Assembly (NCBI GenBank): GCA_025617745.1
Contig: CM046859.1
Location: 26,401,371-26,465,370 of the forward strand
Direction of reading: 5' to 3'
DNA length: 64,000 nt
Origin: Heliocidaris erythrogramma
Taxonomy: Eukaryota > Echinodermata > Echinoidea > Camarodonta > Echinometridae
Below, in pieces: positions 1-64,000 of the stretch. The position numbers and the translations under genes were made by a program. The first letter of the stretch is position 1. Every line of letters begins with the position of its first letter. Below the pieces are notes generated by a model. That model did no database searches, had not been told where the DNA came from, and worked only from the letters and a program-made list of their open reading frames with translations.

Positions 1-1
1 G

Positions 2-97
2 GAGGCTAATTTCGGTCGTATGGGTACGGATGTTTGTAACACCAGTGACACGTACACCGACGATGTCAATTGCCGATATGAGCCAACATTCCAAGAG
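2..97 (+). CDS. SUEL-type lectin domain, first half (exon cut by window edge)
   Basis: Reading from base 2 gives 32 codons beginning EANFGRMGTDVC, followed by Cys at residues 12 and 24 and ending in TFQE. The ANFGR block followed by spaced cysteines is typical of the N-terminal half of the SUEL/Gal_Lectin domain found in sea urchin egg lectin, latrophilins and PKD1L2-like proteins, which binds rhamnose or galactose outside the cell. The exon is taken to end after GAG at 97, before donor GTTTGT. Joined in phase 0 to the exon at 1738 it continues the domain without a break. The start of the exon, and any signal peptide, lie left of the window. The parent protein family is not decided by this domain alone. 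Confidence 0.8.
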
Positions 98-107
98 GTT
101 TGTCAAT

Positions 108-745
108 TACTCTCTCTAAAAAAAGGTATGAAGTGCCACTCTATTTTTACTCCCTCGAGAGTCACGTCACTTATCAATGGATTTTTTTTTTAAAGACCTC
201 AGCCTGACCGAATTTTGAAATATACACTTTATTCATCCACGGGGAACCATATATTTTCTGAACAAATTGAAACCAACTTCATGAGATTACGTTTCCTGTG
301 GAATGAGTAACAGCGTCCCGAATGTTGAGCCCCGGTGGTTTTTCTGACGAGGGCCCCGTCTCTGAGGAACGCTACTTTGCGGGGGGTGAAAATTTGATGA
401 CGACATATCGTGTAGACGCACTCGGAGCTGTATACATGACATGTCGTCACACGTCTAGCGACCCCTGCAGTTTCCTCTCTTGTTACGCAATAGGGAGGGG
501 GCGGACCAAAAAAAATTATCTTTTTTATTTTTTATGGATAAACGGAGACGAAAATTTATGAATACCCAGGGTAATTATATTCTTTGTTTACTAAGCTTTA
601 CGTCAATATATGGTTGTTTTGGGTCAGGCTGAGGTCTTTAATGAATATCAAGTGAATATCGAGTGCTCTCTAAAAAGAAAATGGTGATTTTTCACTCTTT
701 TTTCACTTCCCCGGGGTGTGACGTCAGTGATCACATGGTTTTTTC
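108..745. repeat. Diverged direct repeat flanking a TTAA element
   Basis: Bases 108-180 (CTCTCTAAAAA, then CACTC, TTTTTACT and GTCACGTCA blocks) match 668-745 in the same order and orientation with many changes. The two copies flank the inverted-repeat element at 194-637. Confidence 0.5.
194..637. mobile_element. TTAA-flanked inverted-repeat element 1 (444 bp)
   Basis: The ends are perfect inverted repeats, AGACCTCAGCCTGACC at the left and its complement at the right, each flanked by TTAA (190-193 and 638-641). TTAA duplication is characteristic of piggyBac and Kolobok superfamilies. No transposase is present, so it is non-autonomous. It lies in the intron that splits the SUEL domain. Confidence 0.7.
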
Positions 746-787
746 TTTTAATTTTTATATTTTAGAGTAGATTTCTTTTTGAACAGG

Positions 788-842
788 TAATGGCGGATCC
801 AGGGATTTAGGGGTCACGTACCCCCTCCTCCACCCGTAATAT
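788..842. repeat. GGCGGATCCAGG-type dispersed repeat fragment
   Basis: Contains AATGGCGGATCCAGGGATTT followed by a C-rich run. The same start occurs at 8696, 8886 and 15457, so this is a dispersed family end. Confidence 0.5.
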
Positions 843-895
843 TTAGCCGTGTTTAGTTTGCTTACCAAATATTTTTATTTCAGGTGAGAGGCGAA

Positions 896-951
896 ATAAT
901 AATAATAATAATAATGATAATAATAATAATAATAATAATAACAATAATACA
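896..951. repeat. AAT microsatellite
   Basis: About 18 copies of AAT/GAT/AAC triplets. The rest of 1090-1737 shows only a G run (1517-1532) and no gene beyond the exon border. Confidence 0.9.
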
Positions 952-1737
952 GGTATGTGGTGTGAATGAATATTTATCATCTTGATTAAAGTTGAAGTTG
1001 AGTACTGATGAATTGTCTCCAGGTTTTTCAAAAGGAGTAATGATATTTTTGCATCACGAGGTTTTAAAACCATTATGTCAGATTTCACACTGATGAGTGG
1101 TCAAAATCTCGGGTTCCAAGGAATAAACTTGTACTAAGGAATACGTATTCTTAAAATGCGAGAGCCTGGAGAGAGCATTTCAAAAGCAAGCCTTCTCAAA
1201 ATGTTCTTCTAACATGGTACAGTGGCATAATGAACGTTCGCAATTAGGAACCAAGATTTCTCGCACGAACACACACACGGGCCCATCCACACAAAAAAAA
1301 TCACGAAATTGGATTCATTTTTAGGACGTTCTAGACCTATCTTTAGTATTTTATTTGCATTTCAAAGAGAATTTTCACTACTATATGATAGTCACTTATA
1401 TTAATTTTGTCAAACTTTTTCAACATCTGATTGATTTTAAAATGCGTTTTCCTTGAAAATTCGGGGTATCTTTGTAGAGACCATCCCCCTCCCTCAAAAC
1501 TCTGTGTGTGTGTGGGGAGGGGGGGGGGGGGGTGGTTGTATACCCCACACCGGGATTTACGCTCGTGATATGGTACATAAGGGGGGTCACGAGTCTTTTT
1601 TCTTTGTTAGTACTCAACAAGGAAGAGAGAAGCAAAGTCAGAGGTGTAACCTGTGTAGATTGATCATTGTCTAATCCAGTCACTTTCAATTTTTCACTAC
1701 AAAATACGATTTTTAAATGATACTTTTCGCTTTTTAG

Positions 1738-1861
1738 GTATGTATTGCTTGTCGTGGGAAGCAGGAGTGTCTGATAGACCCACATCGTTTCAAAGATAGT
1801 TGTGTAAATACCCAAAAGTACATCAGTTTCGAGTACGAGTGCAGAACACTTCGTGCACAAA
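1738..1861 (+). CDS. SUEL-type lectin domain, second half
   Basis: This 124-bp exon follows a pyrimidine-rich acceptor (TTTTTAG) and ends at a consensus donor (A|GTAAGT). It starts in phase 0 and ends in phase 1. It encodes VCIACRGKQECLIDPHRF, then KDSCVNTQKYISFEYECRTL. The C-x-GK-x-C block, the FxDxC block and the KYxxFxYxC block are the hallmark of the C-terminal half of the SUEL/Gal_Lectin domain. With the preceding exon nearly the whole domain is present (about 73 residues visible). The frame is open across the exon and the cysteine spacing fits the family, so this is a real coding exon. From here onward all recognised exons of the gene are in phase 1. Confidence 0.88.
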
Positions 1862-2345
1862 GTAAGTCATTTTATTTTCGATTTAGGGCTAGTATCGAAT
1901 GCAAATAGAAATAACTCTCACATTAAACTATACACCTATGAAAAGTGCATTTGTGCATATTCACGATGCAACCCCAACAGGAAAAAAAATCCGTAAAATA
2001 GCACAAGTTCATATAAGGGAAGGGAGTCAAATTTAAAAAAAAATCCCGCCGTCAGGATCGGGTACAATGTTGAAAATTCTGTGCCTCCAATGTTTTGTTT
2101 TTGTTTTTTGTTTTGTTTTTGTTTTCTATTGTTTTCTTTGGGGGAGGGGGTCAAAATCTCCTTTGCTGGGTGCAGATTTGTACCTCTGAAGGGTGAAAAT
2201 TATACCTTCTGTACATGTTTGTAAATGCGTTGGTGCAAAATGAATCCTTCCTGTTTTAAAGGGTTTCTCGGAATTGAATACGTGCGATGAAGAAGGGCTC
2301 AAAGTTCATCATTTTTAGGTGTAGTTAGATATATATATATATATA

Positions 2346-2862
2346 TAATGTGAAAGAAATGCGAGAATAACGTGGCGTAGCTCAATCGAAGTTCCCCAGA
2401 GCTGTCCTCCCTTTTTGAAATTTTTGCAAAGGCTGAAAAAATGTCTCCGCCGGGAATCGAACCCGGGTCGTTGGCTTAGAACGCCAATGCCTTAACCACT
2501 AGACCACGGAGACGGGTTAGTGGTTTCGGCGACACCAGATTCAATTGACCGACAGATTTGACAAATCTTCAACCTTATTAATTAATTCCTTTGTCGGGGG
2601 CAGGTGAGTTTTGAACAAAGACAAGCCGCGTGCCTCAGCTGGATCCAAGCGAATGCTTTGAGATACATGTATACATTAGAATAATTATTAACAAGTGTAA
2701 GGAAATAACATATACAACAGCTTTGGCAAATATCGTGGGAATAAATACAATGTGAAAGAAATGCGAGAATAACGTGGCGTAGCTCAATCGAAGTTCCCCA
2801 GACAAAGGAAGTTCCCCGACAAAGGAATTAATAAGGTTGAAGATTTGTCAAATCTGTCGGTC
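2346..2862. repeat. Direct and inverted repeat complex around a tRNA gene
   Basis: A segment starting AATGTGAAAGAAATGCGAG and running through GTAGCTCAATCGAAGTTCCC occurs at 2346-2400 and again at 2749-2804. In addition 2547-2600 (GACCGACAGATTTGAC ... CCTTTGTCGGGG) is the inverse complement of 2814-2864. The tRNA sits between them. The arrangement looks like a small compound element, but no target duplication is clear. Confidence 0.65.
2442..2513 (-). tRNA. tRNA-Arg (anticodon TCT)
   Basis: Read on the minus strand it folds into a full cloverleaf: acceptor GTCTCCG with CGGAGAC (7 of 7), D stem GTCT with AGGC, anticodon stem TTGGC with GCCAA around loop GTTCTAA (anticodon TCT, decoding AGA), T stem CCGGG with CCCGG around TTCGATT. 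The A box (TGGTCTAGTGG) and B box (GGTTCGATTCC) are intact, and a run of six T follows the discriminator A, as expected for RNA polymerase III termination. It is intronless and antisense to the lectin gene. It could be a repeat-borne copy rather than the major cellular gene. Confidence 0.8.
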
Positions 2863-3095
2863 ACTTCTTGACAGTGATTTTTAATGATAATGTATTGTGA
2901 TTTGTAATATAAGCATTTGCTTAGTTTTACAATGGAAAAAAGAAGTGAGGATATGCAAAGACATAACATCTATCAGAGTCTACTAAATTACCTGTATTTC
3001 ACTATGTGTGTTACGTTAATGTAATGTTTCAAAATATATATAGACTAACGCTATTTTCATTTTATCCTTAATTTCTCTTTGAAACGTATATACAG

Positions 3096-3110
3096 TTGTC
3101 CCGAATAAGG
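3096..3110 (+). CDS. Candidate 15-bp micro-exon, phase 1-1
   Basis: An acceptor (ATATACAG) is followed 15 bases later by a strong donor (AGG|GTAAGTAG). Read in phase 1, joined to the last base of the SUEL exon, it gives I-V-P-N-K with the last base opening a Gly codon. Length and phases match the other exons of this gene, and it sits between two well supported exons. It is too short to judge by coding content and could be a chance pair of splice signals. Confidence 0.4.
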
Positions 3111-3594
3111 GTAAGTAGGTTGGAATTTAATCTATTTTCTTCCTTTAAAAGACTGATCCATATAACCAGCTTCACTTTGCGTCTAGATTGCCTCAGTGCC
3201 TAAAATACTTTTTAAGCTATTCGGATTTGAACAATGCGAACTGTAGACTTCTTCCATTTAAAATAAATTGTTATCATTGCTGTGATAATTTTATATAAAC
3301 TAGGATAGACAATAATGGGTTGATTTGAATACAAATTTATACATATTTAAGTGTTTTCTCTCTATACGGGTGTTGCTATTTTGAAATATTGATAATTTAC
3401 ACCACTTTTTCAGCGGAATTACTGAAATTAAATAAGAAAGCAGGTAGTGCCAAATAGAGTTTTAACATAATTACGAAAACATAGTCCACAGACCTATCCG
3501 AGAAAAAAAAATGCGCATGGAAAATGGTTTATACACGTGTCGAGTAATGTGGTCATAAATCTCATCAATTACATTTTCCATTTTCTTTTCAAAG

Positions 3595-3648
3595 ATCCCG
3601 TTAAAGGCGAAGTATTTGTTGAACCTTCTCCGCCGGTAGAGGGACCCG
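3595..3648 (+). CDS. Linker exon, phase 1-1 (54 bp)
   Basis: A pyrimidine-rich acceptor (TTTTCTTTTCAAAG) and a perfect donor (G|GTAAGT) bound 54 bases. In phase 1 it reads (D/N)PVKGEVFVEPSPPVEGP plus the first base of a Gly codon. The Pro/Glu/Val-rich, cysteine-free peptide looks like an extracellular stalk or linker after the lectin domain. The phase agrees with the end of the SUEL exon. A TTAA-flanked element is inserted only five bases past the splice junction without damaging the GTAAGT donor. Confidence 0.7.
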
Positions 3649-3657
3649 GTAAGTTAA

Positions 3658-4547
3658 AGGAGAATTACGCTCAAAAATAAAGATGATAGTGTTCAAAGGT
3701 GTTATTTATTCCTACTTGTTAGACTATATGGCTTCGCGTCAAAATATACGAGATCGATACGAATCAAGATTTTCTGAGCAAAATTTACCATCTGCTAGCA
3801 ATATGTGTCGTCTGCTAGCAGCACATGGGGGCTGCCATTTTGTTTATGTGTACAAGAAGATTTTCTTAATCCCAATGCTCAATTGCCTTTTTCAAAATTA
3901 AAAACCCATTTGAGATTAAAAATATAGAATAGATATGTCAATTTATTTTTAAACTGAAGATTTCCTTATATATTTCTGTTGAAAATCGATTTTCGCTTAA
4001 TAGAAATCTATTTTCTCGATACTGGACGTATGGGACGGAGCAAATTAATTCAAATTTTATGGATGCTTCTTCCCTGAGCATCTATAGCGGCAAACTATGC
4101 ATTCACCTGCTTTCGGATAATGGACTTGAAAAGTCAGAATGCATGCTGCATATATTATGTTCTGCTCTGTTTGGCAAACCCAAGAAAATAGATTTTTGTT
4201 AAGCAAAACCAGACAATTTAAAAGTATCATTATAAAGATTTAATTTTTATAATACATGTAAACACCCACTTTATATTTTTCGTCACATATGGGATTTTCG
4301 GTAATGAAGAAAATCAATTTAGGATTTGGATTCAAAATATCTTCCTTCTCAATGGTTCATGTACAACTCCAAATCAGCAAGAAAATGGCAGCCCCCATGT
4401 AAATGAGTAGGAGACGATACCGGGTGTTGGAATATCTTTATTTATACCCTTTTCTGATATCTTATTAGAAAATGATTTAGGCCAATAAGTAGGAATATAT
4501 TACACCTTCCAATATAAGTAAATTTGTAATCAGGGGTTAATTCTCCT
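3658..4547. mobile_element. TTAA-flanked inverted-repeat element 2 (890 bp)
   Basis: The ends read TTAA-AGGAGAATTA and TAATTCTCCT-TTAA. The inverted homology continues inward, for example the bases for CATGGGGGCTGCCATTTT near 3824 and their complement near 4385. TTAA lies at 3654-3657 and 4548-4551. No transposase is visible; the small open frame at 3683-3901 lies in the arm and is not credible as a gene. Confidence 0.72.
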
Positions 4548-4620
4548 TTAAAATACGATCACATGCCATGATCCTCATACCTCTTTTGTCTCCTACTTTC
4601 CCTATCCCCCCTTTTCTCCC

Positions 4621-4700
4621 TCTCACTATTCTCACTCTAACTATTCTCTCTCTCTCTCTCTCTCTCTCCCTCTCTCTCTCTTTCTCTCTTTTTCATGCAC
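4621..4700. repeat. CT-rich microsatellite
   Basis: Nearly uninterrupted TC/CTC repeat. The flanks 4552-4860 show no gene. Confidence 0.85.
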
Positions 4701-4865
4701 TCTTTCACTCTACTGTCCTATACTGGAATGGGGATTTACATATTTAACTTGATATCCTTGGGATTCACTACTGTAAAAAGATTCGAATAATTATAGACTA
4801 TGTGTGTGATAGTAATATCAAATTTATACATTTTCAGCACAAGCAGTAAAACAAAAACAATAGTG

Positions 4866-5040
4866 TGGAGGTGTCGAGGTATAGTGGTTCATTCACTTGA
4901 CTCTCAATCCAAGGGTTGAAGGTTCGAATCTCAACCGGACACTAGCGTCTTTTGGCAAAACATTAATCCACATTTGCCACTCTCCACCCAGGTTTGAAAT
5001 TGGTACCCGGCAGGATTTATTCCTTGAAATGCACTGTGCG
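4866..5040 (+). mobile_element. tRNA-derived SINE
   Basis: Begins GGAGGTGTCGAGGTATAGTG, with an A-box-like GGTATAGTGGTTC (4878-4890) and a B box GGTTCGAATC (4921-4930), then a tRNA-unrelated body (CATTAATCCACATTTGCC, CCACCCAGG, GGCAGGATTTATTCCTTG). Related copies lie at 57077 and 58823. Confidence 0.7.
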
Positions 5041-5130
5041 CTAACAGCTTGTACCGAAAGGGTGTGTATATGTAGCGTCGCGTCGCATCGCGATGACTGG
5101 AACACGACCATTCGTCCAAAAGCCCCCCTG
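5041..5130. repeat. GTCGCGTCGCG dispersed repeat, copy 1
   Basis: Core CGAAAGGGTGTG ... GCGTCGCGTCGC ... GACTGGAACACGACC, then TCGTCCAAAAGCCCC. The same core occurs at 8590-8690 and, inverted, twice at 11485-11640. Confidence 0.55.
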
Positions 5131-5995
5131 TAAAGCCCATAAATGTAAAAATCAACCACAAGCGTAAAAATAACCACAAATGTAAAAAATCGGTTCAGCC
5201 ACAAATGTCAAAACATTTCGCCTACAGATGTAAAAGTTTCCATTTTTACCACAAATGTCATGACATGTCGACCGCAAATGTAAAAACTCATTGCTTGCAT
5301 ATTGCACCCATGTGAGATAAGTTATTGTGAGATGTATGTGTTTGTGCGCGTCTATGCGTGTGTGTGAGGTTTTCCTGACCATTAAAATCCCTAAAATATC
5401 ACAACACCCTTAACCACAAATGTCAAAACATGTCAACCGCAAATGTAAAATAAATTAAACTAGTGGTTTATCAGTGGTTTCCTTTCTATGATTAGTTTAC
5501 AGAGACGGGGGTCGAGGAGCTGATCATAAACTTTGAACAATGGAAAGAAAAATTCACATAATCCATCGATCTCTACATAGAACAGCAATTGATACGACAA
5601 TAGTGAGGGCAGTTAATGTTGTATCCCTCAAAAGTAGCCAGTCCATATCATTATTATTAACAAAACCAGACATCTAGAGCGAACCCCAAAATATTATAAA
5701 AAATACAATTTATTGGCCGCCAGGCATTTTTAACACGCAAATTCCCTCTGATTTTCGAAACCGGGCAATTTTGTTGGCTTGTCAAAGCCGGGCAATAAAA
5801 TGTAAAAATTGCATTGCTCAGATGTCTGGTTAACAATACTTTTTTTATTTACGCGATTTTTAATGATGAAATATTTAATGGGTGAGAAAATGCCTGAACC
5901 CTGCATGTTATCAAAATAATATAACACAAAATTAGAGGGCCTACACTATACGGCACACGCTGCATGTTGTTTTGATTAAAAATAGTGTTTATTGC

Positions 5996-8285
5996 CACTT
6001 GGTCTACAGCCAGTTGGTCTAATAGACAATTGGTCTAACATCATTCGGTCTAATATCAGTTGGTCAAATAAGCAAAATTGGTCTAATCATCATTTCGTCC
6101 AATTACCATTTGGTCTAATTGTCATTTCGTCTAATTACCTATAGTGAATTCGTGTAATGGCCATTTGGTCTATTTGGTAATTTTGGAACCGGGCCCCAGG
6201 AAGGGGGGGGGGGGGGTGAGGCTGCAGCCCCTTCACTTTTTGAGTAGACACGTTTCATAAAATTTGGTTTAATGATTATGTACAATATATATTTTTTTTG
6301 AAGAGATCACATTTTAATACATTGTAATAATGTTTGGCCGCTCTTAGTTGGTATAGGCCAAAGGTAAAAACGGAGAGAGAGAGAGAGAAATGGTAGAAGG
6401 ATAAAAAAAACCATGGTGAAAGATGGAATAGAAGATTATAAAAAAGCCCCCCCCCCAAAAAAAAAAAAATAAATAAAAAAATAAAAAAATAAATAAAAAA
6501 CAAAAAGAAAGAAAAAGAAAGAACAATGCAATATAGGCAAATGAAAGATAACCCAAGGAATAAAGAGCAAAAAAAAAAAAAAATAGAGAGAGAAAGAGAA
6601 AAATGATAGAAGAAATAATACATGTATAAAGATTAACATAACGAAAAATAGAGAAATGATAGAATGATAAAAGATTGGTGTATAAGCTAGCGAAAGAAAT
6701 GAAAGGATAAAAAACAATATAATAAAAGCAAAGTGCAATTAAAAAATTAAAAATTCACTAAAATATTAATTGATTATTCAATTAATCAATTTATTCACTA
6801 GATAATCAATTAAGCACATGTAATTAATTCACGCCATGCTCCATCAGGTCACCTTTCTTCCTCCTCTTTTTTACCCCCCACCCCGAAAAAAGAAAGAAAT
6901 ATTGGACATACAATTACTGCAATTTTTCTTTTAATTTCGGCCAGTGCACCAAACCAAGTCCTGACTGTTTAGTCAAAGCCCCCTAGAGTAGTATTGTAGG
7001 GAAAAAAAGAAATTAGTCCAGTTGGTCATTAGACGAAAAGACGATTAGACCAATATGGTAATTAGACCAGAGGGCTATTAGACCAAATGACAATTAGACC
7101 AAGTGGTTATTAAACTAAATGGGTGTTGACTAAATATCATGTATCATGACTTGTGTTCTTTTTATGTGCAAATAAATAAATGATGATAGACCAACTGACG
7201 TTAGAGTAGACTAACTGACATATGGAACAAATGATGTGTAGACCAAATAGGTAGGCCTATTAGCCCAATTGGGTTTGGACCAATTGATGATTAGACGAAA
7301 TGGCAATTAGACCAATTGATAATGGACCAAATGGTTTTAGACCAAATGGCTATGAGACGATATAGACCAAATGGTAATTAGACGAAATTGAGACCAAAAT
7401 GGTAAATGCACAATAAGATGATTAGACCAATCGATAATTAGACCAACTAATATTAGACCGAACGATGTTAGACCAAATGGCTATGAGACGATATAGACCA
7501 AATGGTAATTAGACGAAATTGAAATTATACCAAATGGTAAATGGACAATAAGATGATTAGACCAATCGATAATTAGACCAACTAATATTAGACCGAACGA
7601 TGTTAGACCAATTGGCTATTAGACCAACTCGCTGTAGACCAAGTGGCAATAAACCTAAATAACTATAACAGGCTAATCTATTTGTAGTACTAGACCAAAT
7701 GGATATTAGACCAAGTGAACATTAGACCAAACGGTTATTAGACGAACTGAGAATTGGACCAAACGATGATTAGAAAAAATGGTAATTAGACGAAGTGATG
7801 ATTAGACGATGTGAGTGTTAGACCAAGTGGATTTAGACAAAATGGCTGTTAGACGAAATGATGATTAGACCATTTGCTTATTAGACCAAGTGGTGTTTAG
7901 ACCAAATGGGTATTAGACCAAAGAAATTTTTGACGAATTGGTGATTGGTGAGTGGTGATTGGACGAAGTTATTAAACTGATTATTAGACCAAATAGTTAT
8001 TAGACGAAATGATGATTAGACCATTCGGTTATTAGAGCAACTGGGAAATAGATATTGGACCAAGTGAACATCAGACAAACTGATTATTAGACCAAGTGGT
8101 GTTTAGACCAAATGGGTTGTAGACAAATTGGCTTTAGACGAAGTCGTGATTAGACTAAGTGAATAAACTGATTATTAGACCAAATGGTTATTAGACGAAA
8201 GGTTGATTAGACGAACTGGTGATGGTCGAATAGACCGAATGATGTTAGACCATTTTGGTTATTAGACCAATCGGCAATAGACTAA
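5996..8285. mobile_element. Inner fold-back element with TTGGTCTAAT arms
   Basis: The left arm (5996-6178) repeats TTGGTCTAAT-type units of about 14-20 bases; the right arm (7018-8285) is about 1.27 kb of the complement, ATTAGACCAA with spacers such as ATGGTAATTAGACGAAATG. The arms are strongly unequal. The centre (6180-7010) holds a G run, a purine-rich stretch (6370-6760) and no transposase. Confidence 0.68.
6370..6760. repeat. Purine-rich low-complexity stretch
   Basis: A- and GA-rich sequence. It produces several long open frames on the minus strand made mostly of Phe, Leu and Ser; these are compositional and not genes. Confidence 0.8.
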
Positions 8286-8584
8286 ATGGCAATTTACCAT
8301 AATAACTTATATCGGTGCATTATAAGTAAGCAATCAGTTTTTACATTTGCGGTCGACATGTTATGACATTTGTGGTAAAGTTTGAAATTTTTACATTTGT
8401 AGGCGAAATGTTTTGACATTTGTGGTTAAACCGATTTTTACATTTGTGGGCGATTTTTATTACATTTGTGATTATTTTGACATTTGCAGGTGCAATATTT
8501 TTACATTTCCTGTTATTTTTACATTTGTGGTTGATTTTTACATTTGTGGGCTCTACACCCCCCCCCCCCCCCAGTTTTGCCCAA

Positions 8585-8960
8585 AACTGTGCGTTGGAAG
8601 CGTTGGGTCGCGTCGCGTTGACTGGGACGCCACCTATAGTACAAAGCCCCCGGCCCGGTTTTGTCGAAAGGGTGCGTTTGGACTTTTTCTAATTCAGGGG
8701 CGGATCCAGGGGGACCGGGGGCAAATCGGCCGTCGTCCCCCCTTTGGAGCCAGCGGCCGCCTGTGAAGCCAGAGGGGGGCCGAATCGGCCGCAGCCCCCA
8801 CTTTTTCAGAATGTCCAGAGTGGGTCGAATCTACCGCGTCCCCATTCCCTTTTTCAGTCGCTTTCAAAATAATAAATCTCTTAACGCAGTGGCGGATTTA
8901 AGGGTACCTGTTCCCCTTGAAAGAAAGTATACATTGTGCCCCCCCCCCTTTCAGAACTGA
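8585..8960. repeat. GTCGCGTCGCG and GGCGGATCCAGG dispersed repeat fragments
   Basis: 8590-8690 carries GGGTCGCGTCGCGTTGACTG and AAAGCCCC as at 5041. At 8696 (GGGGCGGATCCAGGGGG) and 8886 (AGTGGCGGATTTAAGGG) start two fragments of the GGCGGATCC family. These explain the G/C-rich open frames here. Confidence 0.5.
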
Positions 8961-9026
8961 TAACCTTTTTTTATTTCTTAATATAATAAATATAATTTAT
9001 TTCTTAAATATATATATATATATATA

Positions 9027-11166
9027 AACCCCTCAAAAAAAGTTCTGCAATTCAACTTTGAGCCTTGATATCTTTTTGGCGGCTTTTTAATCATAATTGA
9101 TTTTTTGATCATTGGAAAGTTCATTTATCCTCCTTCACATCCATGCCCCATTTGTAATGGTTATGTCATCATTGAATGCACAGCACCCCTGAATAGAGGG
9201 AAAAGTCAAAAGTCAAAAGTTGCAAATTGAATGGCTATCTTGGCTATTGTCTATTGCATTTGTTGCAATGTCGGGTGTGTGTGAATGATGTTGAATGGGT
9301 CATGAATGATTAAACAAGTTTATTTCCTGTTTGGTAGATGAAATGTGCCTTGCACAAGCTTTATGCTTGGCAGTGCTTACTTTTAAAAAGTAGCTGTTCG
9401 CGTATGTTAACATGCCACGTCTATCAAATGTTGAGAAGGCTCGAGCAATCGGCCAAATCGAAGCCGGTATTCCCCAAAGAGAAGTTCCTACTCAATTTGG
9501 AGTGAGTCCCAGTACCATCTCTAGATTATTGGCAAAGTTCCGGGAAACTGGGGATGTCAAGGACAGACCAAGGAGTGGTCGTCCAAAGAAGACAACCCAA
9601 CAAGAAGACCGCTTCCTGACCCTTTCTGTCCTGCGGAATCGAAGGTTATCTTCCAGGAACCTGCAAGGACGATTTGCTCGAAGATTTGCCAAGCGACTCT
9701 CCAACCAGACCATCAGGAACAGACTTCACACAGCCAATTTAAGAGCTCACAAGGCAGCAAGAAGACCTGCACTTTCGGCCTTGCATCGTCATTCCCGTCA
9801 ACGCTGGTGTTTGCAACATCTTCGATGGAACCGGGAAATGTGGCAGAATGTCCTTTTTACAGATGAATCCAGATTCTGCTTGAGGAAACTGGACGGAAGG
9901 GTGAAAGTGTGGCGTCACCGTGGGGAACGATTCGCTGACTGCTGCATCGACCGGGTAACAGCGTTTGGAGGAGGCAGTGTTATGGTGTGGGGTGGCATAT
10001 CTGCTGAGGGAAAGACACAGCTTATCATCGTTGATGGAAACCTGACACCAGAGAGAAACCGAGACAGCATTCTTCGGCCAGAGGTCATCCCATACATCTT
10101 TGACCAAACGCCATCGTCCACGATGACAACGCCCGCCCACACTGAGCAAGGATCATCACCGAATACCTGCAGGAGGAGGCAGTGACGAGGATGGATTGGC
10201 CTGCGAACAGCCCTGACTTGAACCCAATCGAGCACCTGTGGGACCAGCTTGGCCGTGCTGTACGCGCCAGAGTGACAGATCACACTACACTGGCTGAGTT
10301 GCGACAGATCCTTATCGAAGAGTGGAACCTCATCCCACAGCAACGCATCACCAGGCTGGTGACAAGCATCAGGAGGAGATGCCAGGCTGTCGTAGCTGTA
10401 TTCGGATCTTCTACTCGCTACTGAACTTCTGATCCTTTGCTTTTCCACATTTGATGTGCATGTTACTCAATAAAAAGTGCCAAACATTTTGTCATTTGCA
10501 AATTTGTGTATTTGTGTTTGTTTTTGTTTCGTTAGAGAGGGGAGAGAGAGTTAAAGAACATGAGTTCACATCAAGAAAGGGGAATGTATTTGTTGAAGTG
10601 AAAAGCAATCCAAGAGAAGAGGAGAGTTTGTGTTGCTTATGTTTCTGTGATAGGGTTGCTGAGGGAAGACTTTTTTCCCCGCCGCAGTTGTGTACTGCTA
10701 AGGTGGAAACTTGCAATATTCTGCATGAAACCAAAACACAATATTAATGTTATCACAATCAGTTGCTGATTAAAACACATTCCATCTTAAAACAAAAGAA
10801 TAATTCCACTTCAAAATCACTGAAAACAATATTTGTCCACCAAACAAGGGATTACAGCAGAAACATGCACACCTAATACAAAATTTAAAAAACCAAAAGG
10901 AACAAAAACAAAGAAACAAAACCTTTCATGCCAGTTAAGAACTCAGTGTGAACAATAACAGTGCATTTTGCAACTTTTCACTTTTGACTTTGCCCTATAT
11001 TTAGGTGCACTGGACATTCCGTGATTACATAATCAATACAAATGTGGTATCATTGTGAAGGTGAATAAACAAGCTTTACAATGAAATGAAACTTGATGAT
11101 GATCATACAGTTACTAGAGAGATATAAATGCTTAAACTTGAATTGCAGAACTTTTTTTGAGGGGTT
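9027..11166. mobile_element. Tc1/mariner element with about 200-bp terminal repeats
   Basis: Ends are AACCCCTCAAAAAAAGTTCT and its complement, each abutting a TA (9025-9026, 11167-11168), the Tc1/mariner target. Inverted similarity continues inward about 200 bp (for example GGGAAAAGTCAAAAGTCAAA near 9199 and its complement near 10970). The 2140-bp length exceeds the usual 1.3-1.7 kb because of the long repeats and about 500 bp after the transposase. A polyadenylation signal (AATAAA, 10469-10474) follows the coding region. Confidence 0.88.
9412..10424 (+). pseudogene. Tc1-type transposase, broken by frameshift and stop
   Basis: DNA-cutting and joining enzyme of a Tc1 element. It opens MPRLSNVEKARAIGQIEAG, a helix-turn-helix region (TQFGVSPSTISRLL, residues about 27-41), then a GRPKK motif near residue 60. 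The first catalytic Asp is in FTDESRF (about residue 150). Around 10103-10110 one base appears lost, moving the frame; the second Asp (HDDNARPH) is in the new frame, and a TGA at 10143-10145 interrupts it. The final part, SPDLNPIEHLWD with the catalytic Glu, ends ... at TGA 10422-10424. Total length would suit a Tc1 enzyme of about 340 residues. Both lesions mean it is inactive. Confidence 0.88.
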
Positions 11167-11484
11167 TATATATATACATGTATATTACTAATTCCGATCA
11201 TAGGGGGAATCCTAACAATGCGGTTTATTCCTTCACAATAAAAAATTGGCGTTAAGGGGAATTTCGACGGGCGTTACGGGGAATCTTAACAATAGGCTGA
11301 GATAAAAGGATTCCCCCTATGGCTGCGAATAGAGTTATATATTTTTTTACGTTTTACAAAATCCTGGAAATTGCCCCAATATTAATGATAATGATGATAA
11401 TGATAATAATTATAATAATAATAATATTTAGACAAAGTCAACGAACCCTTCCGGCAAAACTGGGGGGGGGGGGGGGGGGGGAGG

Positions 11485-11640
11485 GGCTTTGGACGACTGG
11501 TGGCGTTCCAGTCAAATCGACGCGACCCGACGCTCCCAACACACCCTTTCGGTGAAAAAAAAAGGGGGGGGGGGCTTTGGACGAATGGTTGCGTTCCAGT
11601 CAACGCGACGCGGCGCTACCCACCCATTCGGTACAAGCCT
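11485..11640. repeat. GTCGCGTCGCG dispersed repeat, two inverted copies
   Basis: Two tandem copies (from GGGGCTTTGGACGACTGG and GGGGCTTTGGACGAATGG), each running through GTTCCAGTCAA, GACGCGAC and a pseudo-CCCTTTCGGT end. Orientation is opposite to the copies at 5041 and 8585. Long G runs precede them. Confidence 0.55.
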
Positions 11641-11724
11641 GCGCTAATTACGGCTGCCGGAACCCTTTGGAAGCGCATAGGGACGTTATATCATAATGTG
11701 ATATGGGCTATACAAGAACAGTGG

Positions 11725-11745
11725 TATTATTATTAGTAGTAGTAC

Positions 11746-11776
<31 letters not shown>

Positions 11777-11995
11777 CGTAGTTAAGATTGTAAAGATAAT
11801 CTTGCTATAACCACTATTTTTAATTCTTCTTTCTCTTCTTCCTCTTCCTCTTCTTGTTCTTGTTCTTGTTCTTGTTCTTCTTTAACTACTACTACTACTC
11901 CTACTACTGCTGCTGCTGCTGTTGCTGCTGCTAGTACTAATACTTCTCCTACTCATACTACTATTCGTAATACTAACAATAGCAATAATATTCAG
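11725..11995. repeat. Compound trinucleotide/hexanucleotide microsatellite
   Basis: Consecutive runs of AGT, then TTC/CTT, TTGTTC, ACT, TGC and further triplets. No reading frame here is credible. Confidence 0.9.
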
Positions 11996-12152
11996 GTTAT
12001 ATGCACTGCACATTTCCTTATCTTTACCTTAAGTTATATTTATGTTGCTCTCATGACGATGATTCAACAAAACAGCAGATGATATTGAGACGATTCAAGT
12101 TAATTCCCTGAATAACCATGTCAACTGTTTTTATCTGTTTGATCATCCTCAG

Positions 12153-12182
12153 AGCCGACACCCGACCCAAGTCTCTTCGATG
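12153..12182 (+). CDS. Candidate 30-bp linker exon, phase 1-1
   Basis: A long pyrimidine tract ending CATCCTCAG precedes 30 bases and a donor GTAGGT. In phase 1 the peptide is (E)PTPDPSLFD plus a Gly codon start, similar in composition to the other linker exons. Length is a multiple of three and both borders are phase 1. There is no independent support such as a duplicated copy, so this stays a candidate. Confidence 0.4.
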
Positions 12183-12384
12183 GTAGGTATTTCATTAGAC
12201 AAGTAGGATGGTCTCCAAATTCCACAGAATGAAAAATCTGTAAGGACACTACTTTTGATACGGAAATTTGTCCCATCAAAAAACATCATGCAATGGAGAC
12301 ACAACCTCGTCCTAGAGCTCTCGAAGCAGCCCACGGTTTAATACGAGCTTATAGTCAGAGTATTAGGCATTTTGCAGAAAACGA

Positions 12385-14515
12385 CATGAATATGCCCAAC
12401 TGTACAACTATACAACTGTCGAGTAGATATGTAGTTTTAACCAATCAGAACACAGGAAACTATACAATTGTACAACTGTGCAACCGTAAGGAGCTACGCA
12501 TGTATAGTTGCATAGTCGTATATTAAGCGGGCCAAAGTGCCATAATTACGTGCAACTATACATCCGTACCGCTGACGAGTAGATGTATAGCTTTAACCAA
12601 TCAGATACCAGGAAACTATACAACTATTCATCTACTCCCGCAGTCTGGAATAGATGTTTAGTTTCAGCCAATCAGATCCAAGGAAACTATACAATTATTT
12701 CATCTACTCCCGTAATCTCTAATAAATGTAAAGTTTTAACCAATCAAAGAGAAGAGGATATCAAAAAAGGAAAACACAAAGAAATACATAAGGAAAGAGA
12801 AGATGATATATTAAAGGAAGAACAAAGAAATGAATAAGGAAAAGAGGATAGATCAAAGGAAAAACAAAGAAATACATATATATCTTTGTCTTTCCTTTAA
12901 TCTATCTTCTTCTCTCTCCTTATGTATTTCTTTGTTTTTCCTTTTTAGCTCACCTGAGCCTAAGGCTCGAGTGAGCTATTGCGATGGAAATTTGTCCGTC
13001 GTCCGTCGTGCGTCGTCCGTTAACTTTTTACATTTTCATCTTCTTCTCCAAAACCCATGATCGGAATTCAACCAAACTTGGTAGGAATCATCCTTAGGGG
13101 TAGGGGACCCAAAGTTGCTAAAATGGTACATGTGGCCCCCAGGGGGCCCAGGGGGAGGGCCCCAATTGTAAAAGCTGTGGGGGTAACATACTGGAGGGGG
13201 GGGGGGGCGCTGCCAGGCAAAATGTACATTCTGATCCTCTTCTCCAAAACACATGATCGGAATTTAACCAAACTTGGTAGGAATCATCCTTAGGGGTAGG
13301 GGTACCAAAGTTGCTAAAATGGTACATGTGGCCCCCAAGGGGGCCCAGGGGGAAGGCCCCCAATTGTAAAAGCTATGTAAATTTCAAACATCTTCTTCTC
13401 CAGAACCAGGCATAGCTCAGACTTGGTATTGTGTATGGAGATACCTCTATAGATGAAGAATGAATGTTGTTCATGAAATTTCTCTGAGTGGCCCTATAGG
13501 GGCCCTATGGGGGTAACATACTGGAGGGGGCGCTGCCAGGCAAATTGTACATTCTGATCTTCTTCTCCAAAACACATGATCGGAATTCAACCAAACTTGG
13601 TAGGAATCATCCTTAGGGGTAGGGGATCCAAAGTTGCTAAAATGGTACATGTGGCCCCCAGGGGGCCCAGAGGGAGGGCCCCCAAGTGTAAAAGCTATGT
13701 AAATTTCAAACATCTTCTTCTCCAGAACCTGGAATAGCTCAGACTTGGTATATTGTGTATGGAGATGCCTCTATAGACGAAAAATAAAAGTTGTTCATGA
13801 ATTTTTCTGGGTGGCCCTATAGGGGAGGGGGTCTGTGGGGGTAACATACTGGAGGGGGAGGTGGGGCAAGTTGTCCGCCATCCATAAACTTTTAAAATTT
13901 TCAGCTTCTTCTCCAAAACCCATGATTGCAATTCAACCAAACTTGGTCGAAAGCTCAGACTTGGTATTGTGTCTAGAGGTACCTCTATAGATGAAGAATG
14001 AAAGTTGTTCATGAAATTTTTCTGGGTGGCCTTATAGGGGCCCCTGCACCAGATGTGAATTGATCCACCTCAGGTGAGCGTCGTGCCCCCTGGGGCTCTT
14101 GTTATATATAATATGCTCTTCTCTATCCTTATGTATTTCTTTGTCTTTCCTTTAACCTATCCTCTTGTCTCTCCTGGTGTATTTATCTGTTTTTCGTTTA
14201 TATAATTATGTTCTGTTCTTTCCTTATTTATTTCTTTGTTTTCCCTCTAATCTATTCTCTACTCTTTCCTTATGTATTTCTTTGTTGTTTTTTTCCTTTT
14301 TTGATATCATCTTCTCTTTGATTAGTTAAAACTATACATCTATTCGAGATTGCAGGGGTAGATGTATAGTTGTATAGTTTCCTGTGATCTGATTGGTTAA
14401 AACTATACATATATTCCAGACTGTGGTAGTTTCCTGTGATCTGATTGGTTAAAACTATACATCCATTCCAGACTGCGGGAGTTGATGTATAGTATACTAT
14501 ACAACTATCTTATAA
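12385..14515. mobile_element. Fold-back element with AACTATACA minisatellite arms
   Basis: The left arm (12385-12745) repeats a 65-80 base motif containing TAGTTTTAACCAATCAGA, GGAAACTATACAA and CATCTACTCC; the right arm (14300-14510) holds the complement (TGATTGGTTAAAACTATACA). Inside each lies a second mirrored block, AAGAAATACATAAGGAAA at left (12776-12860) and TCCTTATGTATTTCTTTG at right (14265-14285 and earlier). Together these make a nested palindrome around the repeat at 12949-14105. Confidence 0.6.
12949..14105. mobile_element. GAGCTCACCTGAGC-type dispersed repeat with internal tandem copies
   Basis: Starts TAGCTCACCTGAGCCTAAGG and ends CTCAGGTGAGCGTCGTG ... GGGGCTCTTG. Between them TCTTCTCCAAAAC-CATGATCGGAATTCAACC and the following block recur four times (near 13040, 13238, 13563, 13906) with CCGTCGTCCGTCGTGCG at the front. 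Repeats of this look are widespread in marine invertebrate genomes (from memory, not searched). The open frames here (13036-14012, both strands) are repeat artefacts. Confidence 0.6.
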
Positions 14516-15248
14516 TATAATACACTAAGGATTTCGGGCTCTTTTTTTTTTGGTTCAAATAGGCTCCTCCCCTGGCCCTTTCGGTCCCCGCCTTTTGGTA
14601 CCCACGGGTGGGGAAGGGTTCTTAGGGTGGTGGGAGGCACTTCTTGAGGGCTGACGTCCCGTCCATATTTCATAAATTCATTTTTAAACATTGAATTTCC
14701 GCAGGGAGTAGGCCTAATAATTCCACCAACCCATGAAGCGGGTTTGTAGCTTCAGGCCCAGCCAACCCATATACCTTTCCCTGTGAAGGGGAGCTATGCC
14801 AGAGAACAGCATGGCCATATATCCGCATGGCTTCAGTGTACAGTACAGTATTATACACACGTGTTAGATCGTTCGCACGTACGTGTACAGGTCATCATAC
14901 AGGTATAGAGTTACATCATTTGAAGCTTCATGGTCACACACACAGTTTAGTGTGTATGTTTCACGACGTTCGCTACCGGTAATTTGACACTTTGACACAG
15001 AAGAAAATTCCTTCGAAAATATTTCCATAATGATTATGAATACGTATAATGATATTAATCCCTTTTCCCCTCGCCCTGGGGGTGATGGGATGACTATGGA
15101 ATGGGGGAGCTGGAGGGGGGGGGGGGGGGGGGGGGTAGTAGGGGGGAAGTCAATCCGTCGGTCCTCCCAAGACCCATATAAGGGGGCCATAATCCCCCTG
15201 AAAATAAAATGACAAATTCATTTTTTCTCATTATTGCATCCTTTACAG

Positions 15249-15281
15249 GGGACGTACCGCTAATTATGGATGTTACTCTGA
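15249..15281 (+). CDS. Candidate 33-bp linker exon, phase 1-1
   Basis: The acceptor is strong (TTTTTTCTCATTATTGCATCC then TTTACAG). The donor, A|GTATTA, is weaker. In phase 1 it reads GDVPLIMDVTL followed by one base of the next codon. The symmetric phase fits the gene, but the composition is less Gly/Pro rich than the others. Confidence 0.27.
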
Positions 15282-15456
15282 GTATTAATAAACCACAGAA
15301 ACATGGCAAGATCAAATCGCTCCCTCTAGGTCTATGCATGGATATTCTACTCGAACATTATTATATCCATATCATCAATTTTCATCAAGATTAAAAGGAA
15401 TTTTCTTCAGAACTCATGCAAGCTTTGGATAAATAAGACATATTCACATGATCAGG

Positions 15457-15787
15457 GGCGGATCCAGAATTTAGTATAAGGCAGGGAAAACAAGTGCAGG
15501 TTTGTCAACTTTTGGAAAAGGCCGAGCTGGGGGGGGGGGGGGGGTGGCGAGAATTTTTTTTTTCGTCAGACCTAGAAAATTCGCTCAGGAGGGGGTGGTT
15601 ATGGGGGTCCCTCCATAATTCTCTGACAAGCAAAAAAAAGGTTTCATTCTAAAAGGGGGCGGGGGCACAATCAACAAAAGGGCGGATCGTCTATGGTCAA
15701 AATGCATACTTTCCTGCCATTGAACGGGGGGGGGGGGGGGGGATGGCACGGGCCAGAAGCACCCCCCCCCCCCGGGTCCGCCAATGG
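15457..15787. mobile_element. GGCGGATCCAG inverted-repeat element
   Basis: Left end GGGGCGGATCCAGAATTT and right end CCCGGGTCCGCCAATGG are loosely inverted. The body is rich in G runs (15529-15544, 15726-15742) and C runs (15763-15773). Confidence 0.45.
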
Positions 15788-15919
15788 ACATGTTGTAAAT
15801 ACTTCTTGGTAAAAATAACTTTAGCCGACTTATTTATTCACTTGATTATTGTAACAAATATACGGTACGGTGATTAATCATAAACACAGCTAGCGCCCGT
15901 GGATGTCCACGGGCTGCTT

Positions 15920-16080
15920 CTGCTAGTACAACTATACACGCGTAGCTCCTTACAGTTGCACAGTTGTATAGTTCTACATTATAGTTTCATGTGTTTTGAT
16001 TGGTTAAAACTATACATCTAGTCGCCATGCAGTTGTATAGTTGTACAGTTGGGCATAGTCGTTTTCCGCCTGTCATAGGT
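15920..16080. repeat. Inverted copy of the outer AACTATACA arm
   Basis: Reads TACACGCGTAGCTCCTTAC, ACAGTTGTATAGTT, TTGATTGGTTAAAACTATAC and AGTTGGGCATAGTCGTTTTC, the inverse complement of 12375-12520. It makes 12.37-16.08 kb one larger palindrome with the element at 12385-14515 near its left side. The spacer 14520-15250 shows no gene apart from the candidate exon at 15249. Confidence 0.6.
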
Positions 16081-16596
16081 CTATGGGTTGATTGTCTTCA
16101 CAGGCTTGATTGGGGCAGGTATAATGACATGATCGAAATGACGGTTTGAGTGAGCCAGGCATTAGGTCCCCTGCAAGTCATGTAAAAGCTGACTACGCTA
16201 ATAACACACTTTAAGCCCACCGCACACTATACGATCCGACTGCGATCCGATTTTCTAAGAAATCAAAATTGCATGAGATATGGAAATTTATATAAATACA
16301 TGTACACTCTTCCTGTTTGGGGTTCTGAATAATGATATCGATACTAGAAATCGAATATTTAGTGCTTTGCAAGGCCTTCGAGAGTAAAGGCCAACTCGGG
16401 TTCAAATCGTAGACAATCGCGCGAATGGTCTGACGTCAAGGAGGCTTGCAATACCACGAAATTTTGTTCTTATTCTACATGACTATTTACCCTCTATCAA
16501 TAAGATTTTTCATGTAAACAAATTTTTTAGGCTTTTACTCCCAGTGTTAAAGATCTTATGCTCGATCTGTAATGAAAATCACAAGTCAGAAAAAAT

Positions 16597-16670
16597 TGGA
16601 ACCAGCGGGATTCGAACCTGTCATCTACTGCTTGCCGGGCAGCGACTTAACCACCAGGCTATTCTGGTTC
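16597..16670 (-). tRNA. tRNA-like sequence (degenerate), copy 1
   Basis: On the minus strand: near-complementary ends (TGAACCA with TGGTTCC), A-box-like TAGCCTGGTGGTTAAG, anticodon-type stem GCTGC/GCAGT with loop CCGGCAA, B box GGTTCGAATCC, then a T run. The T stem pairs poorly and position 33 is C, so it is probably a tRNA pseudogene or the head of a tRNA-derived repeat. A second copy is split between 16879-16921 and 17500-17552. Confidence 0.45.
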
Positions 16671-16921
16671 ACGGCCAAGTCACGATGAACTGGAATCAAA
16701 TACCCAAGATCCTCTTCTTTCTGACTCATTAATATTCAACGGTCCGCCGTAGACACTTGTTAGTAAATGAAGAAGCTTAATGGGAGGAATTTTAATTTGT
16801 AAACAAATTTTGTAGGCTTTTACTCCCAGTGTTAAAGATCGTATGCTCGATCTGTAATGAAAATCACAAGTCAGAAAAAATTGGAACCAGCGGGATTCGA
16901 ACCTGTCATCTACTGCTTGCC

Positions 16922-17499
16922 TAGCCTTTTGACAAGGCCCTCGTGACTTGGCTATTTTTCTTGGCAAGTAAGCTAGTAGTGGCTGCATAACAAGACTAGC
17001 CGCCCAGCCCGGTGAATGCGCTATCGAGCGACGTGTCGCGATGGCCTTTTGGAACCTGGCTTGTATTTCTTATGTTATTTTTTGTTCCGAGCGAGGATCT
17101 GCTACCTTTTTGGTAGGAGCCAATCAGCGGACGTATCTTCGCATGACGTCAGCATAAATTTGGTATGAAATTCGCCTTCATCTCGAGCACTAGCTCGCTC
17201 GGCACGTACTGCACCCGGCGCAAGCTACATCAATCATGACCGAATGGAAAGCAAGCCCCGTAGAGACCGTTGTCATTGGTCGATAATCCTCGGTGTAGGC
17301 GTGTTAGCATACGAATGTCAACTCGTGAATAATTCATATCGGACGATGGAAACCCAGGTTCCAAAAGGCCTCGCGACTAAAGTCGCTCGATCGCGCGTTC
17401 ACCCCGGCCGTGTTGATTCTTTTCGTCGCTGGCTAGTCTCATCTCAGGCACAGCATGGCGAGGAAAATGGCCAAGTCACGAGGCCTTGTCAAAAGGCTA
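16922..17499. mobile_element. 578-bp inverted-repeat element with 9-bp target duplication
   Basis: Ends TAGCCTTTTGACAAGGCC and complement; imperfect inverted similarity extends about 135 bp inward (to TGGCCTTTTGGAACCTGG and its complement CCAGGTTCCAAAAGGCC). CTGCTTGCC is duplicated at 16913-16921 and 17500-17508, and the uninterrupted site is visible in the neighbouring repeat copy (16627-16635). A 9-bp duplication and long terminal repeats suit a non-autonomous Mutator-like element; no transposase is present. Confidence 0.8.
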
Positions 17500-17778
17500 C
17501 TGCTTGCCGGGCAGCGACTTAACCACCAGGCTATTCTGGTTCACGGCCAGGTCACGATGAACTGGAATCAAATACCCAAGATCCTCTACTTTCTCACTCA
17601 TTAATATTCAACGGTCCGCCGTAGACACTTGTTAGTAAATGAAGAAGCTTAATGGGAGGAATTTTAATTTGTAAACACTTTGTTACACTGGGAGTAAAAG
17701 CCTAAAAAATTTGTTTACAAATTAAAATTCCTCCTATTAAGCTTCTTCATTTACTAAGATTTTTCATGTTTGAACGAT

Positions 17779-17940
17779 TGTGATAACCGAGTGTTCATTA
17801 CTGAAATTTGCTTAATTATAGAGACATTCCAATGACAATTCCAGTCGAGTCCTTTCTAACGTTACATGGTCATCGCCATCTTTTATTCCAACCAACGTAG
17901 CTGGCGCTATGCCACTACAACCAAACGTTCAGATACCACA
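17779..17940 (-). repeat. 3' LTR
   Basis: 162 bp, base-for-base the same as 21987-22148 as far as I can compare by eye. Preceded on the minus strand by the polypurine tract at 17941-17958. Confidence 0.9.
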
Positions 17941-18473
17941 TTTCCTTCCCCCTCACTTTAGAAACAAGCATGTTTCTGTTTTCCTTAATCCTGACAGCCA
18001 AAAACAATTTACCCCCCAAAAATGATGTTTCAAATCTTCAAGAGTATACTAATCAACAGGTTGGCACCCTTCGAGTAATATAACCATCTTACAGAAATCA
18101 ACCAAATCATTTTTTTTTTACACTAAATAAATCCTATACTTTTGACTTCACATATCCTCTGCTGTATACCACAAAATACTATATTGATCTTTTTCCAGTT
18201 AGCCTTGTGCAAGATTTTGTCTTGTTAAACTGACAAAATACTGAAACCATACTACTTATTCACCACAAAAATAAAAACATATAAACATGCAAACTGCATA
18301 TACAAGTATACTGTTTACCTTATGGCACATACCTCATATATCAGGAGATACACTAACCCTTTTCTCCCCTCCCTCGCTTGAAATCCAAAATTCAAACTGC
18401 AAACCACTATTTTACCAGAAAAAAAAAACAAAAACAAAAACAAAACTAGAATTTAATTCGTCATGAGGACGAA

Positions 18474-20306
18474 TTAGGTGGTCTGTCCTTCAATTTGTAC
18501 GATCATGATTGTAATCAGGATGATCATAATAATGGGGAAATACTAAACTGAAGATAGGATGTCAAGAATGCCATGAATGGAGGTCCTTCTTGAGGACGGG
18601 AATGTAGGAAAATGTGTAACGGTCATTGTAAAATGATTATGGTGATGATGATAATGGAGATTATGATGATTATAATGATATATGATGGCGATGATATAAT
18701 AGCGATGATGATCAGGACGGTGATGATAATAATGATGATGATACAGGATACTTGGCAGATTAACCCCTTAGCTCTAATACAGGACAGGAAATCACAATTT
18801 CCATAGGGTTGTACACAAAACTACTGCACACTACTTTCTAATAGACATAATACGGGAAAATAAGGCAGTTTATTACATGATTTGTGATTTTTTATGTTAT
18901 ACTAGTCGAAGAGGATTGTAAAATGACACGCAAAAAGAAGCAAAAAAAAAAAAAAAAAAATCGGCCCCGGGGATCGAACCAGGTACCTTGACCATGGTAG
19001 TCATGTGCTTTACCGATAGACCAGAATATTTCCCATAGAGATAACACGTAAACGAAAACGGGATTCTCAAATCACATTTTGTACTGAGAAATTGGGCATG
19101 ATCCCGACATCTGATCAAAAATTGGAGACCACACTTGTAAAAGCTTATAGTCTCAGCTACAACATATTAAAATCTGGAAGAAAATAGACCAAAAATAACT
19201 GAAATACTGCTCAGAGAACGATGTCATGTAGATTCATGATTCGAAAAAAAGTCATCTTCCATAGACATAACACGCAAATAGGGAAAATTCTGACATGGCG
19301 TCTTTAATTGAAAATTTCACTGTGATGACGTCATCAAAATGAAAAATGGTGGCAACTAATTTTGTAGGAAATTGCCTCAGCTATGACATATCAAAATCTG
19401 GGCGAAAAAAGACCAATAATTACGAATCTAGAGCCAAATTTGCATAAATGTGATGACGTCAAAACATGAAAAATGGAAATTTGGAATTCTGGTGCCATTT
19501 TGATGACGTCATAATGTTTATAAGGGTCAAATGATACATGAAATCATATCTATGATTCATACCCTACCTGATGATGACAAAAAATTGGGGGATTTATGGA
19601 CTATTTAAAGAGCTAGAGTTAATTTTGTAGAGGCATGTTTTTGCACGTTTTTACGTTATTTTCGCCATAGATGCGCGCACGGATTTTGAAGTTTGACGCG
19701 CCCGTACGACCTTATTATTGATTGAAATTGATTCCAAGTTGATGGAAATGATGAAGAAAAGTGTCAAGATTGCAAATCAATCGAAAAAACAGTGTTTTAA
19801 AGTTAGTTACGACTTGCGCGCGCGTAAAACGCGCGCGCGGACACTTACGCACGGACATTTTTGAAATGCTCAAAATGACCTGAAACGTGTGCAGACTTGA
19901 TCCTACGTGATTTTGAGCATTTTTAAATTTTGACGCGCGCGTACGCGCACGTGCTGACCTCTAGATGACCTGTGAGGACATTGCTTGATGACTCGTCATT
20001 TGAAGTTTATGTGATGTGAATATAGTTTATTTTTGATGATCGATTATGAAGATATAATCGATCTTGTAAATTTACAAAATGGCGTCTTGATGACGTCACG
20101 ATGACCTGATGACCTCCAAAAGCTTAGATGACCATGTCCATGATTGACCTCATACATGACATGAAACTCGATGATATTGACCTGGCCGATTTTGAGATTT
20201 GGTGGGAACAAAAATTTGCTATAAAAAGAAGAAATATTAAAAATAAAAATAAAGAAAATCTTGACAAAATTAAAAGGAGGTCTGTCATAAATGACAGACC
20301 ACCTAA
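18474..20306. mobile_element. Insertion with TTAGGTGGTCTGTC inverted ends
   Basis: TTAGGTGGTCTGTC (18474-18487) is mirrored by GACAGACCACCTAA (20293-20306). It lies between the integrase stop and the polypurine tract of the LTR element, where no coding sequence is expected, so it may be a nested transposon. Close to each end is a local hairpin (AATTCGTC/GACGAATT at 18455-18475; GGTCTGTCAT/ATGACAGACC at 20279-20300). The interior has GAT microsatellite (18635-18745) and CGCG-rich segments (19665-19945). The 86-codon frame at 20128 is Lys/Asp-rich and unrecognised. Confidence 0.45.
18955..19027 (-). tRNA. tRNA-like sequence (degenerate)
   Basis: Minus strand has an A-box-like TGGTCTATCGGTAAAGCA, an anticodon-like hairpin TGAC-TACCATG-GTCA, B box GGTTCGATCCCC, then a long T run. 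The acceptor ends do not pair, so it is a pseudogene or SINE head. Confidence 0.45.
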
Positions 20307-20811
20307 AAATAAGCAATGTTCGCATATTGCCATGTTCTTGCCAGCGCAAAAAACCAAACGCAAGGCATCAGTATCAAAACATTGAAATACATGTACTGCG
20401 TAAAATTATGACCAGGAGGTATGCAGTTGTAAGAAATCATGAGTAGCAAAAAGATGTGTATGGAACATACATACATGAGGCATGCACTTGAAAATAAAAA
20501 GAAAAAATGCAGCCTCCCCCCAAAAAAAACAGAAGAACTGCAGATCATAAGTTCAGAACTGCAGCAAAGTCCATTGGTGGTGGAAGTCCAATAGTCTGTG
20601 GAGATCTTCTCATCTTGCAAAACTAACTAAAGTTAAGGTCCATGAAGACTGCTTCGTCTACTTGCAAAACAAAACACTAGCTATACTAAACCTAATAACA
20701 AATAACAACAACAAAAAAATACCTATCTTGAGTAGACACAGGGGTAGACTACCCTGGCCTATATCATTATCAGTCATCAGGGATTATTCTGCCCCTCATG
20801 ATAATGATGAA

Positions 20812-21830
20812 TTACAAGTTTAACCTATCAGGAGGTTTCCTAACTCTTGTAGATCGGCGTAGCTCGGGTGGTGGTATGCTACTGTCAGGAGGTTGCTCTG
20901 CCTCTGGCCCCTGGGTTGTTTCGGATGATGGGACAGATGCCAGCTCAGGTTGGCAATCGTCTTCGTTCACAGGTTCATCAGCTGAGAAGGTGCGATGTCG
21001 AAGATGATCCTGGTGTCGTCTGAAAATTCGCCCATCCATTAGCCGAACAACGAAAGACACCGGTCCTCTCTGCTCGATGATTACACCACTAAGCCATCTT
21101 GTTCGTGGACCATGGCCTAGATCACGAACTAGCACTGGATCTCCTTCCTTTAAGTGACGATCATGAGCATGGAGATCATGTTGCTCTTTCTGCTTGGCCT
21201 GCTTGAATCGGACAAATGATTCAAGTGATGGTCTCATCAAAGCTAGGTGTCCTCTGACCTCACGACCCAAGAGCAACTGTGAAGGTGTGCGTCCTGTCGT
21301 AGTGTGAGGAGTGTTCCTATAATGGAATAGGAACCTTGCCAGCTTTGTTTCAATTGTTCCTTCCTTCATCTTTCTCAATCCTCTTTTCACTACCTGTACT
21401 GCTCTCTCCACCAAACCATTTGACGACGGATGGTAAGGAGCTGTCCTCACATGTTTGATGCCATTTCTGCTCACAAAGTCCTTGAATTCGGAACTGGTGA
21501 AGTTACTGCCGTTGTCAGTAACTAGCATCGCGGGTAAACCATGGGTAGCAAACAATGTACGTAGTCCCGAGATGGTTGCTTGCGAAGTGGAGCCATTCAT
21601 GGGTATAGCTTCAATCCACTTCGAATGAGCGTCGATAACGATCATCAGCATCTTACCCAAAACAGGTCCGGCAAACTCAACATGGATTCGGCTCCACGGC
21701 TTCTCTGGCCAAGGCCATGGATTCATTGGTGCTGGTGGTGGAGCTTTGAGATTCTCCTGGCACTGCTGACAACTTCTCACTGTCTGCTCCAGATCACTGT
21801 CTACATTAGGCCACCAGATGAAGCTTCTCC
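20812..21830 (-). CDS. Ty3/gypsy integrase (C-terminal pol remnant)
   Basis: Integrase inserts retroelement cDNA into the genome. From the 5' end the frame shows the tail of a zinc-binding region (FIWWPNVDSDLE ... SCQQC), then the DDE core: Asp in VIDAHSKWIEA, Asp in VTDNGSNFTSSEF, Glu in SNGLVERAVQ. LARFLFHYRNTPHTTTG and PSQLLLGR follow, typical of gypsy integrases, then a chromodomain-lacking tail with GDPVLVRD and a Pro/Ser-rich end, stop at 20812. No start codon of its own is expected, as it was part of a pol polyprotein. The frame upstream of about 21825 is gag-derived sequence in a shifted frame, so translation of this remnant is doubtful. Confidence 0.88.
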
Positions 21831-21901
21831 ATTCGCTCCACATAATCCATCCACGACTCACCACTACCATCATACTGGGCAATACTCCCAATGGTCGCCA
21901 T
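21821..21901 (-). pseudogene. gag remnant fused to integrase by deletion
   Basis: From ATG at 21901 the minus strand reads MATIGSIAQYDGSGESWMDY then VERMEKL, the usual start of gypsy-type gag (FDGxxxxWxxYxERxE). The gag frame then meets integrase sequence out of frame and stops at TAA a few codons on. The junction lies at AAGCTT (21821-21826); several kilobases of gag-pol are gone. Confidence 0.7.
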
Positions 21902-21986
21902 TCTCGCCGAGAAAGACACAGTTCTTGACTACAAAAGGCACCGATGGTGATGACGCCGAGCTCTGCTACTTTATCCTCGTCGCCAC

Positions 21987-22148
21987 TGTGATAACCGAGT
22001 GTTCATTACTGAAATTTGCTTAATTATAGAGACATTCCAATGACAATTCCAGTCGAGTCCTTTCTAACGTTACATGGTCATCGCCATCTTTTATTCCAAC
22101 CAACGTAGCTGGCGCTATGCCACTACAACCAAACGTTCAGATACCACA
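21987..22148 (-). repeat. 5' LTR
   Basis: 162 bp, identical to 17779-17940. TGGCGACGAGGAT starts immediately inside, the expected primer-binding site position. Confidence 0.9.
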
Positions 22149-22458
22149 CGTTCATATAAAATGCCATTGCAAACTCTTCCCAAATCGGATCGTAGTCAGA
22201 TATGAGATTTTATAATGTGCAGTCGGCTTTATGCATACTGTGGCTTTTATGTTTGTGGCAAACCACAACGATTCAGTACGTTGCACTGGCGATCATCATC
22301 ACTCCTCGTGAAAGAAATTGAACTGAATGATAACGTCCTGGCATTCATGTAGAAAATCGCTATGAATGTACTGTCCAAATCGATTCGCGGATGTGCAACC
22401 ACACAATTTAGACGATTTTTTACATGTTAACGATGGGCAAGGAAAGTTTACCAATTAA

Positions 22459-23417
22459 AGTCTGGGTCACATTTTACTGATAACGATAACGAGATTTTTC
22501 ATTAACCCTTTCAAGACAATTGACCACATTTTGTGGCTTGGCTCAATAACTTTGGATTCAGAGCTCTAAGAAATATACCAGATGCACGAGCACAAAGAGA
22601 AAAAATTTCTGCACACACTATGCCCATTTTTATTGCATGACCATATTGCGTTTGATGCAAGGATTTTTAAAAACAAGAAAAAGCTTTAAAATCCTTAAAT
22701 TGGCAATGAGAGGTTCAAAATCATTGCTTTTTCTCAAAATCGGCAATTATTTTAAATTTTCGACAAAACTCCTAACTATGTATATCGTTTTCAATGACAT
22801 TATACCTTATTAGAACCATGTAGCACTAAAAGAAAATTATCATTGTTGCCAATTTGAAGAACAAAATGTGATCAATTTAGCCCTTAAATAGTTCATTTCC
22901 TGAAAGGGTTAAAGGTACAAAGTACATACACACCATATAACTATTAGGGTGTCAAAATCTCGTTATCATTATCGTTATCTGCATGTCAGTATGTATGTGT
23001 TTATACGTGTGTGTGGGAGCAGGTTTTACGAGGCACATTTATGGTGTGACTTATTTTTTTTTTTTTTTTTTTTTTTTTTTGGGGGGGGGGGGGGTTTGTT
23101 TGGGGGGGGGGTTGGGTACATGTATGGTGTGACTTAAGTTGTTTGTTTGGTTTTTTAGGGGAGGGGGTTTGGAAAAAAATATAAACATTTTTTCTCAAGT
23201 ACTACAACGTCTTCTAAACGGGCTATGAAAATGCACTTTTTTGTTTGTTTTAATATTGACATTTATTTTTAAGCTAAAATATCAATGTATAATGCATTTA
23301 GTTTTGTTATGAATATATGTACAATTTTGTAATGTTATACAATATGTATTTGACTTGAGAGAAAATAATTAAAAATATTATTTTAAAAAAAGTTATCGGT
23401 CCAAATGTGACCCACGC
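22459..23417. mobile_element. TTAA-flanked inverted-repeat element 3 (outer)
   Basis: Ends TTAA-AGTCTGGGTCACATTT and AAATGTGACCCACGC-TTAA (TTAA at 22455-22458 and 23418-23421). A second mirrored pair lies inside (GATAACGATAACGAGATTTT at 22480, complement at 22956-22979). Contains a T run followed by G runs (23051-23110). Confidence 0.6.
22506..22908. mobile_element. TTAA-flanked element 4, nested (403 bp, piggyBac-like ends)
   Basis: TTAA-CCCTTTCA at left (22502-22513) and TGAAAGGG-TTAA at right (22901-22912). CCC-starting ends with TTAA duplication are typical of piggyBac. It lies inside the arms of the outer element. Confidence 0.55.
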
Positions 23418-24202
23418 TTAAGAAAGAATTTTAAAATTCAGAACATTTAAAGCGACTTGGGTGGCTTCAGATGAGTTGTTGGGGAAAATAGATGTGCTGC
23501 ATGTTATTTTTGACACATTCATTTTAAACATGTTAAAAAATGAGTCTGCATGAGCTGGAAATATCTGAAATTATTTTTTTCTCAGGGAAAAAATTTATTC
23601 ATTCTCATTTTACAATTTGAAGCTAACTTTTTCTTTCTTCATATCATTTGCTGTGGAAAAATCGTGCACTATTTTCATCGATAGCAGTGAAGTAATTATA
23701 CCTGTATATACAACAGCCGTAATAATAATGCTTTTTTACAACAGCCTCATTACCCCAGTCACACAATCAATACCGACAACAGACCGAACAAAAAATTACA
23801 TTACCCTAAATGACCAACTATCGGTCGGTTTGGAGTTGGCGTGGAGTCGGTTTTGCGGTGTGACTGAAGTATTAAATCTTTTTAATTTCAAACCTATTTC
23901 TTGTAATTTTATAAATGTAACTTATTTGATATATCTTTCACATGCTATTTTACATGTTTAATTACTGTTGCAATATGTATTACCCTTGTATTTCAATTGC
24001 TGTAAAATATATAGGATTCTGTCTGTGTACTGACAATCATGTTTTGATAAACCTTAATTGAATTGAATTACATTAAATTGATAATGAGTCATTTTACTCC
24101 CATCATAAGGGCTCATTTTATTCACCTCCTCCATTTCTAACGAGAAATGTTCGAACCATATTTACAGATTGTACAAATCTTGTCCTTTGTATCTGGAAAC
24201 AG

Positions 24203-24274
24203 CACCCGGTGGAGACATCGTGCCGCCAGGTAACCCAAGTGGGGGAGGCTTCGACCCGAATCCTTCCGAAACAG
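24203..24274 (+). CDS. Exon A, unit 1 (72 bp, phase 1-1)
   Basis: Bounded by acceptor CTGGAAACAG and donor ACAG|GTATGA. In phase 1 it reads (A)PGGDIVPPGNPSG then GGFDPNPSET and opens a Gly codon. This copy differs from the later ones by Gly for Ser in the PPSNP block (CCAGGT against CCAAGT). The Gly/Pro/Asn-rich peptide has no cysteine and is probably an extracellular low-complexity linker; the family is not one I recognise. Its core DIVPPxNPxGGGF resembles DIVGPTNPKGGSF of exon C, so A and C look like ancient duplicates. Confidence 0.75.
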
Positions 24275-24347
24275 GTATGAATTAATAATATTTGTAATAC
24301 TAATAATAATGATAATAAAAAATATAATTATGATAATGATAATTTAC

Positions 24348-24468
24348 CTAACTGCGACTTAAGGCGAAACCTAACATAGAAACTCAACGTTAGGGCGAAA
24401 CGGGTGTGGGTTAGGGCGAAACGGAACAAAAGAACGAGACAAAAGATTTCGCCCTAAGTCGCAGTTAG
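24348..24468. mobile_element. 121-bp inverted-repeat insertion in unit 1
   Basis: CTAACTGCGACTTAAGGCGA at left and TCGCCCTAAGTCGCAGTTAG at right; two TTAGGGCGAAAC copies between them. It is absent from the same place in units 2-5. Confidence 0.7.
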
Positions 24469-24557
24469 AGTTATAATAATAATGGCAATAGTAATAACAA
24501 TAATATATCATACTTTATGTAGCGCATACCAAAACATTTTCCCTATGCGCTGTAATG

Positions 24558-24599
<42 letters not shown>

Positions 24600-24765
24600 G
24601 AGAAAGGATAGAGAAAATAGAGAAGAGTCACATATGCCTAACATACTTCTTTAACTCACCAGAAATTAGCATTCGAAATTGTTTCTAAAAAGACATGTTT
24701 TAAGATGTGTTTTAAAGTTGTCAACAGTTTCGCATTTTTTGATATTTTCTGTTAATTTATTTAAA

Positions 24766-25171
24766 CGCTATTATGATGCAAACTGTAATGACGTGGCCCA
24801 TAAAATCTGGCATTAATTGCTGGGGTAGTAAGGAAATAATTTTGTGAATGTCTGATGTATCTGGTCCATATCCAGTGAGTAATTCAGTCAGATAAGGAGG
24901 AGCCAATCCTTTTAGTTACTTGAAGGTTGAGACAAGGATTTTGAACTCGATTCTAGCACATTCTTACATGTAGAAGTGGTCCAAGCACCTAAATATCGTA
25001 GGTACTTGTGGGCGGATCGAATTGGGGGGGGGGGGGGGGGTGAGCGCGGATCAGGATCAGGACCCACTCTTTTTGCTTGTCGGACATTTTATTGGTATAA
25101 ATCAACGTCAACACCCCCCGAAAACCTGATCACCTCCATTTTATATTTTTTGATACCTTTCTTTTTAAATA
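24766..25171. other. Sequence present in unit 1 and missing from units 2-5
   Basis: Relative to units 2 and 3, about 400 bp lies between AATTTATTTAAACG and AAATATCTGTG. It contains a GGGCGGATCGAATT block followed by an 18-base G run. No ends or target duplication are clear, so insertion in unit 1 and deletion in the ancestor of the others are both possible. Units 4 and 5 lack a longer stretch here. Confidence 0.55.
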
Positions 25172-25898
25172 TCTGTGTTTTTTTGCTTGCTTGCCTTACT
25201 TCATTGGAATCGGGCCTCCCTTTCATAAGATCCTGAATCTGCCCCAAGTACTATTTAAACTTTGAAAATACATGGTGATGAATTTATTGATCCAAAATGA
25301 TATGAAGGCAGAGTTATTGTTAATGGCAGCAATGGTATGAAACTTTGAAAATAATCCTGTAGTTATGATATGTACGTTATTTTAGAGTAATTCGTACGGC
25401 GTTACGAAAAGAAATCTTTTTCCTCTATTTGAAAATCGACAATTTCCCCTCAACATTGATTTTGTTTTCTTTTTCATTCTTTGACAAGTCGATATTAAAT
25501 GGTAATTTAAATCTCTCTGTGATTCTTTGCCATGCACGCAGTCATATTACAACTCAGTATGAACAGATCATTTTGAAAATCAATCATCAGTCATCTTCTT
25601 TTGAGAGCCAGATAGGCGTTAATTCCGCTTAATAGAAAATCAATTAACGCCCTTCTTGCTCTCAGTAGATCCTATTCATTTATTAACAAATGTTCAAAAT
25701 TACATATACTGACCCACAATAAAAAGTACCCACTACTTTATAATGGTATATCATATTTATATTGACAGACACAGAATGACAATGAACCAGGATGGAAAGA
25801 TTGACCTATTGAAACATTTCACTAATTTCGGAAGACAATGCTGTCTCTTGTCAGCGCGCATTACAGCGCAGAACAAGTTGAAAAATGAAAGTGACAGA

Positions 25899-26105
25899 TC
25901 AATAGCGTGTGTGGCCATCATTGCGCACCAGTCTTTGAATGAAATCTTGTGGAATCCTGCTCCATTCATGTTGCAAAGTCTGGATCAGTTGTGCACGAGT
26001 CCTGACCCTGGCAGCAATGCGCCTCCCAAGCTCATCCCACAGATGCTCAATGGGATTGAGGTCAGGGGACATCGCCGGCCACTCCATGGTGTTAATGGAC
26101 GATAT
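25899..26105 (-). pseudogene. Tc1 transposase C-terminal fragment (left arm)
   Basis: Minus strand reads MSPDLNPIEHLWDELGRRIA ... RTRAQLIQTLQHEWSRIPQ ... GHTRY, the end of a Tc1 transposase including the catalytic Glu of NPIEH. The N-terminal two thirds and the first two catalytic Asp are absent. Confidence 0.85.
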
Positions 26106-26233
26106 CCTGAGACCACACCTGGTGCCATTCCTGCAGAACAACCGAGGACTGCGCATCTTAATACCCGACCTCATGCTGCACGGCTAACCACTGTATTCCT
26201 GAGGGGTGAGAACATTAACACCATGGGCCGGCG

Positions 26234-26443
26234 ATGTCCCCTGACCTCAATGCCATTGAGCATCTGTGGGATGAGCTTGGGAGGCGCATTGCTGGCAGGG
26301 TCAGGACTCGTGCACAACTGATCCAGACTTTGCAAGATGAATGGAACAGGATTCCGCAAGATTTCATTCAAAGACTGGTGCGCAGTATGCGTCGCAGATG
26401 CAATGCCTGTCTGCAAACAAATGGTGGCCACACACGCTATTGA
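26234..26443 (+). pseudogene. Tc1 transposase C-terminal fragment (right arm)
   Basis: Same fragment on the plus strand: MSPDLNAIEHLWDELGRRIA ... QTLQDEWNRIPQDFIQRL ... SMRRRCNACLQ ... GHTRY. Pro is replaced by Ala in NPIEH. A stretch (MRRRCNACLQT) present here is missing from the left arm. Confidence 0.85.
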
Positions 26444-26751
26444 TCTGTGACTTTCATTTTTCAACTTGTTGTGTTCTGCGCTGTAATGCGCGCTGATAAG
26501 AGACAGCATTGTCTTCCGAAATTAGAGAAATGTTTCAATAAAAGATCAATCTTTCCACCCTGGTTCATTGTCATTCTGTGTCTGTCAATATAAATATGAT
26601 ATACCATTATAAAGAGACGAGCTAAAAAAAGATGAAGATTGTTTCCATTTTCCCAGAATCATTGATGCATGAACATCCATCATTTAATAAAAGGATGAAC
26701 AAAATTGCGTCTCTCAGAACTTATAAACATATTATTAAGTATTTTTCTTAA

Positions 26752-27343
26752 AGGCCAAGTCCCCCCTAAAATCAAGTTGATTTGAAGAAATAGAGTAAAA
26801 TTAAACAAGCGTAACAGTGGAAATTTCACTGAAATCGGATGTAAAATAAGAAAGTTACGGCATTACGGCATTTTGAAGTTTTGCATTATTTCATGAAACA
26901 GTGATATGCATAACATGGGCGGTATGCAAATGAGTGAACAGATGATGACATGCACTCATTTTTTCTTATATCATATATTTCATTTTTTTGCTTCAATAAT
27001 GTAAAACATGGTTTGAATCCATATAGAACATGTACAACCATCGTTATTGTAACTTATTTTTATACAAGGAAGGGATTCTTTATTATCACATCTATAAAAA
27101 TTGAAATATTTGAAATTTCATATAATAAAATACATAAGGAAAAGTGAGTGTGTGACATCATTGGTTCACTCATTTGCATACCGCCCATGCTATGCATATC
27201 ACTGTTTCATGAAATAATGCAAAACTTCAAAATGCCGTAACTTTCTTATTTTACATCCGATTTAAGTGAAATTTGCATTGTTACGCTTGTTTAATTATAC
27301 TTTATATATTCAAATCAACTTGATATTAGGGTGGACTTGGCCT
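26752..27343. mobile_element. TTAA-flanked hairpin element 5, unit 1 (592 bp)
   Basis: Ends AGGCCAAGTCC and GGACTTGGCCT with TTAA on both sides (26748-26751, 27344-27347) and arms of about 190 bp. Present at the same site in every unit, so older than the amplification. The central loop here is reversed relative to units 2-5. Confidence 0.85.
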
Positions 27344-27553
27344 TTAATTTCTTTAAATTGTTGTAATGGATTGTGCCATTCTTTCGCTCGTGTATTCAAT
27401 AGAGTACATTTAGGTGATGGAGCAAACAATTAATTCAATATTGAAACAGAGTACATGTTTATCTTACGGTGTCTCTGGGCGTCTGTTTGGTTATTTCAGA
27501 GCTTCATTATTCTATATACAAGTAATATTTATCCTTTATTCACGGTTTTACAG

Positions 27554-27604
27554 GCGATACAGACCCAGCACAAAGGCGAGAACGACCAACAACACCAATA
27601 TCAG
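27554..27604 (+). CDS. Exon B, unit 1 (51 bp, phase 1-1)
   Basis: The acceptor ACGGTTTTACAG and donor CAG|GTGAGT are both strong. In phase 1 it reads GDTDPAQRRERPTTPIS and opens a Gly codon. The later copies read GDTDPVQTRERPTAPIS; three residues differ (A/V, R/T, T/A) over 51 bases with no stop or frameshift. Confidence 0.75.
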
Positions 27605-27901
27605 GTGAGTGTTTGATAGCCTTTTAGTTGTTATAGTTAAAATGACTTGGGGAAATTATTTGTTAAATAATTTTTAACGAAATGCGTTATCATGGTTACT
27701 AAGAGACTTGCACAGTGATAACGTTGAATAGGCTCCAACCGAATCTGCGGAAATATGTATACGAAACGAGGGCGTTAGCAAAAAAATTATCTACTCGAGG
27801 CAGCTGTGAAATGATGAGTCTGATGCTACCCAAAACGATAGCCAATGGTTTGATGGTTTATTTAACCTGCCTGTTAAGAAAGTATGTGTATGCTTGTAAG
27901 T

Positions 27902-28062
27902 AAGCAACCATGGGATCGAATGCTTTAAGTCCTCTCCGAGGGACTTGGTAATAAGGATTAATGCCTTACCAAAGGGCACCTGCGCATTCACTTAGTTTCG
28001 ACCTCGGGCCCTCCAGTTACGAGTCTCCTGCTCTACCACTGATTCATCGCGCCTCCACTGGG
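27902..28062 (-). mobile_element. tRNA-derived SINE-like repeat (unit 1 copy)
   Basis: Minus strand: GCGCGATGAATCAGTGGTAG with A-box-like TCAGTGGTAGAGCAGG, B-box-like GAGGTCGAAACT, then GTGCCCTTTGGTAAGGCATT. Copies in units 2-4 (near 34316-34441, 42503-42630, 49147-49272) have lost about 25 bp that include the second promoter box, and unit 5 lacks the tRNA-like head. Confidence 0.55.
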
Positions 28063-28879
28063 TGATTTGGACTGTTTGGATTTATCGAAGCTGGGGACAC
28101 ATTTCCAAACAAGATTATGACGTGGGCTATTTCTTTTTAGATGACCTTTTGGAATATTCGAAAAGTTGGCGCTTTAAATTGACCAGCAGCCACCTGTTCT
28201 AGCGGAACATGAGAAACTAATAATTATGACCTGGTCATTGATTATCAATAATAACTACTCGTTTGAAAGAAAACATGAACAAAGCATGGAAAAAACAACA
28301 AAGAAAGCATGTTCGTAAAAATACTGTGCTGTCTTAGCGAATCTATTCATTTGGATGTACATCCCTATTAAAAATTGATCATTAATATTCTGTCTAAAGC
28401 ACAAGAGTTGTGATTTTCAAGTAAGAATAAAGTTGTTATTTCATTCAAGTATCTGGATCTGAATTAACCAAACAGTAACATTTTCGTCTGATAAATGTCA
28501 AATTTGCCTCTGCCCAGGTTTTGAGTGAAATGGATGGTCAACGCAAGAATGGTTGAATACTAAATGGTTGAATACTTAAAGAAGACATTATCAACCACCA
28601 TACCATTATAGTTTATTTCAGCGATTTCTCTCACTTTTTAAGATATCGGGACTTGAAGATGGGTTTCTTTTTTATTGACTCACACTGTATACATGCATTT
28701 ACTAAATGTATTTTACGGCAAAATGTTAAAAGATTACCTTCATCTATTGAGATGGCAAATAGTTAATTTTGTACACAAAATTTGACGCAGCTGTAGTGAA
28801 GCTGCTTTAATTAACCCATACCCTACGAGAACCGGATGGCCCCTATTTAGCCTAGAGGTCAAAAGACCACAGCTTTGAA

Positions 28880-29640
28880 TTTAGTGCTAGCAACCTACCT
28901 ATGTATATGATGGGGGGGGGGGGGGGGGGCAAAGCTACGCACTTTGTTTCTAGCGGCTAAGAAGTAATTTTATTCAGTGGGTGATGCAAATTTCTTTTAT
29001 ATATCTTGATTCTACAGATTTTGAAGTTAAATCGCTGAAAAACATTATGACGGACAAACGTTAATAACATATGTAGCACCGACATTTTTCGGGTGGGGGA
29101 GGATCGTTCGTTACTAGCGCACCGGAAGAAAATTTTAAACAAGATGTAAAATTATAAAGTATTATTTTACATCTATTCCCTACCTATCGGTCTACAGATA
29201 AAACATGTACATTAATTGAAACATTAATTAATTATATCACGCACTCAATCATATGCTTGAGCGCTACATATTTGGCTGCTAATATAAGCTATGACCGGGG
29301 TAATAATGAAGCGCCACGAGCGTCACAACGTGACGGACATGAGCGCTATACAAGAAGCCACCATTATTATTATTTTATACAGAACATCTAACCTATCTCA
29401 CTAACAATAATTTCCCACATAAACTAAACTGTACTAAATCATTAAAGGAAATATAAAATTCCTTTATTATTAATTAATCAAAAACATATTTACAATATAT
29501 ACAAAGTATGTAACTCAAGATTACATTACTACACTTAAGAAATAAACAACTTGTACATCATGAATAATCACTCGTACACTAACAATATATAACTATATAA
29601 AACTAACTATATAATTATGTTATAAAAATGATTATTCCAG
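28880..29640. other. Intronic spacer of unit 1 without recognised genes
   Basis: Contains a G run (28912-28930) and AT-rich sequence shared with unit 2 (36120-36890). Units 3 and 4 lack this segment and have other sequence instead. No coding exon is visible. Confidence 0.6.
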
Positions 29641-29698
29641 AGAGGGTCTCAGTGCTGAAATGCAATGAACATGATGAAATAATGTTCGTCGTCGATGA

Positions 29699-29779
29699 CC
29701 TGTAAAGGCAGGAAAACAGAATTTATTGAGAGCTTATGGAAGTTGAATGTTGCATCTCCATCTTCATTTGGTGAAAGAG
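29699..29779. repeat. 81-bp repeat, first copy of the pair in unit 1
   Basis: The segment CCTGTAAAGGCAGGAAAACA through TTTGGTGAAAGAG recurs about 745 bp downstream at 30443-30523 and twice in each later unit (near 36969 and 37711; 44888 and 45624; 51535 and 52271). It carries AG...GT borders 51 bases apart on the plus strand and a pyrimidine tract plus CAG on the minus strand. Confidence 0.75.
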
Positions 29780-30442
29780 CATTTAATCAAAGTATAAGTT
29801 TGTAAACTAAAAGTATATGGCAACATTTAAATCAATCCTTACGTAATAAATATCAACGTGACATTTCATAGTAATCATGTAAGCAATTTGGTTTGACATC
29901 AAGTGCTTGCAATTCAAGAGATGGTCTCGCACAATATTGTTCAGGAGAGTCTTTATTCTAATACATTAGAGTTCGCACGGTATTATTACTGCGGCAAGAT
30001 AGAGAACTCAACCTATCCGCTTGACCAGGATAATACCGTTATTATTTTGGATTCGCTAATTGCTTAAAAGATGTATGATGCTAACTTCAAAGGCTATTAT
30101 TACAAAAATCGCTCTGTGCACGCGCTGCTAGACAATAGTGAATAACAAGTGCTTGACCATGAACAGAGATCGGAAATGGTTAGTAACATAATACACATAG
30201 ACTGCTTGTCTTGGGTAATAAACTGCGGTATATAATATAAGTATACAATAAGATATATTTCAGTTAACTATCATATATTGTTCTAATGAAGCATTGATGT
30301 GACACACATGGTGTGACACATGATTCAAAATATCAATCTAAATCCATTTACATCCATCCCATCCTTTATTGAATAAGGATGTGTACAATGCAAAACAATA
30401 TTGATCTTTAAATTAATATATAAAAATGACTTATGTATCTTA

Positions 30443-30523
30443 CCTGTAAAGGCAGGAAAACAGAATTTATTGAGAGCTTATGGAAGTTGGATGTTGCCTC
30501 TCCATCTTCATTTGGTGAAAGAG
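30443..30523. repeat. 81-bp repeat, second copy in unit 1
   Basis: Partner of 29699-29779. Here the minus strand reads CCTGCCTTTACAG directly followed by GTAAGAT, an acceptor abutting a donor. The surrounding 74-82 codon plus-strand frame is kept in most units only because the units are nearly identical. Confidence 0.75.
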
Positions 30524-31356
30524 GAAGATGCTCCAACAAAGAACATGAATGTTGGTATCGGATATACCATTGTTGTAACGAAGGGGTATGAGTGGTTACA
30601 GGTGATTAAATATATTGACCCTTGAGCATTTCACAATCACAGGATTTTATGTAATTATAAATAATTACATACAAATACATCAAGAAATATCATTCAAAAG
30701 TATACTAATAATAATTGAACATTAAACTGACAGTATGTTTCCATCTTAATAACTTACTACCCCTCTGGGTATTTAGTGTGGAAAATTCCAAAAAAAGTGT
30801 GTGTCCAGAGTGAGGGAGGTATGCTCAGTCGTCAAGAGGTATAGCCTTGAGCCAACTGGACATTCCCATGCCCTTGGGTTGTGTGTAACGCATACACTCT
30901 GTGTGTGTGTATGGACAACGACTCACTCCTAACACTATATACATACATGCAGTGTACGTGGGTATTAATTAAAGGGATCAGTCCCCTTTTAATAAAATTA
31001 CTGTAGCACCAAAGAGGGGCTACACATACATTTTCGAGTCGATGTCGATGCGGTGTCAAATTTTGTTCGACAAAATAAAGGGCCCTAAAGATACGCACAC
31101 GTAATTAATGAATGCAAATCTTGATTTTGATGCTGAATGATATGAATGTTACCCCGACTTCCAAATAGTGATAAAAAATATCACCAAAAATTAAGGACAA
31201 TTACTCATTCTTTTTGGCAATTGTAAATTATATTTTTGGTTGCTCAGTTACACCAAAAGTTTGGCGCATTTTATTCACCTCCTCCATTTCCAAAGAGAAA
31301 TTTTTCGAACCATATTTACAGATTGTACAAATCTTGTCCTTTGTATCTGGAAACAG

Positions 31357-31428
31357 CACCCGGTGGAGACATCGTGCCGCCAAGTAACCCAAGTGGGGGA
31401 GGCTTCGACCCGAATCCTTCCGAAACAG
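31357..31428 (+). CDS. Exon A, unit 2
   Basis: Same borders and phase as unit 1 exon A. Reads (A)PGGDIVPPSNPSG, then GGFDPNPSET. The exon is identical to units 3, 4 and 5, while intronic bases around it vary. Confidence 0.78.
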
Positions 31429-32620
31429 GTATGAATTAATAATATTTAAAATACTAATAATAATGATAATAATGATAATAAAAAATATAACCATGATAAT
31501 GATAATAATTGACAATAGTAATAATAATAATATATGATACTTTATGTAGCGCATACCAAAACATTTTCCCTATGCGCTGTAATGGAGAGAGAAAGAGAGA
31601 GAAAGAGAGAGAGAAAGGATAGAGAAAAATAGAGAAGAGTCAGATATGCCTAACATACTTCTTTAACTCACCAAAAATTAGCATTCGAAATTGTTTCTAA
31701 AAACACATGTTTTAAGATGTGTTTTAAAGTTGTCAACAGTTTCACAATTTTTGATATTTTCTGGTAATTTATTTAAACGTAAATATCTGTGGTTTTTTGC
31801 TTGCTTGCCTTACTTCATTGGAATCGGGCCTCCTTTTCATAAGATCCTGAATCTGCCACAAGTACTATTTAAACTTTGAATATACATGGTGATGAATTGA
31901 TCCAAAATGATATGAAGGCAGAGTTATTGTTAATGGTAGTAATGGTATGAAACTTTGAAAATAATCCTGTAGTTATGATGATATCTATGCTATTTTAGAG
32001 TAATTCGTACGGCGTTACGAAAAGAACTCTTTTTCCTCTATTTGAAAATCGACAATTTCCCCTCAACATTGATTTTGTTTTCTTTTTCATTCTTTGACAA
32101 GTCGATATTATAGATTCAGTTACGTATACAACCATGTTAGAATTATTGTTAAGCGTACCTTTATAGGGTGAAATCGAATTTAATTAAATGGTAATTTAAA
32201 TCTCTCTGTGATTCTTTACCATCACGCAGTCATATTACAACTCAGTATGAACAGATCATTTTGAAAATCAATCATCAGTCATCTTCTTTTGAGAGCCAGA
32301 TGGGCGTTAATTCCGTTTAATAGAAAATCAATTAACGCCCTTCTTGCTCTCAGTAGATCCCATTCATTTATTTATTAACAAATGTTCAAAATTACATAGA
32401 ATTGTCACATGACATTCGACTACATGAGTGAAAAAAGCTAAGCCCATCAAAAACATTTTATTAAGAAAGACATAAATATTTCGAGACGAGCTAAAAAAAG
32501 ATGAAGAATGTTTCCATTTTCCCAGAATCATTGATGCATGAACATCCATCATTTAATAAAAGGATGAACAAAATTGTGTCTCTCAAAACTTATAAGCATA
32601 TTATTAACTATTTTTCTAAA

Positions 32621-33227
32621 AGCCCAAGTCCCCCCTAAAATCAAGTTGATTTGAATAAATAGAGTAAAATTAAACAAGCGTAACAGTGAAAATTTCACTG
32701 AAATCGGATGTAAAATAAGAAAGTTACGGCATTTTGAAGTTTTGCATTATTTCATGACACAGTGATATGCATAGCATGGGCGGTATACAAATGAGTGAAC
32801 CGATTATGTCACACACTCACTTTTCCTTATGTATTTTATTATATGAAATTTCAAATATTTCAATTTTTATAGATGTGATAATAAAGAATCCCTTCCTTGC
32901 ATGAAAATAAGTTACAATAACGATGGCTGTACATGTTCCATATGGATTCAAACCATGTTTTACATTATTGAAGCAAAAAAAAAAATGAAATATATGATAT
33001 TTCATATAATAAAATACATAAGGAAAAGTGAGTGCATGACATCATCGGTTCACTCATTTGCATACCTCCCATGCTATGCATATCACTGTTTCATGAAATA
33101 ATGCAAAACTTCAAAATGCCGTAACTTTCTTATTTTACATCCGATTTAAGTGAAATTTGCATTGTTACGCTTGTTTAATTTTACTTTATATATTCAAATC
33201 AACTTGATATTAGGGTGGACTTGGCCT
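32621..33227. mobile_element. Hairpin element 5, unit 2
   Basis: Same element with left TTAA mutated (CTAAAAGCCC). Loop orientation opposite to unit 1. Confidence 0.85.
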
Positions 33228-33437
33228 TTAATATCTTTACATTGTTGTAATGGATTGTGCCATTCTTTCTCTCGTGTATTCAATAGAGTACATTTAGGCG
33301 ACGGAGCAAACAATTAATTCAATATTGAAACAGAGTACATGTTTATCTTACGGTGTCTCTGGACGTGTGTTTGGTTATTTCAGAGCTTCATTATTCTATA
33401 TACAAGTAATATTTATCCTTTATTCACGGTTTCACAG

Positions 33438-33488
33438 GCGATACAGACCCAGTACAAACGCGAGAACGACCAACAGCACCAATATCAG
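33438..33488 (+). CDS. Exon B, unit 2
   Basis: Acceptor TTTCACAG, donor CAG|GTGAGT; reads GDTDPVQTRERPTAPIS with symmetric phase 1. A 520-bp retroposon has landed in the intron about 105 bases downstream. Confidence 0.78.
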
Positions 33489-33594
33489 GTGAGTGTTTGA
33501 TAGCCTTTTAGTTGTTATAGTTAAAATGACTTGGGGAAATTATTTGTTAAATAATTTTTAACGAAATGCGTTATCATGGTTACTGAGAGACTTG

Positions 33595-34115
33595 ATTTTG
33601 ATTTGATTTTGATTTGATTTTATTTCTTTCCACAATCGGTTTACATATGTACATGAGAAATATAAACATAAGCATATGGCATAATACAAAGGATAAAACA
33701 TATATCATGACAACTCAGTATAATAAATATCTTCCAGTAAAAGTAATAAACGTATACAGTATATACACTTGTGGGGGAACCTATTAAAAGCGAGGCTTGT
33801 CGAGTTAGGTCCCCATTTAGCGATAAAAGGAGCTGGAAAGTAAAATGGAGAGATTTAGATGAGAAAAAACAAAGAAAGGACGGGAATCAGCAGATGGAAA
33901 CAAAAGAAAACATATAAAAATTAAGTAGCTATAGTGTGTGGAGAGAGAGAGAGAGAGAGAGAGAAAAGAAAAGAGAGATAGAGAAGAAAGAAGAGAGAAG
34001 GGAGAAGAGAGAAGCGAAGTACAGATCGAGATCAGCAACCATGCAGCATTCTAGTATAAGGTTTCAGCAAAAGAGATTTCAATTGTTTTTTAAAATGGTG
34101 CAGTCTCTCTATTTC
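33595..34115 (-). mobile_element. Truncated retroposon, unit 2
   Basis: At the left is an ATTTTGATTTGATTTT repeat, which on the minus strand is the tail following GAAATAAAATC, as in non-LTR retroposons. Units 1 and 5 have the empty site (GAGACTTGCACAGTG), and CTTG is repeated at both ends. Inside is a GA microsatellite (33940-34015). No coding region. Confidence 0.7.
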
Positions 34116-35315
34116 CTTGCACAGTGATAACGTTGAATAGGCTCCAACCGAATCTGCGGAAATATGTATACGAAACGAGGGCGTTAGCAAAAAAATTATC
34201 TACTGAGGCAGTTGTGAAATGATGAGTCTGATGCTACCCAAAACGATAGCCAATGGTTTGATGGTTTATTTAACCTGCCTGTTAAGAAAGCATGTGTATG
34301 CTTGTAAGTAAGCAACCATGGGATCGAATGCTTTAAGTCCTCTCAGGGGGACTTGGTAATAAGGATTAATGCCTTACCAAAGGGCACCAGCGCATTCACT
34401 CAGTTTCGAACTGCTCTACCACTGATTCATCGCGCCTCCACTGGGTGATTTGGACCGTTTGGATTTATCGAAGCTGGACATGTTTCCAAACAAGATTATC
34501 ACGTGGGCTTTTTCTTTTTAGATGACCTTTTGGAATATTCGAAAAGTTGGCGCTTTGAATTGACCAGCAGCCACCTGTTGTAGCGGAACATGAGAAACTA
34601 ATAATTATGACCTGGTCATTGATTATCAATAATAACTACTCGTTTGAAAGAAAACATGAACAAACAACAAAGAAAGCATGTTCGTAAAAATACTGTGCTG
34701 TCTTAGCGAATCTATTGATTTCGATGTACATACCTATTAAAAATTGATCATTAATATTCTGTCTAAAGCACAAGAGTTGTGATTTTCAAGTAGGAATAAA
34801 GTTGTTATTTCATTCCAGTATATGGATCTGAATTAACCAAACAGTAACATTTTCGTCTGATAAATGTCAAATTTTCCTCTGCCCAAGTTTTGAGTGAAAT
34901 GGATGGTCAACGCAGGAATGGTTGAATACTAGTAATCTCCATTCCAATTGAATACTCTTACAAATAATGGACATGATGGAAGCTACTTCTGAACACCACT
35001 CAGCCCAAAACTTGGGCAAAGCCAAACTTGACATGCACGTAATAATTGGTCAGTGCTCCGTAATTTATGATCGGATTTTGGTGAAGAGCCTATCAACTTA
35101 AAGAAGACATTATCAACCACCATACCATTATAGTTTATTTCAGCAATTTCCCTCACTTTTTAAGATATCGGGACTTGAAGATGTGTTTCTTTTTTATTGA
35201 CTCACACTGTATACACGCATTTACTAAATGTATTTTACGGCAAAATCTTAAAAGGTTGCTTTTGAGATAAAATCAATTAAACAAATATGAGGTTTTGTCT
35301 TTCTCCAAAAAGCAG

Positions 35316-35381
35316 CTGGAGCTGACATTGTTGGACCTACAAATCCAAAAGGAGGATCTTTCACCTTGGGAGGTTCTGGAG
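35316..35381 (+). CDS. Exon C, unit 2 (66 bp, phase 1-1)
   Basis: The pyrimidine tract TTTTGTCTTTCTCC leads into a tandem acceptor AAG-CAG, and the donor is GGAG|GTATGA. From the second AG, in phase 1, it reads (A)GADIVGPTNPKGGSF then TLGGSG. If the first AG were used, one extra codon would be added without changing frame. Clear similarity to exon A (DIVxPxNPxGGxF) suggests one ancestral module. Confidence 0.75.
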
Positions 35382-38300
35382 GTATGAATGAAGTTTATTT
35401 TCCTACCGAAAAAAAGTCACATGGAAATGGATGCAGCTCTACGCTACTAATCTTAGTTTTTCAAATGTCTGTTTTACACGAGGCATCAATAGCGCCATTG
35501 CTTGCGCTAATTAAGTCTGTGACGGAAAGTTGCATGCGGCATTAATTCAAATCAATATTTTGTACTTTTCATTTTACATTCCTTTTATATCACTTTCACA
35601 TGATGCGTCAAAGACTGCACCATAAGTCGCTGACGCAGGCCTAAGTCCACCGTTTCGGACTAAGCACAACTGGAGGGCAGTTGCAATATCTTTCTGTATA
35701 TGAAATGCAGAAATATTACAGTCACCTTTAATAATCTGAATATTCTTTCTATATAGCCCGGTAAAGAAGTTGCTCGTGAGGTAATTTAAAGTGAGGGAAT
35801 GAATTCTATAATTAAATGTATAGTTATGAAACTATTTTTAGCAGGAAGAACAGTTGTAAAAGGAACCATAATTCAAAACTTGTATGTGTGATTTAAGCCA
35901 TGAGCTGAGAGCACCGTTACTTGAACACGATACAGAATGAGAATGTAAATATTTGGCTGTAAAACAAGACAGCCCTCTGGAAAAAAAAGTGAACATGATC
36001 GATGCGCTTTATGCCAAGTAGACTTCTCAAAGATTAATGACACCACATTGATCCCATAATTGTGTCGTTTTTTTTAGCCCAAACTAAACATGTAATGGGG
36101 TAAGGAGGGGGGGGGGGGGTAACAGATTACTTTCATCTATTTTGATGGCAAATAGTTAATTTTGTACACAAAATTTGACGCAGCTGTAGTGAAGCTGTTT
36201 TAATTAACCCATACCCTACGAGAACCGGATGGCCCCTATTTAGCCTAGAGGTCAAAAGACCACAGCTTTGAATTTAGCGGTAGCAACCTACCAACGTGTA
36301 TGATGGAGGGGGGGGGGGGGGGGGGGCAAAGCTACGCACTTTGTTTCTAGCGGCTAAGAAGTAATTTTATTCAGTGGGTGATGCAAATTTCTTTTATATA
36401 TCTTGATTCTACAGATTTTGAAGTTAAATCGCTGAAAAACATTATGACGGACAAACGTCAATAACATATGTAACACCGACATTTTTCGGGTGGGGGAGGA
36501 TCGTTAATTACTAGCGCAGCGGAAGAAAATTTTAAACAAGATGTAGAAGTATTATTTTACATCTATTCCCCACCTATCGGTCTACAGATAAAACATGTAC
36601 ATTAATTGAAACATTAATTAATTATATCACGCACTCCATTATACAGAACATCTAACCTATCTCACTAACAATAAATTCCTCCACATAAACTAAACTATAC
36701 TAAATCATTAAAGGAAATATAAAATTTCTTTATTATTAATTAATCAAAAACATATTTACAATATACAGTATACAAAGTAAGTAACTCAAGATTACATTAC
36801 TACACTTAAGATATAAACAACTTGTACATCATCAATAATCACTCGTACACTAACAATATATAACTATATAAAACTAACTATTAATTATGTTATAAACATG
36901 ATTATTCCAGAGAGGGTCTCAGTGCTGAAATGCAATGAACATGATGAAAAAAGGTTCGTCGTCGATGACCTGTAAAGGCAGGAAAATAGAATTTATTGAG
37001 AGCTTATGGAAGTTGGATGTTGCCTCTCCATCTTCATTTGGTGAAAGAGCATTTAATCAAAGTATAAGTTTGTAAACTAAAAGTATATGGCAACATTTAA
37101 ATCAATCCTTACGTAATAAATATCAACGTGACATTTCATAGTAATCATGTTAGTAATTTGGTTTTACATCAAATGCATGCAATTCAAGAGATGGTCTGGC
37201 ACAATATTGTTCAGGAGAGTCTTTATTCTAATACATTAGAGTTCGCACGGTATTACTGCGGCAAGATAGAGAACTCAACCTATCCGCTTGACCAGGATAA
37301 TACCGTTATTATTTTGGATTCACTAATTGCTTAAAAGTTGTATGATTCTAACTTCAAAGGCTATTATTACAAAAATCGCTCTGTGCACGCGCTGCTAGAC
37401 AATAGTGAACAACAAGTGCTTGACCATGAACAGAGATCGGAAATGGTTAGTAACATATCCACATAGACTGCTTGTCTTGTGTAATAAACTGCGGTATATA
37501 ATATAAGTATACAATAAGATGTATTTAAGTTAACTATCATATATTGTTCTAATGAAGCATTGATGTGACACACATGGTGTGGCACATTATTCAAAATATC
37601 AATCTAAATCCATTTACATCCATCCCATCCTTTATTGAATAAGGATGTGTACAATGCAAAACAATCTATTGATCTTTAAATTAATATATAAAAATGACTT
37701 ATGGATCTTACCTGTAAAGGCAGGAAAACAGAATTTATTGAGAGCTTATGGAAGTTGGATGTTGCCTCTCCATCTTCATTTGGCGAAAGAGGAAGATGCT
37801 CCAACAAAGAACATGAATGTTGGTATCGGATATACGATTATTGTAACAAAGGGGTATGAGTAGTTACAGGTGATTAAATATATTGACCCTTGAGCATTTC
37901 ACAATCACAGGATTTTATGTAATTATAAATAATTACATACAAATACATCAAGAAATATCATTCAAAAGTATACTAATAATAATTGAACATTAAACTGACA
38001 GTATGTTTCCATCTTAATAACTTACTACCCCTCTGGGTATTTAGTGTGGAAAATTCCAAAACAAGTGTGTGTCCAGAGTGAGGGAGGTATGCTCAGTCGT
38101 CAAGAGGTATAGCCTTGAGCCAACTGGACATTCCCATGCCCTTGGGTTGTGTGTAACGCATACACTCTGTGTGTGTGTATGGACAACGACTCACTCCTAA
38201 CACTATATACATACATGCAGTGTACGTGGGTATTAATTAAAGGGATCAGTCCCCTTTTAATAAAATTACTGTAGCACCAAAGAGGGGCTACACATACATT

Positions 38301-38624
38301 TTCGAGTCGATGTCGATGCGGTGTCAAATTTTGTTCGACAAAATAAAGGGCCCTAAAGATACGCACACGTAATTAATGAATGGAAATCTTGATTTTGATG
38401 CTGAATGATATGAATGTTACCCCGACTTCCAAATAGTGATAAAAAATATCACCAAAAATTAAGGACAATTACTCAATCTTTTTGGCAATTGTAAATTATA
38501 TTTTTGGTTGCTCAGTTACACCAAAAGTTTGGCGCATTTTATTCACCTCCTCCATTTCCAAAGAGAAATTTTTCGAACCATATTTACAGATTGTACAAAT
38601 CTTGTCCTTTGTATCTGGAAACAG

Positions 38625-38696
38625 CACCCGGTGGAGACATCGTGCCGCCAAGTAACCCAAGTGGGGGAGGCTTCGACCCGAATCCTTCCGAAACAG
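38625..38696 (+). CDS. Exon A, unit 3
   Basis: Same splice borders, length and translation as exon A of unit 2. Confidence 0.78.
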
Positions 38697-39418
38697 GTAT
38701 GAATTAATAATATTTAAAATACTAATAATAATGATAATAATGATAATAAAAAATATAATCATGATAATGATAATAATGACAATAGTAATAATAATAATAT
38801 ATGATACTTTATGTAGCGCATACCAAAACATTTTCCCTATGCGCTGTAATGGAGAGAGAAAAAGAGAGAAAGAGAGAGAGAAAGGATAGAGAAAAATAGA
38901 GAAGAGTCAGATATGCCTAACATACTTCTTTAACTCACCAAAAATTAGCATTCGAAATTGTTTCTAAAAACACATGTTTTAAGATGTGTTTTAAAGTTGT
39001 CAACAGTTTCACAATTTTTGATATTTTCTGGTAATTTATTTAAACGTAAATATCTGTGGTTTTTTGCTTGCTTGCCTTACTTCATTGGAATCGGGCCTCC
39101 TTTTCATAAGATCCTGAATCTGCCACAAGTACTATTTAAACTTTGAATATACATGGTGATGAATTGATCCAAAATGATATGAAGGCAGAGTTATTGTTAA
39201 TGGTAGTAATGGTATAAAACTTTGAAAATAATCCTGTAGTTATGATGATATCTATGCTATTTTAGAGTAATTCGTACGGCGTTACGAAAAGAACTTTTTT
39301 CCTCTATTTGAAAATCGACAATTTCCCCTCAACATTGATTTTGTTTTCTTTTTCATTCTTTGACAAGTCGATATTATAGATTCAGTTACGTATACAACCA
39401 TGTTAGAATTATTGTTAA

Positions 39419-40348
39419 AGTAGATATTCAAAGAAAATCACAAATATGGCAATTAATGTATCACTAGAAACTGGGAAGCTTACAGATGGCAATCTTATAA
39501 GTTTTATGTCAACTGCGTATCTGGTGATTATAAAAACAACACAAATAAAAGCTCTTCTCAGCATCTGGAATATCCGAGGATTCGCCAGAAATATAGCGAT
39601 GTTTTGATGTCGTCACACTCGGGATCGATCCTGCTTAAGCAGACGACGTCCTATAATGAATGAACGTAATTGCAATGCAATTATTTATCAAATTATAAAG
39701 AGTTTGGTGTATTTAAACATGACCTTATTTCACACCATTATAAAGGGAAAGTGAAACTGATTCTGATAGCTAAAACCGTTTGATTGTAAATACATAGGAG
39801 AAGGGTCAATGATCAATGAAATAAACCCCACTTTCAAATTGAAAAGCCCTCCGAATAATAGCAGTATGGTATTCGTTCCCTCTTGAAACGCCGAACATGC
39901 CCCGGTGCAAACAGCTGAAAATACAATGGCGTCTTATTTTGTTTACAAGTGACTGATTCCTTTATTTTTTTAACGCTGCATTTTCATCAAAATAATACCA
40001 TACACGAAGTTAAGAGTGAGGCAACAGACTAACATTAAGACTGACGCTAGTGAAGGAAGAGAAATAAGTGAAGAGAAGATGACAAAATAGGCTCTGAAAA
40101 ATGTGTAAGATGTTATGGGACATCGTCTGCTTAGCCAGGACTGGTCCAGGGTGTGTCGTCACATATCTCAGCAGCGTTCGAGGAGCTCTTCAGCTGCTAT
40201 ATCGGGGCTGTATTTTACCGTTTTATAATTGATAATAATCATTACTTCAAATGTTTCCAAGCGTTGAATTTGGATAACCTTGTTTAATTTATGCCATCTA
40301 TGCAATAATAAGTATTAAGCCAATATTTAAAATCATCAACGTTCTACT
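39419..40348. mobile_element. TTAA-flanked inverted-repeat element 6 (930 bp), unit 3 only
   Basis: Ends AGTAGAT and TTCTACT inside duplicated TTAA (39415-39418, 40349-40352). Units 2, 4 and 5 show the empty site GTTAAGCG. The arms are imperfectly inverted (for example CTTAAGCAGACGACGTCC near 39635 and GACATCGTCTGCTTAGCC near 40120). No transposase. Confidence 0.85.
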
Positions 40349-40816
40349 TTAAGCGTACCTTTATAGGGTGAAATCGAATTTAATTAAATGGTAATTTAAA
40401 TCTCTCTGTGATTCTTTACCATCACGCAGTCATATTACAACTCAGTATGAACAGATCATTTTGAAAATCAATCATCAGTCATCTTCTTTTGAGAGCCAGA
40501 TGGGCGTTAATTCCGTTTAATAGAAAATCAATTAACGCCCTTCTTGCTCTCAGTAGATCCCATTCATTTATTAACAAATGTTCAAAATTACATAGAATTG
40601 TCACATGACATTCGACTACATGAGTGAAAAAAGCTAAGCCCATCAAAAACATTTTATTAAGAAAGACCTAAATATTTCGAGACGAGCTAAAAAAAGATGA
40701 AGAATGTTTCCATTTTCCCAGAATCATTGATGCATGAACATCCATCATTTAATAAAAGGATGAACAAAATTGTGTCTCTCAAAACTTATAAGCATATTAT
40801 TAACTATTTTTCTAAA

Positions 40817-41424
40817 AGCCCAAGTCCCCCCTAAAATCAAGTTGATTTGAATAAATAGAGTAAAATTAAACAAGCGTAACAGTGAAAATTTCACTGAAAT
40901 CGGATGTAAAATAAGAAAGTTACGGCATTTTGAAGTTTTGCATTATTTCATGACACAGTGATATGCATAGCATGGGCGGTATACAAATGAGTGAACCGAT
41001 TATGTCACACACTCACTTTTCCTTTTGTATTTTATTATATGAAATTTCAAATATTTCAATTTTTATAGATGTGATAATAAAGAATCCCTTCCTTGCATGA
41101 AAATAAGTTACAATAACGATGGCTGTACATGTTCCATATGGATTCAAACCATGTTTTACATTATTGAAGCAAAAAAAAAAAATGAAATATATGATATTTC
41201 ATATAATAAAATACATAAGGAAAAGTGAGTGCATGACATCATCGGTTCACTCATTTGCATACCTCCCATGCTATGCATATCACTGTTTCATGAAATAATG
41301 CAAAACTTCAAAATGCCGTAACTTTCTTATTTTACATCCGATTTAAGTGAAATTTGCATTGTTACGCTTGTTTAATTTTACTTTATATATTCAAATCAAC
41401 TTGATATTAGGGTGGACTTGGCCT
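40817..41424. mobile_element. Hairpin element 5, unit 3
   Basis: As unit 2. Confidence 0.85.
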
Positions 41425-41634
41425 TTAATATCTTTACATTGTTGTAATGGATTGTGCCATTCTTTCTCTCGTGTATTCAATAGAGTACATTTAGGCGACG
41501 GAGCAAACAATTAATTCAATATTGAAACAGAGTACATGTTTATCTTACGGTGTCTCTGGACGTGTGTTTGGTTATTTCAGAGCTTCATTATTCTATATAC
41601 AAGTAATATTTATCCTTTATTCACGGTTTCACAG

Positions 41635-41685
41635 GCGATACAGACCCAGTACAAACGCGAGAACGACCAACAGCACCAATATCAG
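41635..41685 (+). CDS. Exon B, unit 3
   Basis: Same borders and translation as exon B of unit 2 (GDTDPVQTRERPTAPIS). Confidence 0.78.
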
Positions 41686-41791
41686 GTGAGTGTTTGATAG
41701 CCTTTTAGTTGTTATAGTTAAAATGACTTGGGGAAATTATTTGTTAAATAATTTTTAACGAAATGCGTTATCATGGTTACTGAGAGACTTG

Positions 41792-42302
41792 ATTTTGATT
41801 TGATTTTATTTCTTTCCACAATCGGTTTACATATGTACATGAGAAATATAAACATAAGCATATGGCATAATACAAAGGATAAAACATATATCATGACAAC
41901 TCAGTATAATAAATATCTTCCAGTAAAAGTAATAAACGTATACAGTATATACACTTGTGGGGGAACCTATTAAAAGCGAGGCTTGTCGAGTTAGGTCCCC
42001 ATTTAGCGATAAAAGGAGCTGGAAAGTAAAATGGAGAGATTTAGATGAGAAAAAACAAAGAAAGGACGGGAATCAGCAGATGGAAACAAAAGAAAACATA
42101 TAAAAATTAAGTAGCTATAGTGTGTGGAGAGAGAGAGAGAGAGAGAGAGAAAAGAAAAGAGAGATAGAGAAGAAAGAAGAGAGAAGGGAGAAGAGAGAAG
42201 CGAAGTACAGATCGAGATCAGCAACCATGCAGCATTCTAGTATAAGGTTTCAGCAAAAGAGATTTCAATTGTTTTTTTAAAATGGTGCAGTCTCTCTATT
42301 TC
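41792..42302 (-). mobile_element. Truncated retroposon, unit 3
   Basis: Orthologous to 33595-34115, with fewer GATTTT tail repeats. Confidence 0.7.
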
Positions 42303-43502
42303 CTTGCACAGTGATAACGTTGAATAGGCTCCAACCGAATCTGCGGAAATATGTATACGAAACGAGGGCGTTAGCAAAAAAATTATCTGCTGAGGCAGTT
42401 GTGAAATGATGAGTCTGATGCTACCCAAAACGATAGCCAATGGTTTGATGGTTTATTTAACCTGCCTGTTAAGAAAGCATGTGTATGCTTGTAAGTAAGC
42501 AACCATGGGATCGAATGCTTTAAGTCCTCTCAGGGGGACTTGGTAATAAGGATTAATGCCTTACCAAAGGGCACCAGCGCATTCACTCAGTTTCGAACTG
42601 CTCTACCACTGATTCATCGCGCCTCCACTGGGTGATTTGGACTGTTTGGATTTATCGAAGCTGGACATGTTTCCAAACAAGATTATCACGTGGGCTTTTT
42701 CTTTTTAGATGACCTTTTGGAATATTCGAAAAGTTGGCGCTTTGAATTGACCAGCAGCCACCTGTTGTAGCGGAACATGAGAAACTAATAATTATGACCT
42801 GGTCATTGATTATCAATAATAACTACTCGTTTGAAAGAAAACATGAACAAACAACAAAGAAAGCATGTTCGTAAAAATACTGTGCTGTCTTAGCGAATCT
42901 ATTGATTTCGATGTACATACCTATTAAAAATTGATCATTAATATTCTGTCTAAAGCACAAGAGTTGTGATTTTCAAGTAGGAATAAAGTTGTTATTTCAT
43001 TCCAGTATCTGGATCTGAATTAACCAAACAGTAACATTTTCGTCTGATAAATGTCAAATTTGCCTCTGCCCAAGTTTTGAGTGAAATGGATGGTCAACGC
43101 AGGAATGGTTGAATACTAGTAATCTCCATTCCAATTGAATACTCTTACAAATAATGGACATGATGGAAGCTACTTCTGAACACCTCTCAGCCCAAAACTT
43201 GGGCAAAGCCAAACTTGACATGCACGTAATAATTGGTCATTGCTCCGTAATTTATGATCGGATTTTGGTGAAGAGCCTATCAACTTAAAGAAAACATTAT
43301 CAACCACCATACCATTATAGTTTATTTCAGCAATTTCTCTCACTTTTTAAGATATCGGGACTTGAAGATGTGTTTCTTTTTTATTGACTCACACTGTATA
43401 CACGCATTTACTAAATGTATTTTACGGCAAAATGTTAAAAGGTTGCTTTTGAGATAAAATCAATTAAACAAATATGAGGTTTTGTCTTTCTCCAAAAAGC
43501 AG

Positions 43503-43568
43503 CTGGAGCTGACATTGTTGGACCTACAAATCCAAAAGGAGGATCTTTCACCTTAGGAGGTTCTGGAG
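43503..43568 (+). CDS. Exon C, unit 3
   Basis: Same borders and peptide as exon C of unit 2; one synonymous change (TTG to TTA for Leu in TLGGSG). Confidence 0.75.
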
Positions 43569-43936
43569 GTATGAATGAAGTTTATTTTCCTACCGAAAAA
43601 AAGTCACATGGAAATGGATGCAGCTCTACGCTACTAATCTTAGTTTTTCAAATGTCTGTTTTACACGAGGCATCAATAGCGCCATTGCTTGCGCTAATTA
43701 AGTCTGTGACGGAAAGTTGCATGCGGCATTAATTCAAATCAATATTTTGTACTTTTCATTTTACATTCCTTTTATATCACTTTCACATGATGCGTCAAAG
43801 ACTGCACCATAAGTCGCTGACGCAGGCCTAAGTCCACCGTTTCGGACTAAGCACAACTGGAGGGCAGTTGCAATATCTTTCTGTATATGAAATGCAGAAA
43901 TATTTCAGTCACCTTTAATAATCTGAATATTCTTTC

Positions 43937-44782
43937 TTTATATCCCTTCTATGAATATTCATGAGCATTTTAAATATATGATTGGTCAATTGGTGATCAC
44001 GTGATAAAATATAATTTAACTAGGAAAAACAAATCTCTGTCAGAGCTCCGAATATCTTTCACTATTTTTTCCTGGGCAGAACTGCGCATGCTCTATTTAA
44101 TATTTTCTTCCAAGGCGCTACTGCGCATGCTCACTTAGTCACTGTTCATTGAAAAAAAATTGAAAAAAAAATTGTGTCAAATTCGAACGCTCAGATGACC
44201 CGATAAGCGAGTCCTTGACCTTGTGCGGACTGCTCATAACCTTGCCGCCTGCAGTATCGGCGCAAGTCACCGGTAATTTAGCCCCGCGCCTGGATCCGAA
44301 TCAGCTGTATTATTATTCGAAAGTCTTCGATCAAACAGCTAAGACAAGTCATGTAGACTCGAGTCTATATGGGGGACCTAAAGCTAAGCTACGCACTTTG
44401 TTTTGTATCGTTTTGTATGTGGAGCGCGTATTCTAACCATAGACAACGCGTATTAAAAGTGGTGCGTAGCTTTAGGACCCGCGTAGCTTTAGGACCCCTG
44501 CCATATAACTACAAGTTACATGTAATTGTACGGTACTATTAAGGTTAGTCAAAATATTGTTTTATGTTTTTTTTTTTTTTTTAATTAGTTGTAAAGAAGG
44601 GATATAAAACAAATATACCAAGCATTTAGTTCGAAATTATAGTGGAAATTATATATCTTCGGAGGGACTGGTATAACTATTTTTTCCTCGGGGCTTTGCC
44701 CCTCGGAAAAAATAGTATTATGCCAGTCCCTCCTCAGATAAATAATTTCCACTACACTTTCTCACAGCTTGGTATATTTGTA
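43937..44782. other. Segment special to units 3 and 4 (unit 3 copy)
   Basis: Replaces 35756-36880 of unit 2. Its left part is bounded by an inverted pair (TTATATCCCTTCT near 43938, AGAAGGGATATAA near 44595) and holds CCAAT-like TTGGTCAATTGG, TCACGTGA and two TGCGCATGCTC motifs, then a 73-codon frame without ATG (44215-44436, begins at TTG). It may be an insertion carrying promoter-like sequence; no gene is proven. Confidence 0.5.
44640..44756. repeat. Long hairpin, unit 3
   Basis: AGTGGAAATTAT ... GAGGGACTGG ... TTTTTTCCTCGGGG pairs with CCCCTCGGAAAAAA ... CCAGTCCCTC ... ATAATTTCCACT around a CTTTG loop, with few mismatches over about 55 bp per arm. Same in unit 4 at 51287-51403. Compatible with a tiny palindromic element or a transcribed hairpin. 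Confidence 0.75.
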
Positions 44783-46537
44783 TAATATAAAACTAACTAT
44801 TAATTATGTTATAAACATGATTATTCCAGAGAGGGTCTCAGTGCTGAAATGCAATGAACACGATGAAATAAGGTTCGTCGTCGATGACCTGTAAAGGCAG
44901 GAAAACAGAATTTATTGAGAGCTTATGGAAGTTGAATGTTGCATCTCCATCTTCATTTGGTGAAAGAGCATTTAATCAAAGTATAAGTTTGTAAACTAAA
45001 AGTATATGGCAACATTTAAATCAATCCTTACGTAATAAATATCAACGTGACATTTCATAGTAATCATGTTAGTAATTTGGTTTTACATCAAATGCATGCA
45101 ATTCAAGAGATGGTCTTGCACAATATTGTTCAGGAGAGTCTTTATTCTAATACATTAGAGTTCGCACGGTATTACTGCGGCAAGATAGAGAACTCAACCT
45201 ATCCGCTTGACCAGGATAATACCATTATTATTTTTGATTCGCTAATTGCTTAAAAGTTGTATGATGCTAAATTCAAAGGTTACAAAAATCGTTCTGTGCA
45301 CGCGCTGCTAGACAATAGTGAACAACAAGTGCTTGACCATGAACAGAGATCGGAAATGGTTAGTAACATATACACATAGACTGCTTGTCTTGGGTAATAA
45401 ACTGCGGTATATAATATAAGTATACAATAAGATGTATTTAAGTTAACTATCATATATTGTTCTAATGAAGCATTGATGTGACACACATGGTGTGACACAT
45501 GATTCAAAATATCCATCTAAATCCATTTATATCCATCCCATCCTTTGTTGAATAAGGATGTGTACAATGCAAAACAATCTATTGATCTTTAAATTAATAT
45601 ATAAAAATGACTTATGGATCTTACCTGTAAAGGCAGGAAAACAGAATTTATTGAGAGCTTATGGAAGTTGGATGTTGCCTCTCCATCTTCATTTGGTGAA
45701 AGAGGAAGATGCTCCAACAAAGAACATGAATGTTGGTATCGGATATACGATTATTGTAACAAAGGGGTATGAGTGGTTACAGGTGATTAAATATATTGAC
45801 CCTTGAGCATTTCACAATCACAGGATTTTATGTAATTATAAATAATTACATACAAATACATCAAGAAATATCATTCAAAAGTATACGAATAATAATTGAA
45901 CATTAAACTGACAGTATGTTTCCATCTTAATAACTTACTACCCCTCTGGGTATTTAGTGTGGAAAATTCCAAAAAAAGTGTGTGTCCAGAGTGAGGGAGG
46001 TATGCTCAGTCGTCAAGAGGTATAGCCTTGAGCCAACTGGACATTCCCATGCCCTTGGGTTGTGTGTAACGCATACACTCTGTGTGTGTGTATGGACAAC
46101 GACTCACTCCTAACACTATATACATACATGCAGTGTACGTGGGTATTAATTAAAGGGATCAGTCCCCTTTTAATAAAATTACTGTAGCACCAAAGAGGGG
46201 CTACACATACATTTTCGAGTCGATGTCGATGCGGTGTCAAATTTTGTTCGACAAAATAAAGGGCCCTAAAGATGCGCACACGTAATTAATGAACGCAAAT
46301 CTTGATTTTGATGCTGAATGATATGAATGTTACCCCGACTTCCAAATAGTGATAAAAAATATCACCAAAAATTAAGGACAATTACTCATTCTTTTTGGCA
46401 ATTGTAAATTATATTTTTGGTTGCTCAGTTACACCAAAAGTTTGGCGCATTTTATTCACCTCCTCCATTTCCAAAGAGAAATTTTTCGAACCATATTTAC
46501 AGATTGTACAAATCTTGTCCTTTGTATCTGGAAACAG

Positions 46538-46609
46538 CACCCGGTGGAGACATCGTGCCGCCAAGTAACCCAAGTGGGGGAGGCTTCGACCCGAATCCTT
46601 CCGAAACAG
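46538..46609 (+). CDS. Exon A, unit 4
   Basis: Same splice borders, length and translation as exon A of units 2, 3 and 5. Confidence 0.78.
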
Positions 46610-47469
46610 GTATGAATTAATAATATTTAAAATACTACTAATAATGATAATAAAAAATATAATCATGATAATGATAATAATGACAATAGTAATAATAATA
46701 ATATATGATACTTTATGTAGCGCATACCAAAACATTTTCCCTATGCGATGTAATGGAGAGAGAAAGAGAGAGAAAGAGAGAGAGAAAGGACAGAGAAAAA
46801 TAGAGAAGAGTCAGATATGCCTAACATACTTCTTTAACTCACCAAAAATTACCATTCGAAATTGTTTCTAAAAACACATGTTTTCCTCTATTTGAAAATC
46901 GACAATTTCCCCTCAACATTGATTTTGTTTTCTTTTTCATTCTTTGACAAGTCGATATTATAGATTCAGTTACGTATACAACCATGTTAGAATTATTGTT
47001 AAGCGTACCTTTATAGGGTGAAATCGAATTTAATTAAATGGTAATTTAAATCTCTCTGTGATTCTTTACCATCACGCAGTCATATTACAACTCAGTATGA
47101 ACAGATCATTTTGAAAATCAATCATCAGTCATCTTCTTTTGAGAGCCAGATGGGCGTTAATTCCGTTTAATAATAGAAAATCAATTAACGCCCTTCTTGC
47201 TCTCAGTAGATCCCATTCATTTATTAACAAATGTTCAAAATTACATAGAATTGTCACATGACATTCGACTACATGAGTGAAAAAAGCTAAGCCCATCAAA
47301 AACATTTTATTAAGAAAGACCTAAATATTTCGAGACGAGCTAAAAAAAGATGAAGAATGTTTCCATTTTCCCAGAATCATTGATGCATGAACATCCATCA
47401 TTTAATAAAAGGATGAACAAAATTGTGTCTCTCAAAACTTATAAGCATATTATTAACTATTTTTCTAAA

Positions 47470-48077
47470 AGCCCAAGTCCCCCCTAAAATCAAGTTGATT
47501 TGAATAAATAGAGTAAAATTAAACAAGCGTAACAGTGAAAATTTCACTGAAATCGGATGTAAAATAAGAAAGTTACGGCATTTTGAAGTTTTGCATTATT
47601 TCATGACACAGTGATATGCATAGCATGGGCGGTATACAAATGAGTGAACCGATTATGTCACACACTCACTTTTCCTTTTGTATTTTATTATATGAAATTT
47701 CAAATATTTCAATTTTTATAGATGTGATAATAAAGAATCCCTTCCTTGCATGAAAATAAGTTACAATAACGATGGCTGTACATGTTCCATATGGATTCAA
47801 ACCATGTTTTACATTATTGAAGCAAAAAAAAAAAATGAAATATATGATATTTCATATAATAAAATACATAAGGAAAAGTGAGTGCATGACATCATCGGTT
47901 CACTCATTTGCATACCTCCCATGCTATGCATATCACTGTTTCATGAAATAATGCAAAACTTCAAAATGCCGTAACTTTCTTATTTTACATCCGATTTAAG
48001 TGAAATTTGCATTGTTACGCTTGTTTAATTTTACTTTATATATTCAAATCAACTTGATATTAGGGTGGACTTGGCCT
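47470..48077. mobile_element. Hairpin element 5, unit 4
   Basis: As unit 2. Confidence 0.85.
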
Positions 48078-48287
48078 TTAATATCTTTACATTGTTGTAA
48101 TGGATTGTGCCATTCTTTCTCTCGTGTATTCAATAGAGTACATTTAGGCGACGGAGCAAACAATTAATTCAATATTGAAACAGAGTACATGTTTATCTTA
48201 CGGTGTCTCTGGACGTGTGTTTGGTTATTTCAGAGCTTCATTATTCTATATACAAGTAATATTTATCCTTTATTCACGGTTTCACAG

Positions 48288-48338
48288 GCGATACAGACCC
48301 AGTACAAACGCGAGAACGACCAACAGCACCAATATCAG
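48288..48338 (+). CDS. Exon B, unit 4
   Basis: Same borders and translation as exon B of units 2, 3 and 5. Confidence 0.78.
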
Positions 48339-48444
48339 GTGAGTGTTTGATAGCCTTTTAGTTGTTATAGTTAAAATGACTTGGGGAAATTATTTGTTAA
48401 ATAATTTTTAACGAAATGCGTTATCATGGTTACTGAGAGACTTG

Positions 48445-48948
48445 ATTTTGATTTGATTTTATTTCTTTCCACAATCGGTTTACATATGTACATGAGAAAT
48501 ATAAACATAAGCATATGGCATAATACAAAGGATAAAACATATATCATGACAACTCAGTATAATAAATATCTTCCAGTAAAAGTAATAAACGTATACAGTA
48601 TATACACTTGTGGGGGAACCTATTAAAAGCGAGGCTTGTCGAGTTAGGTCCCCATTTAGCGATAAAAGGAGCTGGAAAGTAAAATGGAGAGATTTAGATG
48701 AGAAAAAACAAAGAAAGGACGGGAATCAGCAGATGGAAACAAAAGAAAACATATAAAAATTAAGTAGCTATAGTGTGTGGAGAGAGAGAGAGAGAGAAAA
48801 GAAAAGAGAGATAGAGAAGAAAGAAGAGAGAAGGGAGAAGAGAGAAGCGAAGTACAGATCGAGATCAGCAACCATGCAGCATTCTAGTATAAGGTTTCAG
48901 CAAAAGAGATTTCAATTGTTTTTTAAAATGGTGCAGTCTCTCTATTTC
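48445..48948 (-). mobile_element. Truncated retroposon, unit 4
   Basis: Orthologous to 33595-34115 and 41792-42302; shorter GA microsatellite. Confidence 0.7.
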
Positions 48949-50148
48949 CTTGCACAGTGATAACGTTGAATAGGCTCCAACCGAATCTGCGGAAATATGT
49001 ATACGAAACGAGGGCGTTAGCAAAAAAATTATCTGCTGAGGCAGTTGTGAAATGATGAGTCTGATGCTACCCAAAACGATAGCCAATGGTTTGATGGTTT
49101 ATTTAACCTGCCTGTTAAGAAAGCATGTGTATGCTTGTAAGTAAGCAACCATGGGATCGAATGCTTTAAGTCCTCTCAGGGGGACTTGGTAATAAGGATT
49201 AATGCCTTACCAAAGGGCACCAGCGCATTCACTCAGTTTCGAACTGCTCTACCACTGATTCATCGCGCCTCCACTGGGTGATTTGGACTGTTTGGATTTA
49301 TCGAAGCTGGACATGTTTCCAAACAAGATTATCACGTGGGCTTTTTCTTTTTAGATGACCTTTTGGAATATTCGAAAAGTTGGCGCTTTGAATTGACCAG
49401 CAGCCACCTGTTGTAGCGGAACATGAGAAACTAATAATTATGACCTGGTCATTGATTATCAATAATAACTACTCGTTTGAAAGAAAACATGAACAAACAA
49501 CAAAGAAAGCATGTTCGTAAAAATACTGTGCTGTCTTAGCGAATCTATTGATTTCGATGTACATACCTATTAAAAATTGATCATTAATATTCTGTCTAAA
49601 GCACAAGAGTTGTGATTTTCAAGTAGGAATAAAGTTGTTATTTCATTCCAGTATCTGGATCTGAATTAACCAAACAGTAACATTTTCGTCTGATAAATGT
49701 CAAATTTGCCTCTGCCCAAGTTTTGAGTGAAATGGATGGTCAACGCAGGAATGGTTGAATACTAGTAATCTCCATTCCAATTGAATACTCTTACAAATAA
49801 TGGACATGATGGAAGCTACTTCTGAACACCTCTCAGCCCAAAACTTGGGCAAAGCCAAACTTGACATGCACGTAATAATTGGTCATTGCTCCGTAATTTA
49901 TGATCGGATTTTGGTGAAGAGCCTATCAACTTAAAGAAAACATTATCAACCACCATACCATTATAGTTTATTTCAGCAATTTCTCTCACTTTTTAAGATA
50001 TCGGGACTTGAAGATGTGTTTCTTTTTTATTGACTCACACTGTATACACGCATTTACTAAATGTATTTTACGGCAAAATGTTAAAAGGTTGCTTTTGAGA
50101 TAAAATCAATTAAACAAATATGAGGTTTTGTCTTTCTCCAAAAAGCAG

Positions 50149-50214
50149 CTGGAGCTGACATTGTTGGACCTACAAATCCAAAAGGAGGATCTTTCACCTT
50201 AGGAGGTTCTGGAG
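50149..50214 (+). CDS. Exon C, unit 4
   Basis: Same as unit 3 exon C including the TTA codon; tandem AAGCAG acceptor kept. Confidence 0.75.
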
Positions 50215-50581
50215 GTATGAATGAAGTTTATTTTCCTACCGAAAAAAAGTCACATGGAAATGGATGCAGCTCTACGCTACTAATCTTAGTTTTTCAAATG
50301 TCTGTTTTACACGAGGCATCAATAGCGCCATTGCTTGCGCTAATTAAGTCTGTGACGGAAAGTTGCATGCGGCATTAATTCAAATCAATATTTTGTACTT
50401 TTCATTTTACATTCCTTTTATATCACTTTCACATGATGCGTCAAAGACTGCACCATAAGTCGCTGACGCAGGCCTAAGTCCACCGTTTCGGACTAAGCAC
50501 AACTGGAGGGCAGTTGCAATATCTTTCTGTATATGAAATGCAGAAATATTTCAGTCACCTTTAATAATCTGAATATTCTTT

Positions 50582-51429
50582 CTTTATATCCCTTCTATGA
50601 ATATTCATGAGCATTTTAAATATATGATTGGTCAATTGGTGATCACGTGATAAAATATAATTTAACTAGGAAAAACAAATCTCTGTCAGAGCTCCGAATA
50701 TCTTTCACTATTTTTTCCTGGGCAGAACTGCGCATGCTCTATTTAATATTTTCTTCCAAGGCGCTACTGCGCATGCTCACTTAGTCACTGTTCATTGAAA
50801 AAAAATTGAAAAAAAAATTGTGTCAAATTCGAACGCTCAGATGACCCGATAAGCGAGTCCTTGACCTTGTGCGGACTGCTCATAACCTTGCCGCCTGCAG
50901 TATCGGCGCAAGTCACCGGTAATTTAGCCCCGCGCCTGGATCCGAATCAGCTGTATTATTATTCGAAAGTCTTCGATCAAACAGCTAAGACAAGTCATGT
51001 AGACTCGAGTCTATATGGGGGACCTAAAGCTAAGCTACGCACTTTGTTTTGTATCGTTTTGTATGTGGAGCGCGTATTCTAACCATAGACAACGCGTATT
51101 AAAAGTGGTGCGTAGCTTTAGGACCCGCGTAGCTTTAGGACCCCTGCCATATAACTACAAGTTACATGTAATTGTACGGTACTATTAAGGTTAGTCAAAA
51201 TATTGTTTTATGTTTTTTTTTTTTTTTTTAATTAGTTGTAAAGAAGGGATATAAAACAAATATACCAAGCATTTAGTTCGAAATTATAGTGGAAATTATA
51301 TATCTTCGGAGGGACTGGTATAACTATTTTTTCCTCGGGGCTTTGCCCCTCGGAAAAAATAGTATTATGCCAGTCCCTCCTCAGATAAATAATTTCCACT
51401 ACACTTTCTCACAGCTTGGTATATTTGTA
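50582..51429. other. Segment special to units 3 and 4 (unit 4 copy)
   Basis: Nearly identical to 43937-44782, including the long hairpin and the ATG-less frame at 50861. Confidence 0.5.
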
Positions 51430-53184
51430 TAATATAAAACTAACTATTAATTATGTTATAAACATGATTATTCCAGAGAGGGTCTCAGTGCTGAAATGCA
51501 ATGAACACGATGAAATAAGGTTCGTCGTCGATGACCTGTAAAGGCAGGAAAACAGAATTTATTGAGAGCTTATGGAAGTTGAATGTTGCATCTCCATCTT
51601 CATTTGGTGAAAGAGCATTTAATCAAAGTATAAGTTTGTAAACTAAAAGTATATGGCAACATTTAAATCAATCCTTACGTAATAAATATCAACGTGACAT
51701 TTCATAGTAATCATGTTAGTAATTTGGTTTTACATCAAATGCATGCAATTCAAGAGATGGTCTTGCACAATATTGTTCAGGAGAGTCTTTATTCTAATAC
51801 ATTAGAGTTCGCACGGTATTACTGCGGCAAGATAGAGAACTCAACCTATCCGCTTGACCAGGATAATACCATTATTATTTTTGATTCGCTAATTGCTTAA
51901 AAGTTGTATGATGCTAAATTCAAAGGTTACAAAAATCGTTCTGTGCACGCGCTGCTAGACAATAGTGAACAACAAGTGCTTGACCATGAACAGAGATCGG
52001 AAATGGTTAGTAACATATACACATAGACTGCTTGTCTTGGGTAATAAACTGCGGTATATAATATAAGTATACAATAAGATGTATTTAAGTTAACTATCAT
52101 ATATTGTTCTAATGAAGCATTGATGTGACACACATGGTGTGACACATGATTCAAAATATCCATCTAAATCCATTTATATCCATCCCATCCTTTATTGAAT
52201 AAGGATGTGTACAATGCAAAACAATCTATTGATCTTTAAATTAATATATAAAAATGACTTATGGATCTTACCTGTAAAGGCAGGAAAACAGAATTTATTG
52301 AGAGCTTATGGAAGTTGGATGTTGCCTCTCCATCTTCATTTGGTGAAAGAGGAAGATGCTCCAACAAAGAACATGAATGTTGGTATCGGATATACGATTA
52401 TTGTAACAAAGGGGTATGAGTGGTTACAGGTGATTAAATATATTGACCCTTGAGCATTTCACAATCACAGGATTTTATGTAATTATAAATAATTACATAC
52501 AAATACATCAAGAAATATCATTCAAAAGTATACGAATAATAATTGAACATTAAACTGACAGTATGTTTCCATCTTAATAACTTACTACCCCTCTGGGTAT
52601 TTAGTGTGGAAAATTCCAAAAAAAGTGTGTGTCCAGAGTGAGGGAGGTATGCTCAGTCGTCAAGAGGTATAGCCTTGAGCCAACTGGACATTCCCATGCC
52701 CTTGGGTTGTGTGTAACGCATACACTCTGTGTGTGTGTATGGACAACGACTCACTCCTAACACTATATACATACATGCAGTGTACGTGGGTATTAATTAA
52801 AGGGATCAGTCCCCTTTTAATAAAATTACTGTAGCACCAAAGAGGGGCTACACATACATTTTCGAGTCGATGTCGATGCGGTGTCAAATTTTGTTCGACA
52901 AAATAAAGGGCCCTAAAGATGCGCACACGTAATTAATGAACGCAAATCTTGATTTTGATGCTGAATGATATGAATGTTACCCCGACTTCCAAATAGTGAT
53001 AAAAAATATCACCAAAAATTAAGGACAATTACTCATTCTTTTTGGCAATTGTAAATTATATTTTTGGTTGCTCAGTTACACCAAAAGTTTGGCGCATTTT
53101 ATTCACCTCCTCCATTTCCAAAGAGAAATTTTTCGAACCATATTTACAGATTGTACAAATCTTGTCCTTTGTATCTGGAAACAG

Positions 53185-53256
53185 CACCCGGTGGAGACAT
53201 CGTGCCGCCAAGTAACCCAAGTGGGGGAGGCTTCGACCCGAATCCTTCCGAAACAG
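53185..53256 (+). CDS. Exon A, unit 5
   Basis: Same splice borders, length and translation as units 2-4. Confidence 0.78.
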
Positions 53257-54112
53257 GTATGAATTAATAATATTTAAAATACTACTAATAATGATAATAA
53301 AAAATATAATCATGATAATGATAATAATGACAATAGTAATAATAATAATATATGATACTTTATGTAGCGCATACCAAAACATTTCCCTATGCGATGTAAT
53401 GGAGAGAGAAAGAGAGAGAAAGAGAGAGAGAAAGGACAGAGAAAAATAGAGAAGAGTCAGATATGCCTAACATACTTCTTTAACTCACCAAAAATTACCA
53501 TTCGAAATTGTTTCTAAAAACACATGTTTTCCTCTATTTGAAAATCGACAATTTCCCCTCAACATTGATTTTGTTTTCTTTTTCATTCTTTGACAAGTCG
53601 ATATTATAGATTCAGTTACGTATACAACCATGTTAGAATTATTGTTAAGCGTACCTTTATAGGGTGAAATCGAATTTAATTAAATGGTAATTTAAATCTC
53701 TCTGTGATTCTTTACCATCACGCAGTCATATTACAACTCAGTATGAACAGATCATTTTGAAAATCAATCATCAGTCATCTTCTTTTGAGAGCCAGATGGG
53801 CGTTAATTCCGTTTAATAGAAAATCAATTAACGCCCTTCTTGCTCTCAGTAGATCCCATTCATTTATTAACAAATGTTCAAAATTACATAGAATTGTCAC
53901 ATGACATTCGACTACATGAGTGAAAAAAGCTAAGCCCATCAAAAACATTTTATTAAGAAAGACCTAAATATTTCGAGACGAGCTAAAAAAGGATAAAGAA
54001 TGTTTCCATTTTCCCAGAATCATTGATGCATGAACATCCATCATTTAATAAAAGGATGAACAAAATTGTGTCTCTCAAAACTTATAAGCATATTATTAAC
54101 TATTGTTCTAAA

Positions 54113-54720
54113 AGCCCAAGTCCCCCCTAAAATCAAGTTGATTTGAATAAATAGAGTAAAATTAAACAAGCGTAACAGTGATAATTTCACTGAAATCGGA
54201 TGTAAAATAAGAAAGTTACGGCATTTTGAAGTTTTGCATTATTTCATGACACAGTGATATGCATAGCATGGGCGGTATACAAATGAGTGAACCGATTATG
54301 TCACACACTCACTTTTCCTTATGTATTTTATTATATGAAATTTCAAATATTTCAATTTTTATAGATGTGATAATAAAGAATCCCTTCCTTGCATGAAAAT
54401 AAGTTACAATAACGATGGCTGTACATGTTCCATATGGATTCAAACCATGTTTTACATTATTGAAGCAAAAAAAAAAAATGAAATATATGATATTTCATAT
54501 AATAAAATACATAAGGAAAAGTGAGTGCATGACATCATCGGTTCACTCATTTGCATACCTCCCATGCTATGCATATCACTGTTTCATGAAATAATGCAAA
54601 ACTTCAAAATGCCGTAACTTTCTTATTTTACATCCGATTTAAGTGAAATTTGCATTGTTACGCTTGTTTAATTTTACTTTATATATTCAAATCAACTTGA
54701 TATTAGGGTGGACTTGGCCT
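54113..54720. mobile_element. Hairpin element 5, unit 5
   Basis: As unit 2. Confidence 0.85.
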
Positions 54721-54930
54721 TTAATATCTTTACATTGTTGTAATGGATTGTGCCATTCTTTCTCTCGTGTATTCAATAGAGTACATTTAGGCGACGGAGC
54801 AAACAATTAATTCAATATTGAAACAGAGTACATGTTTATCTTACGGTGTCTCTGGACGTCTGTTTGGTTATTTCAGAGCTTCATTATTCTATATACAAGT
54901 AATATTTATCCTTTATTCACGGTTTCACAG

Positions 54931-54981
54931 GCGATACAGACCCAGTACAAACGCGAGAACGACCAACAGCACCAATATCAG
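54931..54981 (+). CDS. Exon B, unit 5
   Basis: Same borders and translation as units 2-4. Unlike them, the following intron lacks the 520-bp retroposon and resembles unit 1 instead. Confidence 0.78.
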
Positions 54982-55663
54982 GTGAGTGTTTGATAGCCTT
55001 TTAGTTGTTATAGTTAAAATGACTTGGGGAAATTATTTGTTAAATAATTTTAACGAAATGCGTTATCATGGTTACTAAGAGACTTGCACAGTGATAACGT
55101 TGAATAGGCTCCAACCGGATCTGCGGAAATATGTATACGAAACGAGGGCATTAGCAAAAAAAATTATCTACTCGAGGCAGCTGTGAAATGATGAGTCTGA
55201 TGCTACCCAAAACGATAGCCAATGGTCTGATGGTTTATTTAACCTGCCTGTTAAGAAAGTATGTGTATGCTTGTTAATAAGCAACCATGGGATCGAATGC
55301 TTTAAGTCCTCTCCGAGGGACTTGGTAATAAGGATTAATTCCTTACCAAAGGGCACTAGCAGCCACCTGTTCTAGCGGAACATGAGAAACTAATAATTAT
55401 GACCGGGTCATAATTATCAATAATAACTACTCGTTTGAAAAAAAAAACATGAACAAACAAAGCATGGAAACAAACAACAAAGAAAGCATGTTCGTGAAAA
55501 TATTGTGCTGTCTTAGCGAATCTATTGACTTGGATTTACATCCCTATTGAAAGTTGGTCATTAATATTCTGTCTAAAGCACAAGAGTTGTGATTTTCAAG
55601 TAGGAATAAAGTTATTTCATTCAAGTATCTGGATCGGAATTAACCAAACTAACATTTTCGTCT

Positions 55664-56037
55664 GATAAATGTCAAATTACTCTTAAATAAATAAATAGAT
55701 AAGTGTTAAAATACTCTTACAAAGAATGGACATGGTGGAAGCTACTTCTGAACACCACTCAGCCCAAAACTTGGGCAAAGCCAAACTTGACATGCACGTA
55801 ATAATTGGCCAGTGCTCCGTAATTTATGATCGGATTTTGGTGAAGAGCCTGATAAATGTCAAATTACTCTTAAATAAATAAATAGATAAGTGTTAAAATA
55901 CTCTTACAAAGAATGGACATGGTGGAAGCTACTTCTGAACACCACTCAGCCCAAAACTTGGGCAAAGCCAAACTTGACATGCACGTAATAATTGGCCAGT
56001 GCTCCGTAATTTATGATCGGATTTTGGTGAAGAGCCT
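55664..56037. repeat. Perfect 187-bp tandem duplication in unit 5
   Basis: 55664-55850 and 55851-56037 match throughout as far as I can see (both start GATAAATGTCAAATTACTC and end GGTGAAGAGCCT). Other units have one copy of the corresponding sequence, so this is recent. Confidence 0.9.
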
Positions 56038-56251
56038 ATCAACTTAAAGAAGACATTATCAACCACCATACCATTTATTTCAGCGATTTCTCTCACTTTT
56101 TAAGATATCGGGACTTGAAGATGGGTTTCTTTTTATTGACTCACACTGTATACATGCATTTACTAAAATATTTTACGGCAAAATGTTAAAAGGCTGCTTT
56201 TGAGATAACATAAATGAAACAAATATGAGGTTTTGTCTTTCTCCAAAAAGC

Positions 56252-56274
56252 ATTGTTGGACCTACAAATCCAAA
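56252..56274 (+). pseudogene. Relic of exon C, unit 5
   Basis: After the usual TTTTGTCTTTCTCC tract and AAAAAG, the CAGCTGGAGCTGA at the exon start is missing, leaving the bases for IVGPTNP, and the exon breaks off after AATCCAAA into sequence that normally lies downstream. Donor and 3' half are deleted, so this cassette is dead. Confidence 0.7.
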
Positions 56275-56338
56275 TTATGCGTTACTAATCTTAGTTTTTC
56301 AAAATTAATGTATGTTTTGTTGTACTCGAGGCATCAAT

Positions 56339-56367
56339 ACGTATACGACCAACAAGACCAGTATCAG
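56339..56367 (+). pseudogene. Relic of exon B, decayed unit 6
   Basis: The bases ACGACCAACAAGACCAGTATCAG match the 3' half of exon B, followed by the same intron sequence, but the donor is GTTATT in place of GTGAGT and the 5' half with the acceptor is gone. Confidence 0.65.
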
Positions 56368-56659
56368 GTTATTGTTTTATAGTCTTTTAGTTGTTATAGT
56401 TAAAATGACTTGGGGGAATAATTTGTGAAATAACTTTGACAAAATGCGTTACCATGGTTACTGAAAGACTTGCACAGTGATAACGTTGAATAGGCTCCAA
56501 CCGAATCTGCGGATACCGGGACTTGAATATGGGTTTCCTTTTTATTGACTCATACTGTATGCATTTACTAAATGTATTTTACGGCAAAATGTTAAGAGGT
56601 TGCTATTGATAAAAAATAAATTAAACAAGTATGATGTTTTGTCTTCCTCCAAAAAGCAG

Positions 56660-56725
56660 CTGGAGGTACAATTGTTGGATCTGGGAATCCAACCGGAGGA
56701 TCATTCAACCTCGGGAGTTCTGGAG
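56660..56725 (+). CDS. Diverged exon C (unit 6), phase 1-1
   Basis: A 66-bp exon with the same tandem AAGCAG acceptor and donor GGAG|GTATAA. It reads (A)GGTIVGSGNPTGGSF then NLGSSG. It differs from the other C exons at many positions, several of them replacing residues, but the frame, length and Gly-rich pattern are intact, which argues for an older, still functional copy. Confidence 0.7.
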
Positions 56726-57076
56726 GTATAAGTGAATTTATTTTTCCTACTGAGAAAAAAAAATCACATGGAAATGGATGCAGCTTTATGCGTTACTAAT
56801 ATAAGTTTTTGAAATGTATGTTGTACACGAGGCATCAATGGCGGCGTTACCTTCCTTAATTAAGTCTGTCACGGCAAGTTGCATACGGCATTATAAGATT
56901 GCACCATTGGTCGCTGACGCAGTCCTAAGTGAAGCGAATGACGCTTCGTGTACAACGGACTGAGGACATATATGATAAAACATATCTTGTTGGTTTGCTT
57001 TGCTTCATCTTCGGTGATTCATGCATAAAATAAGAATGATTTGCAGGGGTCATAAAAAACATATACACAAAAAGAT

Positions 57077-57290
57077 GTCATGGTTCATTCACTTGACTCT
57101 CAATCCAAGGGTTGAGGGTTTTAACGCTAGTATAGCGCCTTTTGGCAAGACATTAATCCATATTTGCCACTCTCCACCCAGGTGTTAAATGGGTAACTGG
57201 CAGGATTTATTCCTTAATGTGATATGCGCTTTCCATGAACGGTTTATTACTATTATCATTATTATCATTATCATTCGGATGATAGTGATT
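57077..57290 (+). mobile_element. tRNA-derived SINE, degraded head
   Basis: Same body as the SINE at 4866 (GGTTCATTCACTTGACTCTC, CATTAATCCATATTTGCCAC, CCACCCAGGTG, GGCAGGATTTATTCCTTAA) but the B box is lost, with an ATT/ATC microsatellite tail. Confidence 0.7.
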
Positions 57291-57610
57291 TGCACGAATT
57301 GCCTTTCTAGTGGGCTTGATTAATAACGCAGTCGAAATGACGCCTCGTGTAAAAAGGTTCACTTTGTATTCACTTTTCTACCGTTTAGACCGCACAAGTC
57401 GATGACGCAGCCCTATTCGTCAGAAAAAAGATAATGTCGCCTCGTGTGGAACTGTGTCACCGGCATTAGAAACACACCGAAATACACTTGACATAAGAAA
57501 AAAATGGAGTCCAACCAGCTAAATTCCTAAAAATCTTTTCATCGTAACAATATATATATATATTTAGTTTAATTCTCATTTGGAAAATTGTTCTTGTACT
57601 TCTCATTCAG

Positions 57611-57697
57611 GCAATTTTAATCTGCGAGCGCTCTTTCAAAGCAAGATTGGAAAGTCGTCAGGTAAACCATTCGAACTTGTTCCTTCGGAAAAGAAGG
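57611..57697 (+). CDS. Linker exon D (87 bp, phase 1-1)
   Basis: Acceptor TTCTCATTCAG and donor AAGG|GTAAGT bound 87 bases that read in phase 1 as GNFNLRALFQSKIGKSSG followed by KPFELVPSEKK and a Gly codon start. FNL and KSSG echo the FNLGSSG end of the preceding exon. A second possible donor (TCAG|GTAAAC) at 57661 would give a 51-bp exon, also phase 1-1, so both forms stay in frame. More exons may follow; I could not identify them before the window end. Confidence 0.65.
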
Positions 57698-57929
57698 GTA
57701 AGTATCAATTCGATGTACAAAATCAGTTTCATTTACGTAGAATAGAGATGAATGTCAGTGCTCACTTGGTTTATACAATCTTTACAAGATCAGGGCCTTG
57801 TAACATGCGCTCTTACAAAAGAATGAAAATCCACTATATACTACATTCAAGTACATTACATTATAGTCAGGTAAGAGAAAAGGACAACCGCGAGCCAGGA
57901 TTTCATTTTAGGGGGCGGTTGTGAGCACG

Positions 57930-58170
57930 GGAAGCGTGCTCCCGGGGGGGGGGGGGGGGGGGGTAGGGTGGGTGCAGGGAGGTAAAATAATACAACGTAA
58001 CAGTGAAATAATGGGTCACATTGTCCTGTTTCATAGAACTTATTATCGATAACAACTGCTACAGATCTATGACAAATTAGCTCTAAGCCAATCAAATTCA
58101 TTGATTTCAGTAGCTTATAACAATAATGTTACTAATAACAAGTTTTATGAAACAGGGCCCTTGTAATCTG
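57930..58170. repeat. G run and small inverted-repeat element
   Basis: After a G run (57943-57962), ATTGTCCTGTTTCATAGAAC at 58020 is mirrored by TTTTATGAAACAGGGCCCTT at 58143, with further mirrored bases between (TTATTATCGATAACAA / AATGTTACTAATAACAAG). About 150 bp in all. Confidence 0.55.
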
Positions 58171-58403
58171 GTAAGGGAAATGACTTCACGTGTCGACAAG
58201 ATAAGATTGCATATACATGTATACATGATACAAGCAACACAAGTACTTAATTACACGAGGGAGAAAAGATGTCTTCAGAGAGTTATTACTATTGACGGAG
58301 GATGCACCCCGAAGTTGTGGAGGAAGGCCTAATAATTCCACAGTGTAGGTGCTAAGGTGCTGAAAGTACGTTCCCCATACTATTTTCTGTACATTCTAGG
58401 TGT

Positions 58404-58682
58404 TTAGAGGAGATGTGGAAAGAAGATTTCTGCTGGGGAATTATTCTTTAATGAGATGTAATACATAGGAGGGAGTGTTGCCATAGCTTTAAATACTATT
58501 AGGAGAATTTTGAACTGGATTCGAAGGTGCATCGGTAGCCAGTGACGACGGGAAAGAAGCGGTGTGTTGCGCTCGTGCCTATACGGGTCTTTACTACAAT
58601 CCTTCCATCGATGTTGATCTCTATAATTATCAGGTATGCCTAAGTTCCCCAGCAGAGCAAACGCGTGTACCACTACCAGCAT
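58404..58682 (-). pseudogene. CR1/L2-like LINE reverse transcriptase C-terminal fragment
   Basis: Minus strand contains TPLLSRRHWLPMHLRIQFKI then LLIVFKAMATLPPMYY, matching the conserved HWLPVxxRIxFKxxLLxFKAL block that ends the reverse transcriptase region in CR1/L2/Jockey-type LINEs. Only about 60 codons are recognisable and the front is interrupted, so it is a fossil. It indicates retrotransposition debris rather than a host gene. Confidence 0.75.
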
Positions 58683-58822
58683 TTCTGCCGGGTGAGCCGG
58701 GGGTGCGGGGGGTGCTGCAGCCCCCCTGTAAAAAAATCTTGGGGTGTTACATAATAAAAAAGGAAATGTGAAACTTCAACCTTATGTAAATATATGTACT
58801 CAGCAATAAATACTCCTGATAA

Positions 58823-58990
58823 ATGTGGAGGTGTCGTGGTATAGTAGTAGTTCATTCACTTGCCTCTCAATCGAAAGGTTGAGGTTTCGAATCCTAGCCA
58901 TTCAAAACCGTCATTTGGCACGACATTACCGCTATGACCCGGGTAAAAATGTTGGAGCGCCATTATTACAATTTATTATTATTATCATTA
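58823..58990 (+). mobile_element. tRNA-derived SINE
   Basis: GGAGGTGTCGTGGTATAGTA head with A-box-like and degenerate B-box-like (GGTTTCGAATCC) motifs, short body, then an ATT/ATC tail. It butts against the 3' end of the LINE to its right. Confidence 0.65.
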
Positions 58991-60290
58991 TTTTTTCCCC
59001 CTTCCACAAGGTTCTTTATTTTCAAATAAATGTCATCATAATTATATACAGTATATTTTTCATTTCTTTTATACAAATAGTTAAACAGATACATGTAATA
59101 GCAGATATGACAAACATAATATTCCAGATCGTCATGGTCGAAAGCATATAAAGTTACATAATGAGAGGCAACATGACAAAAATGGCATATCAGAATGAGA
59201 GACTATACGTAAGTTACATGTATGTTCATATTTGTTTTGGGACATTGCCAACACAATAAAAAAAAATCCTAAAATGAAACCATTTCTTTTTCCTTTTATT
59301 TTCTCTAAGATATGTTTGATATAGATATTTTTCCATTGCATAATAATAACGTTTCAAAGCTGATAGAATTACGTCAAAGTCAGGTAATTGATTTCGTAAT
59401 TTGGCTAAAAATATTTCACTTCTTACAATTATGAGAATACAATTAAGTGCATTATTATTGCTACCGCAATAACCAAACAATTTGTTTTGATTTGTGAGTG
59501 TGATTCTTTTCCCTGTGTAACGAAATATCCAATACTCAAATTTCAACCATATTTCATTCGAACAGTTACAAGAGCAAAAAACATGTAGGAGAGTTTCATC
59601 ATTATTATTACAAAAAGGGCATTTCTTATTAGCTACTACACCAAATGGTAATAAAGCATCTTTCATATATATTATTCTGTTTAGGATCTTTATTTGAAAC
59701 CATCTTAAACTAACATCCATTGTTGATTGAAATGGAATTTGGCAATGTGAACCCCAATTTTCATGTTGAAAATCCAAAACACCTTTCCACTTTGTGAGAG
59801 CTCTACACTCTTTTACTGATTTGTATTTTAGAAAAGATTGATAAATATGTGAACAGCCGTATTGTCTTTTAACCACGAGATGCAAAGCTTCTGGAATGAT
59901 AGGATCTGTGGCCGTATGGATTAAATGTGTACTAATTTCAATACCTGACCGAATCGCATTACATAGACCGTAGTACTGGAGGAAGTTTGTTTGTATGTGA
60001 TACTTGCGTTGAAATTCAAAGTATGAAAGAAAAGAACCATCTGTTTGTAGAATGTCATTCACAAAACGTATCCCTCGTAAGTTCCAAGATGTGAAACACA
60101 CCACTTCTTCATTAATTTTAATTCCGGTGTTATTCCAGATAGGTTGACTGGCAATGTCATGAACAAGTAGTTGGACCAAGTCTGACCAAGCTAAAAGAAC
60201 TTCTTTCCAAAATAGATTTGGAGTCAAAACTCCCATTTGCGAGAATAAATACAGTTCACACATGAAATTGCCATTTTCTCAACTTTATTC
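58991..60290 (-). mobile_element. 5'-truncated L1/Tx1-like LINE
   Basis: The minus strand ends with a long 3' untranslated part containing AATAAA (59020-59025 complement) after the coding region 59226-60263. The 5' end of the element is missing beyond about 60290, the usual outcome of incomplete reverse transcription. Confidence 0.7.
59226..60263 (-). CDS. LINE ORF2 C-terminal region (L1/Tx1-like)
   Basis: 345 codons open to TGA. Features in order: PIWNNTGIKINEEVVCFTSW and GIRFVNDILQTDGSFLSYFE (the post-reverse-transcriptase region of L1/Tx1-type ORF2 proteins), SLRWFQIKILNRIIY, then a zinc-knuckle-like CPFCNNNDETLLHVFCSC, and a basic tail (RENKRKKKW). The Cys-rich motif matches the zinc-binding domain after reverse transcriptases of this clade. 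Endonuclease and polymerase domains are absent, so the protein would be inactive even though the frame is intact. The first Met is internal to the original protein. Confidence 0.83.
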   Translation of the reverse strand: MCELYLFSQMGVLTPNLFWKEVLLAWSDLVQLLVHDIASQPIWNNTGIKINEEVVCFTSWNLRGIRFVNDILQTDGSFLSYFEFQRKYHIQTNFLQYYGLCNAIRSGIEISTHLIHTATDPIIPEALHLVVKRQYGCSHIYQSFLKYKSVKECRALTKWKGVLDFQHENWGSHCQIPFQSTMDVSLRWFQIKILNRIIYMKDALLPFGVVANKKCPFCNNNDETLLHVFCSCNCSNEIWLKFEYWIFRYTGKRITLTNQNKLFGYCGSNNNALNCILIIVRSEIFLAKLRNQLPDFDVILSALKRYYYAMEKYLYQTYLRENKRKKKWFHFRIFFYCVGNVPKQI

Positions 60291-60519
60291 CACTGGGGAC
60301 AATTCCCAGGTATTAAAACCAATTTCCATCACATTTTCATTAGCACAAGATTTGTAATAGTGCAATAAGTATTCAATGGACATCAAATGACGAAAGGGGG
60401 CGCAGATTCCCCTCAAACAGTTATCATCTATTCAATTCAAACTTCTCAAATGTGTCAGAATATACACATGTACATGTAGGAGGGAGAGAGGCTTCAAGAC
60501 GTGAACATGAATTCTAGGA

Positions 60520-60640
60520 GGGGAACCTGGTCACGTGACCTGCCGGGAGGAAGACATCCAGCCGGCGTCCCGGGATAGGCGTTTCCAGGGACACTGATTC
60601 CCATCTCCCGTTTTTCTTTACCTATATATAGAACCCCTCC
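60520..60640 (+). promoter_or_regulatory. Promoter-like GC-rich stretch with TATA box
   Basis: GTCACGTGACC (E-box palindrome), CCGGCGTCCCGGG and then CTATATATAGAAC at 60622-60634, 12 bases upstream of a pyrimidine-rich start-like segment. No downstream coding region was recognised, so it could be a promoter, an LTR fragment or chance. Confidence 0.25.
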
Positions 60641-60819
60641 CCCTACGATTGACCTGAACTGATGGGAAAACAATTACAAACCCATCCAAACTTTGTACCG
60701 CCAAGAGTCCTAAACCTTCATAATTTTCAGCCTAACCCGCCAACTCTCCTGACTGACTTAAGAAAATAGACACATGTACGTTGCACAGCCATCTTTCTTT
60801 TTTTTGTTAGTTTTTGTTT

Positions 60820-61600
60820 TCAAGCCCAACCAACCAACTAATGAATAACTGAAACATTCAATATCCTCCCCAACATCAATGCATTCATGGTCCGACCGTA
60901 TCCGAGACAACCAACCAACCAATGAATTAATGAAAAATATACCGGTAATCATGAATGCACACATTGCCCAGACCAATTTTTAGGTTTTCAAGCCCAATTA
61001 AACAACCAGTTTGATATCCTCACCAACAGATATGCATATATTATTTCGCCTTTTTTAAAAGTTTTCCAAGCCCGACCAACCAACCGATGGAAGAATGATA
61101 AAAAGAATCATCATCAACACATGTACGTACAAGTTTAACTTCTGGGTTTCTAGCCCAGGTAACCAACCAATTAATTAGTGAAAAATACAATATCCTCACC
61201 AATTATATGCATACACTGTATAACCACCTTTTTAGGTTTCCAAGCCCAACCAACCACCCACTGTTTAACCTGTCTAGGTTTCCAAGCCCAACCAACCAAC
61301 CAGTGACAATATCCTCATCAATATATATGCATACATTATATAACCACCCTTTTAGGTTTCCAAGCCCAACCAACCAACCACTGTTTAACCTTTCTAGGTC
61401 TCCAAGCCCAACCAACCAACCAATGACAATATCCTTACCAACATATATTCTTACATTGTATAACCACCTTTTTAAGTTTTCAAGCCCAACCAACCAGCCA
61501 CTGACCGAAGAAATACAATGTCCTCACCAAGATATATATGTAAGCCCAACCAAACAACCAACCAATGAATGAGTGAAAAATACAATATCCTCGCCAAGAT
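60820..61600. repeat. CCAACCAACCA minisatellite
   Basis: Imperfect units of roughly 55-120 bp built around TTTAGGTTTCCAAGCCCAAC-CAACCAACCA and AATATCCTCACCAA, about nine copies. Open frames on both strands (61203-61572) are repeat translations. Confidence 0.85.
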
Positions 61601-62690
61601 ACTTTATGCATACAACAATCCCCTTAGGGTGAAATTGCAAAGTGTAATTTGAACATTTACTTATGTCACTTGAATAAACTTGATTCAACTCCATGGAACA
61701 ATATTCAAACTTTTGATTATCATATTTTGACCAAAATTACTATTTTCTGACCCATTAATGAAGGTTAACACTTTTACAGTAAAATATGGTCATCACATAT
61801 TGAGCCATTTTCTGAAATTAATCAAATCTGGTTAGGGCTAAGGTGAATTTCGGATCTGTTTACAAAAAGTTCAAAATATGATAAATTTTTAGATTTAAAG
61901 GAGGTCAAAGGTGAGATAGATATTTGTCACATCTGTCACGTTTTTAAAACTATTTTTAAAATAACTTTTACAATAAACTAGATCCATGATTTGGAATAAA
62001 ATTTTGCACTCTTGCTGTTTGTAGGGGGAAGTTCATTTCTTCTGATAACTTGGTGGAATACAATATTGTGAAGAAAATGATCAATCATAAACTGATGTCC
62101 CTTTGTCGCGGTTTTCATTTACAGCAATAACTATATGCGTGGGATTAAAACAAAATTTTCTGATGGATGGAAATTAAAATCCTCTGACCTTTATATTTCA
62201 TCATATCAAGGATAACCAGTTAGCCCCTTTAGAACAGAAGAATAGGCTATTAAATGCTGCAAATTTAGTCACCTTTAAGTATTGTATTTCGTGTACAGTC
62301 TCAATGTGCCCGACTGTCACACTCACATTTTTAGCATTTCCCCCTAAAAGCCAGGGGAAATTTTAAACGTATAATGGAAGGTTTCAAGAAGGCACAGACG
62401 AGTAAGAATATAAATACACACATTTCCTATGAGCATAGATTTGTAATGAGTATCAGCGGGAATGGCTTGATAAATTCATGTCTGTCTGACACGCTGAACT
62501 TGTAGCCCCACCCATCAATTGTGGGCGGGGCTCAAAAAATTATGATTTTTCTCTTTGTGGACCAAATACCATCAATCGCATTATACATGCATCATATTCA
62601 ACTGAATTACAAAATACATTGTATCAGTTAAAAGCATCAAACAGTGAGGGTTGGATGTCCCATTATCCAATTATTTTTTATTTATTAATT
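61601..62690. other. No gene recognised
   Basis: AT-rich unique-looking sequence. One hairpin, AGCCCCACCCA paired with TGGGCGGGGCT, lies at 62503-62532. I see no exon, tRNA or transposon ends. Confidence 0.6.
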
Positions 62691-62694
62691 TTTA

Positions 62695-62860
62695 ACATTA
62701 TTATTTAGGTTTCCAAGCCTAACCCACCAACCAATGAATGAATGACAAAATAAAATTATGTTCACCAAGAAATACACATACATTTGTCCAAAAAATTGTT
62801 TAGGTTTCCACGCCCAACCAACCAGACAACGACTGAATGAAAGTTTCGTGGGTAACCAAC
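62695..62860. repeat. CCAACCAACCA minisatellite, outlying block
   Basis: Two or three further units (TTTAGGTTTCCAAGCC, CCAACCAATGAATGAATG; TTTAGGTTTCCACGCC) separated by 1.1 kb from the main block. Confidence 0.8.
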
Positions 62861-63074
62861 TAATCTAGGTATTGAGATACAACGTATTTCAACTAAAAAC
62901 ATGAGGCCCACTCATTCTTGCGAGGGCCCTTCCAGGCGCTCATCAATTCGTGTTTCGTTTATTAATGGGAATCATGTCACCCTTTAATCATTCGTTCCTC
63001 TGAATTTGCAAGTGCACCATGTCATGATTTTTTTTCTTTACACCTTTATTTCCAATTATTCATTTAATTATTCA

Positions 63075-63260
63075 ATGCCGGAGGCATTATGTTTTCGGGT
63101 TGTCCGTCCGTCCCACTTCTCGTTACCGCGATATCTGAAGAATCATTTGAGGTAGGAACCTCAGACTTGGTACTAGTATGTATCCCTATACGAAGATGAA
63201 CTGATTAGATTTTGGGGTAAGTAGGTCAAAGGTCAGAGGTCACAGAGGTCAATTTACCCT
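63075..63260. repeat. GCCGGAGGCATTATGTTTTC-type dispersed repeat fragment
   Basis: Starts at GCCGGAGGCATTATGTTTTC, with GTCCGTCCGTCCC and GCGATATCTGAAGAATC, followed by AGACTTGGTACTAGTATG and AGGTCAAAGGTCAGAGGTC. It resembles, in layout only, the repeat at 12949; no ends are defined. Confidence 0.4.
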
Positions 63261-63280
63261 GATAGCAGAAAGTGGTAAAA

Positions 63281-63997
63281 ATTACGTGATATTTACGTCG
63301 TGGTTTTCGTCTTTTTTACGTCCTGTAATTACGTCAATAAGACGACAACTTGCACCAACGCAAGACGTGAAGAGGACGTCTTATTTTGACGTCATCTGTA
63401 CACTGTAAAAACTGAAGTGCTGTATATAGCACTTTTTGAGGGCATGCATAGGGACTGCACTCAGAGTGCTAATGAATGCACACAGCTTGCTATTTCAGCA
63501 CTTTCACGGGAGCTGGACCGGCTCCTTAAACTGCTAAACATTCATAAAAAAAATGATTTGGGCGAGCTTCGAACCAGGGTCCGCTGATCGAGAATTGCTG
63601 GCATTACCGATAGACTAACTCACATTGTACGATTTAGAGCAGATCATATTGTTACATAGTGAATTTACGACACCACATAGTTCATGTTATCTACTTGACT
63701 CCCATGACTAAACTGGATTGCAAGAAGCATTCCTTAGTCCATCGGTAACGTCAGCGCCTCTCAATCAGCGGAAACTGGTTCGAGGCTCGCCACGGTCACA
63801 ATTTTGCTGGTAAATTAGCACACTACAAGTGCTATAAACAGCATTTCAGGTGCAGTCATTATACATGCCCCTAAAAGTAGCACTTTAGTTTTTACAGTGT
63901 ACAAGACGTAGAGATGACGTTGGTGCAAGTTGTCGTCTTATTGACGTAATTACAGGACGTAAAAAAGACGAAAACCACGACGTAAATATCACGTCAT
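63281..63997. mobile_element. Nested palindromic element with ACGT-rich ends and tRNA-like arms
   Basis: The outer arms (TACGTGATATTTACGTCGTG ... at 63281-63360 and the complement at 63910-63993) are about 85 bp of near-perfect inverted repeat. Inside, CACTGTAAAAACTGAAGTGC (63405) is mirrored near 63880-63899. Each inner arm has a tRNA-like stretch with an A-box-like AGTC(T/C)ATCGGTAA and B-box-like GGTTCGA (minus strand about 63567-63625; plus strand 63736-63795). Confidence 0.65.
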
Positions 63998-64000
63998 TTT

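Follow-up and report, generated by a model that had tools for sequence, protein, structure and literature searches.

A tandem array of symmetric mini-exons downstream of a SUEL lectin domain in Heliocidaris erythrogramma: a candidate intragenic coding VNTR

Amplified exons in described genes and at this locus

The closest described counterpart of the locus considered here is the kringle IV-2 (KIV-2) repeat of LPA, an intragenic head-to-tail array of a 5.6 kb unit in which near-identical copies carry short exons and the reading frame is kept (PMC11462820). In LPA the exons measure about 160 and 182 bp and their product is a folded kringle; alleles hold from 1 to about 40 copies (PMC11462820). 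In CR1, a low copy repeat consists of a multi-exon block duplicated within a single surface-receptor gene in an allele-dependent manner (PMC5937907). Schistosome micro-exon genes possess exons of 6–81 bp, the majority of 15 bp and mostly multiples of three in length, separated by long introns and encoding secreted products; tandemly repeated 81-base exons are cited alongside them (PMC10526429). Finally, SpREJ3 is a large sea urchin surface protein with a SUEL domain (PMC1934368).

The locus lies within a window of 64,000 nucleotides, i.e., the whole stretch of H. erythrogramma DNA analysed here. Like LPA KIV-2 (PMC11462820), it contains several-kb, near-identical head-to-tail units with short candidate exons that keep the frame, but these measure 51–72 bp and would encode a Gly/Pro-rich peptide rather than a folded kringle. 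The CR1 repeat adds ligand-binding sites, whereas the array described here would provide a spacer. Short exons with lengths that are multiples of three are also found in schistosome micro-exon genes (PMC10526429). Although the 6–81 bp range takes in the lengths found here (51, 66 and 72 bp), none of the exons counted is of 15 bp, which sets the locus apart from these genes. Furthermore, its exons are housed in near-identical multi-kb units, and the available part of the schistosome account does not mention SUEL (PMC10526429). Pfam and PDB sequence searches indicate that the SUEL domain is common to the locus and to the rhamnose-binding lectin proteins CSL3, latrophilins and SpREJ3. The partial accounts of SUEL/rhamnose-binding lectin proteins describe no amplified exon array such as the one present here, and none of the papers listed in literature searches concerned a SUEL gene with an exon array, as judged by titles and the beginnings of abstracts.

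The first-pass annotation knew of no described family with these peptides. As regards the peptides, this agrees with two limited protein searches that returned no relative, but the architecture is of a kind already described in LPA (PMC11462820). No relative at E≤1 was found for a 359-residue model protein (7996 candidates richest in common words scored, with lengths of about 197–628) or for residues 1–154 of an 847-residue model protein (160 candidates scored, with lengths of about 466–1482), searches that are blind to relatives of other lengths or devoid of common 5-residue words. Animal proteins are present in the collection, since the ORF of a Tc1 transposase gave 1120 matches at E≤0.001, with fishes and Littorina named among the 120 matches listed. 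Ordinary SUEL proteins were missing from both model-protein results, hence the limited reach of the protein searches.

The SUEL domain and its join to the array

The SUEL domain proposed in the first-pass annotation is well supported. Exons 2–97 and 1738–1861, once joined, match PF02140 with 38.6 bits (E 1.4e-9), above the gathering cut-off of 31.4, and 1738–1861 alone scores 19.9 bits. The match covers positions 14–80 of the 80 in the profile, the N-terminal 13 positions falling outside the window, whose start cuts the 5′ exon (2–97, + strand; phase-0 end, low donor score of 0.87). The 3′ exon (1738–1861, + strand, 124 bp) is entered in phase 0 and left in phase 1, and the intron inside the domain is of phase 0. 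A PDB sequence search retrieved CSL3 (E 1.1e-16). The conserved motifs of SUEL lectins are YGR, DPC and KYL, as compared to FGR, DSC and KYI here.

Downstream on the same strand lie candidate exon E (3595–3648, 54 bp, phase 1-1, PVKGEVFVEPSPPVEGP; splice scores 1.9 and 7.2), a putative member of the gene, followed by the array (24110–56893), and beyond the repeat by candidate exon D (57611–57697, 87 bp, phase 1-1; splice scores 5.2 and 6.2). The array comprises about five units arranged head-to-tail, starting at 24110, 31263, 38531, 46444 and 53091, with a spacing of 6.6–7.9 kb. The phase-1 exit of the SUEL 3′ exon is the phase needed by E, the array and D, and the joined reading of SUEL, E, array and D is open over 413 residues. 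Further + strand candidates outside the array, e.g., at 12153–12182, 14563–14607 and 58653–58691, were not assigned to the gene.

We favour a single gene, cut at both window ends, that would encode a SUEL lectin domain and a length-variable spacer derived from a coding VNTR, a proposal that we regard as an even bet. A possible, though clearly less probable, alternative is that the coding VNTR belongs to another gene, with the SUEL gene ending in the first 24 kb and the first exon of the array's own gene having escaped recognition. A gap of 20.5 kb separates E from the first exon C and holds a Tc1-type and a gypsy-type element, strand and phase alone tie SUEL to the array, and D exits in phase 1, so that the gene has to extend past 57.7 kb, all of which would suit two separate genes. 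Nevertheless, the strand is identical and the phases are compatible, and no signal-peptide-like first exon was detected on the + strand between 3.6 and 57.6 kb with two sets of thresholds; as these returned 0 and 2 in the reverse-strand control, the scan is of uncertain sensitivity. A separate small gene in each unit was rejected, as the signal-peptide-type scan found no first-exon candidate.

Mini-exons C, B and A and the evidence for coding

Each regular unit bears three symmetric phase-1 mini-exons on the + strand, in the order C (72 bp), B (51 bp) and A (66 bp). Thirteen intact copies are present: five of C (24203–24274, 31357–31428, 38625–38696, 46538–46609 and 53185–53256, units 1 to 5), five of B (27554–27604, 33438–33488, 41635–41685, 48288–48338 and 54931–54981, units 1 to 5) and three of A (35316–35381, 43503–43568 and 50149–50214, units 2 to 4). 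As expected from the symmetric phase-1 cassettes of the first-pass annotation, AG/GT borders, a length divisible by three, phase 1-1 and an open frame are found in all 13; the acceptors of C and A are weak (1.2 and 1.7, scored with an untrained matrix). Its Gly/Pro-rich linker of about 63 residues per unit is likewise consistent with the composition (20% G and 17% P over 322 residues) and with the 63 residues of a full C-B-A set. Its count of at least 17 exons, all of phase 1, is reached by adding A′, 3595–3648, 57611–57697 and 1738–1861 to the 13, which is probably how it was obtained, and 1738–1861 is entered in phase 0. The triplet said to be repeated over 32 kb does form an array, but an uneven one. 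Unit 1 skips exon A, as 28574–28732 corresponds to 35096–35254 and is followed by 28727–29253, which corresponds to 36120–36643. The last unit carries on the + strand a diverged exon A′ (56660–56725; open frame, weak donor of −0.3) that differs from A3 at 16 of 66 sites, a truncated A remnant that lost 13 bp across the acceptor (56251–56274) and a B remnant reduced to its 3′ part (56345–56367; donor −0.1). Single cassettes have been lost or broken in the past. No convincing extra copy of A/C or B was found elsewhere in the window beyond the two remnants, and D and E are unsupported as additional relatives of A and C (at best 229 for D/A′ and 252 for D/C per 5000 shuffles).

When a single unit (46441–53090) was scanned for symmetric phase-1 open candidates of 45–100 bp, exactly C, B and A of unit 4 were recovered on the + strand and none on the − strand. 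In 60 first-order Markov resamplings of this unit, the same scan gave a mean of 0.32 candidates and reached three in 1 of 60, a comparison that is a guide only, since the thresholds were chosen with the exons already seen and untrained splice matrices were used. As the units are near-identical, exon borders repeated across them are not independent evidence. A 42-bp phase-1 candidate with an acceptor of 0.5 in units 1–4 (30777, 38045, 45958 and 52605) was left uncounted.

The best evidence for coding is that A and C are alike only as protein, with third codon positions richest in differences (3, 6 and 11 of 16 for the three codon positions). Their peptides share 10 of 15 residues while the flanking introns are without similarity, the protein score was equalled in 1 of 100000 residue shuffles, and among the nine A/C frame pairs compared the proposed one scores 57 and the others at most 16. 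As far as sequence can tell, this homology shows constraint over a long past. Conservation among recent copies was rejected as proof of coding, as differing sites are no rarer in exons (16/188) than in introns (62/1012; p=0.26) and no purifying selection is visible in the recent exon copies. Between A and A′, dN is 0.29 and dS 0.35, and all changes in B1 (three) and C1 (one) are nonsynonymous. In a MAFFT alignment of units 2–4, 1 of 189 exon sites is variable as compared to 416 of 6343 others; of all 417 variable sites, 411 are unique to unit 2 and most (379) lie within alignment columns 5000–7000, where unit 2 carries a different sequence, and this low exon variation was thus not used.

The mini-exons could alternatively be relics, formerly coding and now drifting in a duplicated intron, skipped or little used. 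We consider this unlikely, even though the lack of visible purifying selection, the absence of A from unit 1 and the weak-donor A′ and broken A and B remnants of the last unit would fit such decay. Open frames and both splice borders are kept in every intact copy, a weak argument given that the units are so young that stops or frameshifts are not expected anyway, and the homology of A and C points to past constraint of long standing.

Age of the units and variation of the putative stalk

The youngest pair is formed by units 3 and 4 (U3 and U4), and unit 1 (U1) is 89–98% identical to the others. That one unit was placed repeatedly by the assembly as the youngest units is very improbable: between U3 and U4, just 6 of the 6643 sites aligned are different (99.9% identity, indels left out), but their alignment contains 1274 gapped columns, most of them sequence found in U3 alone, U1 and U2 each have their own indels and divergence, and the last unit has its own exon remnants and a 187-bp duplication. 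At least three distinct versions of the unit are present, and the array is a real tandem repeat with recent homogenisation or duplication. Copy number likely differs between individuals, a variation favoured by near-identical units and here considered from one sequence.

Under the single-gene reading, the product would combine a lectin domain of the SUEL (rhamnose-binding) type with a downstream Gly/Pro/Ser/Thr-rich spacer that is probably disordered and whose coding sequence consists of symmetric phase-1 mini-exons set in a multi-kb tandem repeat. Unequal crossing-over in introns would gain or lose whole C-B-A sets, 63 residues each, with the frame intact, and we propose that alleles of differing stalk length arise easily through such frame-neutral exchanges. 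We infer that all exons belong to one transcript, that copy number differs among individuals and that the spacer acts as a length-variable stalk. The locus is thus best read as a putative intragenic multi-kb coding VNTR working like LPA kringle IV-2, a mechanism that is itself already known. A further reading, which we consider unlikely, is a lineage-specific lectin with a spacer differing in length among individuals, and perhaps among transcripts if interchangeable phase-1 cassettes are skipped. As amino-acid changes in recent copies accumulate at about the pace of silent ones, the product may under this reading be a recognition protein diversifying in both length and sequence.

If the SUEL domain and the array form one transcript, the locus would represent an LPA-type coding VNTR in the lectin of a non-model animal, and it could be asked directly whether the stalk of a sugar-binding protein varies in length within a population and is under selection. 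If all the exons described here belong to one gene, its copies could encode proteins whose flexible stalks differ in length.

Array architecture and mini-exons

Self-comparison of the window (G+C 37%, CpG observed/expected 0.77) delimits a forward-strand tandem array at 24110-56893, whose five head-to-tail units start at 24110, 31263, 38531, 46444 and 53091, with successive spacings of 7153, 7268, 7913 and 6647 bp. Units 3 and 4 show 6 differences over 6643 aligned sites, and their alignment includes 1274 gapped columns; units 2 and 3 share two long pieces at 99.1 and 97.8% identity that enclose a dissimilar stretch, and unit 1 is 89-98% identical to the others within aligned pieces. A regular unit carries three mini-exons, C (72 bp), B (51 bp) and A (66 bp), each phase 1-1 and on the plus strand. 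The array and these exons largely stand as described in the first-pass annotation, with corrections: unit 1 lacks exon A, and the last unit contains broken cassettes, with remnants of A (56251-56274) and B (56345-56367) and a diverged copy of A, A' (56660-56725), that has a weak donor. Intact exons number 13 (five C, five B, three A). The low donor score is not by itself a ground to disqualify A', because the donor of the first exon of the upstream SUEL lectin domain also scores just 0.87.

In unit 4, no plus-strand stretch other than C, B and A qualifies at the thresholds used as a symmetric phase-1 open candidate of 45-100 bp, and the same scan of the reverse strand returned none; 60 Markov resamplings gave a mean of 0.32 candidates, three being reached in one. 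Outside the array, the scan yielded three plus-strand candidates in 1-24000 and three in 57000-64000, and none on the minus strand of either interval. All of these scans used general, untrained splice matrices and thresholds picked once the exons were already known.

Further repeats lie within the array. A C-B intron contains an inverted repeat (32619-32868 / 32980-33229; 250-bp arms, 93% identical, 111 bp apart) that looks like a foldback element and recurs in later units, and is more diverged in unit 1. An extra block in unit 1 (25706-26614) combines inverted repeats of its own with part of a DDE_3 transposase that scores marginally below cut-off (27.7 against 28.6 bits), and the last unit includes a perfect 187-bp tandem duplication (55662-56037).

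Coding evidence and selection

The best evidence that the mini-exons code comes from comparing A with C. Their peptides are identical at 10 of 15 aligned residues, a score reached by 1 of 100000 residue shuffles, and the proposed frame pair scores 57, the remainder of the nine pairs scoring at most 16. Over 16 aligned codons, differences at positions 1, 2 and 3 number 3, 6 and 11 (third position versus the other two, p=0.012), and the flanking intron sequence is dissimilar (identities of 35 and 47% in ungapped 60-bp comparisons). A and C thus seem to descend from an old duplication and to have been preserved at the protein level.

The recent exon copies point the other way, with no constraint visible. 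A and A' give dN 0.29 and dS 0.35, and the three changes in B and the single change in C of unit 1 are all nonsynonymous. Pooled differences amount to 16/188 exon and 62/1012 intron sites (p=0.26), a count in which A' was set against unit-2 A and the aligner placed two gaps within the exon (12/65 differences); against unit-3 A, A' differs at 16 of 66 sites.

Possible linkage to the lectin domain

The SUEL domain reported upstream of the array was borne out: exons 2-97 and 1738-1861, separated by a phase-0 intron, join into 73 residues that match PF02140 (38.6 bits, cut-off 31.4) and CSL3 from the PDB (E=1.1e-16). SUEL and array exons lie on the same strand in compatible phase, and may belong to one gene or to two. 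The second SUEL exon, candidate exon E (3595-3648, 54 bp), the array exons and candidate exon D (57611-57697, 87 bp, outside the repeat) all exit in phase 1, and their joined reading is open over 413 residues. A Tc1-type transposase and a gypsy-type integrase occupy part of the interval from E to the first C. A plus-strand scan from E to D for a signal-peptide-like first exon, run with two threshold sets, was negative; applied to the reverse strand as a control, it returned 0 (3.6-24.2 kb) and 2 (3.6-57.6 kb), which leaves its sensitivity uncalibrated. Given the phase 1 exit of D, the gene should run on beyond it; within the window, no convincing next exon was found 3' of D.

The Tc1-type element (9394-10424, plus strand) matches PF01498 in frame 9394-10185 (1.5e-13), its end apparently continuing in a different frame, and is 86% identical to the closest protein among the matches listed; the integrase core (20812-22002, minus strand) matches PF00665 at 4.1e-14. 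Also upstream of the array are a tRNA-Arg (TCT) within the intron that leads from the second SUEL exon to E (2442-2513, minus strand; Rfam 65.5 bits), a satellite-like degenerate 16-bp repeat (7258-8220, consensus TATTAGACCAAATGG) and a tandem repeat of period 323 bp (13203-13858). Downstream of D are the end of a LINE-type reverse transcriptase (59226-60278, minus strand; zf-RVT PF13966, 2.3e-7) and a tandem repeat of period 120 bp (61187-61503).

Cassette turnover and known parallels

The first-pass reading of a length-variable Gly/Pro-rich linker is plausible in part, and its composition and unit length hold: the 322 residues downstream of E (20% G, 17% P, 10% S, 9% T) would suit a disordered, possibly O-glycosylated spacer. 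If the near-identical introns recombined by unequal crossing-over, complete C-B-A sets of 63 residues would be gained or lost with the frame kept. The absence of A from unit 1 and the broken cassettes show that events of this type have taken place.

Such a mechanism is already known, since the human LPA kringle IV-2 repeat operates alike, with a 5.6 kb unit, two short exons and 1 to ~40 units per allele (PMC11462820). CR1 likewise contains a duplicated intragenic repeat (PMC5937907), and schistosome micro-exon genes offer a looser parallel (PMC10526429). Limited protein searches returned no relatives of the array peptides. Overall, the array, lying downstream of a lectin domain, makes a clean candidate for a coding VNTR with multi-kilobase units.
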